Assembly (NCBI GenBank): GCA_003024175.1
Contig: MDYQ01000132.1
Coordinates: 1-64,000 of the forward strand
Reading direction: 5' to 3'
Length of the DNA: 64,000 nucleotides
Source: Planoprotostelium fungivorum
Taxonomy: Eukaryota; Evosea; Variosea; Cavosteliida; Cavosteliaceae
Position numbers and translations under genes: made by a program. Positions 1 through 64,000 of the stretch are shown here, one piece after another (positions within the stretch are counted from its first letter, which is position 1; every line of letters begins with the position of its first letter). The notes under the pieces are model-generated. The model was not told where the DNA came from. It searched no databases and saw nothing but the letters and a program-made list of their open reading frames with translations.

Positions 1-1696
1 CTCTGTACCTCATCTTGGCTCTTGTTCCACTTTCTCTGCAGCATCCACTCGATTGGCTCTATTTCCCATGTCATCACATATTTTTCTCCAAACTCTGTGT
101 CGACGACCACATTCCTCCAGTTCTGCATGGCAATCTCATGATAAATCTCGATCTCTTCGATATCAAACACTGATCGAATGTCACCATGTGATTGTGATCA
201 TCCATCTCACTCTTCATCATCCATTCGATGAATTCAGACGGTGCATTTCGGTATCCTCCTGCATTTATCTTGGTGAGATAACCCTTCTCTGCTGCCCATT
301 GTAGAACGTCGAGGTTGCCATACGCTTTGGCTGAGTGAAAACTGTCCTTCGTCAGTGTGTGACGTCACGATAGTTGTACACTGACAACTCAGGATGGAGG
401 ATATCTCTCTCGTGCATCCAGCAAATCAGCTCAAACTGCTCATCAGTTGACTTGAACCAAAGATGCGATTCTTTGTTGATGTAGCCGTGTTCGATGGCCA
501 ACTGCACGGCCTGTATCCCGTTGAGTGATGCTAGAAAGATGAAACTGAGATTCCACCTTACGGTTTTCGTGTGACGAAATGATACTTGGCATTGTATATA
601 TTTTGGGGCTTAATTGATTCTCAATGCAGTACTTCACCACCTGAATCATTCTTCATGTCAGCATTTCGATATCTCCTCACTTCAGCGCAACCAGCACGTA
701 AGGCTAATGTACAGGTCATATCATTATATCCTCTTGGAACATTGTGCTGTTGAGATGTCACACCATCGTTTCGATACAGCTTCCTCTCTTCGACTCACCC
801 TCAACGCCCATTCCAACACGGCTAACGATTGGACGAAATCTGCCAACTTGGGACAATCACTCGATGTTACATTGAAATGTATCTCGTTTTCTTCCTGTCT
901 CAGCGTCACCATCTATCATCATTCAGCACTCACCAACCAATCGAGCACATCCGCGCGACCTCCTTCTGCAGCCCCCTTGTAACTTCATTGTCACTACGAT
1001 GTTTCTCTCACAAACTCACATCTCATGGACGATCCTTTCATCTATGTCGCCTCTTTCCTTGAACCAATTGATGACATGTTTGTGTCCTGCTTTGGCAGCA
1101 TGTACAAGGCAGACATATGCGTACTTTGAGATGGATTCTGGCCACGTGACAGAGGGAAGACCCTCTATACTCTGCTCGTTGTGCAGCCACTGGATCACCT
1201 CCAAGTTTCCTTCCTCTCCAAGTCTAGGCCAGACGTTCAGCCATAGGGCCTTGACTGAGGGAGCTCCTGATATGTCTTCCTTCTGGTGACAAGCGTTGAT
1301 CGTTCGTTTGCTTCCTTTCGCGAGGGCTTCCACCAATATCATCTCTCGCCTCCAGCCAGGTTGACATAGGTTACGGTGGCGAGGTGATGCCTGAGAGTTG
1401 TCCCAACCAAGGAGGTCGAGCACGTCCAGATCATCTCGGTGAGCAGCGTCACGTGATTCTTCATAAACAGGCTCTCGGATGTTGGCCATCCACTATTTGA
1501 CTATCTCTCTGTTGTGTGTGGGCAGCTGCTTCTTGTAACGCCACCAGTGGCGGTGATTGGGATCGCGAGAGTTGATGATCTTGTGAGCAACATCTCGGAG
1601 AGTCTTGGAAGTGAAGCAAGGCACACAGAGATCGGATGTGGGCAAGAAAGAGAAGACTTCAGTCCACACATCGGCTGGCAGTGGTTGCACAATCAT
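1..1696 (-). pseudogene. F-box/ankyrin-like protein, copy A (interrupted, cut by window edge)
   Basis: Reading leftward from an ATG at 1696, the product begins MIVQPLPADVWTEVFSFL, an F-box-like N-terminus, then HRHWW, KKQLP and amoeba-type ankyrin repeats (DVLDLLGWD, LEVIQWLHN, HKHVINWFK). At 1493-1495 a TAG replaces the TGG (Trp) found in the same place in the copies at 20.3 and 26.9 kb, so the frame is interrupted after about 68 codons and resumes at once. Downstream exons with introns starting GTGAG are still recognisable down to position 1, where the C-terminal exon runs off the window. F-box proteins usually recruit substrates to SCF ubiquitin ligases through repeats; that role is inference. 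Probably a recent pseudogene; a single-base assembly error is the alternative. Confidence 0.7.
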
Positions 1697-2022
1697 CCGT
1701 GATGAAAAATACGGATTCCGGAAGTGAAGAATCGGGTGACTGAAACACGCGCCGAGTTTGCGCAGCAGTGAGGTACTACGTCTCTTAAAGAGCTCAATAA
1801 AGAACGTACCACCTGGTCAGCAACAAGAGTATTCAATCAGGTGACGGCTGCGTCATTCGTGAACTGCCACTACTTTGTGTATAACGTTGAAATGTATGCT
1901 GCGAGGGTGAGTCATACACTGCGCGACGATCAGCCGTGTTTGGCGAGTGCGAAATTTAGCGCGAGGCATGTCAGAAAAAAGTTTGCGAGCGCGAGTTTCA
2001 GAATCACCCGAAGAATCGGATA
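1697..2022. other. No gene recognised
   Basis: Upstream of F-box copy A. Short open stretches occur on both strands, but none has recognisable motifs or a convincing exon structure. It may hold the promoter of copy A. It is part of the segment missing from the right arm of the inverted duplication. Confidence 0.4.
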
Positions 2023-2171
2023 TCTCACCTTCTTCAATCCTCCGTCGCTGGCAGTTTCTGACCATCTCTAGCTTCAGTACTGTCTTCAACCAGGTGAGAC
2101 AAGCGTCGATTCTATACGTGGATCCATTTCTGACGAATGAAAGGAAAACCTCAACGGAAAGGTCACCCTAA
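2023..2171 (+). pseudogene. Relic of ML-domain (NPC2-like) gene
   Basis: This is a shortened copy of the ML-domain gene at 62854-63376. It keeps the start of that gene's exon 2 (around CTCACCTTC and CTGACCATCTCT), then jumps to the end of the same exon (GTCTTCAACCAG), followed by the same intron 2 and the short last exon ending GGAAAGGTCACCCTAA. About 210 nt of exon 2 and all of exon 1 are missing. Because the intron is kept, the copy arose by DNA duplication, not through mRNA. Its order with the unknown gene to the right is the same as at 63 kb, so both came as one block. Confidence 0.85.
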
Positions 2172-2219
2172 ATTCTTTTTGGACAAAAGCGTAAATACAG
2201 ACGTGGTTTGTTTCATTCA

Positions 2220-2975
2220 TTACAGTTCGATGGAGCGACGTGTGCCACGAAGTGGTTGATTGAATGGATCGTCTTCTCTCGTCAACTCCCTCTTCTGTCT
2301 GTACATCTTCTCTCTCCAGTCCCTCTCGTTGTTCGACATGCGGGTCACCAGCAAGACCGCCTCGTGCATCCTGGCTCTTACGCCTTCCATTGATTCTCTC
2401 TTCTCTCTAAAGGTGTTCAAGTGTTGTAACAGAACTTGGAGGTCGCAGCCGCCCGTATCTATGTCTTCCGCGATGGTGCTCGTCCAGTATTCCATGAGGT
2501 ACCATTGTTGATGATCGAGGAGATGAGAGACCTCCATCGTTCAGTCCAGTTCTTCGACCTGAAGTCACCTGTCTATGAAGACCATGTTCAGTGCTGTAGT
2601 TGACGTGACTGATCAACAGACCCTTCTGTTCGTATCTTCCAATCGATAAGTTGAGACCATCCTCATAGAATGGTGGTTGTCCTCTATACAGATATATGCA
2701 CACGAACAAATTCGTCTTCTCTCCTCCATCGTGCACCTCTGTCACCGTTCAGTCTCAACCCTCTCACAGCACCGACCTCGCATATCTTTCACTTCCCTGC
2801 GTGATGCACAAGCTGGAAGACGGTTTCCCCTCGCCATCATCAGCACGTCCTCCTTGAAACGTAAGAGGTCAGCTGCATCCCACACCCCCTCTATCTCTCC
2901 CATCTCGTGTTCCTTGTAGTCTATCCTCTGAACGCAAGAGCCGTCTGCGTACCATCTGGCGTGGAGCGGCGGCAT
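2220..2975 (-). CDS. Uncharacterised protein, copy A of a three-copy family
   Basis: I do not recognise this protein. Three exons join in frame from about 2975: one containing MPPLHARWYADG and ADLLRFKEDVLMM, one containing LFVCIYLYRGQPPFYEDG and SHVNYSTEHG, and one from HLLDHQQWYLMEYW to a stop at 2220. Introns are short (about 35-40 nt) with GT and AG ends. No signal peptide or membrane span is visible; the last exon is charged and may form helices (NNERDWREKMYRQKREL). The true start is unsure, because similarity between copies ends just above the ATG at 2975, so an upstream exon may exist. A partial copy lies at 19763-20213 and a third at 63452-64000. It is tail-to-tail with the ML relic, as the third copy is with the intact ML gene. 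Confidence 0.6.
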
Positions 2976-2977
2976 AG

Positions 2978-3420
2978 TGTGAAATTTCTTCCACTTTCAC
3001 AATATTCTGTAATGCCATTATCTTATGAGCCGTGTTCGCAGATACATACTGCGGCGTCTCTTCACGGTTCATACGTTGGTTACCGTGATGATAGCGAGAC
3101 GGCACGTTATGCAAACGCGATTGAGATTGATCGACGCACGGCAGTGAATTTTACAGGGTTGATGTAGACGATATATAAACGGAAACGACCCACGCTTGAC
3201 AACCGTGGTGGGGCAACCTGCGCTGTGTCTATTTTTCTCTCCCACTTTGTGAAATTCTGAGAGTCAGGGCAATGGCGCGATAGAGAATGCCGTGCGGCTG
3301 TGCGGCTGTACGACTGCGCGACTTGTGATAGAATAGCCGATGGGTACCCCAAGAAGGCACCCGTGGTTCGATTTATGTGTGATCTGGACAATTCCAAACT
3401 CAAGACAAATTCGCGAAGGC
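2978..3420. other. No gene recognised
   Basis: Open stretches here on the minus strand (to 3526) lack family motifs and overlap sequence that is clearly chimeric to the right. It separates the duplicated arm from the peroxidase relic and could hold leftover regulatory sequence. Confidence 0.35.
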
Positions 3421-3465
3421 GTGAACAGCATCTCGAAGAGTCTTGGAAGTGAAGCAAGGCACACA
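3421..3465 (-). pseudogene. Fragment of F-box exon
   Basis: Forty-five bases match the F-box exon of copy A at about 1588-1632 (CACCTCCAAGACTCTTCG region on the plus complement; core GTCTTGGAAGTGAAGCAAGG). On the minus strand it encodes the CLASLPRL/CFTSKTLR segment. It abuts the peroxidase relic directly, which marks a breakpoint. Confidence 0.75.
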
Positions 3466-4083
3466 AGGCCGTCAAGCCTGGAGCTACCGCCATCGATCTC
3501 CACGATCTGGCCCTACACAACGGCATTCAGCACGACGCCGCTCTGACCAGAAACGACATGGGGCAGGGAGAGTTCTACACCCGAGTCAACATGACCCTCG
3601 TCAAACAGCTCACCGTGAGTCCATCTCACCGTCCTCGTCTCACCTTCTTCATCTCACCACCTGACCCCCCAACAGCAGATGAACAACGGAGGACCGGTCT
3701 CTTACCTCGAGATGGCTAGACTTCGTCGTCTCAGAGAGGGTCAGTCCGAAGCGTGGAACTCCAACTACACCCTCCCCGGCCAGGACTCCCACTCTGTTGC
3801 CACGAACAAGTGGTTCCTCGCCATCGATCAGGCAGCCGTACCTCTCCTCGTCCTCTCAGACAACATTCCATACAAGAAAGAGAACACAGGAGTGGTGCCC
3901 ATCGACAGACTCTTGACCTTCTTCCAATTCGAGAGGCTGCCATACGAGAACGGCTGGGTGCCATCGCAGTACGAGCTCTCAGGCTCTCAGATCTTCGACG
4001 GCATCAAGAAGGTAGTCAAGCTGTACCAAGAGGGACCAGACGTTGTCGAATCACCCATTGGACTCAGATTGACCGACCCATTC
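3466..4083 (+). pseudogene. Heme-thiolate haloperoxidase (Peroxidase_2-like) gene fragment
   Basis: Two exons read in frame: the first contains IDLHDLALHNGIQHDAALTR and the second NNGGPVSYLEMARLRRLREG, then LLTFFQFERLPYENGWVPS. The pattern HDAxLTR followed by F-x-x-ERLPxExGW is typical of chloroperoxidase/peroxygenase-type enzymes, secreted heme proteins that use hydrogen peroxide. The family's metal-site EHD triad reads QHD here. The N-terminal part with the heme-ligating PCP cysteine is missing, replaced by an F-box fragment, and the coding match stops near 4083 where the end of a minus-strand F-box gene begins. I see no other copy in the window. Most likely a truncated relic between F-box sequences; a functional short protein is unlikely. 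Confidence 0.7.
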
Positions 4084-4101
4084 ATTTATGTCGTTCATTC
4101 T

Positions 4102-5870
4102 TCATTCAACACGGATTCTCTTTCGTTTCGGGCTTTCCTCTTCTGGTCCGTACTTCCACAGATCCTCCAGCCATGTCACTGTGATGTCTCCGGGCTCTCT
4201 GTCGAACCACTTCTGTACTTCTTCTGCGCTCTTCTTCCACTTTCTCTGCAGCAAGTACTCTACAGCCGGTATGTGTCTATTCTTTCTCTCAGCGAGCAGA
4301 CTGTGATAAATCTCATCCTCTGTCGAACATTCTGGACTGTTTTCTGTGGAGGCGTCACTCCCCATCAGATACTTTCTCTCATCCAGGGCCCATTTGATCA
4401 TATCTTCTGATCCGTGGAAGAAGACGCCTTTTAGATATATGGTATAGCCCTCACTCGCTGCCCATTTCAACACGTCAAGGCGGTCTTCTTTGATCGCATC
4501 GTGGCACAAACTACGTCGATGTGTCAACGATGTGATCCATAACAGAAGACTGACGTTTTCGTTTCGAGTAAGCCCTTGTTATGCAGCCACTGGATTGTAG
4601 TAGAGTAACTGCTGGAAGAGCGGATGTAGATTCGAGAGTCTTCCGTTAGAAGTCCGTGATCAATGGCCAGTTGGAATACCTGTGCAGCTTCACGAATGAC
4701 CACACGATGATGTGCGACTCACCTCATAATCGTCGTGTGTTGGCGAGACAAGTTCACTTGCTTCCAAATGAGAGTGAGGGATGTATCGCATCTCATAGCA
4801 GCGCTGCATCACCTGTCGACTCTCACTCTATCTCCCTTTCGCATCTCTCACCTCCATACAGCCGGCTTCGAAGGCCAGCTTGTACAATTCAGATAGAGAG
4901 TCATACCTCACGTTGTGCTGTATAGATTGAGACCTTCTTTTGTTGTAACGCATCTCACCGACAGAGCCCACTCAAACACTTGTATAGAGCGCACAAAGTC
5001 ATTCAGGGAAAGGAGATAGTGAGGAGGAGTATCTACTCTCTGTTCCTGTGGTCAAGTGAGCTCAGTCATGTATCGTTGACATCTCACTAGCCACGTGATC
5101 ACATCCATGCGCCCCGCTCGTCCTGCTCCCTCGTACCTTCTCGGGTTAATGTCATGCCAGCTCATCTCACAGACTCACAGCTCGTGGACAGAATCCGCTT
5201 CCAGCTTGTTATTCTGTATGAGCCAAGTGACGACGTGTGTGTGTCCGTGATAGCCCAGTTCAGGATACATGATGAAGGGGGAACGCCCAGTGTTTGGCCA
5301 TTGTAGAGGGGATAGTCCCTCTACTTCATGCCCTTCCAGCACCCATCGGATGATCTCCAGATCTCCTCTTATACTGAGAAGCTTGTAAAAGACGTAGATA
5401 CCCAGTCCTTCAGTGTTGGGATGTCCCCTCTCGATGCAGGCACTGATCGTCTTCTTGCTCCCTTTCGACAGCGCTGCTTCTAGAATGTCGTTCCAGTTCC
5501 AAGAGGGTGTGTGATTATTCCACCGGATGATGGCTCGGTGACGAGGTGAAAGGTGTGTGTCGTCCCAGCCAAGAACGTCCAGCACCTTCACGTTGTCTCT
5601 TCTTGCCGCTTCTACCACTTCCTCTCTCGTGGGCTCTCTCAGCTCTCTCAGCCACCACTGGACGACCTCTTCGTTGTCTACTGGTAGCTGCTTGTTGCTA
5701 CGCCACCAGTGACTGCTCCAGGAGAGCCCAGAGTCGATGAGGCGGCAAGCAGAGTCGCGAAGGCTCTTAGAGGTGAAGCAAGGCGCACACAGCTCAGAAA
5801 TCGGTAGATACTTCAAGATGTCTGTCCATACATCAGAGGGTATAGCCATGCTGCTCGTGGTAAATACCAA
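4102..5870 (-). CDS. F-box/ankyrin-like repeat protein, copy B
   Basis: The first exon (5870 to 5175) opens MVFTTSSMAIPSDVWTDILK, an F-box-like segment, then HWWRSNKQLPVDNEEVVQWW and ankyrin-type repeats (VKVLDVLGWDD, LEIIRWVLEGH, HTHVVTWLIQNN). It splices at CACGAGCT/gtgag to LYEGAGRAGRMDVITWL, the same junction as in the other copies. The last exon (4527 to 4102) has another repeat (RLDVLKWAASEGY) and the family C-terminus (RKWKKSAEEVQKWFDRE) with a basic tail, KRKRIRVE. Middle exons, about 4530-5100, are less clear to me. F-box proteins normally bind Skp1 in SCF ubiquitin ligases with the repeats holding the target; the function here is inferred. This is the most diverged and most complete family member in the window. 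Confidence 0.7.
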
Positions 5871-6019
5871 AATAAATTGTCAAGAGATCCAGAGATCGCA
5901 TCACATCACCTGTTGTGAATTTGTATTATTACTATTTATTGTCCAATTTTATATTTTCTGCCTGGGAATTGTTGCCCACGGAAGAGACGGCGTCCGATCT
6001 CTTGCTGCTCAGAAGAACA

Positions 6020-6600
6020 CCAACTCTCATATTCTCAATCATCGGCACTGGTGGCGTCACAAGAAGCAGCAGAGAGATAGTTCACCGATGTTTGAGAGCC
6101 TGTTTGGGAAGTAGCACTTGACGCTGCGCTGCAAGATGATGTATCAATGTTTACGCTACCGAGGAGTATCACGCTCTTACCCAGAACAAGGAAACGATTG
6201 TCGACATTGACACTATTTAAATCACGTGAGGTGAAGTGGAACTTAGAGTCAATGGAATGGATGCTGCAGAGAAAGTGGAACAAGAGCCACGATGAGGTGC
6301 AGAGGTGGTTCCAGAGGGCATTGATACATCTTGGTCTCTTCTACGCCGAACGCTGATTGAATGTTATATACGTGATTGTGATTATGTATCTCTCACTCTT
6401 CATCAGCCACTCGATGGTTTCAATTGATCCGTTCATAGATGTTGTTATCTATCTCGGTGAGATAATCCTCTTCCGCTGCCCATTGTAAAACTTTGAGGTC
6501 ATCATCCTGTATGGCTGAGTGATAACTGTCCTTCATCAGTGTGTGATGTCATGATAATTGTACACTGCACTCTAGGGTGGAGGACATCTCTCTCTCTCTC
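6020..6600. pseudogene. Scrambled F-box/ankyrin gene relic
   Basis: At 6040-6115 the plus strand matches the HRHWWRHKK region of the F-box exon. At 6230-6325 the plus strand matches the C-terminal exon (EWMLQRKWNKSHDEVQRWFQR). From about 6330 to 6600 the match switches to the minus strand and follows the penultimate exons (compare 170-400). The order and orientation of pieces differ from every other copy, so this is a rearranged remnant. Confidence 0.75.
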
Positions 6601-6639
6601 TCTTTCGTGCATCCAGCGGATCAGATCAAACTGTTGGAT

Positions 6640-7130
6640 CTTCTATCCTGTGGTGATGGGAGGACGTGTACTTGCACTGTCGAAAGAAGGAGAGGATCTG
6701 GTAGCGATGATGACTGAGTGGAGAGGTCTTATAGCTTCTCCCTCTTCGGTTGGTGGACATCTTTATGGCACCACCTGTCAAGTTGAGATGGATGTGTACG
6801 GTGATGATCGCGATGATGATCGAGACACGATGACGATCGAGACGCGGTGAGATGTTTGACGCGTTGATGAATCATCGAGGAGTGTTCAAGACTTTGATGA
6901 ATGGTGATCATGAGAAAGATGAGGAAAATGAGGAAAACATCATGTCATACGACATCGTCTATATGATCAATTCTCAAAATCACCTTCGTGATGGGTTGGC
7001 AAGGTCACGATTAAATATCCAAAAAAATCTTTATCAACCGAGTCCTGTTGAGCCTTCAACTCTCATCGTTCAGCATCATCGAACATACATTTTTGGGCCA
7101 GGTGTGTGCGGATTCTGATACCTCTTCCAA
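6640..7130. other. No gene recognised
   Basis: A plus-strand open stretch to 6850 is rich in GATGATCG-type repeats and Asp/Arg codons, which suggests simple sequence more than a gene. Nothing else is supported. Confidence 0.35.
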
Positions 7131-7134
7131 AGTC

Positions 7135-7655
7135 AAGCGTGTAATGTCAATTCCACATCTTCTCTCAACATAGCTCTCCCGAAAGCTTTCGCGATCTGCA
7201 CCGGCATCACGTCCTTTCATCGGGTATTGATGCATAATTGATGATGGGTTGTGATTTTGATTTCAACAATTTCATCCGCTCTTCATTCTGTATAGAAACC
7301 TGATTGTTGTTGTTGGAATCAGGTGATCATCTCAGCAGCATTTCACCTCATTTCGCTCGCTACCCGCTTTCCATTGGTAAACGTGATCGTTGACTTTTGT
7401 TGCAGTGCTCTTGAGAGCGGTCGTTAACAGGGGATGGAGGGGCAAGCCAATCAGTCCAAACTCTTTCACTTCCAGTCCTGGCAGCATGTTGCCTTCCTCA
7501 AACAGCATGGCGACGCTGCTGTCTTTACTCGGCGGCGCACGATTGAAGCCCTCCTTCAAGACTTGACGATACGTCTCTTCTATTACAACGTTAGCTTCAG
7601 AAGGGGAACAAGAATTCTCACTTGTGATCTTTGGACCTTTTGGGTTCTGTTGCAT
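7135..7655 (-). pseudogene. Fragment resembling N-terminal part of a 2OG-Fe(II) oxygenase-like protein
   Basis: The minus strand encodes NMLPGLEVKEFGLIGLPLHP, resembling the GxGxIGLPL segment at the start of a large protist and fungal family related to prolyl 4-hydroxylases. A second piece near 7140-7210 reads QIAKAFGRAMLR followed by ELTLHA and a stop. The iron-binding HxD...H core that should follow is absent. The match is weak and made from memory of the family pattern, so an unrelated hypothetical protein is possible. Lying beside F-box relics, it fits a zone where gene pieces accumulate. Confidence 0.35.
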
Positions 7656-7981
7656 GTGATTCCGGTTGTGATGTGACTTGGTGTTTGATATATATATCTC
7701 TGTGGGACTTGGTTTCTGATACTAGCTGGCTGAGAGTGGGTTGATCGGTAGGTGTCGTGTTGTTCATTGTGATGCTATTGTGTTCAATTTCGTTCCTTGA
7801 TTGTTCGCATTCGCAGGTGTGAGTTTTCTTTGCTTCGTTAACGAAACGCGCGAAGAACAACACAAACAGAAACGGATCACCAACCGCACATCACGCTCTA
7901 AAGACACTGGTAAGTTCTGTTCGTTATTGTTATATTTGGATATCTCATTCTTTCTTTTGTTATAGTTGAAGATTAGTTGAA

Positions 7982-8592
7982 ATGGCCACCACTCCTCGCC
8001 CTCGAGACGATTCATATTTGAGTGAGCTTCCAACTATCGACGCCAAGAGAAATGCCCTCGCCGCTGATGTTCGACGTCTAACAACACAACAAGTCAGCGG
8101 ACCGGCGAAGACAGCTACTAGTGATTGGATAGAGACAGCCACGGACAGACAATTGGACACCTGGCTCACATTAACTGATTAGGACTTCATCGACTCTGTG
8201 AAGGCGAAGGGACCCGCTGTATATTCAAGAGCACAATTAGAGTTTGGTGAGATTGCATCTTGTGAATCTCAAATTTACTTTGTCAGATCGATCCTTACCG
8301 AGGCCAACGTATCTCGCTTGTGCGACTCACACCCCTTCTTGGTGTAACTTCTCACATCATTCCTGGACAAGTGACGGCTGTTGGTCCAGGTATCATTCTG
8401 GTCAGTGCGCTCTCTGCTAAAGGGATGACTGGAGGTGCTCTTGCCTGCGCTGCCACTGGTGCCGCCATTGGCTTCATTGGAGGCTCGGCAGAGGTTTCAG
8501 AAGAGAGATTGGTGATGTATTGTATACCAATGCACATCATTCATACACCCGATAAAGGAGGAATGGGCACACCTCTTGAGTACAAATGGTAG
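7982..8592 (+). CDS. Small uncharacterised protein
   Basis: An ATG at 7982 opens MATTPRPRDDSYLSELPTID. It is preceded by what looks like a 5' UTR intron (7912-7964, gtaag to tatag). A likely second intron ends at the branch-like TTAACTGATTAG (8171-8182) and leads to DFIDSVKAKGPAVYSRAQLE. The 3' part, to a stop at 8592, contains a Gly/Ala-rich hydrophobic stretch (ACAATGAAIGFIGG), perhaps one membrane helix. The central exon joins are ambiguous because two frames are open. No family recognised; AATAAA-like signals follow at about 8598. Confidence 0.45.
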
Positions 8593-8654
8593 ACAACAAT
8601 AAATACATTTGTGGCTTCTTTGTTGTTTTGTATGATGTTGTTCGCGTGATCTTC

Positions 8655-8805
8655 TCATCGTCACCACCTCTCATCGTTCAGTACTCACCAAACCCATCAG
8701 TATGTCCATGCGACCTCCTTCTGCAGTATCCTACAGCTTAGACCAGATTCACACAGTTTGCGGTGGCAAAGAGTTGACTGTCGTCCCTGCCAGGCTGAAG
8801 TAGAA
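8655..8805 (-). pseudogene. F-box/ankyrin gene fragment
   Basis: The left half matches 26425-26505 of F-box copy D (CTCTCATCGTTCA, then GCGACCTCCTTCTGCAG). The right half, around TGCGGTGGCAAAGAG, matches the WRR/HRNL segment of the first exon (compare 1350-1412). Sequence between these parts is missing, so it is a collapsed remnant. Confidence 0.65.
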
Positions 8806-8926
8806 GATAGATACCTCTATCATTGTGAACCGCACGAGGCGAGAGAACGATATGTCTCTGTTTCTCCTTCGTCAACCCAGAAGGAGGACGTTTGAAATAG
8901 AAGTGTCTTTATATCATATCCGTCAT

Positions 8927-10704
8927 TCATGCAGTCTTTTTCGTGGCCTTGTTGGGATAAGGAATCGTCAAGAACTTGATGTTGAGAGCCTTGCAGAAGC
9001 CAGTGACAACCTGACACAGTCAGCTCCCTCTTTCGAACGGATTCACCTCAGTGCAGAAGAGGGCGGTGTTGATGAGGTAGAAGATCATCAAGATTAAGAG
9101 TGTCTTCTCTTCGCTGAGGATGGGAGTTCTACGTGAGATTTCAGTCGACGGTTCGTTGTAGATGGACGTCACCCCAAGAGAGAATTAACGGCGGCGAATA
9201 AGAGGGGCAGCATGGGAATGTAAAAGTAAGAGAAGGGAAGCTGACAGATACGTTGCACGATGCACAAGATCTATTTTTACCGTCAGTCGTGAAGAGAAAG
9301 TCGTCATCATGAACACATGATGAAGCAGATGAACGTACCGTCAGATAAGAGAACAAGAGGTTGAAGATGGTGATGTACACGTAAGCGTAACCGTTCTCGT
9401 AAGTAGAGTAAGAGTGGTAAGCCCAAACACCTCCGGCCAGGAGAGAGAGTGTGAAGGGGAAGAGTTGTGTGATGGCTTGGAAGAGGGACACCTGTCGTGA
9501 CGTCATTATACTCCATCTACAACGATGTAGATGCGTCGGTCACTCACTCCCTTAGCTTTCGCGCGAGTGATACCGTCGTACAGTCTGTCCTCGTTCAGCG
9601 ATATCTCTCGGAAATTCGAGTGAAAACTCGTCGAAATCTCTCACCCGTACAGAGTGGTCCACGTTGCCGCACCGATGGTAGCGATCATAACAAACATGCT
9701 CAGCTTGAACGTGAATCCCATCACAGTGTGCTCCACCGTCCACAGTTGTGGTCCAAAGAAGGCCGTCGCTAGATAACCAAACGAAGCGATGACCTGAATG
9801 AAAAGTTAATTCTCTTTCTTGAAGAGATGATTCGTCGAATGTCTACACAGACGGCCTTCAGTTATCTTCTTTACCTCTGCTTCGGTGGGGCCCAACAGAC
9901 CCAGCTCGAGATAGTGGTTGAAATATTCTTGCCAATGAGCAAGGTAGAAGGCGACCATGGCGGGACCGAGCGCGACGAGAGGCCACCACACACCGGCCTG
10001 AGTCACAGAAGCAGATCCCGCGATGATGATCTGTATGTGTTAGAGGGGGATGGATGGAAAAGTGTGTTACTCCGACGGAGAAGGAGTCGACGCCTGAGAA
10101 TGGATCAGATGGGAATCATAGAGGATGAGATGGTGATGAGAAAGATGGAAGAAGGTTGTCACCGTGATCGAGGGCCTCTCCGAGAGGAGTGGAAGAACCG
10201 GTGCGGAAGGCTTGTTTACCGTCCATGTTATCTAAAGTCATGTAGGCAAAGATGAGAACGCCCATCAAGAAATAGACCCATCTGTTCGAAGTGAGTGAAA
10301 AGTAAAGTCGTATATCAGGTGTGAAAGATGAAACGAGAGGAATCAGACAGATACGAACCTTGGGGCATCGGAAATCATATCGGTCATAAAGAGGATAGAG
10401 AGAGTGTAGGTAGCCAGCGTGCAGAACCATCCGGTTAAAGTGAGCTGGTCTTTACGTCAGAATTCATTACCGCTCTATTGTTGTGTGACCGTCCATCTTA
10501 CCAGATTGGGCCTACAACTTTTATCAGCGCCGAAACAATCAGTCTAGACATCTCCACTCACGCTACGTGGGATGGAAGGATGGAAACCAACTTGGCACAC
10601 ATTGGACTGATCCAATACTTGTATAACAACGAGTTGTCATTGGTAGTGCCGGCTGGGTAGATCTTGACCCTGTCTAATTGTTGTTGTGTGAAGTAGATCG
10701 GCAT
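8927..10704 (-). CDS. CDP-alcohol phosphotransferase (choline/ethanolamine phosphotransferase)
   Basis: This enzyme class transfers phosphocholine or phosphoethanolamine from its CDP form to diacylglycerol in ER/Golgi membranes, the last Kennedy-pathway step. About ten exons read from ATG 10704: MPIYFTQQQLDRVKIYPAG, SLLYKYWISPMCAKLVSILP, then APNLLTLTGWF, and the signature around DNMDGKQAFRTGSSTPLGEA with DHGVDSFSVG. Hydrophobic segments follow (PLVALGPAMVAFYLAHW, VSLFQAITQLFPFTLSLLAGG, LLILMIFYLINTALFC), and the end is NKATKKTA. The family signature DGxxAR...G...D...D is intact except that Phe replaces the usual Arg after Ala. The intron at about 9495-9545 contains CTACAACG (9518-9525), and another lies near 9160. 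Choline versus ethanolamine specificity cannot be read. Confidence 0.88.
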
Positions 10705-11004
10705 GATCGATGATGTGTGCCTGCCGCTCACTGTCCGTCAGATTTCTACAGTTCCCAACGAGTTTTCTTTTTTTACAATTCCACAGAAACAACCCTTTTC
10801 TCCTTTTTCATTCATTTCATCTCCACTTCACCTGCTCATCGTGATGAAATGAACCTATAAGACATCTATCACAATGTCTCTTCTTCATTTGTGTGTTCGT
10901 CTGTAAGACGTGTTACAAACTATGAGATGGATCGACTGCATCACACGATCATCATGTCACAGAACAGAGAACAAGAGACGATGAAACGGTTCCTTCTATT
11001 TCTT

Positions 11005-13071
11005 TCAATTTCTCTTCTTTACGATGACGGGAATGGACTTCTTTGGCTGGAGCGTGATGACAGAGTGTGAGTCTGATAGTTCTCTCTTCATCCTGGCTTC
11101 ATCGTATCCCTCGGGGAGGTGAATGGTGTATCTTCTCAATACGTTGGACAGGGCAGCAACCATCTCGACGTTGGCAAACTGATCCATGTCATTCGATGAT
11201 CGAGACGATGATGGATCACGTCCGTGATGGTGAGATCGAGATGATGATGGTGAAGATGGACGATGATGAGAATCGTTTACCTTCTTTCCCAGGCAACTCC
11301 TGGCGCCCTCGCTGAATGGAATGAACGATCCCTTGACTGGCTTCTTCCCCTACGTCCTTCAGCGACATAGGAGATGAATAAATCACATTTTCTCTGGGAT
11401 CGAATCGAGAGGGATTGAACTCGGCGGCGTCTGGCCCCCACACGTCCGTGTTGTAGTGAACTCCGGCAGCGTTTAACGTAACGTACGTATTGGCGGGAAT
11501 AATGTATTTTCCACCACACAGCGTCTACAACGAGTCAACTTTCGATCTACAACCGGCCGTTTCCGATTCTACAACGAGACACACCTGCTCTCGAGGACAG
11601 AATTTCGGAATGTTTGCGACTGGCGGGAACAGCCTCAAAACCTCATAAGCTACCGCGTTCGTGTACACGAGCGAGTTGAAGTCTTCGTACTGCGGCTCTC
11701 TGTCTCCGTACACTCGATCGGCCTGAAACATCCGTGAATTTCTCGAGAAATTTCGTGGAAATCTCACCTCTTCCTTCATCTTCTTTTGAACTTCGGGGTG
11801 CATGGAGAGGAGGTAGAAGGTATACATTAGAGTGTGTGCTGTCGTCTCGTGTCCAGCGATGAGGAAGATGAAAGCGTTGCCCGTGATCTCCCTGTCGGTC
11901 AAGTTTCCTTCGGCCATGCGGATGAGAGCAGCCATGAGATTTTCTTTTCCTTCGTCTGTCTACAATCAGCTATTTCTTAACTCTCGTGATGGACAAGAGA
12001 TGATGGAACCTCTGAAAGAGGAGAGACGTTGCAAGCGATGGTGAAGATGTGATGACGATCATCACCTCTCTCTTCAGAAGACCTCTCTTTCTCTCTCGTG
12101 ACGATGTCCGTTAGGTACTGTCCGAACTCATCGTAAGCGTTCTTACTCTTCCTGATGGAGTTGATGGGGAGCTGGAAGATGAAGTTTGGGATCAATAGAA
12201 TGGAGAACAGTCTGTCCAAGAGGGTGACGAGAGACTGGTAGAAGGACAGCTGGTGATCTGATGTGATATGAGATGGTGATGTAATCGGATGAGGAGAAGC
12301 TCACTGGGCCAGGGTGCAGAAGAATCGGTCCATTTGAAGGGAATACCAAAGGCGGCAGCGGTAATGATGTGTAAAGCCAACTTCATCGTATCGGCCAGAA
12401 CTTGGACTTCGGTTCCATCTGTTGATGTCAACTTGTCGTTCGCGTCCATCTTTGAAATACCTTTTCCCTTGGCTTGAGAGTCCCAATCGTTCATCATCAT
12501 ATCGGCCTGTTTGATGGTTTCGTTCCACACGAGTCGGTTGTTCTTCTCAGAAAAGGGAGGAGAAACGATCTTCCTGTGTAATTTCCAATCGTCTCCCTCA
12601 GTCGTAACAACAGATCGTCCATAGATGTCCAAGATGCCATACTGTTCGAGGGGTTTGGGGAAATCATCACGACGAGCGGCAACCTCCGCGATGGCCTCAG
12701 GATCTGCCAAGAAGATCTGTCGACGTCAGACGTGTCATATAGAATACGATGTTCATACTCCAGAGTAGGTGGGGGTGTGAACGGCATAGACCTGGCTGCC
12801 AGTTTCTTTGTAGGGTTCATACTTATTCTTCCAGATGAACTCAGGATCTCCAAATTTGGTGTAACCGGTCGGTAGTATCTTCAGCTGGTAGAGAAGACTG
12901 TAGGGCAGTAGTGGTTCCTGTGAATCATCAGGTGTCTCTAATCTATCGACATCTGTTACACACCAGAAATGTTGGAATGGTGCGTGATAGAGACTTGTAT
13001 TTGTTATAGAAACGAGAGATCTGCAGGAGTATTCCTACGAGGGAGGCTACACCCACGATCGTCCACAGCAT
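11005..13071 (-). CDS. Cytochrome P450
   Basis: A heme-thiolate monooxygenase, probably ER-bound. From ATG 13071 the protein starts MLWTIVGVASLVGILLQI, a signal anchor, then YKSLSRTIPTFL. Later exons give the C-helix WKLHRKIVSPPF, the I-helix oxygen-binding motif IFLIAGHETTAHT, the ExxR motif YEVLRLFPP, the PERF-like region FNPSRFDPREN, and the heme loop FSEGARSCLG with its ligand Cys. It ends IPVIVKKRN at 11005. All core motifs are present, so the enzyme looks functional. The frame after GGKYIIPAN fits a CYP4/CYP3-clan-like enzyme, but substrate and subfamily cannot be assigned. Introns are short; the one at 11525-11584 holds three copies of the intron 11-mer. A longer ATG-less extension to 13155 was not chosen. 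Confidence 0.93.
11525..11584 (-). other. Intron with three copies of the CTCGTTGTAGA motif
   Basis: Read in the P450 direction, this 60-nt intron begins gtgtgtctcgttgtagaa and ends ctcgttgtag, joining REQ to TLCGG. A third, slightly altered copy (ggttgtagatc) lies in the middle. The intron's first 18 bases differ by one base from those of the UBE3C intron at 30534-30597. The motif itself supplies the 3' splice site. Confidence 0.8.
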
Positions 13072-13428
13072 GCTGTCTCTGTCGGTCGTGATGTGAGGGA
13101 GAAAAATCGTTTGTTCGTTGCGTGTGAAAAGGTTGACAGCCGCGCACGAGGCCAAATACCTCGCCTCGTGCGATAGATCCTATTGTCTGATCACGACAGC
13201 TCTATGTACACATAGAGCTTCCTCTCGACATAACGGACGGCAACTGCCTCTGTCGGTGTGGCGGACACAATGCTTACGTCAGAGGGATGTTCATCTTCAC
13301 GTGTGAAAGATCCAACGGTCTTCTTTTGAGAAGGATGTCTGTGTATGATGAGAAGACAGACAAGTCTGGTGACAAAATTATTCTTTATAAGCTACAGGTG
13401 GTTTCGATTCTTGTTTTTTTTGATTCCT
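13072..13428. other. Intergenic, upstream of P450
   Basis: Lies between the P450 start and the BTB-gene stop, both on the minus strand. A short palindrome-like GCTCTATGTACACATAGAGC sits at 13199-13218. No gene seen; it probably carries the P450 promoter. Confidence 0.4.
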
Positions 13429-14523
13429 TTACAGTGAGTGCGTCCTCTCTTCTCTTCCCTCTCCGATGATCCTCCTCAGACGATCTTCCATCTTTCTCTG
13501 GTTGCTGGCATGCTCGGGAGGGGTCACCATGTCCGTGCGAGACAGCTTGGCGTAGATGCGAACCGTCTCTTGACACAGATGCTGAGTCTTGAGTTGGGCA
13601 TCGGAGGCACTGGGATCCTCCAACATCTCAAATCCTCTCCTCCATGTCGTCTCTCCTCTCTTGCAGCGATCGGACATGTCTCTGTATGACTTGGCCATCC
13701 TCGCACATTCTTTCTCTCCGAGAGAAGATGCCTCTAACATGCTGAGCAGTCGGTTGATTCGGTATGGAAAGGCGATAGAGTGAGCCACGTGGACGTCTCG
13801 TGTGACTGTAATGACGGTCTCTGTGTCCCACAGGTTGGCGGCGATGGCATCGCAGAAGCTGCAGCGGCATTCGTAGTTGCATTGAGCCACGACGTGGTAG
13901 TACTCGAAAGGCAGGCCGTAAAACTTGATTTCCTCCATCAGACCATTCTCAATGTCCTCTGAAGAGATCTCCGAGGGAATGTCGAAAGGATTGAGGAGTC
14001 GCATAATGGTGGGGAAGTGCTTGGGGCTTCGGTTGAGGTGGTAAACATCGCTGGCATTGACGTCTCTGGCCAGTCTATCGAAGTAGCTGTTCTTGTATGT
14101 GGACAGGAGGCCCTTCGGCACATCAAAGGTGGTTCCACCCACGATGAACTGGGTAATAGAGGTAGCTGAGGTGCTGCTCTTAGGACTCTGAACGGGAGAC
14201 ACCATCGGCATAACCGGTGAAGGTGAAGAGTTCAGAGGCGTCGATACGATGTTCAAAGGAGGAGATGGCTGGTAAAGGTTGAACTGGTTCTGATACATGT
14301 TCTGGTAGACGTTGTCCATCGACTGCCACCCTTCATAGCTTGAGACGGATGTCACAGATGCTATAGCCCCCCTACCTGACAAATCCGCCTCCCACTGAAC
14401 CAACAGATCGTCCAAGTTCTGCTCGTTCTTCTTCTCGGTCAACTGGATCACATTGCGCGTGACCCTCAGAAGTTGCAGCGAGGTCAATGTGGGATCGAAG
14501 AGTGAATGCTTCCTCTTAGGCAT
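13429..14523 (-). CDS. BTB/POZ (K+-channel tetramerisation type, KCTD-like) protein
   Basis: A single-exon gene of 364 residues, unusual here where most genes are split. The N-terminal third is low-complexity (QNMYQNQFNLYQPSPP, Pro/Ser-rich). The BTB domain lies at about 125-200: FIVGGTTFDVPKGLLSTYK, SYFDRLARD, then FPTIMRLLNPFD and EIKFYGLPFEYY, the pattern of KCTD and Kv T1 domains. The C-terminal part is Cys-rich at first (CNYECRCSFC), then charged. KCTD proteins often act as adaptors for CUL3 ubiquitin ligases, which is the best guess. The start MPKRKHSLF is the only upstream Met in frame. Confidence 0.85.
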   Translation of the reverse strand: MPKRKHSLFDPTLTSLQLLRVTRNVIQLTEKKNEQNLDDLLVQWEADLSGRGAIASVTSVSSYEGWQSMDNVYQNMYQNQFNLYQPSPPLNIVSTPLNSSPSPVMPMVSPVQSPKSSTSATSITQFIVGGTTFDVPKGLLSTYKNSYFDRLARDVNASDVYHLNRSPKHFPTIMRLLNPFDIPSEISSEDIENGLMEEIKFYGLPFEYYHVVAQCNYECRCSFCDAIAANLWDTETVITVTRDVHVAHSIAFPYRINRLLSMLEASSLGEKECARMAKSYRDMSDRCKRGETTWRRGFEMLEDPSASDAQLKTQHLCQETVRIYAKLSRTDMVTPPEHASNQRKMEDRLRRIIGEGREERTHSL

Positions 14524-14697
14524 GCTGCTGGATGTTCGTGAGGTGAGAGTCTGACTGGGAAAGGTGCGAGAGCTGCGTGTCTCCTCTCAGGAGGCAAGGA
14601 AGAATGTCCTCTTCGCGGCGTGTTGGTTTTGTTCCTGCTTACGCGCGAACTCTCCCCCTCAATTTCTTGGCCGGGACATCTGTTGACAACACCTTAG

Positions 14698-15042
14698 TTA
14701 AAACTCCAGGAGAGACCACGGGTGTTTCTCTGTGTGGATGAATGATCGATTTAAACGTCTGACCCCGAGTCGATCATCTGAGGTATATGGACACTCCCGA
14801 GCTGGCTCGTCAGCTGGTCGTGTGCCGTTCAGACACAGGGTGACGAGAGGCGAAGCCATAGGGCTGACGCGGGTCAATTGTCCCGACTCACACACAAACA
14901 TTGGAGGTTTATCCGACAAAAGAGATGCTACAGGTGTGATGGAAACATCACTGTTCACACAACAGACAACCGACAAGGTCAACACGAAACAGAACAGGTA
15001 CGATCGACTGTTGAGGCTGTGCTGATGTCGGAGCATACGCAT
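14698..15042 (-). CDS. Hypothetical secreted protein
   Basis: An open frame of 114 residues with a plausible signal peptide, SYLFCFVLTLSVVCCVNS, near the N-terminus, then a Cys-containing part (MFVCESGQL, TLCLNGTRP, ARECPYTSD). No family recognised and no introns evident. The opposite strand is also open over most of this span, so coding status is uncertain. Confidence 0.35.
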   Translation of the reverse strand: MRMLRHQHSLNSRSYLFCFVLTLSVVCCVNSDVSITPVASLLSDKPPMFVCESGQLTRVSPMASPLVTLCLNGTRPADEPARECPYTSDDRLGVRRLNRSFIHTEKHPWSLLEF

Positions 15043-15478
15043 CGGAGAGTCCTATAGAGGGTGGAAGCAGCCCGACGATGACTTTGCTCTCTCGGACAGC
15101 GGTTAAGGTGTAGCTCATTCTTTAAGGGTGGAACGCTCTGAATATACACGAGAGACTGTTTCGTCAGACGGACACTCTCACGTCTCATTTTATTTACACC
15201 TTTCGGAAATATGGAGTCAGGTGGAGCACTGAGCGAGAACGCTGTCGTGAGGATTCTGATCTAGTGCTAAGGTGATCTGCTGCTCTTGTCTTTGCTCACA
15301 GACAAGAGCAGCCTTCAAGGGAGACGAAGCTTTGTCTATGCCACGTCTGATCGACACGATTGTAGTCATTTCACTCAGGTCGCAGATCTGGGTAAAGACG
15401 ATCCATTACACCTTCGAGATCGTTTATAACATCATCGGTTGCGATCTAATCGCTGGCCGTATGACTTGTCGATGTCTA
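15043..15478. other. Non-coding stretch with hairpin
   Basis: No convincing gene. The notable content is the strong inverted repeat at 15279-15312, described separately. Confidence 0.4.
15279..15312. repeat. Perfect 13-bp hairpin
   Basis: GCTGCTCTTGTCT (15279-15291) is followed by an 8-base loop and its exact complement AGACAAGAGCAGC (15300-15312). It could form a stable stem in RNA of either strand. There is no T-run, and this is a eukaryote, so a bacterial-type terminator is not implied. Confidence 0.85.
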
Positions 15479-15802
15479 TTAGAAAGGCATGTTGGTGTAT
15501 CTCGGAAGAGGATTTCCATTCTCATCCTTCCGGCATCCCTTCGGCTGTTCGCGCCACGACTCAGCCACCGTCACATCCGTCTGTTCCATCTTCCCCTTCT
15601 CGCTCTTAGCCAACCTCTTCTTTTCCCTCTTAGCCAGCCTCTTCTTCTTGTTTTTCGCAAGCTCCCTCTCCTTTAGAAGGTAGCCTTCTACACTCTTCTG
15701 CCCAGTCTTCTCTCTCATGCACGTTTCCAGTATGTCTGTCCAAAATTCATCTCTGACGCAAGATTTGAGCCGGCCAGACGCCGTCCAACTGGGCCGGCCC
15801 AA
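15479..15802 (-). CDS. Small lysine-rich hypothetical protein
   Basis: The frame holds DEFWTDILETCMREKTGQK, then EGYLLKERELAKNKKKRLAK with a repeated KRLAKxEKK unit, and ends NPLPRYTNMPF. It probably is the last exon of a gene whose upstream exon is unclear; a GTCAG acceptor sits just before AGATGAATTTTGG. The repeated basic helix suggests RNA or ribosome contact, for example a mitochondrial ribosomal protein, but this is a guess. A plus-strand frame overlaps the start and looks like a shadow. Confidence 0.45.
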   Translation of the reverse strand: MGRPSWTASGRLKSCVRDEFWTDILETCMREKTGQKSVEGYLLKERELAKNKKKRLAKREKKRLAKSEKGKMEQTDVTVAESWREQPKGCRKDENGNPLPRYTNMPF

Positions 15803-16140
15803 ATTCTCTCTTCAGCGAAAAGATACCAATATTCATCTCTACATCGAACATCTAAACACCCCACTTGAACGAATCACCATCGTCAACCTCTTCACTCTAC
15901 ATAGCGACAACTGTCGGCGACATCGACAGGGATATGTACCTCTTTAGGACCACTCAGGAGGGAAGGAAATTCCACGATCTACAACGGGATCAGACGAAGT
16001 CCCGAGTTTGTGTCTTGTAAACCGGGAATGTCTTCGGCACCGTCTGCAAATTTATCCGCCTTCCATCACAACGAGAGACGCAGATAACGTTAGACCTTCC
16101 TTTGTAATCCTCGATCATCCACACATTCACACAGACACAC

Positions 16141-19100
16141 ATGTCGAACCCTTTTGACGCCAAGGTTGCCGACTCTCTAGAGGTCAATGGAAAGACATTC
16201 AAGTATTACAACTTGAACAAGCTGAACGACAGCCGTCTGGGTGAGTTGCAAGGACATGTTCTGCAGGAATCGACTGACGATCATCCACAGAGAGACTCCC
16301 ATATTCCATTCGTGTCCTCCTCGAGAGCTCGCTGAGAAACTGCGACGGAAAGAAGGTTCCAGAGTCTGATGCCGAGACCATTCTCAACTGGGGTGAGTCA
16401 TTCGGTCGATCTCCTTTATGGCTGAGCTCCTTCGCAGAGAAGACACAGAAGGAGAGCGTAGAGATCCAATTCAACGTGGCTCGTGTCCTCCTTCAAGATT
16501 TTACCGGTGTTCCCGTCGTCGTCGATCTCGGTGAGATGCAGATTAGAGGAGGAGACGCTCACCTTCCATGCAGCTGCCATGAGAGATGCTACAAAGAGAC
16601 TGGGAGGAGATCCTTCCATCATCAACCCCGCCGTCCCCGTTGATCTCGTCATCGACCACAGTGTCCAGGTGCATCCACCTTCTCTCATCTCGTTCATCGT
16701 CTACATCCTCTCCACCTTCACATCTCTCATTCTCTCTCGTCCACTCATCCAGATCCAGATCGATTCGTACGGAACTGCAGACTCTCTCCAGAAGAACTTG
16801 GAGCTGGAATTGTACCGCAACCGAGAGCGTTTCATCTTCCTCAAGTGGGGCTCTGGCTCCTTCGAGAACGTCACGATCGTCCCGCCTGGCGCCGGTATCG
16901 TCCATCAGGTGACCCATTCGGCCCGAAGCATGAGTAACCATCATCAGGTCAACTTGGAATATCTCGCCCGCGGAGTTTTCGAGCGCAACGGTGTCCTCTA
17001 CCCCGACTCCCTCGTCGGAACAGACAGGTGGAGTGAAATTCCGCTGAAACTTCGTGACCGCGTACAGTCACACCCCTATGGTCAACGGCCTCGGAGTCTT
17101 AGGCTGGGGTGTCGGTGGTATCGAAGCTGAAGCCGCCATGCTCAACCAACCCATCTCCATGGTATTACCCGAAGTCATCGGTGTCAAGCTGACCGGTAGA
17201 TCTACGTGAAATTTCGCAGCTGACCACCGCAGGTACTCTTCCCACTGGATCTACCGCCACCGATCTCGTCTTAGCCATCACAGCTGCCCTGCGTAAGAAG
17301 GGCGTCGTCGAAAAATTCGTCGAATTTTACGGACCCGGCACGGGCTCCCTCTCCATCGCCGACAGGTCGGTACATTCGAAATTTCCCGGAAAACTCACGT
17401 GGAGACAGGGCTACCATCTCGAACATGGCCCCCGAGTATGGAGCTACCGTGGGATACTTTCCCATGGACGAGAAATCTCTCGGTTACCTCCGCCTGACCG
17501 GCCGCAGCGAAGAGAAGATCGCCTACATCGAGGCCTACCTCAAGTGAGTCCCCTTCCTCTCACCCGGACCAATCTTTCGTGCAGGGCCCAGGGACTCTTC
17601 CGCGACTACCACCAAGGCAGCGACCCCGTCTTCACTGACACATTAGAGATTGAATTGGGCAACATCAAGCCCGCCCTGTCTGGACCCAAACGTCCTCACG
17701 ACTACGTCCCCCTCGCCGAGATGAAGAAGGACTTCAACTCTGTGAGTTCTCCGCGAGTTTTCCACCACATTTCTCACCGTCTCCAGTGTCTCTCCAACAA
17801 GGTGGGATTCAAGGGTTACGGCATCGCAGAGTCCGAATTAAAGAAGACGGCCACCTTCGAGTTGGACGGAAAAACGGAAAAACTGTCCCACGGTAGTGTC
17901 GTCATCGCTGCCATCACCTCGTGCACGAACACGTCTAACCCATCGGTCATGATTGCCGCCGGTCTGGTAGCTGAGAAGGCCGTAGCCAGAGGCCTCACCG
18001 TAAGCAGAGCCGTCAAGACCTCTCTCGCCCCCGGGTGAGACACCGAAATCTCCCGTTACGTGCGTCAGATTGACTCGTTGTAGATCGGGAGTCGTCACGG
18101 AATATCTGACCAAGTCGGGTCTGTTGAGCCCCCTCGAGAAGTTGGGTTTCTACCTGGCCGGTTACGGTTGCACCACTTGCATCGGTAACTCTGGACCTCT
18201 GTTGGACGTTGTCGCTGATACCATCGAGGCCAACGACATCGTTGCCGCCGGTGTTCTATCGGGTGACCCTCATCATGAACATCATCATGATGGAGCATGA
18301 ACCTCATCATGATGAAGTCACGTGACCTCAAGGCTGACTCCCACCCAGGTAACAGAAATTTCGAGGGAAGAATCCACCCCAACGTGAGAGCCAACTACTT
18401 GGCATCCCCCCCCTTGGTCGTCGCTTACGCTCTCGCCGGTACAGTCGACATTGATTTCGAGACCGAGGCCATCGGCAAAGACAAGGAGGGCAAGGACGTC
18501 TACCTCAGAGACATCTGGCCCTCTCACACCGAAGTCGAACAAGGTGAACTGTCTTTAGAAGTCAAGAGGGTGGACGTTGACGATGTGCAGTCGTGTCAAA
18601 GAACGTCCTGAGAGAGATGTTCCAAGAAGTGTACCAGAAGGTGACCCACGGTAACGAAGGCTGGCAGCAGCTGCAAGCTTCTCCCTCCACCCTCTATCCA
18701 TGGGACCCCTCTTCCACTTACATTCACTTCCCTCCCTACTTTGACAAGATGACGAAAGACGTGAGGGAATTTCATTGGAATGCGACTCATCTACAACGAG
18801 ATCAACCCCGAGACCGTCATCGCTGGAGCCCGCGCCCTCCTTAACTTGGGAGACTCCATCACGACGGATCACATCTCCCCCGCCGGTAACATTTCCAGGA
18901 AATCACCCGCCGCCCGCTACCTCGAAGCCAGAGGGTGAGTCCGTCTACAACGAGCCACTTCCGACCCTCCCCCAGGGTCGAACCCAAGGACTTCAACTCG
19001 TACGGCGCCAGGAGAGGTAACGATGAGGTCATGGCCCGTGGTACCTTTGCCAACATCCGTCTCGTCAACAAGTTGCTTGGCAACGGAAAGGCCGCCCCTC

Positions 19101-19688
19101 AGACAGTGCACGTCCCATCAGGAGACGTGAGTCGATCACCTTACCTCTATAGACATTGACACGATGCAGGTGCTCGATGTCTATGACGCTGCAGAGAGAT
19201 ACACGAAGGAGGGAACACCTCTCGTCATCTTAGCCGGAGCTATGTATGGATCTGGTTCGTCGAGAGATTGGGCCGCCAAGGGCGTCTGGATGCAGAACGT
19301 CAAGTTTGTCGTTGCAGTGTCTTACGAGAGGTGAAGGATAGAGGACGTGTAGCTGTGGCTGATTCGGGGCAGGATCCACAGGAGTAACTTGGTCCTCTTT
19401 GGTGTCATCCCTCTGCAGTTCAAGGCGGGAGACAACGCTGACAGCCTCGGCCTCACTGGAACGGAGACGTTCTCTTTAGACGTCAGCAACGTCAAGCCCG
19501 GACAGAACGTCACCGTCAAGGTGATGGACGTCGCATGCGACGATGGTGGCTGATGAAGTGGACAGGTGGAGGGAGGAAAGATCCAATCGTTCGAGACTGT
19601 CCTCAGATTCGACACAGAGACGGAGTTGAACTACTTTAGACACGGTGGTGTCCTCAACTATGTCATCCGCGAGAACCTGAAACAATAA
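16141..19688 (+). CDS. Aconitate hydratase, cytosolic/IRP1 type
   Basis: Isomerises citrate to isocitrate through a [4Fe-4S] cluster. I resolve 19 exons: 16141-16240, 16291-16392, 16438-16530, 16574-16668, 16753-16908, 16948-17027, 17068-17195, 17233-17365, 17409-17543, 17585-17741, 17787-18034, 18084-18262, 18349-18543, 18591-18760, 18801-18934, 18976-19136, 19170-19330, 19373-19520, 19566-19688. Cluster cysteines appear in [11 protein letters not shown] and [13 protein letters not shown]. Other family motifs are [33 protein letters not shown] and [13 protein letters not shown]. Length and motif order fit the IRP1/AcnA clade, not the shorter mitochondrial ACO2. No targeting presequence is visible at [13 protein letters not shown]. 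All introns are phase-consistent, 37-86 nt. AATAAA overlaps the stop region. Confidence 0.96.
18935..18975 (+). other. Aconitase intron 15, twin of a CLEC16A intron
   Basis: This 41-nt intron starts gtgagtccgtctacaacg and continues agccact. The same 25 bases open the intron at 60821-60866 in an unrelated gene. Both have C-rich 3' ends. The intron is phase 2 here and phase 1 there. Confidence 0.85.
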
Positions 19689-19762
19689 ATTCAAATAAAT
19701 CGGAATAGAACAAGAATATCGTACCAAATCGTTCCTCTATGGTCGTTTGTATGGGGAGAACG

Positions 19763-20213
19763 CCGCTCCACGCCAGATGGTACGCATACGACTCTTGCGT
19801 TCAGAGGATAGACTACAAGGAACACGAGATGTGAGAGATAGAGGGGGTGTGGGATGCAGCTGACCTCTTACGTTTCAAGGAGGACGTGCTGACGATGGCG
19901 AGGGGAAGCCGTCTTCCAGCTTGTGCATCACGCAGAGAAGTGAAAGATATGCGAGGCCGGTGCTGTGAGAGGGTTGAGACTGAACGGTGACAGAGGTGCA
20001 CGATGGAGGAGAGAAGACAAATTCAGTCGTGTGCATTTATCTGTATAGAGGACAACCACCATTCTATGAGGATGGTCTCAACTTATCGATTGGAAGATAC
20101 GAACAGAAGGGTCTGTTGATCAGTCACGTCAACTACAGCACTGAACATGGTCTTCATTGACAGGTGACTTCATGTCGAAGAACTGGACTGAATGATGGAG
20201 ATCTCTCATCGGA
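19763..20213 (+). pseudogene. Uncharacterised family, copy B (5' part only)
   Basis: Matches exons 1-2 of the gene at 2220-2975. Two stops appear where copy A has codons: TGA in GAGATGTGAGAG (A has GGG, Gly) and TGA in CTTCATTGACAG (A has AGA, Arg). The third exon is gone, replaced by the second half of an F-box exon. A host gene copy broken by substitution and deletion. Confidence 0.8.
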
Positions 20214-21787
20214 GATCATCAACTCTCGCGATCCCAATCACCGCCACTGGTGGCGTTACAAGAAGCAGCTGCCTACACACAACAGAGAGATAGTCAAATG
20301 GTGGATAACCAACATCCGAGAGCCTGTTTATGAAGAAGCACGTGACGCTGCTCACCGAGATGATCTGGACGTGCTCGACCTCCTTGGTTGGGACAACTCT
20401 CAGGCATCACCTCGCCACCGTAACCTATGTCAACCTGGCTGGAGGCGAGAGATGATATTGGTGGAAGCCCTCGCGAAAGGAAGCAAACAAACAATCAACG
20501 CTTGTCACCAGAAGGAAGACATATCAGGAGCTCCCTCAGTCAAGGCCCTCTGGGCACTGAAAATTTGGCATAGACTCGGGGAGGAAGGAAACTTGGAGGT
20601 GATCCGGTGGCTGCACAACGAGCAGAGTATAGAGGGTCTTCCCTCTGTCACGTGGCCAGAATCCATCTCAGATTACGCATATGTCTGCCTTGTACATGCT
20701 GCCAAAGCAGGACACAAACACGTCATCAGTTGGTTCAAGGAAAGAGGCGACATACCCGTCCATGAGATGTGAGTTTGAGAGAGAAACATCGTAGTGACAA
20801 TCAAGTTACAAGGGGGCTGCAGAAGGAGGTCGCGTGGATGTGCTCGATTGGTTGGTGAGTGCTGAATGATGATAGATAGTGACGCTGAGACAGGAAGAGA
20901 ACGAGATACATCTCAATGTAACGTCGAGTGGTTGTCCCAAATTGGAAGATTTCGTCCAATCGTTAGCCGTGTTTGAATGGGCGTTGAGGGTGAGTCGAAG
21001 AGAGCAAGCTGTATCGAAACGATGGTGTGACATCTCAACAGCACAATGTTCCAAGAGGATATCATGATCGCACCTGTACATCAGCCTTACGTGCTGGTTG
21101 CGCTGAAGTGAGGAGATATTGAAATGCTGACGTAACGAATGATTCAGGTGATGAAGTACTGCATTGAGAATCAATTAAGCACCAAAATATATACAATGCC
21201 AAGTATCATTTCGTCACACGAAAACCGTAAGGTGGAATCTCAGTTTCATCTTTCTAGCATCACTCAACGGGATACAGGCCGTGCAGTTGGCCATCGAACA
21301 CGGCTACATCAACAAAGAATCGCATCTTTGGTTCAAGTCAACTGATGAGCAGTTTGAGCTGATTTGCTGGATGCACGAGAGAGATATCCTCCATCCTGAG
21401 TTGTCAGTGTACAACTATCGTGACGTCACACACTGACGAAGGACAGTTTTCACTCAGCCAAAGCGTATGGCAACCTCGACGTTCTACAATGGGCAGCAGA
21501 GAAGGGTTATCTCACCAAGATAAATGCAGGAGGATACCGAAATGCACCGTCTGAATTCATCGAATGGATGATGAAGAGTGAGATGGATGATCACAATCAC
21601 ATGGTGACATTCGATCAGTGTTTGATATCGAAGAGATCGAGATTTATCATGAGATTGCCATGCAGAACTGGAGGAATGTGGTCGTCGACACAGAGTTTGG
21701 AGAAAAATATGTGATGACATGGGAAATAGAGCCAATCGAGTGGATGCTGCAGAGAAAGTGGAACAAGAGCCAAGATGAGGTACAGAG
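19763..21787. repeat. Inverted duplication, right arm (B)
   Basis: Reverse complement of 1-2977, lacking the equivalent of about 1571-2516. The left limit at 19762/19763 pairs with 2977, where similarity stops on both sides. The right side reaches position 1 of the window and therefore could extend past 21787. The spacer between the arms is about 16.8 kb. Confidence 0.92.
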
Positions 21788-21857
21788 GTGGTTCCAGAGA
21801 GAGGACATCACAACAGAGTGGCTGATGCATCTGTGGGAGCACGGAAGAGACATGTGA
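20214..21857 (+). pseudogene. F-box/ankyrin-like protein, copy C (F-box half missing)
   Basis: From GATCATCAAC at 20214 the sequence follows the F-box family: NSRDPNHRHWWRYKKQLP, then the intact WW where copy A has a stop, then repeats DVLDLLGWDN, LEVIRWLHNEQS and HKHVISWFK. Introns follow the family pattern (CATGAGAT/gtgag ... tcaag/TTACAAGGGGGC; GGTTG/gtgag ... acag/GAAGAG), and the C-terminal exon ends EWMLQRKWNKSQDEVQRWFQ to HLWEHGRDM at 21857. The N-terminal F-box itself is missing because of the deletion described under findings, so there is no normal start; an in-frame run begins at 20164 within the fused neighbour. The repeat part seems open, so a truncated protein cannot be excluded. 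Confidence 0.72.
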
Positions 21858-22152
21858 AGAGATGAACAACATAAAAGCGAGACCTCTGTCATACAAATCT
21901 GCCGTCTTTCTTACACACCTCCCTTTATCTCTCATATCTCATCTGTCGCTCGCCGGCAGAGTCGTGGGACGTCGGTCCACTTCTTCATGAAATCGCCTCC
22001 TGTCTATCGATTGCAAGCTTGCTTCGGTACCTCCACAGCTGAACGTAAGCGATTCGCCTGCATCCGAACATGATAATGCTTATACCATTATATTGTGAAT
22101 ATATTTATCGTGGACAACATCGGAATTACAACGGTTTATTGTCGTTTGACAA

Positions 22153-24293
<2,141 letters not shown>

Positions 24294-24736
24294 GATGTGA
24301 CGAATTTGTGAGGTTGGGCACGAAAAATTGAAACGGTTGAATTTTTCGGAAGACAGATGATGATCATGCAAGACCAGCAGGGCCCAACAGTTGATAGATC
24401 ATTCAAAGACGACTCTCAGGCACGATCATACGAATACTGTGGAACTGAGTGACAAGAGGATGCGACCGTTCCGTGTTCACTGTAGTAAAAGATGGGACAA
24501 GACTGCCGTGCCAACTGTCATGAAATTGGAAGAAAATAGACTTCAGGGCTGTTTCTGCAGAAGGGACGTCGGCGTTCGATTCCAACCAAGCCTTTGCTCC
24601 TTGTTTCCCATTTCTTCTGAATGATTCTCCACCCGTTAACGTGATCAGCTCTCGTTAGCAAACGCCGAGGTAAAGATCCAGAGCGACCCAAAAGAGTGAA
24701 TCATTTCGAAAAAGAAGAGACACAGTCAAGTGGATC
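24294..24736. promoter_or_regulatory. Divergent intergenic region
   Basis: Lies between the starts of ATE1 (minus) and the Cys-rich surface protein (plus), so it should hold both promoters. No core element is clear. A short plus-strand frame to 24624 has no recognisable content. Confidence 0.4.
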
Positions 24737-25654
24737 ATGATCGCTCGAGTCACCGTCCTCTTCTTCCTCTTGCGAGTCGGCTTCACTGTGGCCAACTGCA
24801 GCCCATGTGGATCCTATCAGAGTATAGGTAGCACGACTTACTACTGCAATGGTTGTACCGGTTCCATGAATATCAACAACAACCAGTGTAGCTGTGGCGA
24901 TGGTGAGCGAAGAGTGCATAAATTCAGATCCATCTGAAAGGAAGCAGGGTCTCGGTGTCTCACTTGCTCTGAGGGAGGTGGCACTACTGGTGGAGGTGGT
25001 AACGTCAGCCCTACCTGCTCTTATTCAGGTTTAACCGCGTACCCGAATCCATTCACCAGCCGATCGGTGGGATAACCATCACGTTCGTCGTTGACCGCCC
25101 GGCAGATGACCAACATCACCAGCTTGGACTTGAGAGGTGGTGTGACGGGTTACGTATACATTGACGGAGCAGATGATTCATTCACTGCTTATTGGATGGA
25201 CGCGAAGTGAGCTCCACCTCCGAACGCTTACGATGATGCTAATCGACACAGAAACTCGAACACCTTCATCTCTGGTGGAAGTCCGTGGACTTACTATGTC
25301 AGTCCTTCCGTAACTTCCAAGGTCAAGTGTTACAGCGTTCCCAACCTGAACATCGGTGCCACACAGGGTTTAGCTCTGGGTCTCGAATGCGGCAACATCT
25401 TTCAGAGCTGCAACTCTCTCTCGTGGAACTACTACCTGATGGATGCTTACGGTAACATCGCTGCGCGGGATTATAATCAGAGGGCTCCCACTACCAGAGC
25501 AGTTACGACATACAACCCCACTTTCAATCCCACCACCAACAATGCTCCTCCTACCTTCATTCAAGGGCCTGAAACTGTTGTAGTGGGCACTGCGGGCACC
25601 GTCTTGTCCAATCTGGCCTTGGTCGCTGTCATCGCTCTGGCTCTTTGGATGTGA
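24737..25654 (+). CDS. Secreted Cys-rich surface protein, possibly GPI-anchored
   Basis: Begins MIARVTVLFFLLRVGFTVAN, a clear signal peptide, then NCSPCGSYQSIGSTTYYC and NGCTGSMNINNNQCSCGDG, a compact Cys-rich segment. After introns at about 24901-24952, 25066-25105 and 25208-25252, it has a Gly/Thr-rich linker and a beta-rich domain (MTNITSLDLRGGVTGYVYID, YYVSPSVTSKVKCYSVPNL). The C-terminus is Thr/Asn/Pro-rich, then ends in a hydrophobic tail, SNLALVAVIALALWM, with no cytoplasmic charge, as in GPI-anchored proteins. Family unknown; surface location is inferred from this layout. A broken antisense-oriented fragment of the same gene lies at 44660-44770. AATAAA follows the stop. Confidence 0.75.
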
Positions 25655-25746
25655 GAACGAATAAAGGATTAAAAGGTGGAATGAGAACAAGTAGAAAGTG
25701 AGATTTGTGCGACAGAACATCTCGTCATGTTGTCTTCTTCATTTCT

Positions 25747-27194
25747 TCACATATCTCTTCCGTGCTCCCACAGCTCCATCAACCATTCTGTTGTGATGTC
25801 CTCTCTCTGGAACCATTTCTGTACCTCATCTTGGCTCTTGTTCCACTTTCTCTGCAGTATCGATTCCATTGGCTCTATGTTCCACTTCTTAAAGATTACA
25901 TGTCCATCCAGAAGAAATACTGGGTCGACGGTCATCTGCCTACAACCATGCACGGCGAGAGTGTGATACATCTTGGTCTCTTCTATGCTGAATGCTGATT
26001 GAATGTTACCATGCGATTGTGATTATGTCTTTCACCCTTCATCATCCACTCGATCGTTTCAGGCGATGCATCTATGAAGATGTTGTAGCCAATTGTTGCT
26101 AAACGAATGTCCGTATTCATAGATCCCTCTTCTACTGCGCTAAATTGATTCTTTAAACAGTAATTCATCACCTTGATCACTCTTTATGTCATCATCTCCG
26201 ACTCCCCTCACCTCAGTGCAGCCAACTTCTAAGGCAGCTCTGTAGACGCATCGTTTTGCTTCTGGAAGGTTGCGCTGTTGAGATGTCACTTTTTTTTCGA
26301 AACAGATTCTTCTCGTCCACTCCCCTGCAACGCCCATCCAAATATAGCCAGCGATTGTACAAAATTTGCCAACTTGGCATATTGCACAGTGACATCAAGA
26401 TGGATGTCGTTCTCTTCCTGTCTCAGCGTCACCATCTCTCATCGTTCAACACTCACCAGCCACATCAGCATGTCCAGGCGACCTCCTTTTGCAGCCCCCT
26501 TGTAACTTCTGTCGTCATCATCATGTTTCTCACAAACTCACATTGCGGGGATGGCAATTTGATCTATGCCGCCTCTTTCTTTGAACCAACTGATGACGTG
26601 TTTGTGTCCTGCTTTGGCGGCGGACTTGAGGCAGCTGTATGCGTCCTCTAAGATGAGTTCTGGCCACGTGACAGAAGGAAGACCCTCTATACTCTGCTCG
26701 TTATGCAGCCACTGGATCACCTCCAAGTTTCCTTCCTCTCCGAGTCTACGCCAAGTGTTCAGGCTTGAGAGGGCTTCGACTGAGGGAGCTCCTGATACGT
26801 CTTTCTTCTGGTGACAAGCGATGATCGTTCGTTTGCTTCCTTTCGCGAGGGCTTCCATCAATATCATCCCTCGTCTCCAGCCGGGTCTACACAGGTTACG
26901 GTGGCGAGGTGACGCCTGACTATCATCCCAGCCAAGGAGGTCGAGCATGTCCACATCATCTCGGTGCGCAGCGTCACGTGCTTCTTCCCAAACAGGCTCT
27001 CGGATATTGACCATCCACCATTTGACTATCTCTCTGTTGTGTGTAGGCAGCTGCTTCTTGTGACGCCACCAGTAGCGATGATTGGGAAGGCGGGGATTGA
27101 CGATCTTGTGAGCAGCATCTCGGAGAGTCTTGGAAGTGAAGCAAGGCACGCAGAGATCGGACGTGGGCAAGAAAGAGAAGACTTCAGTCCACAC
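25747..27194 (-). CDS. F-box/ankyrin-like repeat protein, copy D (possibly degenerate)
   Basis: The first exon reads SDVWTEVFSFLPTSDLCVP through HRYWWRHKKQLP and repeats VDMLDLLGWDD, LEVIQWLHNEQS, HKHVISWFKERGG without interruption. It splices at GCAAT/gtgag to TTACAAGGGGGCTGC like its relatives, then EENDIHLDV. The last exon ends EPMESILQRKWNKSQDEVQ to LWEHGRDM at 25747. Two oddities: no in-frame ATG precedes SDVWTEV (a TGA lies five codons before the Val), and the donor that reads GGTGAG in copy C reads GGGGAG here near 26325, with read-through meeting a TGA soon after. Either an upstream mini-exon and another donor are used, or this copy is decaying. Confidence 0.6.
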
Positions 27195-27403
27195 ATCGGA
27201 CGGCGTTCATTCGTGATGGGTTCGTGTGCATTTATTATTTATCTGAATTTTTTCCTGAAGAGAAGCCATCACTATGACTCACATCATCGTCGTCGAATTC
27301 TCTACACTACCTCCGTTCGTTCAATCTTCCTCATCTCGGTTGTTCCTACATCAGCACGAGCTATATCGTCCTCCGAAGATTCTTTATTCACAAGAGGGGA
27401 CGT

Positions 27404-30400
27404 TCAAGAAAGTTCGAATCCACTCCTCGACCCTATGGCATAGAGAAACTTCTCTCTCATGATGGCCAAGTTCGTGTAAGGCGGCATCTTTAAAAAGTTC
27501 ATGCAAGTCGAAGCCGTGGGTAGGAAGCCATCAGTCGAAGCGTTGGCCTCTTGGTCTATGGGTGTCATCCTGTGGATGCAGAATTTCGGCTCTACGTTCT
27601 TGAACCCTAAGAGGGGTGGCTGCATGATGTCGGTGTCGGATGATGAGAGGGACGCACCCTCGAACATGATGTGACGAACATGAGGAGCTGTTGCTGCTCG
27701 GAGACAGAAAACCCTTCTAACATGTTCCAGAAGCGTTGTATGACTGGATCGTCTGCGGAATAGCCACCAGAGTATGTGGCATACTTCTTCATGTCCTCTA
27801 CATCGATTCTACCGGGGTTTCCACAGATGATTCTGTGGATCTACAACGCGTCAGATTTTTCTGTGACGAGAGAATAAAAGTAAATAAATGGAATTTCACA
27901 TCTCATCGACGAAAAGAAGGATGCGATGATAAAAAAGAAAATGAAAAAAAATGAAAAGTGAAGAAAAAATCTTACCTCGTCTTGTGAGAACATCTTGAGG
28001 AGTTCGACTGGAATCAAATCGGTGAAACCTCTTAAGAAGGCAGCGGACTGTCTCTTGATCTGAGTGTTCAACTTATAATTGGCCATCAGTGCAATGTATC
28101 GAAATTTGTTCTCGTTCGTAACGGCCACATTCTTTCCATTGGGAATGAGATCGATCTACAACGAGTCAGTCGGACCGTTGTAGATGAACAATAGATGAGA
28201 ATAAATGTTCACCGTATGATTCTGACCGTAATCGTTGTCGGTGATGGTGAAAGTCAGCGACAGATCCTCCACGTCCGCGGTCTTCAGAAAATTTAGATTC
28301 TTATACAGCACCGGGTCCAGCGATCTACAACGTTGTAGATCGATTTTTTCCTCTTCTCACCCCAGATCATTGATGAGATTGAATTTTCCCATCAATTTCG
28401 CGATGAAGAAATTTGCAAACGGAATTTCGACTAGAACTCCCTCGTAGATGGCCTTTCCTAGAATTCTTCCCAGGAATTCGAATTGTTCAAAGTCATCAGG
28501 GATGATGAGATGAGACGTCGGATTTGGATAGAGGGCCCTGTCGTGTGTCTCTTTGAAGAGACCGTAGTCGGTGTTGTATGCGGCACCTGGTGGGGTGAGA
28601 AAAAAAAGGGAGGGGATGGGATTCGAAACGAAGCCTCACGGAGGAGTTGGGTGAGAAATTCTTTGAAAACGCCGCCGCCGTCTATACCTGCCTCGGCCAT
28701 ACCGAGTTCACCGATGAGCTGTACATGGTGTCAATATCCATCTACAACGAGACAATTTCGAACGTGGCGAGGTGTAGAGAGATGTTCTCTCGAAGAGATA
28801 AAAATGGATACCTCTTTCGAGAGAATAAAAAGAAATGTCACACCTCGACTCTTACTGTCTTCTTCAGTCTGCCATCCCCCAAGTTCAATCGACTGAAGGC
28901 ATCCTCGAAGATGTAATCCCTCCTTATCTTCACCCTGACGCTATCATAAAAGTCCCTCTGCTGACTCGTCCTGTCCCTCGCTAGTTCTTCATAGAAGAGA
29001 TCGACCCTCTTTGTGAAAGGAAAGACGAATGGAATATTCTTCATGCATTCCTCCGTGTAGTCTTGAGATAAGAACTGCCACTGCGTGTCGACGAGCCAGA
29101 ACATCTCGTTGCAGAAGGTGCGGCGACAGCTGGGGGAGGGTGAGGAGTGGCGGGTTGTAGATGGACTCACTTGCGGTCGTAGAGTTGTTGGAGGAGGAGG
29201 GTGAGTTCGTCTCGTAGGGAGGTGGACTTTCCTTCTTGGTACATGCGAAATGTGATGTCCTGTAGATTTCGTTGGAAATTTGAGTGAAATTTGATAAAAG
29301 GGTGAGGGAAAATGGATCGAACAAGAAAAGTTGAAAATTGTGAGAATGAGGAAGAGATCGAGAAAAGAGAGAAAATTAGGAGAAGAGAAATGAAATTGAG
29401 AAAAGAAGTAAAGAAAATTTCCAATTTGGAAATAATTTTCACCTTGAGAGATCTAACCATGACTGACATTTCTTTCAGAGAGAAAGTAGTTTGTGAAAAG
29501 AATTCTTCATCATCCATTGTCACCAACAATTGTCTGTAACACCTGCTCACGTCACGATCGGCCGGTTGTAGATGGACTCACCTGGCAAACAACAAGAGCA
29601 ACAAGATGAAATCCTCTGAAACCGACTTGGTCCCTTCCTTCTCCAACTCTTTCATCTCGCTCGTCACTTTTTCCCTTTTAATCGTGATCTACAACGAGCC
29701 ATTCACCTGATATCCCGTTCCACATGATTTTGACCAGAGGCGAACCGAACGTGAGCACGCTCAATATGGGTGCTTTCATCTTTCACCTTAAGTCAGCGAG
29801 TTTTCATCGACATCTCCACACCTCCTCCCACTGTGACTGTAGCTGACACAATATCCCACAGAAGTGTACGTAACCTACGTCCAGAGTGTCGGCCAACGAA
29901 GGTTCTCTCTTATTCTGAGAAATTTCCGGGAAAGAAGAGATGATTCTGCGAACGGATTGACCGTCGCAGAGGCTTCGAAATGGAGCGAGGAAATTTGGAT
30001 CTGAATTCTGCGTCAGGGGAGAAGAGGAAGAATACATAAAATAAAACATGTATAATAGATTCACCCGTGATGTTACCATTGAAAAACTTGCGGATGTTGC
30101 AGAGACGTTGGAATCGATTGATGAATTGTAGATTGATGGACTGTACGGAGTCAATGTCTAACGCATCCAAACGACGCGTGTCATGGTGCATGCATGTCAT
30201 GATGAGATGTTACGTGTGATGTCTCACTCGTGATGCGATACACGTGAAAGACATCTTATGGAGTAGGTATGATATCGTATAGAGACACTTCATATTCCAC
30301 TCACCACGATGTACCTCGTCCTCACGTCACTTCCATTCAACACCAACAACAGCAACCGATAGAGGTTGGACAGCAGCCAGTCTTTCTGCGTCAGCTCCAC

Positions 30401-31589
30401 CTCAGCCACCGCATCCATCATCTCTTCATCATCACTGTGAGAATCCTCTCTCCTCCTCTTTAAAGTCGAATTCGATTGAGAATGTGTGTCTCTCGCAAAT
30501 TCAGTGGAAGGATCGAAAGAAAGGAGGGAGACACTGAAAGCTGCCAGCGAAATCTGCGACGTCTCAATGTTTCGGGACCTTCTACAACGAGGCACACCTG
30601 GATGGCTGGGAGAGTTCGGAAGAAGATATCTCTGATCGAGAGGATCTCCCACAGGAAGTCTCGGTTCATCTTGTCGTTTGCCTTCTCATCTGCGTTGTTC
30701 CTGAACCGCAGGGTTCGGATGGCGATGGTCATCAGAAACACGGTGTAATTCTTGTCTCGATGGGTGTCCAATAAGACTCGTATGGATGCCAAGAGGCCAG
30801 ACTTTGTGAGATCACCGACCATGGTCCCGATGCATTTCCTATCGTGATGTGAGATCGTGTGGATGTGAAGAGAGTGAGGGTCGTTTGTGGACGTTTTAGA
30901 ACTCACTTCTTATATTCTTGTCCTCCGGGTGTGTCGAAATGATAGAGATCTGGGTTCGTGAAGTAGAGGAGAAATTTGACGTGGAGTTGAGGTACGTCTC
31001 TGAGCCTGGAAGACGAGAAGAGGAGGAGCTTCTTCATCAGAAATGTCCATCGAAGTGAATCTTCATTCGTTCTGTAATGAAGGATGGGTGTTCGAGGCTT
31101 CGAAGCCACGTGTTGTTGAGCGCAAGAGACGAGTGCATTGCAGAGGAGGTCCAGACGAGATGCATCTTTCTGTGGAGAATAGAGAATGACGAGAGAGCGT
31201 ATGGCGTGCGTGAAAGGCTCTAAACTCGTCGGCTGTGAGCTGCGGAATGTTTCAGCTGAATCCGTTCGTGTGACGATGTGAAAATGGGAGTCTTTGTACC
31301 CTTTGAGTCGGTTCATATCTTCATCCCACTGGTGTCTCTGTTTCTCCGCTACGTTTTGAATGGCACGATGGGCCCTCCAGTTCTTCTGTATACACTGTGT
31401 TGCCTTCTCTCTATCCCTCTGTCTCTGTCTCTCTTCTCGTAACTCGATTTATGTCAGTATCTCCCACCCCACCCAGTCACACACCTGCTGTGCATTTTGC
31501 AGGAAGTCTTCTTTATTCTTAGACGTTGTATTGTTCGAGCGATTGGAGCGAAAATTGACCTTTGGTTTTAGCTCCTCTCCGAAGAACAT
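27404..31589 (-). CDS. HECT-type E3 ubiquitin ligase, UBE3B/UBE3C (Hul5) type
   Basis: Passes ubiquitin from E2 to substrate through a catalytic Cys; Hul5/UBE3C acts with proteasomes on partly folded proteins. The N-terminus MFFGEELKPKVNFRSNRSNN is followed by an IQ-like helix (TQCIQKNWRAHRAIQNV). Central exons are helical and unremarkable. The HECT part has ANYKLNTQIKRQSAAFLRGF, SGGYSADDPVIQRFWNMLEG, PPLLGFKNVEPKFCIHR, and the C-lobe LPTASTCMNFLKMPPYTN, whose Cys (codon near 27504) is the catalytic residue. It ends SRSGFELS at 27404; the -4 Phe position typical of HECT tails is kept. Many introns carry the 11-mer in either orientation (27840, 28155, 28324, 28741, 29688, 30581). Confidence 0.93.
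30534..30597 (-). other. UBE3C intron sharing its start with a P450 intron
   Basis: In the gene direction it opens gtgtgcctcgttgtagaa, one base different from the P450 intron at 11525-11584. The rest of the two introns does not match. Confidence 0.75.
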
Positions 31590-32140
31590 CTTCGTATGAT
31601 GATGTGATGAGATGAAAATGCTGACGTTTCGTCCCAAATTTCCGAGGAGAATTTTCGTCAACATGACGAAACAGCTTCATCTGCATCTGGACGAGGGGCA
31701 CTATCAGACGAGAAGATAGAACCCCATTTCAGTTGCACAGTCTTCTCGTTCCATCTTCTGAAGCTCTATTCACCTCTGGAGAAAATGCAACATAGAACGC
31801 TCATTGACTGTCCTTGACTGTGCTCACCTGTGTATCGCAATAGAAGACGCTGTGTCCAACGGATCAAACCCCACACCACAGCACTCATTCATGAAAAAGA
31901 ACACTGACTGACTTATCATCACTAGATCACAGAGTTCGTGGCATCTACACATACATAGCACAGATCATCTTCACTGCTTGTGAACCGATCGATGATGAGA
32001 GCAAATTTTGTGCGAAAACAATAAAGAGAAAAGACAGAAACGGACGGTTGTAAACTCGCAGATTCGCATAAAACAGACACACCCTCAGCAAGGCAGTCTC
32101 TGATCCGTTTCTTTTCCTCAGTCGATCTAAAGCTTATAAC
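31590..32140. promoter_or_regulatory. Divergent region between UBE3C and eS28
   Basis: Should contain both promoters. An AATAAAGAGAAAAG run is at 32021. Pyrimidine-rich TTTCTTTTCCTCAG lies just before the eS28 start, as is usual for ribosomal-protein genes. No gene seen. Confidence 0.45.
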
Positions 32141-32555
32141 ATGTCTGCCCTCGGAGCCGTGAGTTTCAATGACCTCTCATCCATGTCTTCATATCTCTCC
32201 ACTTTCTTCTTCTATGTTGTCTGAGCGCTCTGTGTATGGACCAAGATTCAATCTTTTATGATGTTCCCATTTGGAATGTTCCATTGACCGAAGGGTAGGA
32301 TGCCCCCAAGCCTGCCTCAGTAACCGAAATCCTCGGTAGAACCGGATCTCGTGGAGGAGTTACTCAAGTCCGTGTTACCTTCATGGAGGACAAGACCAGG
32401 TGAGCATCGAGATCTCTTCTCCCCTCTGGATCCTCTCCATCATGCATTTCTGAGCCTATCGAAGGTCCATCATCCGTAACGTCAAGGGCCCCGTTCGCGT
32501 TGGAGACATTCTCGTCCTGATGGAGTCTGAGCGTGAGGCAAGAAGGCTGCGCTAA
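32141..32555 (+). CDS. RPS28: Small ribosomal subunit protein eS28
   Basis: Component of the 40S head near the mRNA exit channel. Three exons, 32141-32158, 32299-32399 and 32465-32555, give 69 residues: MSALGA, then [40 protein letters not shown] and [17 protein letters not shown], ending ARRLR. This is the full family length and the C-terminus is canonical. Intron 1 (140 nt) follows codon 6 and is longer than most in the window, as is common for early introns of ribosomal-protein genes. Confidence 0.97.
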
Positions 32556-32664
32556 GAGAGGATCACATCCTCGTTCTGTCTGAGGAACTCAGGCCACACA
32601 ATAAAGAAGGCCTACGGGGAGACACATGATACATCATTTCCCATCTTCTTTATCTTTTAAGAAA

Positions 32665-33280
32665 TCAGAGGAAGAGTTTCATCAATTTGTGGGGTTGACC
32701 TCCGTCGAGGTAGATGTCTCCCTCCTCTTTGTAACCCAATTTAGAATAGAAACCGATCTTTGGTTCCTATAGACATCAGCACCGTTATATGAGAATAAAG
32801 ACTATTCACTTGAGAAGAGGCGGCAATGTAAGAATGGCCACCGATATGGACAACATACTTCTTCAACTCGTTGCACAATGTGACTCCATATCCGAGACCT
32901 CTACATTCGGGGAGAACAGCCAATCGACCCAGTTTACTCTCTGAGCTATGTGAGCCACCGAATCATCATATCTCGCTCTAACTTGGAGGGTAGAATCGAG
33001 TTGTTCCAACTGGCTTCTTGGAAGGTAGTTGTCTCAACAGGAAGTGGATGCTCTCTTTGTCCCAGCTGCATTTCGATCAGAGTTGCTTCGATCCAATGTG
33101 ATGAAACTCACTCGTCTACCTCTTCTTCTGGAGGATACCCCTGCTCTTCAATAAAGACCTATCCAAAATCAGGATGCAATCATTGAAAACACCTCTCACC
33201 TTGTATCGGACAGTGAGACACTGTTGAATGAGCTCTTCATTATCGCAGATGATCACCTCAAAGAGAGGTGCCTCGCTCAT
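32665..33280 (-). CDS. GNAT-family N-acetyltransferase
   Basis: Start MSEAPLFEVIICDNEELIQQ at 33280. The N-terminal block RYKVFIEEQGYPPEEEVDE matches the family's VRxEVFxxEQGxPxxxExD pattern across an intron. The acetyl-CoA loop is LAVLPECRGLGYG (RGLGYG fits R/Q-x-x-G-x-G). The C-terminus reads KIGFYSKLGYKEEGDIYLDG, then KLMKLFL. Four or five short exons. It probably acetylates a small molecule or amine; substrate unknown. It lies tail-to-tail with eS28. Confidence 0.85.
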
Positions 33281-33354
33281 CCTTTCCGTCAGAAAAACGA
33301 GTCACGTGATCAAGCATATTGAGATGGTCACATCACACTGAGCCTCACGCAGAT

Positions 33355-34818
33355 ATGCAACGACTCACGAGACAACTGTCGACCTCCATCTCATCAGCCA
33401 CCAGGTCACGAGGAATAACGAGTAATGGTCTAAACATACCAATTCCTGTTAGAAGTTGCGTCCCCGTCAGACACTCCAGTATGCTCGTTTTCGACAGAAA
33501 GGCCAAGACGATACAGAAGGACAGATCTTCAGCGACCAATGCATTCGATTTCATTCGAGAAGAGGTGGAATCTTCCTCACATCGCCTTCTGCTTCTGACA
33601 TTGTCAGATCGGTGAGAGATTGACTGAGAGATTGGAAGATCTCTCGAGACACAAACTGCCCACCGTCTTAGACCTGGGCAGCGGCTCAGGACTAATGGCA
33701 AAACACCTTCAGGTGCGATCTCCTTGCCCAACATCACCATTTACATCCTCTTTGTAAGATCACCGCTGATTACGATGAAGGACACAAGAATCGAGATGCA
33801 GACACTCTACCAATTGGAAACTTCAGAAGCACTTCTGAACCGAGACGCTCACCTTGACGAAGCGGTGAACAACTCCACAAAAGAAGACACATTCGACATT
33901 CTAAATGCTCATCACATCACATACATCTCAACGTTCATCACTCGAAATTGAAATGTTCTTCAGTTGAGGGTCAAACCACAGAGGATCGTCGGTGATGAAG
34001 AGTTCATCCCGTTCGCACCTGCATCGATGGATTTGGTCATCAGTAATCTCAGTTTACACTGGGTGAATGACTTACCGGGCACATTCGAACAAGTGAGTGT
34101 TCCATCATCACCGACATCATCGGGGTCTTCTCTCCATCACACATCTCGCCATGCATCGTGAGCGACGACGATGAGCTCAACTCCAAAGGTGTGCAAAGTT
34201 CTAAGGCCAGACGGTCTCTTCTTAGCTGCCATGTTGGGTGGCAGTACCCTGCAAGAGCTACGCTCCGCTTTCACTCTGGCCGAAATGGAACGAGAAGGAG
34301 GTGATGTCGTCGATCATCTTCATCGTTGACACCAGCCGCAGGTCTATCACCTCACATCTCTCCATTTGCAAATATCAGTGACATTGGAAATCTCTTAGGA
34401 AGAGCCAAATTCGCCCTCACAACTGGTGATCGAAACCCATCACGTGCATCATCTGACGTCATCCTCTACAGTGGACACGGAGATGATCTCGGTCAATTTC
34501 GCCGATCCTTTCATACTGATGAGGGATCTTCAAGGCATGGGGGAGAGTAACGTCTCATTACAAAGGAGGGAGTTCACATCGAAGGACACGTTCATGTCGG
34601 CCGCCTCCATCTATCAATCTCTCTATGCCAATCCAGATGGTTCGGTTCCTGCAACCTTTCAAGTGAGATCCGATCGAAGATGGAAGATGGCACTGACGTA
34701 TGATTTCAAGATCATCTATCTCATCGGTTGGAGTCCCGATGCCAGCCAGCAGCAACCAAAGAAGAGAGGTACTGCCTCTGTGTCTCTGACATCCTTGGGA
34801 GAAGGACAGACGCTGTAA
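33355..34818 (+). CDS. NDUFAF5: NDUFAF5-like complex I assembly factor (SAM-dependent fold)
   Basis: In other eukaryotes NDUFAF5 hydroxylates an Arg of the NDUFS7 subunit during early complex I assembly in the mitochondrial matrix. The N-terminus [17 protein letters not shown] looks like a mitochondrial presequence. Then [16 protein letters not shown], the SAM loop [16 protein letters not shown], the hallmark [40 protein letters not shown], and later [20 protein letters not shown] and [20 protein letters not shown]. It ends GEGQTL. Block order and length match the family throughout. About eight exons. Confidence 0.93.
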
Positions 34819-34893
34819 CAATAAAAGTTGGAAATGATTATGCTGCCATGGTAACCCGTGCTGTAGCCTGATGCCAATTCTGTCCTCGAGCTG

Positions 34894-36975
34894 ATGAGCT
34901 CTCCTCCTTCACCTTTGATACCAGACATTCAGGTGAAGTGGTCGAGTTGAACGATCACTGTCTAAAAGAGCATTAGAGCTCTGCGTCCGTGTATCGTGCG
35001 GTCACATTCAACGAAAAGTCTCAGGCGAATCTTGTCAAGCAGAGGAAGGCTAATCTACAGTGAGAATAGCTGCTGTGAGACGGCTGATGATAACAGGTGT
35101 GAGACGCACCAACATGGAACAAAATTCTTAACGGCTGTCATTCTCGATGATGTGAAGAGGGCGGAGGAGTTATTGGTGAAAGCCGAGAGAATCGGACAGG
35201 TTCGAAACATCATCACATCCGATCGATTAACGTCGATAGAATCTCTTGACTGCGAGAGATACAGACACCGGCGACTCAGCATTGCATATCGCGTGCGAGT
35301 ATTCTGCACTAGATTGTTTCGACCTCTTGATTAAGAAAGGTGCCGATGCAACGTGAGCTCTTCCATCTCTTCAGACCTGACACCCATCTCTTGAGACCTC
35401 GTTATCAGACTCGTCCAACTGACCTTGGTTAACCGCCGTGATAGATCGTCTAATGAAGCCGGCAACACCCCGCTTCATCTGGCGGCACGAAAGAGCAATC
35501 TCAACGTGGTGAAGAAATTGCTCGCAGTAGGAGCGAATATCAACAAGTTGAACAAAGAAGAGAGGTGAGATATACGTCTCGTCCCTATCCATGACGAACC
35601 ATACAGGACACCTTTCTATTATGCCATCTGGCTTCAAGACGATCTCATGTTCGAGACCTTATTGCATGGAATGGTCAACGTCAATCGACAGGTGAAGCGC
35701 ACAGACATACATGTGTTTTATCAATCGTTTCGATTCTGGAACGGATGATAGATTGATCCGAGGCAGGTTTCTAAAGGGTACACCCCTCTCCATGAGGCTT
35801 GTAAGCAGGGATACAGTCGAGCTGTAGAGATGCTCATTCTCCGTGGTGCCGACATCAACTCACTTCATCCCACATCGTGAGTCCATGATGGAAGATGATG
35901 ACGTTGATGACACGCTGCATAGAAAAAATACACCATTACATCTCGCTTGCATATCAGGTTCGGAGAGCTCCGTGGCTACCCTCTTGTTGGCAGGTGCAAA
36001 GCAAGAAGTACGTTAAATTCGAACCTACAAATCAATCTGACCGAATGGAGGTAGCGAATGTCAAAGGAGCTACGCCGTTTCAGCTGGCACACCAGTCCAA
36101 ATACATTGGCATCACCGACATCATGCAGCGACATCAGTGAGCGGTGTGATGAGATGTTTGTTGACGATTTTTAGACGAGAGGATGAAGATCGAAAGAAGA
36201 GGATTCTGAACGATGCAGACACGGAATCATCAGACAGCGATGAAGAGATGTGAGAGGCACCGTTACCACAATTGGCTGATGTACATTTGCAGAGCTCATA
36301 AGCTCCCCACATTATCTAGATCTCTTCCCAGCTCTCCCATCATGAAAGAGGCAACCACCACGCGTGAGTGTCTCACCTTCAAATGACGTCATCTGATGCA
36401 TGATGTTGATGATGGAGCAGTCAAGACACTGAGGGCGGACAAGGTTTATCTGGAATCCCAATTATCCCGCGTTAACACACAAAGGAAGCAAGCTATAGAA
36501 CAGGGCAAATTATCAACAGCTCGCATGCTGACCGATCTGGTGAGATCAACCTTCCATTCCGGAGTATTTCTTCATTGAAACACCACAGGCCCACCGGACA
36601 GAAGATCGCATCTTCATGGTGGAAGAGAATCTGTTGGCCTTAGAAGATGAGTCGCTCCACCTCCGAGAGCAACATCTCCGCCAGCTCATGTCGTTTCATC
36701 AACAGAAAAAGCCCGTTCAGCCCACCGAGCTCGGTCCTCGGACCGCCAAGTTGCAGTTCATCAAGATGCTCAATCTCATGTCCTCATCTGCACCTAACCT
36801 CAAAGACATCGAAGAAGGGAAGCCGTCCTCCCACATCATCTCGCCGCGGAAGATCTTGATACCCGACGAGCCCACGGTGAAGCCAGTCAACCGCATGCAA
36901 CGCAGCTACACTTCCGGTGGCGAAAAGAGCTCGGGCCTCGCGAAGAAAGAGGTCAAGTTCGCGCAGGAGCAGTAG
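34894..36975 (+). CDS. Ankyrin-repeat protein with C-terminal coiled coil
   Basis: From MSSPPSPLIPDIQ, exons join to KFLTAVILDDVKRAEELLVK and then ankyrin repeats: GNTPLHLAARKSNLNVVKKL, GYTPLHEACKQGYSRAVEML, NTPLHLACISGSESSVATLL, ATPFQLAHQSKYIGITDIM. These TPLHxA units (about six) are canonical, unlike the F-box family repeats. The C-terminal third is charged and helical (DRKKRILNDADTESSDSDEE; EENLLALEDESLHLREQHLR), then basic/Ser-rich to KKEVKFAQEQ. Likely a cytosolic scaffold; partner unknown. The splice CTACA/gtgag ... acag/GTGTGAG restores the frame and supports the start. Confidence 0.8.
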
Positions 36976-37320
36976 TAGCAGCGGATGCGTATAGAGGATG
37001 GATGGATAGAAGATATTCGGCTGTCGGAATAGATGTCCCGGGGGAATACAAAAGTGAATTGAAAACCGGTGTTCCTCATTCTTATTCATCGGGCCCCATT
37101 ACACAGAGCAGGACAGAGCTGTTTTAGATACAAAGAGTAAGACAGTGGTGACTAATAAGAGTTCCTCTTCCCGGAGGTGAAGTGATCTGCATGTCATCCA
37201 GAGGAAACATTCCATAGATGGGAATGGACTATAAACAAAACATAATCACTAAAACAACGATAGACGCTCGTGAACGCCGACTGAATAGAAATATGAACGC
37301 TACAAACAACATCTGGAGAA

Positions 37321-38180
37321 ATGTCGAGTCCCCATCTGCATGGCCCGAGGCTAGACAGGTCAGGAATCCACACATTAACACTTGAAATCGATTCCGCCTG
37401 CACGATACAGTTACAATGTCTGAAAAATGCACAGATTGAGACTTCCAAATCGGCCACTCTCGTGAAACCTTCTCCTATCTGGGTCACCCCCATCTCTGAG
37501 ACAAGTGCACCCCTAGAGACTAATGTCTTCAAGAAATCATGCTCGAAGATATTTGGAAGGAAGGCAAAGACATCTCCAATTAAGCCCCCTCGCGAGGTAA
37601 GACTTTATCTTTTTCTCCAACATCTTCTGATTCCTCCATAGCAGCAGCAGCCCAGTCGTACACCATCTCCCAGAGGTAGTCCATTGGGCGATCTATCCCC
37701 TCGCGAGGAGGATAGAGGCGTCATCGTAGAAGAGGAACTGTCCAGACAGAACCTATACAAGACCGAGTTGTGCCGCTCATTCCAAGAGACCGGCAGCTGC
37801 CGCTATGGACACAAGTGCCAGTTCGCTCATGGTGCTCACGAACTCAGACCTGTCCTCCGCCATCCCAAGTACAAGACTGAGATCTGCAAGTCTTTCACGG
37901 CCACAGGCAGCTGCACGTACGGAAACCGCTGTCGATTCATTCATCAGTTTGATTCCAAGTGAGTCGTGTTTTCATCGTCCACTCTTCTCGACTTTGAAGA
38001 TGACACGATGATGGTGGAACTCACCTCTTTATCAGGATGGAGGGTTCCTCTCCCGAGTGGTCTACCTCTTGGATGAAAGGACCTGATGGAAATGGTTTGT
38101 ATAGCGAAGACCTTGATGATGGAGATGACCTTCTGGCTGGTATCTCCAGGCTCTCTGTCTTCCAACAGCTGGCCAACTGA
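37321..38180 (+). CDS. Tandem CCCH zinc-finger protein (TTP/ZFP36 type)
   Basis: Binds AU-rich elements in mRNA 3' ends and promotes decay in the TTP family. The two fingers are [20 protein letters not shown] with CQFAH, and [20 protein letters not shown] with CRFIH. Both fit C-x8-C-x5-C-x3-H, carry the (R/K)YKTEL-type lead and are spaced as in TTP. The N-terminal 90 residues are Thr/Ser-rich with a Q-Q-Q-P-S-R-T-P linker; the C-terminus ends LSVFQQLAN. Three exons. The start at 37321 is the first ATG in the open frame; an upstream exon is not excluded. Confidence 0.9.
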
Positions 38181-38414
38181 AGTTTGGACGGCATATTTAT
38201 TTCTCAAACATAATGAACGTTACTGTCGACGTGCATCTCTCTTCTTATCAAATCATCATGAATTGTCGGTGTGATGGCGATGAGAGGGTGTCTCTCGTGG
38301 GATATTGCCCAAATGTCTTGAAGGGTGATGTTGGATGGAGTGCATTGAGATGGACTGGTGAGCGAACACACGGGGCACCGTGCCCGCGAAAAAGAGGAAG
38401 AAATGTTCAACTGT

Positions 38415-38798
38415 TTATCTATTTCTCGTGTGGAGTCGCATGGTTTCGTAGAAGCTCTTCGATGCAGCATCCAATTTGATAGAGAAGACCTCTGGATCGG
38501 AATATGGGTGATTATTCGTAATATACTTGATGAGAGGTTTGACTAGAGTGACCCTCGTCTTATAAATCAAGATGCACTCCTCTGACTTCTCTATCGACCC
38601 TTGAAAGAAGAAACTTGATTCCACCCCTCGAAGTCGATTGACTGCCCCACATAAGCCCGAAGTGAGTGGCTCGTTCACTAATTTGTCTACCACATCATCT
38701 TCTGATGGACAATTGATCCATACCAGTGCACAATCAATTGGTTTTCCCGTTGCATCCTCTACGCTATCTCCTCCGTTGTGTGCCTCTCCGTCAGACAT
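38415..38798 (-). CDS. CutA-like divalent-cation tolerance protein
   Basis: A single-exon protein of 127 residues. CALVWINCPSEDDVVDKLVN, LCGAVNRLRGVESSFFFQGS, then IYKTRVTLVKPLIKYITNNH and PYSDPEVFSIKLDAASKSF follow the trimeric CutA fold: the usual CVNxxPGVxSxYxWxGK becomes GAVNRLRGVESSFFFQG. The extra 20 N-terminal residues are acidic. CutA was named for copper tolerance in E. coli; its role in eukaryotes is unsettled. Confidence 0.85.
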   Translation of the reverse strand: MSDGEAHNGGDSVEDATGKPIDCALVWINCPSEDDVVDKLVNEPLTSGLCGAVNRLRGVESSFFFQGSIEKSEECILIYKTRVTLVKPLIKYITNNHPYSDPEVFSIKLDAASKSFYETMRLHTRNR

Positions 38799-39293
38799 GT
38801 CCCCTGTGTTGGTTCTTCTTCACTGGCGAGAGATCACATGCTCTCTTGTGCGTACGTATTTGTGTTTTTCGGCGAAATCTAGATATAGCCGGAAGATCGC
38901 TGGCAGGCTGGGCACTTCCTCAGCTATAGTTTGTGAATGGTGAGGGGTATCAATACACTGTCCAGCTGCAAGCATCGTCTCATCAGCCTCTCCTTTGCAT
39001 CATCGTGTGTTCTGAGGCAGAGAGGGAAAAGAGGGACCTGAGCCGTGGTAGATCTATCAATGAATAGGCTGTTGGTATGGAGAGGTGGCAGGAGCGAGAT
39101 AGACGAGAATCACAATGAACAGAACAGAATGACGAGACCACCTCAAGGGGCGATAAGTGTCGATATTTCGGTCAAACATAGATAGCACGTGCAGCCATGG
39201 AGACCGATGGATGAAATGAATGAAAAAAGTGAAGAGCAAAAAAGATTGTAGACCCTACGTAATTGCAAGGGATGCGATCACATCCCCATCATC
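38799..39293. promoter_or_regulatory. Divergent region between CutA and IleRS
   Basis: No gene recognised. It should contain the promoters of both flanking genes. Confidence 0.4.
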
Positions 39294-44347
<5,054 letters not shown>

Positions 44348-44659
44348 AAACTGAATCCGTCTCCATCGTGTTGCCGCCGAGCCATAAGCAAGTGACAAGA
44401 GAGAACGAGAGTCTCCAGGTGTATTATACGGTTCTAATTGTTCTGAAACTTTATTCTTAAGGTGTCCTTACGTTTGATTGAGATCAAACGAGCGCCGTCT
44501 CATTCTGCAGAAGGGAGGGAATTTAACATCTTTCCGTTACATCGCGATTGTTACCGCACAGTTTACCGTAGATTACCGTGACGACAGACACCGACCTTCC
44601 AACTGCTCTCTGGCATTATTTCGGCCACCTCCTTCAGCCAGCATGCAGCAGCTGTACGT
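44348..44659. other. Intergenic, no gene recognised
   Basis: Downstream of IleRS. A frame from 44478 runs into the Cys-rich-gene relic and is not convincing as a gene. Confidence 0.4.
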
Positions 44660-44770
44660 ACGAGAGAGAGTTACAGCTCTGAATGATATTGCAGCACGTT
44701 TGACCCAGAGCTAAACCTTGTGTGCCACCGATGCTAAGGCTGGGAACGCTGTAACACTTGATTTGTCACG
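44660..44770 (-). pseudogene. Fragment of the Cys-rich surface protein gene
   Basis: On the minus strand this matches about 25318-25428 of the gene at 24737-25654: GTGTTACAGCGTTCCCA, the CAGGTTTAGCTCTGGGT region and the CAGAGCTGTAACTC region align with scattered substitutions. Flanks do not match. A small dispersed copy of a host gene segment, about 19 kb from its source. Confidence 0.8.
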
Positions 44771-44964
44771 GTGGGAGCTGATACCAAATGGTAGAGTTGC
44801 ACGAGAGAAGTAAATAAAATCAACACAGAATAAAATCGCGTATAAAATCTCTTCCCCACCAGACAGGGAATACAGAGTTTCCACCTTCTATAAGTTTGTA
44901 AAATGGGAATGTAACACACCCTCTCGCCCAAAACGAATTCCGCTCACAATTCACACATCCACCA

Positions 44965-45853
44965 ATGCTGCACATCACACCGATTCGGCTGTGTCTAAGG
45001 AACACACCGAAACTCTCCACCATCTCCCCACGTGTACTCTCTAGACAATGTATTCCAGCACATCAGATCCGATTCAATCCATTAAAGAGCATCTCCCTCC
45101 CATCTTTCACGCCCACGTCACTATCAGTCAGATCTCTCGCCACATCCATCATTACAGAGGTACCAAAGCCCCCTCAACAAGATCCACTCTTCTCTTGGGA
45201 GGAGCTGTTAGAGATTGTAAAGAAGGGAGAGTTGAATCGTTTGAGGAGAACCGATGAAGCGACCCGTTATTATTTACAATTCGTCGAGAACATCAAAAGC
45301 AAGTATGGCTCCATCGAGAGGTGATGTGATCGTCCTTCTCTTCCATCTTTTCGGCTCAACGTATACAGATTCGTCTTAGACGTCAAATTAGAGTGGAATA
45401 TACCCGTCGACTCGATGGACATCACACCGTCTTCACAGTTTTCCAGCATTGGACACCCATCACAGTCCAAGATGATGAAGAACGATTTCCCATACGCTCT
45501 TCCTCACGATGTTGAACATTGGGTTCTGTGGTCTAGGCTCCCCTTCTTACCTCCATTCAGAGAAGATGAAGATGAGCACGTCACTCGCTCACGCAGCCGA
45601 GGTATGTGCATGTCTACACCTTTGGACGATGATGATGATGACGGCGGTTGACTCACATCTTCCAGGTCTGAGCGGCATCACTGGTACACATGTGCCAGAA
45701 GAGAACCACACCGCAGCTGCAGGAGAGATCAGAAGGTTTGTGTCGACTCAGTGGCCGGAAGAATCGTACACTTGTGCTTGGCTGTTGAATCCTCCTGCTC
45801 TTCAATCTGTCAGAGGTGTGAGTCACTTCCACATGTTTGTCAAGAGAAAGTGA
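44965..45853 (+). CDS. DUF3605-like protein
   Basis: The N-terminal 60 residues are Arg/Ser-rich, possibly a presequence. Then DPLFSWEELLEIVKKGELNR and YYLQFVENIKSKYGSIERFV, NDFPYALPHDVEHWVLWSRL, and after an intron with simple GATGATG sequence, CAWLLNPPALQSVRGVSHFH to a stop at 45853. The combination of NDFPYA, EHWVLWS, and NPP-LQS-xGV-H-H matches a family best known from fungi (DUF3605) with no assigned function. Three exons. A conserved EHWxLW...H set may form an active or binding site. Confidence 0.75.
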
Positions 45854-46000
45854 AATAAAAACGAAATCGAATGACAATGAGCTCATCACATCACAAAGAC
45901 ACCTCATCTTGTCGTATGTTCTTCTACGTCTTCACTTGACATCATGTATCTTTATCTCTCGTGTGAATACGAAGCGAGATCCAGAGTTTTATCTTCATCA

Positions 46001-49000
46001 TTAACCCAACAAGGGTGATCCGCCCAAAGCCAAACTACCTCTTCCATTGTTCGACTTCATGGCTTCCCTCCCCAGACGACTCAACTCCATGAACGTTGGC
46101 CTCTCCTTTGGATTTGTCTGCAAGCTGAAGGAACGTTAGACATCCTACTCTGAATGAACTTCTCTCACCTCAATTTGACGAAATATTCCATCTGTCTGGA
46201 TGTGACGTCGTCGCTGTATTTTGTGAAGGACACTTCTGTTAAAGGTGAACACTTGATTTCAGGGTGGAACAAGAGGACGATGCTGTACCTGATGGATAGA
46301 CTCTCTTCTCCATGATCTGTAAGGCTAAGATACCAAAAGCCCACACTTGAGATGCTTCTGTTGCCGATCCATCTCTTCTCTCGGGTGCCTGATTCGTGCG
46401 TGAGAAAAAATGAAGGTTAAGAATTCAAACATACCAAGTAGAGGGCAGGTGGTGTCAGGTGTGTTCTAAAGTCCCACAGCTTCAGTAAGATGCCCTTGTC
46501 GCTCGACTGCACGATGACTTTCTCGGCCGTCAGGATATTTCCTTTCGTTCCCATTTCAACGAGATGTGCCATGACGTTAGCCAGTTGGATGACACTGTCG
46601 ATGTCAGTTTGATGATCGTGATGATGAGATGTTGATGATGATGATGCGATGGATGATCCGATGAGCTCACGCTTGTTTTGCCATGTCGTGGTCATACTTT
46701 CCCTCTTCGATCCAACGGTATAGCGTGACTCCAGGGATGTAAGTGCTCACGAAATAGGTATCACCATTGACGTAATTCCAACGACCGAGATATTGAACGA
46801 TGTTGATGTGTCTTATCCTCTGTTCGTTCCATTCAATCTCCGTCGTCTTATGCAAGAAATAAAATAGATTAAAATGGATAATTACCTGGAGGACGAGATC
46901 TGTCTGACCATCTAACGCTTTTCGAGTTAAGACAACATCAGCCATCTGTTCTTCATTTAGCGATCCTGTTCTCGTGTTTCTCTCAGACTTCACCTGAAAT
47001 TTTGCTCTCTGACATCTGGATGACATGTGTATGTCTGTCTCACATGTCAGTATGTCTCCGATTTTCCCGCCAAAATCGTCTCACCCATCAACTCGATGTG
47101 CTCCGTTGGGATGAATTGATCTCCTTCTGCTCCCATCTCTAAGACCCATTCCTCCGTGTGCGTCTTTCTAGCCTTCCTCTTTCTCATGACGATGATGAGA
47201 GCGCTCATCACCGTCATGACGATGAAGCCGCCGGCACCGATGACCGCCCCTGCCACCTCGTCACGTACCGTACGTACGGTCTCACTCACACTTCCAGATG
47301 CCATCGGTCGATTTCTCTTGTGAAGCACCGACTATACCATCTTCTCTTGTAGTTCTCTGCAGTGTGAAGCTGGTGAGGTGATCGCACAGACAAGTGACAG
47401 GCTGACGCGTGACGTCTGTCTGACAGCCTTCCGGTCTCCATAGTGACTGGGATTTGTCCCACCACACGCATTTGAGTTCTTCTCCATCTACAACGTTGTA
47501 GTTCATGCCGATCGAGATGGGTGACGGTGTGTCTCTGATGGAAATTTCCGTGGAATTTTCGGACAATACGGACAAGGAGATGATGTCGGTGTGACTTTGT
47601 CGAGTGAGTCACGTGACCACAGTCATCCTCTCACCTGGAGGCGTCGACTTTGACAAAAGGATTGAAGTTGTAGATGGACAGAACAACGACACTGTTGTTC
47701 GGTAGATTTTGAGTCACATCCGCGGGTATGATAGAGGTCGTGTTGCTGTCGATTATATTCAATCTCGCGTCCCTTCCGTTGTAGATCTATATTCGTCAGT
47801 GGAGAATTCATTAGAATGAAACCCACAGGAGAGGCTGCGACGGTCACGTTCGCAGATCGCAAGAGGATGGAGGAATTTCTCATGTTTGCGAATGCGATTC
47901 GCAGGATGAGTTCGTCGATCTTTTCGGGGCACACGGTCCCAAAAATTGAAACCCCGCTCAACTGTGGAGTCCCATCAAAAAAAGATTAAAATGATTTAAA
48001 TTCGAGTACGATGAGACGAAATCTCACCGATGTGACATTGTAGTCTCTGAACAATCGTTCACAATCGACTGATGTGTTGGAAGCGTCAATTGTGGATGTG
48101 GAAGACATCGATGTTGATGTGGAGGCCGATGTGGATGTAGAAGTCGATGTCGATGGATCAGCAGTCGTCGATGCGTTAGACGTTGTGACGAGGGAAGAGG
48201 ATCCGAATGTTGATGTGGACTCCGTTGTAGATGAGGTAGAAGATGTCGATTCCGCAGTAGATGTTGTCTCAGAAGTAGATGATGTGTTGAACGTGGATGT
48301 GGTCGATGCCGTTGTAGCTGAGAGATCATCGGTGGTGGATGTCGTCGATGAAGTTGATGTCGTTGATTCAGTTGATGTCGTTGATTCCGTTGATGTCGTT
48401 GATTCCGTTGATGAAGTTGATTCCATTGATTCAGTTGATGTCGTTGATTCCGTTGATGTCGTTGATGAAGTTGATGAAGTTGATGTCGTTGGTTCCGTTG
48501 ATGAAGTCGATGTCGTTGGTTCCGTTGATGATGTGGTCGATGTGGATGTGGATGATGTCGTAGGTGAAGTGGATGAGGTCGTGATGGATGATGTCGTCGA
48601 TGGCATCGTAGATGACGTGGTCGATGTCGATGAAGTGGACGATGTTGTTGATGACGTGTAAGGTATCGACGATGTGGTAGGAGGTATGAATCCACCTAAT
48701 CAAATCAATATCCTTCACATCGATGTCGATGGAATGATGATTGTGCTGATGAATGATATCTCACTGTACGATATGGTTCCGTAGCCGATGATGCCGCTGT
48801 CACATCCTGATGTGACTCTCAATGTAGATGTTGCACTCGGATTCAAACAAGCTGGAGCCGTGAAAGTGATCGACGTTCGATTGATGAAAGATATGACGCA
48901 AGAGGTGCCGTCTACAACGACGGTCGGATTACCACTGAAAAATTTCAATGAAATTTCCGTGAAATGTCTTCGAATATTACCCCCAGTAACGACCGACGAG

Positions 49001-50249
49001 AGTGACTGGACCTCCGGAGGGAGGAAGGATGTTGCTGACGATGCTGAAATTGGGAGTGTAGCAGACACAAGTGGCACCACATTTGTTAGCGGCCCAGCTT
49101 GGAATGGGACAAGCGAAGCGAGGACCGGGTGCCGATCGTCTACAACGCAGAATCAGTCCATGGTGTCAACATGCGACATCGACATCACCCTGTAGAACTC
49201 ATGCGACAGACGGCTCCACTCATGAGAGGCGATGGACGGTTGATGTCTTCGAACTCGTCGAACTTGTTACCGGTGATGTCTAAAGACGTGAGGCTCGTGG
49301 GGCTCACGTTGGCGGGAAATACACCTTGTATTCTATTTCCCGGCTCGTAAGAGGCAAAGTCACCCTCTAAGACTTGATAGCCGAGACTGATGTTGGTTAA
49401 TGACGGTTGCGTCCATATACCGAGAGGTATAGAAGTCAATTGGTTGCATTCTGCCTGTGGAGTGGATCAGATGGAGGATGGGAGATGGTCTTGATGAGAT
49501 GATTCACCCTCAATGTGACGAGCGATCTCGCGTTGATGATGTCATTTGGGATCGAGGTGAAGTTGTTACGGAAGATGAAGAGGCGAGTGAGCTGAGAGAG
49601 TTGTCCGACGCCGCTGTATGGAGAGTTCCAGCCGCTCAATTGGTTGTACTGTATGTCCAACTGGCGATCTGTCAATCAATGTAAACCGATCGTTCACCTC
49701 CTCACCGTAATTAGATTGACGAGACCGGAGAGGTCTGGAACGGCTCCAGTGAATTCATTGTAGCTCAATGTGAGGTACTGTAGATTCACCATCTTGTTTA
49801 GACTCGATGGGATGGATCCATATAAACCTGATGGACATCAGATCGATCGAAGAAATCGTTTCATCTTGCAGTGAAAATCGTTCACCTCTATTTCCTGCCT
49901 GAGCGGAATTTTGGGTGATGGTAAGCGTCTTAACGTAGTACAGGTTAGATCCGAAACTATCATTCATAGTCCCGACGAGGTTGTTAGACTGCAGAACGAC
50001 CGAGATGATGTTACCAAAGAAGTCACAGGTGACTCCTGATGCTGGACATGCCAGCAGAGGATTATACCAACCGAGTGAGCTCGACCAGCTATAACCTGAG
50101 AGGATCAGAATGAAGAACCATCTTGTACCTTCATCACCTCCCGCACTATTGTACAAACCAATGAGATCCTGTTTCTGCGTGATAGGGAGCTGCGCTTGAA
50201 CTGTCAACAGGCATCCCATCCACAGACACATATAGAGGATCGCATGCAT
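46001..50249 (-). CDS. LRR-TIG-mucin-GPS receptor with pseudokinase domain
   Basis: From ATG 50249: signal peptide MHAILYMCLWMGCLLTVQAQ; a plant-like LRR cap (CPASGVTCDFFGNIISVVLQ); leucine-rich repeats (LTRLFIFRNNFTSIPNDI, LTSLDITGNKFDEF); a TIG/IPT-like part (FINRTSITFTAPACLNPSAT); a Ser/Thr-rich run (48040-48640); a GPS motif CVWWDKSQSLWRPEGC with VTCLCDHLTSFTL; a membrane span VIGAGGFIVMTVMSALIIVM with a basic stop; then a kinase fold: ADVVLTRKAL, HINIVQYLGRWNYVNGDTYF, TYIPGVTLYRWIEEG, APERRDGSATEASQVWAFGI, NPKERPTFMELSRL, end GGSPLLG. The catalytic HRDLxxxN reads KGNILTAEK and DFG reads DFR, so catalysis is unlikely. The joint after the membrane segment (about 46980-47090) is not certain. 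Probably a cell-surface sensor. Confidence 0.82.
48040..48640 (-). repeat. Coding tandem repeat, Ser/Thr-rich stalk
   Basis: A degenerate repeat of a 15-base unit like GTTGATTCCGTTGATGTC (plus strand, best at 48340-48560). In the receptor's frame it codes for TSTESTTSTE-like residues, a likely heavily O-glycosylated stalk. Other frames encode VDVVDS or repeated His/Arg runs and are shadows. Confidence 0.85.
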
Positions 50250-50799
50250 CGTGATCTCTCTCTTGTATAAATAAGACAATCCCTTGACGACAGCAAGAAA
50301 GTTCGACTCCCACGCGTGTTTCTTTGTGACAGTTGGATGAGAGCCTCCGGTGGATTTCACCTGCTATCGATGCCATGCGTAAAATGCGCCCATGTGCTCG
50401 TAACCGTGTGTGGGGTCCGTATGCTTTACGGCGCAGATGGGTGAAAACCGGAAGAAAACTCGGCTCGTAAGTAAATGTAAGTACATGCAGAAACGCTTTA
50501 GAATGAGCCTGTGAGTGAGAAAAGAGCTGCTGCTCTTCTCTTTTCTATGAAAAGACCGGCCGTGGGAGTTGTCCGAGGCGAACATCCATCGAGCGATGAG
50601 TGAGAGGTAGAGGTGGACAGAGAAGAGGGACGCATGGATGACGTCTAAGACACGATGCATGGAGTCCCCGATGAACTTCGATCTCATCGGAGAGCTTTGG
50701 AGATGGACATGAAATGACGTGCATCCTTTGTAGACGATGATGCATCTGAGAGACGATGCAGAGGAAGAACGAACGCACGGAAAATGATGAAGCAAGAGT
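50250..50799. other. No gene recognised
   Basis: Between the receptor start and the CBS-gene stop, both on minus. A 156-residue open frame (50364-50834) overlaps the CBS gene's last exon in another frame and has no family features. Likely the receptor promoter. Confidence 0.4.
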
Positions 50800-52456
50800 T
50801 TATCTAGAAGCAACAAAGTAACCGAGGAGGTCACTGTGACTGATGACCCTCTTCGGTTTGTTCTGTTCGTCTACCACGTAGACCCTCCTGACGTGACGTG
50901 TGATGACGTCATCCAGCACTTGCTGTATCGTGTGGCCGCCGTTACACACGATGGGTGGTCCCTGCACATCTATTAATCTTATTCTATATGGAATCTTATC
51001 TTATATAGAATCTTATTCTATTTGGAATCTTATCCTATGTGGAATCTTATTTTGTATGAATCTTATTCTCACTCGATTGGCCAGAGTGTACAGCTGATGG
51101 ATGGGTGCTTCTAATTTGTAGAAGGACTGAGCGTCGATGCCTCTCAGATCACTCGCACTGACGTTATCCACGATGGTACCGGAGACGGAATCTACTACGG
51201 CTAACCCGGATACCTATGCGAGTTGATATGATAGATACCTCTCATTCTCTGTGTAAATATTTCGTCTTATTTTCTATGAATTTAAATCTTGGGTTATGCG
51301 TGAAAACGAATGAGACTGCGACGTTTGAATCCTTTCATGCTATGATGCCGATGTACGAGGTTTCATTCTCTTAGAAACAATGCTTCCATGGAGAAGAGAC
51401 TCACGTGATATTGTAGAAGGGCCATGAATGCCTTGGCCAACGTATCTTGATTGGACACCTGCAAGACGCCCATGTTTGAAGGGTATGGGATCTCTTCTAT
51501 CCTCTTCGCGCCCTTTTTCGAAATTCAAAATTTGAAGTGGCGTCGCACTCACCGTCGTGGGGAACATGGAGAGGTTCGAGCGGATGAACACGATGATGTC
51601 GTGGGATGATATCATACCGGTGACTGCGCCTTGAGCGTCGGTTACAGCCACACGGTGGACTCCCTTTTCCAAGAAAATTTTGATGGTGCTGTACAAGTCC
51701 TCCGAACCAGACACCTGTAAGATGATTCAGCTGATATTTATATTTATGCAATATCGTGACTTGAAGTGGAAGATAGGGAGAGTATGTGAGAAGATAGTCA
51801 TGTGATGATCGTCACAAGGCTGCGGCCACGATATTACAGATGGAAATGCATTCACCTTGATGAATTGGTCTTGACGAGAGACATCTGTTGAGTTCCATCA
51901 GTCACCGAACATGGGCCGAGAATCAATTCATATTCTCACTGATGAATTGAGAAACGGGCTTGGCGAAATTGACGGCAATCTCTTTTGGATCGTAGAGGTG
52001 AGGATGTAGCTTGTACTGCTCTCCAAATGCCATCAACATGAACATGGAAAGATCGTGATTGTCAACCAATCCTATGAAATCTTTCACGTTTGCATCGTAA
52101 ACGGGGGCGAAAGTGCTCTTCGAAGAGCTCATCAGCTGGAAGAGATCGATCAATCTCTGAGAAAGACAAAAAATTAGGCTCACAGTGAGGGCGTGCTCAA
52201 TACTGTGTTCAGGTTTCAACCATGTCAGAGAGTGGATGTCTTTCTGTATGTCCTTGGCAGTTACATTCTTCAATAACATGACTCCACTCTCGTCTCCACG
52301 GATTGGACTGACTGATGCCGATTGATTCTTGTTCTGGCTCGAGCTGAGCTTTGGGATCATATCATCAGTGGGTGCCTCGTCAGCTCTGAGATAATCCGAA
52401 CTGTTCAGAGTTCTATCCTCTTGAGGCGATATGATGACTTCCATGGCGTCGTCCAT
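50800..52456 (-). CDS. Four-CBS-domain protein (SNF4/SDS23-like)
   Basis: Start MDDAMEVIISPQEDRTLNSS; the first 60 residues are acidic and Ser-rich. Four CBS units follow: LTWLKPEHSIEHALT with FAPVYDANVKDFIGLVDNHD; LYSTIKIFLEKGVHRVAVTD with GMISSHDIIVFI; NQDTLAKAFMALLQYHVSGL with SASDLRGI; HTIQQVLDDVITRHVRRVYV with RVISHSDLLGYF. It ends VASR at 50800. Paired CBS domains bind adenine nucleotides; four in one chain is the AMPK-gamma/SDS23 arrangement, so an energy-sensing regulator is likely. The last intron (about 50957-51075) contains a minisatellite. Confidence 0.82.
50974..51072. repeat. Intronic minisatellite
   Basis: About five degenerate 17-18-bp units of the type TGGAATCTTATTCTAT, AT-rich, inside the last intron of the CBS gene. 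The unit itself lacks GT-AG ends. Confidence 0.85.
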
Positions 52457-52713
52457 TGTGTGTGATGTGAAGTTGGTTTCGTGTGTAATAGCTGGGACGT
52501 CATAATGTGCAAATCGGAGGAAAATTCGATCGAACTACAACACGCCGAAATAAATCGAATTAATATCAATTTAAATCATCAACCATCTGTATTTTAATAC
52601 CGCAGCTCACTGTCATCGCACTCAGTGCCACTGAAATCGCCTCCACGTGATCTGAAAGACCATGTCATCATCCATCTTCCATCATTGTCATCATCAATCA
52701 CCTCCATGCGTCT

Positions 52714-53898
52714 TCATTGCTGTGACTCCCCCAACGATTGCCACTCCTTCAGCTGGGCCGTGAATCCATCGTTCGGTTTGATCGTGCTCCTCTGACTTCT
52801 CACAAACTCTTTCGCCTGCACAGAAACTCAGTCGATATCTCACTGTCTTCTGTATATCCTCACCTTCTCAAAATTCCAATTGTTCTTTCTCATCATGTAA
52901 GCGATGGAGATGGCGGACGATCTGGAGATGCCCATGGCGCAGTGGACTAAGACCCTTCCTCCACTGTTACCTGAAGTGATCGTTAGACATGATGAGAAGA
53001 GATGATGGGACGGAGAGATGAGAGGAGACGATGTGAGAGTGCGATTAGATGTGGTGACACACGGATGAACTCGATGCATTTTTCGAAAAACTGGGCGATG
53101 TTGTTGGCAGAGGTGTCGTCTAAACCACATTTGAGATAATTGAACATGTCCGGGTATTTGTTCTCCAATTCATCTCCCATGTTTAGAACATGAGTGATGT
53201 CTGTGAGATGGTTGGTATCAGATGCAGATGCAGATGCAGATGAAGAGAGACGCACGTAGAAGATTCAACTGTTCAAGGTTGGTGGCGTTCTCGTAACTAC
53301 CAAGATATAGACAATCTTGTATGAGCTCTGTGGGAAACAGTCCATCAACGGCTTTGTTACTGGCAGAGTGGCTAGAACACAAGAACGGATATGTCGAAGA
53401 GAAGTTATGCACGCCACCTGTCTTTGTCTGAGTTGTGATGTATGTGACAAAGATGGATTCTTCACCTTGCAAGATGGTGACGCTTGTGACACCCGTACGG
53501 GCTTCTTGTATGACGAGTTCTCTCAGGCGTATCGCCGCTGGACTGTCCCCATCATTGTCCACAAAGACAATAGTGTTAAACATGAGGCCCCTGAGTCCCC
53601 AGTCTTTACTCTCCTTGAGTTCACACTCCGTATCATTCCAGAAGTACTTGACACAATGGACCGATGTCTTTAGAAGGTCTAGAGTCCACCTCTCAGGCTA
53701 CGTTCGTCAGTTATCCACGTGATCGACGAGAAATGATGAATTGGTTACCGGATCCTGTGTGTCGAGTGATAGATGGATGGATGTGCGAACAGCCAGACGC
53801 TTATAGTCTTCTAACGGACGAACATCTATGACGATTTTAGGTCTGGCTGGGTCTTGTAATAGGTTGTATAGTTCCGTCGCAGATGTGTGGCTCTCCAT
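52714..53898 (-). CDS. Rhodanese-dual-specificity phosphatase (MKP-like)
   Basis: The N-terminal rhodanese-like domain begins MESHTSATELYNLLQDPARP, then KIVIDVRPLEDYKRLAVRTS and NTIVFVDNDGDSPAA. The phosphatase part reads LIQDCLYLGSYENATNLEQL, ITHVLNMGDELENKYPDM, DTSANNIAQFFEKCIEFI and the signature VLVHCAMGISRSSAISIAYM (HCxxGxxRS, catalytic Cys present). It ends KPNDGFTAQLKEWQSLG, then ESQQ. Rhodanese plus DSP is the layout of MAP-kinase phosphatases, so it may dephosphorylate a MAP kinase. The start could instead be the ATG pair near 53935 (MMIPQITPDKTSH). Confidence 0.87.
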
Positions 53899-54126
53899 GT
53901 GAGATGTTTTGTCTGGCGTGATTTGTGGAATCATCATCACATCACATCTTTGTCTCTTGCGACAGTACAGACGACTCGCGAGGGCCAGCAGGTACATTGA
54001 TTCGGTTTCATTCTCTGTTTTGTTGAGAGACCGCGTCCACGCTAAAATACGAAATACATAGTCTCAAACAACGAGAACATCATCTGTGGTGATCCATCCA
54101 ATCACCAGCTCTCCCGATCAACATCG

Positions 54127-54913
54127 ATGTCTGAACACAAGTTAGCACCATCTAGGAGTACTGTCTACGTATCAAATCTGGACTACGACTTCACCAACAA
54201 TGATGTCATTCAATTGTTTGAGCCATACGGAAAAGTGACCAAGTGTGATCACCTGATGAATTGCATAGCTTATGACATCTATACAGAGTGACGATTATGA
54301 GAGACAAAGAGACGAGGAAGAGTCGAGGTGTGGCCTTCGTTTTGTTCCTCACAGCAGAGGATGCGGCCCATGCTATTACTGCCATGAACGGCAAAGAGGT
54401 ATAGACTGTCACAGATGCATGATGATCACAATCACTCTTCACAGGTCAATGGCTTCACCTTGAAATGCAGCATCGCAAAAGACAACAATCGTGCCAGTGA
54501 GTTCATCAAGCGAAGGAAGTACGGAGAATCCAGATGTTTCGAATGTGGTGTGAGTCATATGATCGCCACCATGCCCCTCTCATCCTCTACAGGAGATGGA
54601 TCACGTGAGTTACAACTGTCCAAAGAACATCCTGGGTGACCGAGAGAAGCCACAGAAGAAAGTGAAACCGAAGAAGGCCAGAGGAGAAAAGAAGGAAGAA
54701 GGTAGCGACGAAGATCGAGTGGAATACAGAGACGAAGACTTTGATGATTACCGATCGATCGAGTGAGACGTTGTGATGAACATCACCGATCTGATATTGG
54801 ACAGACCACCGACTAATGAGATCGTATCCAGGTACGACCAACCGAATCCACACAAGAGGAAAATCGAGAAAGACTCTTATTTTTCTGATGAAGAAAATGA
54901 AACGAAACGATAG
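54127..54913 (+). CDS. ZCRB1: U11/U12 snRNP 31K protein (ZCRB1)
   Basis: A minor-spliceosome protein with one RRM and one CCHC zinc knuckle. [20 protein letters not shown], then [80 protein letters not shown] and a basic/acidic tail ending [19 protein letters not shown]. The [12 protein letters not shown] start, the CxxCGxxxHxxxxC knuckle and the SYFSDEE tail all match ZCRB1 specifically. Six exons; every intron in this gene itself looks major-type (GTGAG or GTATAG start). Confidence 0.94.
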
Positions 54914-54959
54914 TCTTGATTCATTTCATCATCACATCTTCTATTCTCGGTGATGCAGG

Positions 54960-55463
54960 TTAAATACGAAGTGAATCATGAGTGATCGTTAAATCCTCAT
55001 TTTGAATGCAACAATAAATGATCATCATCTCATCGTCATCATCGTCACCAGCTACCTTTGGAACCATTGCGGATTGTATCAGACATTGGTTACCTCGGCG
55101 TGTGGGGTTGGTAACGTATGAGCCAAGGGGCTCAGGGAATATCCGATTCAATCCTTTGTCTGAAGATGGATATTCTTCCGTAATACACCACCACCTCTGG
55201 ACGATCCTCATGGCCATCTGCCTGTGCCAATTGGGAGCTTCAAACCTTGGTGTGGTCAGAATGAGGTTTATGCCGCTGTCAATCAAACCTTTTTGTGAGA
55301 AGTGATAGATTGATCCCGTTGTCTGCGTTACACTGCAACCCAGCGAAAAATGGTCACAACCCGCAGTGTTACGCTCATCGTGTGATATGAGGCCCATGTC
55401 TCCGCTTGTCAGATAGCACCACGGAGATTTAAGCTTCTCCCCCGTTCCGTCTCCACAGATCAA
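54960..55463 (-). CDS. Hypothetical protein or gene fragment
   Basis: A continuous frame of at least 167 codons: RQLICGDGTGEKLKSPWCYL, ISHDERNTAGCDHFSLGC, EAPNWHRQMAMRIVQRWWC, ending DDDDDEMMIIYCCIQ and TITHDSLRI. It has no in-frame ATG at the left limit (DEFVCWELRQL precedes it), so it may be a last exon or a relic. Trp/Cys-rich composition suggests a folded domain, but I do not recognise it. Confidence 0.35.
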   Translation of the reverse strand: MICGDGTGEKLKSPWCYLTSGDMGLISHDERNTAGCDHFSLGCSVTQTTGSIYHFSQKGLIDSGINLILTTPRFEAPNWHRQMAMRIVQRWWCITEEYPSSDKGLNRIFPEPLGSYVTNPTRRGNQCLIQSAMVPKVAGDDDDDEMMIIYCCIQNEDLTITHDSLRI

Positions 55464-55636
55464 CTGCCGTAATTCCCAACAGACAAATTCATCAAGATCA
55501 TATCATCATACAAGGAAGGCCTATGCATACATTCCTTAAGCCTATCACTCGATCACCCCTTCAGACCCATAGATAGCATATCTTGCCTTGATCAAAGACT
55601 ACACAAGAGGAGAAATAGCCCTATCACAATAATAAT

Positions 55637-56146
55637 TTATTTGGCGGAAGTGGCACTGAGAGCATAGGGAGCAGCGGCGCTGGCGATGAGACCAGCCATC
55701 AAGATGAGAGAGCCCCACAGAACATAGTAGAAGATGACGGTCTTCCAGTGCATCCTCGACCACAGGTGATCCAAGACACCGACCCAGGGCTTCACGATGA
55801 CGGACAGCGTCATCTCTGCCAGACCCAATAGGAATGCGTTGAAGGGTACGAGGGGCAAAAGACAGCAGACCATGAAGAGAAGGCCGGCACGGTGACACCA
55901 GAAGTGGATCTTGTTGACGATGCGGGTGACTGGGTCTTCTGGCTCGTAGTTGAGAAGCTTCTCGGCTTCCTCCCAGTTGAATTTCTTCTTCTGTCTCTTC
56001 TCGGTCGGGGCCTGTCCCCGCTCGACATCATCTTCTGGTTGGGTGACTTGGACTGAGGCGGGAGTGGCTGCATCGGAGGGCTGTTCTCCCATGGTCTCGA
56101 GGTGGATCTCCTCGTTGGTGCTGGTACGATGATCTTCAGAACCCAT
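55637..56146 (-). CDS. Hypothetical membrane protein
   Basis: Single exon, 169 residues from MGSEDHRTSTNEEIHLETMG. An acidic N-terminal tail and KRQKKKFNWEEAEKLLNYEP are followed by hydrophobic segments: HRAGLLFMVCCLLPLVPFN, then LGLAEMTLSVIVKPWVGVL, and TVIFYYVLWGSLILMAGLIA near the end. Two or three membrane helices with a cytosolic N-terminus are likely. The intervening LDHLWSRMHWK is amphipathic. Family unknown. Confidence 0.65.
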   Translation of the reverse strand: MGSEDHRTSTNEEIHLETMGEQPSDAATPASVQVTQPEDDVERGQAPTEKRQKKKFNWEEAEKLLNYEPEDPVTRIVNKIHFWCHRAGLLFMVCCLLPLVPFNAFLLGLAEMTLSVIVKPWVGVLDHLWSRMHWKTVIFYYVLWGSLILMAGLIASAAAPYALSATSAK

Positions 56147-56736
56147 GATGACGGTGATGATGAAGAGGTAGTGGTAAGGTAGATCGGGGGCAGTGGAGAG
56201 AGATGCTCGTGGTTCTGCGGCTCGGATGGGAATGATATTCTGGCTGGTACAGCTTCGACCAACGCAGCGAACGTCGGCAAGATAAGGTGACAGCTCCTTC
56301 GCCAGTACGTGGACCCAGCTTCAACCAAATCTCATTGAGCGGTGCCGTTCGGGCCGTGGAAGGGGGATATATCCACCACCTGTCAGCGTGGAGTTGGTTA
56401 TCGGGCTGACGAGCCACTCCGCACTGGCATGAGAACGACGTGGGGTATACCCTTATAAGGCACGCCGAGATATCTGACCTCGCCAACCGATCACACTGGG
56501 TAACATCACATACATGATACATATCATCGTGTGCAGAGACGTGATCTTCATGGACGTTGAGATGCTGTGTAACTCTTCACGTTACTTCTCGAGGTCCTAC
56601 GAGAGGTGGTCAGAGAGAGCGTGGGACATCTTGTGAGCCATGGCAACCGAATTGATGGAGAATAATATTCGAATTGGAAGTCTATCGAAACGATGCAACG
56701 GATATCATAGAATGGGGCGCACGAGGTTACAGTCTT
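56147..56736. other. No gene recognised
   Basis: Between the membrane-protein start and the V-ATPase stop. A minus-strand frame (56136-56522) lacks family signals. It probably holds the promoter of the membrane-protein gene and the V-ATPase 3' end. Confidence 0.4.
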
Positions 56737-57361
56737 TATGGTGCTTGGTTTGCTAAGAGAATACCGATGATGACACCAAAGAGGCCGAGGGCGCTCCCAA
56801 AGATCTCAACCACCAAGATCTTGACGAACAGACGTGGATCTTGAGCGTCTGCCAGAGCACAAGCTGAACCGGCCTGGCCTACACACATGCTAGAGGGACT
56901 CTATCAGATGGAATGATGTGAGAGAATGGTCTCACCCGCACAAGAGGTTGCAACCCCCCACACTCAGACCTGACCAGAAAACGGCGTAAGCACCTTTGAA
57001 AGCCTTGTAGAAGGGTGCACCCTTGTCGGTGTTGTAGGCGTCCTTCATCCGGCTCTGCAATATGATGGCTATGATGATTCCATAGATGGCCACCGCTTCA
57101 CAGAAGATGATGCTGTGATCGATTGGAGGTGGTGGTATGTGAATCATTCACCTCACGAGATTCTTTGTGGCAATGCGAGGAGTTTTGACGCCAGCACCGA
57201 CAAGTGAACTACCAGTGGTGAAGATCCCCCTACCACAGTCAGACGCACCACACGAGGCATCATACACACCAAGCGGCACCCACGACAGAGAGACCGATGG
57301 CGAAGGCAGCACCCAGCGCGATATACGCATGGGGATGGATAAGACTGAGCACAGTAGACAT
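56737..57361 (-). CDS. ATP6V0B: V-type ATPase 21-kDa proteolipid subunit c''
   Basis: Part of the rotating c-ring of the vacuolar proton pump. Four exons: [20 protein letters not shown] with [52 protein letters not shown] with the proton-carrying Glu; [19 protein letters not shown]; and [20 protein letters not shown] to [14 protein letters not shown]. Four hydrophobic helices. The N-terminal extension of some homologues is short here. It shares a 500-bp divergent region with CLEC16A. Confidence 0.95.
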
Positions 57362-57861
57362 GGATAAGTTTTGTGACGATGGACAGCTGCTGCTTTCTCG
57401 TGTCGTCGAGATTTCCTGCCGAGACAAGACGGACGTGAAAGGAAGGCCTTCAATCGCGTGTCTCCCTTGTTTACATCTCCTGTTGATTCGTTGCAAGAGC
57501 TAGTGAACTGATATCCTTTCATCGAAACCACCCCCACCCGATCAGGCGAAACTGGCTCAGATCAGCCGATCAATACATTACGATGCATCCAGATTCCTCT
57601 CTCTTTCCTTTTATTCATGCCGAGGTCGATGTCTATCCGGTTTGTCTGTGACCTGGTCTGCCGAGAAGTACCAACCAGTCTGAGGGCGAAAATCGATTTT
57701 CAGCGAATTTATTGTTGGGGTTCAAGTTGTTCCGAGACATCTGCACAGAGGGCACACAACACCAGTCTCACGCATTATCGGTTCTCATCGACAGCTCAGC
57801 CATCCTCTGTAACGGCTGACATTGATGAGAATTCCAAGGTCAAGACAGCCGACATTCGAAG
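57362..57861. promoter_or_regulatory. Divergent region between ATP6V0B and CLEC16A
   Basis: Presumably the promoters of both genes. A small plus-strand frame (57617-57919) runs into CLEC16A in a different frame and is discounted. Confidence 0.45.
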
Positions 57862-60800
57862 ATGTTTAGGAATCTGCTGGAATCTCTCAAGCCAAAACCG
57901 AAGGCCAAGTTTTCGTTAGAAAACCTACAGTAAATAGATCGTATGATAATGTAACGTCTAACGCCTCTCAGATACTTATATGAACAGCTGGTGAAGAATC
58001 CTACGATCAATGAGCAGAATAAAGCTCTCATCGTGGAGACTCTGAGGCAGATCGCTGAGCTCCTTATCTGGGGAGACCAACATTCCCAGGATTACTTCGA
58101 GTGAGTGCGATCAGCTCGTCACAAACACGAAAGACATTCTTATACTCTTTATCCCGCGTCAGTTCGAACCACCTCCGTTCCATCCATTTATAATCATGAC
58201 TCATACGTCTAACACGATCAAGTTTCTTCCTCGAACACAATATCATGGGATATTTTCTCAAGATCTTGGATCAGACAACGAATCATGAAGTGCAGATTCA
58301 ACTGATTCAGACCCTCTCCATCCTCATCGAAAACATCAACAACACGAATTCTATCTGTGATGATCGTCTCCCTCTACTTCCACTGATCTCATCGCAGATT
58401 TCATCTTGTCCAACAATCATCTGAATGAGCTCATCACGCACAAGTATGATTTCTCCGATGATGAACTCCTGGCTTATTACATCTCCCTCTTAAAGACGCT
58501 ATCTCTGAAACTCAACGTCAGTACCCTCCAGTTCTTTTACAATGACGTGAGCTCCATCCCAACATCTCATCCACCATCTCATCACCTTCCATCAGAAGAA
58601 CAACGACTTTCCTCTCTACACGGAGGCCATCAAATTTTTCAACCACAAGGAAGCCATGATCCGCATCGCCGTGCGAACACTCTCACTCAACGTCTACAAA
58701 GTCAAAGATGAGAACATGAGGAACTTTATCTTTGATAGTGCCGCCGCCCCTTATTTTTCCAACATCGTGTGGTACATTCGAGAGCAGTGCACCACCCTCG
58801 ACAATTACGTCGTCAACTCAACGTGAGTTCACGGTGCGTCGCATTCAATTGAACCGTTGTAGATTCTCGAACAAGAACCGATTGGAAGATTTCGTGGCGG
58901 AATTGATGGATTTCTTCTGGTACCTGCAAGATATCTTCGATCTGGGTATACCTCAGATGAGCGAGGTGAATACGCATCGTTACGCCTCTCTACAACGAAC
59001 CAGGTTCTGTCGGACCACTTGTTGAAGTATCTCATTCTTCCCCAATTCATCGGCTCGTTGCCCATCAACGGAAAAATAGAATCGAATCTGGAGGATCAAT
59101 TGTCCCCCGTGTGCAGTATCTTCTTGCTGACTCAGGTGAGATCCCGGGAACACGTGCTTTTCCCGGGAATTTGAGGAAATCCCAGGTCTTTCACATCTTC
59201 ACGTACAGTCCGATGCTGAACGCGGTGGCCGCCGCCATCATTCACCCCTCGTCGGAGACGTACGGTACTTCTCCAACGAGGGCCATCAGGTACGTCTCAT
59301 CTACAACGCTGTAGACGGAATTTATTTTTTCAAGTCTGAATGATGAACAGTGTTACCCCCGTGAAGCGAACGTATTCATCACCGGATCTGTACAAGGGTA
59401 ACCCCGAGGCAGAAAATCGAACGGAAGCCGAAACGACGGAAGAGGTGGGGTTGAGGCCGTTCCCGCCTAAATTTTCTCAGAACGTTCCGAAGGGGGAGAA
59501 GACTGAGGTGACTCTCGAAAGAGGAACCGACATACTCGCCGACGGCCGGCCCAAGAACAAATACTACCAGGTAAATCTCGACGAAATCTCGCGAGCATTG
59601 TAGATTGACATTCCAGGTCTTGATGGGCTACCTCAACGGAGAAGAGAGGACGGCTCTCAACGTCATCTGCCTCCTCTATTCCATCACGAAATCCAACAGT
59701 GAGCCACATTTCATCCATCTACAACGCTCAACTCTACAGACATCGACAATATTCTCCTCGAATATTCTGGGTTGTTTCCGTATCGTCTGTACAAGGCAAA
59801 GAGGCTATTAGAAGCTCTCATCTTTGCTGACAGCGAGCACTTTGATAAAGAACCAGAAGAAGAAGGAGCCACGAGTAAGAGTGCGGTGGTCAGGAGGAGG
59901 TGAGAAAATTCCGAGAAAATTCCGAGACTCTGGAAATATTCTCGTTGTAGATGGATGACAGTGGTAGATCGGGCGTGAAGGGTAACAGTCACAGTCGCAG
60001 CGTGTCAGATGGTGCGGTAGTTTTCAGCTCGGAGAACAGAGGTGACATTTCTTCGAATCTTCTCGACCCCTCCCCACCCCGTTCCCGCCAAAATTCTGCG
60101 ATCCGAAAAAAGTCAAAACAAACGACTCACCTGCTAGTAGAGAACACGACGTCCGCTCTCAACCCGACGGAGGCTATTGAAGAGGCGGCGAGCTCTACAT
60201 CCAACGGCACGGATGGTCACGTGACCTCAGAGGATAAGAACAAGAGGAAAGACAGTCACAACATGCGAAAGACTGTCTTAGAGAAGAATTTATTCGACGA
60301 AAAAGAAGAAGAGAGGAAGCCGGTGGGAGCGTTGTAGATCGTCGCAATCCATTGAAACCATGCAGAATCAAGAGTCGGCCAGTGTCAAATTGGTCGAGCA
60401 CCTCCTGACCTTCCTCTTAGCCTGTGGAGAGTATAGACTCATCACTCTACAGATGGTCACCCTCCTCATCAAAGAGCTCGTCTACGTTCAAGACACGGCA
60501 CCCAACATGAAGCCGAAACAGTTGGAGCTCATGAAGGTAAGCGTTGTAGACGACCGGAGAAACGGAGAAACGGAAGATTGACGGAAAATTAGACGGCCTA
60601 CGAGAAGGTGGTGCAGACTCTGTACGAGTCAATGCAGGGAAATTTGGGAAATAATATTTTCCTCGAATTATTCGAAGACCAGCTGAAGACGTACAAACGT
60701 GAGCGTTGTAGATACTGATTAAATTCGATTAAATCATATCAGAGATCAATTTCGACTCACTCTTGATGGACTGCGCCACCCTGCTCCTGCCCGTCGCCCA

Positions 60801-61530
60801 CACCCCCGTGGCCGGTATCGGTGAGTCCGTCTACAACGAGCCACTCCCCCCTCACCCCCACCCTAGGTCTGTCAAAGAGACTCCCTTCCGGTGAAGCTGA
60901 GAGGATGCAGAAGAACATCCAGTCCTTTTTGGCCATCCGTGAATTCTACTACACCATGTTGAACCAGAAGGACGACGCCATACCTCTTAAAGAGCTGCCG
61001 TCTGCACAAGTCAAGTTGAAAGAGGTCATCGGTTTAGAGGGGAGGGACTTTATACCGTGTGCTATGGCTGTCGGTGCGAATAAGAAGAAAGTGAGGAGGT
61101 GGCTCGTGATGGAGGCGGCCAGTCTTCTCATCTTGGAGCCGACACCGACACCGACACCGGGGACTCCATCTTCTAATGATGCCGGTCGGGGGAGGAGATA
61201 CTTTGGTTCGGTGACGCACATCTTACCCATGCAGAGTATAGAGGTGAGAAGTGATTGCCTCAGAGGTATTAAGACGTCAACAGATGCAAGCCGATCCAAA
61301 TGACCCTGCATCATTGAATCTAGCGTGCCACCCCCAGACATTCAGCTCCTCCATCTCCTTCGAGAACACAGACCACTGTAAGATCTCCTTGACGAAGCTG
61401 GACAAAGCCAAACACAAGGTGATTAGAGGATGGAAATGAATGGGAAATAGATCGGATGATGATGACTGAGACGCCGCAGGTACGGAGCATGAAGATGAAA
61501 CAACTGGAGACGATACTGAAGATCGAATAA
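57862..61530 (+). CDS. CLEC16A: CLEC16A/GOP-1 family protein (FPL domain)
   Basis: A conserved endolysosomal/autophagy regulator in animals. [20 protein letters not shown], then [53 protein letters not shown] and [18 protein letters not shown] form the FPL region. Further conserved blocks: [77 protein letters not shown] and [21 protein letters not shown] low-complexity insert (59340-59560, 59990-60320) is polar. It ends [12 protein letters not shown] at 61530. About 20 exons; at least nine introns carry TCTACAACG or its complement, the densest set in the window. Confidence 0.9.
60821..60866 (+). other. CLEC16A intron, twin of aconitase intron 15
   Basis: A 46-nt intron identical over its first 25 bases to 18935-18959 in the aconitase gene, with a similar C-rich tail and CCTAG acceptor. 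Joins AGI-G to [14 protein letters not shown]. Confidence 0.85.
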
Positions 61531-61646
61531 TGTAGAGGCGATAGTTTTGGCGAAAGAGGTGTCCCTGTGGGGACATCTCATAAAGAAATGAAGATCGCAT
61601 GTTCCCTGTTCTTTGTAAATCTGTTCCCTGGAAATATTGGGTCTCT

Positions 61647-61871
61647 TTATCTCGTCCCACGATTTCTACAGACGCACTCATTGTCTAATCGTTGGGATCG
61701 ACGCGCACCCACGTCACACCATCGAAGGATGGTGTGTGTCCAAGTCCATTCGACTTCAACGTCCTGGAACGTATCGTCTTTTTTCACCGCATGCTCTGCT
61801 GTTTCCACGAGATCTCTCATCTTCCTTCCCGTCGCTGGTGCTTTTAGACTTTGACTTGGGATATTAACCAA
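61647..61871 (-). CDS. Hypothetical small protein (weak)
   Basis: A frame of 74 codons, MVNIPSQSLKAPATGRKMRD with KKDDTFQDVEVEWTWTHTIL. No family recognised; the plus strand is also open here. It lies between the CLEC16A stop and the SH2 gene, and could be a short gene or chance. Confidence 0.25.
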   Translation of the reverse strand: MVNIPSQSLKAPATGRKMRDLVETAEHAVKKDDTFQDVEVEWTWTHTILRWCDVGARRSQRLDNECVCRNRGTR

Positions 61872-61975
61872 GTGAGAGGTCCACTTCCAGCTCTTTGATA
61901 GACCGGCAGTCTTTCTTACAAATTTTGCTTGAACGCCAACACCGTCACACCATCACATCACACGAGACAACATCA

Positions 61976-62405
61976 ATGACGAACGAAGACACACCGACGC
62001 GAAAGACTCAACCCGAATCGATGTCCATGATGGACGCACCGTGAGTCGTTCGATCGTGATGACGTCTAAGGCGATGCAAGGTGGTTCTACGGGCAGATGA
62101 CGAGACGGGAGGCCAGTGAGATGATGGTAGGAAAACCAAACGGCAGCTTCTTATTACGCCACTGCAACTCGTACCAAGGAGACTATGCGCTCACGGTCGT
62201 CATCAATGATCGCATACGACACTATCAGATCGCGAGTGGAAGATATGGACACCCGTATACACTCATCTTGCACAACGATCGAATCGCGTGCACATCTCTC
62301 GAACAGATCGTCGTCCATTTCAGATGGTTGATGGTCTCTCCGTGCGGCCTCTTAACGAGACAGAGGAGACACCACGCCAGGAAGAGCGTCAACTTGTCAC
62401 AATAA
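61976..62405 (+). CDS. Small SH2-domain protein
   Basis: MTNEDTPTRKTQPESMSMMD, an intron (about 62041-62079), then the SH2 domain: PWFYGQMTRREASEMMV, NGSFLLRHCNSYQGDYALTV (FLLR holds the phosphotyrosine-binding Arg), RIRHYQIASGRYGHPYTLIL and SLEQIVVHF. After HF the expected end, DGLSVRPL, is found only in the next frame (MVDGLSVRPLNETEE from about 62322), so the reading frame appears to slip by one base near 62321; as it stands the frame ends at 62405. Few other domains, so an adaptor that binds phosphotyrosine. An extra exon or a sequence error could explain the slip. Confidence 0.75.
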
Positions 62406-62853
62406 ATCTTTTTTGCATCACGTCGGCACCAATGCACTCTTCTCAAAAGAGGAAGACGTTCTACAATGTCTTTACAACGACCGCAAGCACAAGAAAGAGC
62501 GTTTCAAACAACTCAAGCTGCGTGTAAACAAACGCTCATCTCTGGGATGTGTTGGACGATGGAGCGCAGCTCATTTGTGTGGGGCAGTGACGAGTTTTCA
62601 TGTCGTACGTCTTTAGAAGATGTCCCTGTGATGAATCATCACTGACGATGACACAACTGCTCCGTCGGCACAACAACATTCTCAGCCGACGGGAACACAA
62701 CAACTGTTTTGGCAGCTTTCGCGAACGAAAATCAAAAGGCTTCATCTTGTGCTGAGAAACGTCACACTACAACGAGGTGACTACTTTCACCCGATTTACC
62801 CGAAGGCTTGAGAAGTCAAGAGAACATTCTCAACTAACAACCAACCGAGTAAC
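62406..62853. other. No gene recognised
   Basis: Contains the possible shifted-frame tail of the SH2 gene (to 62527). Otherwise only short frames. CTACAACGAG occurs at 62766-62775 just upstream of the ML gene, one of few copies outside an intron; a 5' UTR intron could lie here. Confidence 0.4.
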
Positions 62854-63376
62854 ATGCAACGCATCGCCCTCTTCACCCTTCTCGTCGCCGCCCTCGCCGT
62901 CGCTGAGTTCAGCATCTGCGGTGAGTAGCCCTACACGTCTCACACGAACACCATTTCTCATCCTCTATAGCCGGTCCCGATGACCTCGTCAAGATCGGAT
63001 CTCTCACCTTCACTCCCGATCCTCCCGTCGCTGGACAGTCTCTGACCATCTCTGGCGCCGGCACCCTGGCATCTGATGTCACCAATGGAACCATCAACCT
63101 CTACGTCGAGGTCGATGAGCTCCCCCTTCTCAACGTCACCGTCCCTCTCTGCGATGTCCTTGCCAAGACTGAGCTCCCCTGCCCCGTTGCCGCCGGAACC
63201 CACACATTGACCCTGAAGGTCACCATCCCCGGCACCACCCCCTCTGGAGACTACGTCGCCAACGTCAGAGTCTTCAACCAGGTGAGAATAGCGCCGATGG
63301 ACATGTGGATCCATTTTTAACGAGATGACAGGACAACGCCGAGCTCACCTGCGTCAACGGAAAGGTCACCCTCTAA
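62854..63376 (+). CDS. Secreted ML-domain (NPC2/PG-PI transfer-like) protein
   Basis: ML proteins bind single lipid molecules, often sterols or phospholipids, in lysosomes or outside the cell. Exons 62854-62920, 62971-63281 and 63332-63376 give 140 residues: signal MQRIALFTLLVAALAVA, then EFSICGAGPDDLVKIGSLTF, TPDPPVAGQSLTISGAGTLA, LNVTVPLCDVLAKTELPCPV, GTHTLTLKVTIPGTTPSGDY, and end AELTCVNGKVTL. Cysteines at FSICG, PLCDV, LPCPV and LTCVN match the two ML disulfides. Strongly biased toward C-ending codons, suggesting high expression. A truncated copy lies at 2023-2171. Confidence 0.9.
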
Positions 63377-64000
63377 ATTCTTTTTGGATAAAGATGATCT
63401 AATAGACGTTTTATGAACGACAAAAATGTAATTACAGTCGTGGTTTGTTCATTACAGCTTGATGGAGCGAGATGTGCCACGAAGTGGTTGATTGAATGGA
63501 TCGTCCTCGCTAGCCAACTCCCTCTTCTGTCTATACATCTTCTCTCTCCAGTCCCTCTCGTTGTTCGACATGCGAGTCACTAGCAAGACCGCCTCGTGCA
63601 TCCTGGCTCTTACGCCTTCCATCGACTGTCTCTTCTCTCTTCGAAAGATAGTCAACTGTTGTAATAGAACTTGGAGGTCGCAGTCGCCTGTATCTACGTC
63701 TTCCGCGATGGTACTCGTCCAGTATTCCATGAGGTACCATTGTTGATGATCGAGGAGATGAGAGACCTCCATCGTTCAGTCCAGTTCTTCGACCTGAAGT
63801 CACCTGTCGGTAAAGACCATGTTCAGTGCTGTAGTTGACGTGACTGATCAACAGACCCTTCTGTTCGTATCTTCCAATCGATAAGTTGAGACCATCCTCA
63901 TAGAATGGTGGTTGTCCTCTATACAAATATATGCACACGAACGAATTCGTCTTCTCTCCTCCATCGTGCACCTCTGTCACCGTTCAGTCTCAACCATCTC
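63282..64000. repeat. Third copy of the duplicated block (direct relative to 2.07-2.76 kb)
   Basis: From the end of the ML gene to the window edge the sequence parallels about 2076-2764: same ML intron 2 start, ML tail, TAAATTCTTTTTGGA, and the unknown minus-strand gene. The order is identical. The match runs out of the window, so its extent is unknown. Here the ML gene is whole, which points to this as the source arrangement. Confidence 0.85.
63452..64000 (-). CDS. Uncharacterised protein, copy C (partial, runs off window)
   Basis: Same last two exons as at 2220-2745: LFVCIYLYRGQPPFYEDG becomes SFVCIYLYRGQPPFYEDG, STEHGLYRQ, then HLLDHQQWYLMEYWTSTIAE and a stop at 63452. No interrupting stops are seen in these exons. 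Small changes include an added Arg in TIFRREKRQSMEG. The 5' exon lies beyond the window. Tail-to-tail with the ML gene, stops 76 bp apart. Confidence 0.65.

Follow-up and report, generated by a model that had tools for sequence, protein, structure and literature searches.

A short pseudo-palindromic word recurs in the smallest predicted introns of a 64-kb window

Recurrence of the motif in short predicted introns

The exact 9-mer TCTACAACG recurs non-randomly in the analysed window (the whole 64-kb stretch of DNA) and lies mainly in very short predicted introns of unrelated genes. Altogether 36 copies, 23 on the forward and 13 on the reverse strand, were registered vs 0.36–1.58 expected from Markov models of orders 1–3 built on the window; they represent 34 loci, since the perfect palindromes at 28324 and 40139 are counted on both strands. 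The longer word TCTACAACGAG was found 14 times (11 forward and 3 reverse). For an 11-mer the same models expect 0.03–0.14 occurrences. The observation made in the preliminary description of this DNA (approximately thirty copies, with far less than one chance 11-mer per 64 kb) was confirmed. All 28 coordinates listed there correspond to exact 9-mers and 27 of them fit within 2 bases, but 60713 should be read as 60704 and copies at 9154, 15978, 28176, 48223, 49139 and 58989 were missing.

The introns considered here are predictions of gene models trained without the motif. They contain 30 of the 36 TCTACAACG copies, as expected from the earlier statement that nearly all are intronic, and about one seventh of the predicted introns of ≤70 nt carry the motif. 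Some long first-pass introns included exon sequence (e.g. 28325–28516); a second gene model with a 30-nt intron minimum recovered the missing UBE3C exon and left the main counts unchanged. The density of the 8-mer TCTACAAC is 3.69 per kb in predicted introns of ≤70 nt, 0.79 in introns of 71–130 nt and 0.15 in longer ones, vs 0.07 in exons and 0.29 in unassigned DNA; the equal density in exons and intergenic DNA, named beforehand as an argument against the observation, is not found in this window. Among 23,278 8-mers TCTACAAC ranks first in specificity for short introns (p = 1.6e-17, uncorrected). Introns of ≤70 nt hold 25 exact and 7 one-mismatch copies, while the means for shuffled words are 0.1 and 1.7; the seven include three copies of TCTACAACC and two half-sites that complete a dyad. 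The copies are spread from gene to gene with weak unevenness (p = 0.028), 24 of the 28 motif introns hold a single copy, and in 6 of the 28 the junction is gap-free in comparison with a solved homologue. Six copies are located outside predicted introns (15978, 22801, 23247, 47487, 47777 and 48223); those at 47487, 47777 and 48223 belong to a receptor-like gene missed by the models, 47487 and 48223 being read as coding.

Table 1. Copies of the motif in predicted introns and outside them (a slash marks the splice junction)
Feature	Position	Strand	Motif
44-nt predicted intron, choline/ethanolamine-phosphotransferase-like	9129..9172	-	9154-9162 sense, 10 nt past 5' splice site
56-nt predicted intron, choline/ethanolamine-phosphotransferase-like	9492..9547	-	near-perfect dyad 9516-9531
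60-nt predicted P450 intron	11525..11584	-	three antisense: 11524 (= 3' splice site), 11546 as TCTACAACC, 11568
49-nt intron, aconitase/IRP1-like	18035..18083	+	18076-18084 antisense = TTGTAG/A 3' splice site; gap-free vs 2b3x
40-nt aconitase intron	18761..18800	+	18790-18798 sense; end CGAG/; junction gap-free vs 2b3x
41-nt aconitase intron	18935..18975	+	18944-18952 sense; gap-free vs 2b3x; end-to-end like 60821, 29130
74-nt predicted ATE1 intron	22842..22915	-	22889-22897 antisense; frames by eye suggest true ~41 nt
135-nt UBE3C HECT intron	27841..27975	-	27840-27848 antisense at 3' splice site; gap-free vs 6k2c
57-nt UBE3C intron	28156..28212	-	inverted pair 28155/28176, 14 bases between 8-mers; 3' splice site within motif; junction gap-free vs 6k2c
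36-nt predicted UBE3C intron (second model)	28325..28360	-	22-bp perfect palindrome 28321-28342 at 3' end = 3' splice site
93-nt predicted UBE3C intron	28719..28811	-	28741-28749 antisense
41-nt predicted UBE3C intron	29130..29170	-	TCTACAACC sense, 9 nt past 5' splice site; end-to-end like 18935, 60821
48-nt predicted UBE3C intron	29534..29581	-	variant TCTACAACC, sense, 9 nt past 5' splice site
91-nt predicted UBE3C intron	29616..29706	-	29688-29696 antisense, 10 nt past 5' splice site
44-nt predicted UBE3C intron	30554..30597	-	30581-30589 antisense, 8 nt past 5' splice site
44-nt IleRS intron	40132..40175	+	perfect 16-bp palindrome 40139-40154; junction gap-free vs 8c9e
40-nt predicted IleRS intron	42176..42215	+	42181-42189 sense, 5 nt past 5' splice site; 3-residue gap two residues off junction in 8c9e alignment
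129-nt predicted intron, receptor-like gene	48852..48980	-	48911-48919 antisense
49-nt predicted intron, receptor-like gene	49140..49188	-	49139-49147 antisense at 3' splice site
40-nt predicted CLEC16A intron	58823..58862	+	58855-58863 antisense at 3' splice site
38-nt predicted CLEC16A intron	58966..59003	+	58989-58997 sense
61-nt predicted CLEC16A intron	59290..59350	+	dyad TCTACAACGCTGTAGA 59300-59315
41-nt predicted CLEC16A intron	59699..59739	+	59718-59726 sense
62-nt predicted CLEC16A intron	59900..59961	+	59943-59951 antisense
43-nt predicted CLEC16A intron	60323..60365	+	60330-60338 antisense, 7 nt past 5' splice site
40-nt predicted CLEC16A intron	60537..60576	+	60542-60550 antisense, 5 nt past 5' splice site
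44-nt predicted CLEC16A intron	60699..60742	+	60704-60712 antisense, 5 nt past 5' splice site
46-nt predicted CLEC16A intron	60821..60866	+	60830-60838 sense, 9 nt past 5' splice site; end-to-end like 18935, 29130
Upstream copy	15978..15986	+	~160 bp before aconitase ATG
ATE1 coding-exon copy	22801..22809	+	reads GVVDV on - strand; probably chance
Copy in doubtful predicted ATE1 exon	23247..23255	-	18-bp inverted match with 22889 copy
Receptor-like gene copy	47487..47501	+	14-bp perfect palindrome 47488-47501; reads as coding, NYNVVD
Receptor-like gene copy, exon or intron	47777..47785	-	
Copy in Ser/Thr-rich coding repeat, receptor-like gene	48223..48231	-	probably chance

Footprint, dyads and orientation

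The conserved unit spans about 18 bp, beyond which similarity is at or near background. For 33 intronic copies pair identity is 1.0 in the core, 0.83 at +8, 0.42–0.51 at −3 to −1 and 0.53 at +13, falling to 0.27 in the far flanks vs a background of 0.25. The core TCTACAAC is mostly followed by G, and a weaker consensus is seen on either side (TCC[A/G] ahead of the core, AGnCA behind it). An abutting inverted half-site, with 7 or 8 of 8 positions matching, was registered at five loci (9516, 28324, 40139, 47487 and 59300), four palindromes having been reported before; those at 28324, 40139 and 47487 are perfect over 22, 16 and 14 bp, and the full dyad has the form TCTACAACGTTGTAGA. Zero spacing was found in 7 of 40 oriented occurrences (the five loci, one of them coding) vs 0.17 expected, while none of the other offsets exceeded 2.

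Both orientations relative to the transcript are used: 11 intronic copies are sense and 19 antisense (p = 0.20), and the core heptamer gave 13 of each in 136 introns. The branch-point-like control word CTGA showed a 43:6 strand bias in 102 introns (52:10 with the second model), part of which may be due to avoidance of AG in introns (226 AG vs 364 CT). The single orientation characteristic of a strand-specific splicing signal was therefore not found among the intronic copies, and these counts do not favour the suggestion that the introns share a splicing signal. The motif was also rejected as a branch point, the branch-point-like signal being CTGAC/CTGAT, which is present in 30 of 102 motif-free introns of ≤70 nt, mostly 8–19 nt from the 3' splice site.

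Position relative to splice sites is biased. Among 25 copies in introns of ≤70 nt, the distance to the 5' splice site is 5–10 nt for 11 (vs 4.5 expected; p = 0.002), and 6 constitute the 3' splice site (vs 1.5 expected; p = 0.003). In all, seven copies in the models provide the 3' splice site GTTGTAG/A and the copy at 18790 provides it as CGAG/, in agreement with the earlier remark that some copies supply this site, although the agreement is partly circular, as these sites were chosen by the gene finder.

Possible nature of the motif

As the best, though tentative, reading, we consider the motif to be a strict, orientation-independent, pseudo-palindromic site that a putative DNA-binding protein would recognise and that is retained in tiny introns. 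The site of about 18 bp with its core TCTACAAC would be perceived as double-stranded DNA, and the putative reader would be a protein, probably binding as a dimer, which is proposed because the full sites are abutting dyads. Selection might retain it in very short introns, in sequence not otherwise needed, and the splicing signals would constrain its placement: directly downstream of the 5' splice site or, with its TAG in the proper direction, in the role of the 3' splice site. Effects on transcription, chromatin or splicing, if any, are conjectural to the same extent as the protein and the selection. A dyad with fixed, zero spacing at five loci combined with free orientation is what a dimeric DNA-binding site should display. 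Such a generic site is, however, also expected upstream of genes, and in the 6,142 bp of unassigned DNA lying up to 500 bp upstream of 18 predicted gene starts a single TCTACAAC copy (15978) was found. The apparently coding full dyad at 47487 also speaks against this reading, as do the weak gene-to-gene unevenness of the copies, the excess of one-mismatch copies and three introns of unrelated genes with end-to-end matches (E ≤ 1e-5), pointing to a common origin of at least these three. It is possible, if doubtful, that tiny introns serve specifically as distributed docking sites marking gene bodies for a single putative DNA-binding factor, such sites being carried in either orientation by about one seventh of introns of ≤70 nt and largely absent from exons and intergenic DNA. 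To our knowledge, conserved intron words of protists and yeasts are strand-specific splicing signals, and a class of intron-borne docking signals was not found in the open-licence PMC literature searched.

The main rival, which we hold possible but rather unlikely, is a tiny element (about 36–60 bp, or the 18-bp pseudo-palindrome itself) that inserts into genes both ways and is then removed as an intron, with the motif acting as the stretch that the spreading machinery recognises or copies. It covers confinement to short introns and free orientation together. The three introns of aconitase, CLEC16A and UBE3C (18935, 60821 and 29130) are 90%, 85% and 85% identical over 40–41 nt (E = 8e-10, 1e-7 and 7e-6); the oppositely oriented pair 18761 (aconitase)/60323 (CLEC16A) reaches both ends with 86% over 29 nt (E = 0.001), and intron 29534 matches the 5' half of another UBE3C intron, 29130 (E = 2e-5). 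With only the core masked, 5 of 276 same-orientation pairs of motif introns score at least 11 vs 0.8 in shuffles, and 2 of 276 opposite-orientation pairs (18761/60323 and 18761/58823) score at least 13 vs 0.0. In Hypoxylaceae, proliferating introns that are symmetric and lack flanking duplications are reported (PMC8469720). However, similarity of the trio partly reflects the donor consensus, the motif footprint and a C-rich tract, excess similarity is also seen among non-motif introns, and when the whole footprint is masked the excess among the 28 motif introns loses significance, never reaching 0.05 (p 0.053–0.62). An exact core with flanks at or near background argues against introner relics, since neutral relics should decay evenly; the seven one-mismatch copies, exceeding the control mean of 1.7, indicate that some decay exists. 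The prevalence of single copies is also unfavourable. No intron with the 9-mer carries the motif as an inverted pair at its two ends, none combining a sense copy close to the 5' splice site with an antisense one at the 3' splice site, and in-register direct repeats indicative of target-site duplication average 1.68 nt in motif introns vs 1.85 nt in others (≤130 nt, p = 0.81). If a family is required to contain at least four introns of unrelated genes similar end to end at E ≤ 1e-5, three introns show this similarity, and the pair 18761/60323 aligns to both ends at E = 0.001. The introner-like family suggested in the preliminary description is only partly supported: the trio matches end to end, but taken together the 28 motif introns have no significant similarity outside the 18-bp footprint, and neither paired terminal repeats nor a duplication signal were seen.

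An RNA-level role, i.e. an intronic splicing enhancer or complementary segments folding the tiny intron or linking neighbour introns, appears improbable. Confinement to introns, the placement bias and the unusually stable folding of intron 28156 (z −5.9) are in line with it, but the motif lacks the strand specificity of CTGA (a contrast partly confounded by AG avoidance), and the same placement would be expected of a site that has to stay clear of the branch-point zone in the intron's 3' half. As a group, motif introns are not clearly more structured (mean z −0.58, SE 0.28, n = 27) than others (−0.29, SE 0.10, n = 134), which does not support RNA hairpins as a general explanation; dyads at exactly zero spacing also argue against hairpins, which need a loop and tolerate varied ones. 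Donor and acceptor scores are equal in motif and other introns (p = 0.55 and 0.62), so compensation for weak splice sites was rejected; GTGAG/GTAAG donors occur in 15 of 28 motif introns vs 53 of 152 others (p = 0.09).

Chance, simple repeats or biased composition, despite numerous CATC/GATG repeats in the window and the chance-like coding copies 22801 and 48223, are practically negligible as an explanation and were rejected by the Markov counts, by the first rank of TCTACAAC in short introns and by 200 letter-shuffled words, none of which gave more than 4 exact intron matches vs 30 for the motif.

No match at gathering score to any of 4227 Rfam families and no tRNA were found in the window, and a search with one of its proteins (F-box family) gave no relatives in viral or prokaryote contigs. 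Searches of the open-licence PMC literature on intronic motifs, introners and the introns of Amoebozoa listed no description of the motif, and the matches listed for the word TCTACAACG looked unrelated. An exact, orientation-free, dyad-forming word in the smallest introns would mean either a new DNA regulatory use of introns or very small introners, and both readings bear on why short introns persist and how they originate.

Comparison with known systems

Palindromic transcription-factor and operator sites combine a strict core, graded flanks, freedom of orientation and dyads with fixed spacing. The motif resembles them in all these features and differs in being concentrated in short introns, with one copy upstream of a gene. 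Plant intron-mediated-enhancement motifs are short, dispersed in introns and act near the promoter; the word described here is also short and dispersed in introns, but its copies are found all along genes and face either way.

Introner families, as defined in the excerpts of the survey by Gozashti et al. 2022 (PMC9860276), comprise at least four members each, alike as far as the splice boundary on either side, and some of the families carry TIRs and/or TSDs. According to the same excerpts and those on Amoebophrya (PMC7789003), the likeness consists in an intron-confined repeat present in unrelated genes in both orientations, with some copies at intron ends forming the splice site and, here, three introns similar end to end. 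Unlike the introners of the surveyed excerpts (PMC9860276), the common unit is 18 bp long, occurs mostly once per intron and gives no TSD signal. Symmetric introns and stwintrons of Hypoxylaceae, in the excerpts of their description (PMC8469720), contain a 10-nt palindrome, often degenerate in earlier-diverging copies, and are alike over inverted repeats of 45–55 nt. They share with the motif introns a short palindrome in short introns without flanking duplications; unlike what those excerpts describe, the core here is exact and the remainder of the introns is mostly unrelated.

Distribution of the motif in the window

The 9-mer TCTACAACG occurs in the 64-kb window in 36 copies, split 23 to 13 between the strands; counting each of two perfect palindromes once gives 34 loci. 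From Markov models of order 1–3, 0.36–1.58 copies are expected. For the 11-mer TCTACAACGAG the same models predict 0.03–0.14 copies and 14 were observed. Among the 28 coordinates listed in the preliminary description, 27 are accurate to within 2 bases and one, 60713, is actually 60704. The claim that nearly all copies are intronic also holds: 30 of 36 fall in predicted introns under both gene models, occupying 26 distinct introns in the second one, which admits introns of at least 30 nt (244 introns, 163 of them ≤70 nt). The gene finder was self-trained and blind to the motif, its introns being predictions, and the first model fused some exons into long “introns”.

A comparison of intron, exon and other DNA, proposed earlier as a check, revealed unequal densities. 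Within the window the core 8-mer TCTACAAC is densest in introns ≤70 nt (28 copies in 7,598 bp, or 3.69/kb), with 4 copies in 5,057 bp of 71–130 nt introns and 1 in 6,874 bp of longer introns. Exons contain 2 copies in 27,336 bp, and unassigned DNA 5 in 17,135 bp. Four of these last five belong to a receptor-like gene overlooked by the models; the remaining one is the sole 8-mer in 6,142 unassigned bp that precede the starts of 18 predicted genes by at most 500 bp. The 8-mer is present in 23 of 163 short introns (≤70 nt) and ranks first of 23,278 8-mers for short-intron specificity (p = 1.6e-17, uncorrected). Its spread over genes is uneven, weakly so (permutation p = 0.028): 9 of 22 CLEC16A introns have the motif and four of 11 genes lack it (first model, introns ≤130 nt).

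Predicted introns are as small as ~36 nt, which makes a very compact architecture. A weaker second word, CRE-like TGACGTC, recurs 14 times in introns ≤70 nt (2.2/kb, versus 0.29/kb in exons), an excess originating partly from F-box duplicates and donor sites. The copies of the F-box-containing family have similar introns and apparently represent a recent expansion; their separate models contain no motif introns (0/8 and 0/10; first model, introns ≤130 nt).

Features of the window (introns named by start coordinate)
Feature	Position	Observation
F-box-containing family	1-1489, 5175-5879, 20161-20772, 26538-27206, 63452-63997	several copies
8-mer	15978	upstream of aconitase
Aconitase motif introns	18035, 18761, 18935	junctions gap-free vs 2b3x
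ATE1 motif copies	22882-22899, 23245-23262	common 18-bp inverted match (TTGTCAATCTACAACGAG), ~360 bp apart
UBE3C motif introns	27841, 28156	junctions gap-free vs 6k2c
UBE3C motif introns	28325, 28719	adjoin alignment breaks vs 6k2c
IleRS	39626-43700	best scores 8c9e/8c9f/1ffy
IleRS motif intron	40132	junction gap-free vs 8c9e
IleRS motif intron	42176	3-residue gap two residues off junction vs 8c9e
8-mers	47487, 47667, 47778, 48224	receptor-like gene
Dyad	47487	one of five; reads as coding
Palindrome	47488-47501	14-bp perfect palindrome of motif, receptor-like gene; apparently translated NYNVVD; GPS match on same strand

Support for the predicted introns

Pfam scans, made mostly on one guessed strand for each region, support P450, aconitase, ATE1, HECT (UBE3C), isoleucyl-tRNA synthetase (IleRS), FPL/CLEC16A, GPS, DSPc, CBS and other domains; the phosphotransferase gave a Pfam match under the cut-off and a clear one with solved structure 8ero (E = 7e-24). 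Solved structures were compared with two whole predicted proteins and two model parts, aconitase being aligned with IRP1 (2b3x) over query residues 2–889. Because of gap-free junctions in aconitase, UBE3C and IleRS, 6 of the 28 motif introns (predicted introns with the motif or its variant) are confirmed by such alignments. The best phosphotransferase alignment stops short of both its motif introns. Judging by sequence scores, IleRS may be an organellar enzyme, since its best matches are not the entries named cytoplasmic.

Organization and orientation of the motif

Short-intron confinement, free orientation, a near-invariant core whose edges are graded, and dyads of abutting half-sites have to be explained jointly. 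Our tentative first choice is a selected, putative DNA recognition site, which accounts for all of these features except the confinement and fails on scarcity upstream of genes. In 33 intronic copies aligned on the 8-mer, identity is 0.83 at the base after it, 0.42–0.51 at the three preceding bases, 0.40 at +12, 0.53 at +13 and 0.27 in far flanks versus a background of 0.25. Short introns contain 25 copies without a mismatch, 7 with one and 12 with two, the shuffled-word means being 0.1, 1.7 and 20. The one-mismatch copies, which exceed their control, comprise three of TCTACAACC, two second halves of dyads and two other variants. An inverted second half-site at zero spacing accompanies 7 of 40 oriented occurrences (five loci) versus 0.17 expected, and no other offset exceeds two occurrences.

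Intronic copies are oriented 11 sense to 19 antisense (p = 0.20), and the core heptamer 13:13 in 136 of 218 introns (genes scoring ≥100, introns ≤130 nt). The branch-point-like control word CTGA was registered 43 times in sense and 6 in antisense orientation in 102 motif-free introns (from 121 distinct introns ≤70 nt, genes scoring ≥60), and 52:10 in 143 introns under the second model. Avoidance of AG in introns (AG 226, CT 364) may contribute part of this bias; the antisense motif is not depleted, though such avoidance would act against it too.

Similarity between motif introns and rival readings

An introner-like element behind the motif introns, ranked second and rather doubtful, accounts for short-intron confinement and free orientation but fails on the exact core amid unrelated flanks. 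Three introns of aconitase, CLEC16A and UBE3C match end to end (E = 8e-10, 1e-7 and 7e-6), and introns 18761 and 60323, which form a fourth pair, align up to both ends in opposite orientation (86% over 29 nt, E = 0.001). When the core alone was masked, high-scoring motif-intron pairs, opposite-orientation ones included, remained in excess (139 introns ≤75 nt; four models and the F-box stretch excluded); however, motif-free introns likewise show a similarity excess, the best pairs shown being mostly CATC-type repeats. Masking the 18-bp footprint, donor and acceptor in 28 motif introns of ≤135 nt left 0 of 10 tests below 0.05 (p 0.053–0.62). A single motif copy is present in 24 of 28 motif introns, no intron has inverted copies at both ends, and direct repeats at splice sites are no longer than in other introns (180 introns; three F-box-family models and genes scoring <60 excluded).

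An RNA splicing element, ranked third, appears improbable, even though 11 of 25 copies in introns ≤70 nt begin 5–10 nt past the 5′ splice site (against 4.5 expected; p = 0.002) and 6 supply the 3′ splice site, as previously noticed (1.5 expected, p = 0.003; partly circular, because the gene finder picked those sites). This positional bias can be read as a site fitted around splicing signals, the branch point filling the 3′ half and the antisense motif supplying TAG. Branch-point-like CTGAC/CTGAT lie mostly 8–19 nt from the 3′ splice site. Folding of motif introns showed no clear difference from that of other introns (161 introns ≤130 nt, genes scoring ≥60).

The motif may also belong to an introner that kept its recognition sequence. 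In the survey of Gozashti et al. (PMC9860276), families with at least four members were retained, and the pairwise criterion given there formally covers the three introns alike from end to end.
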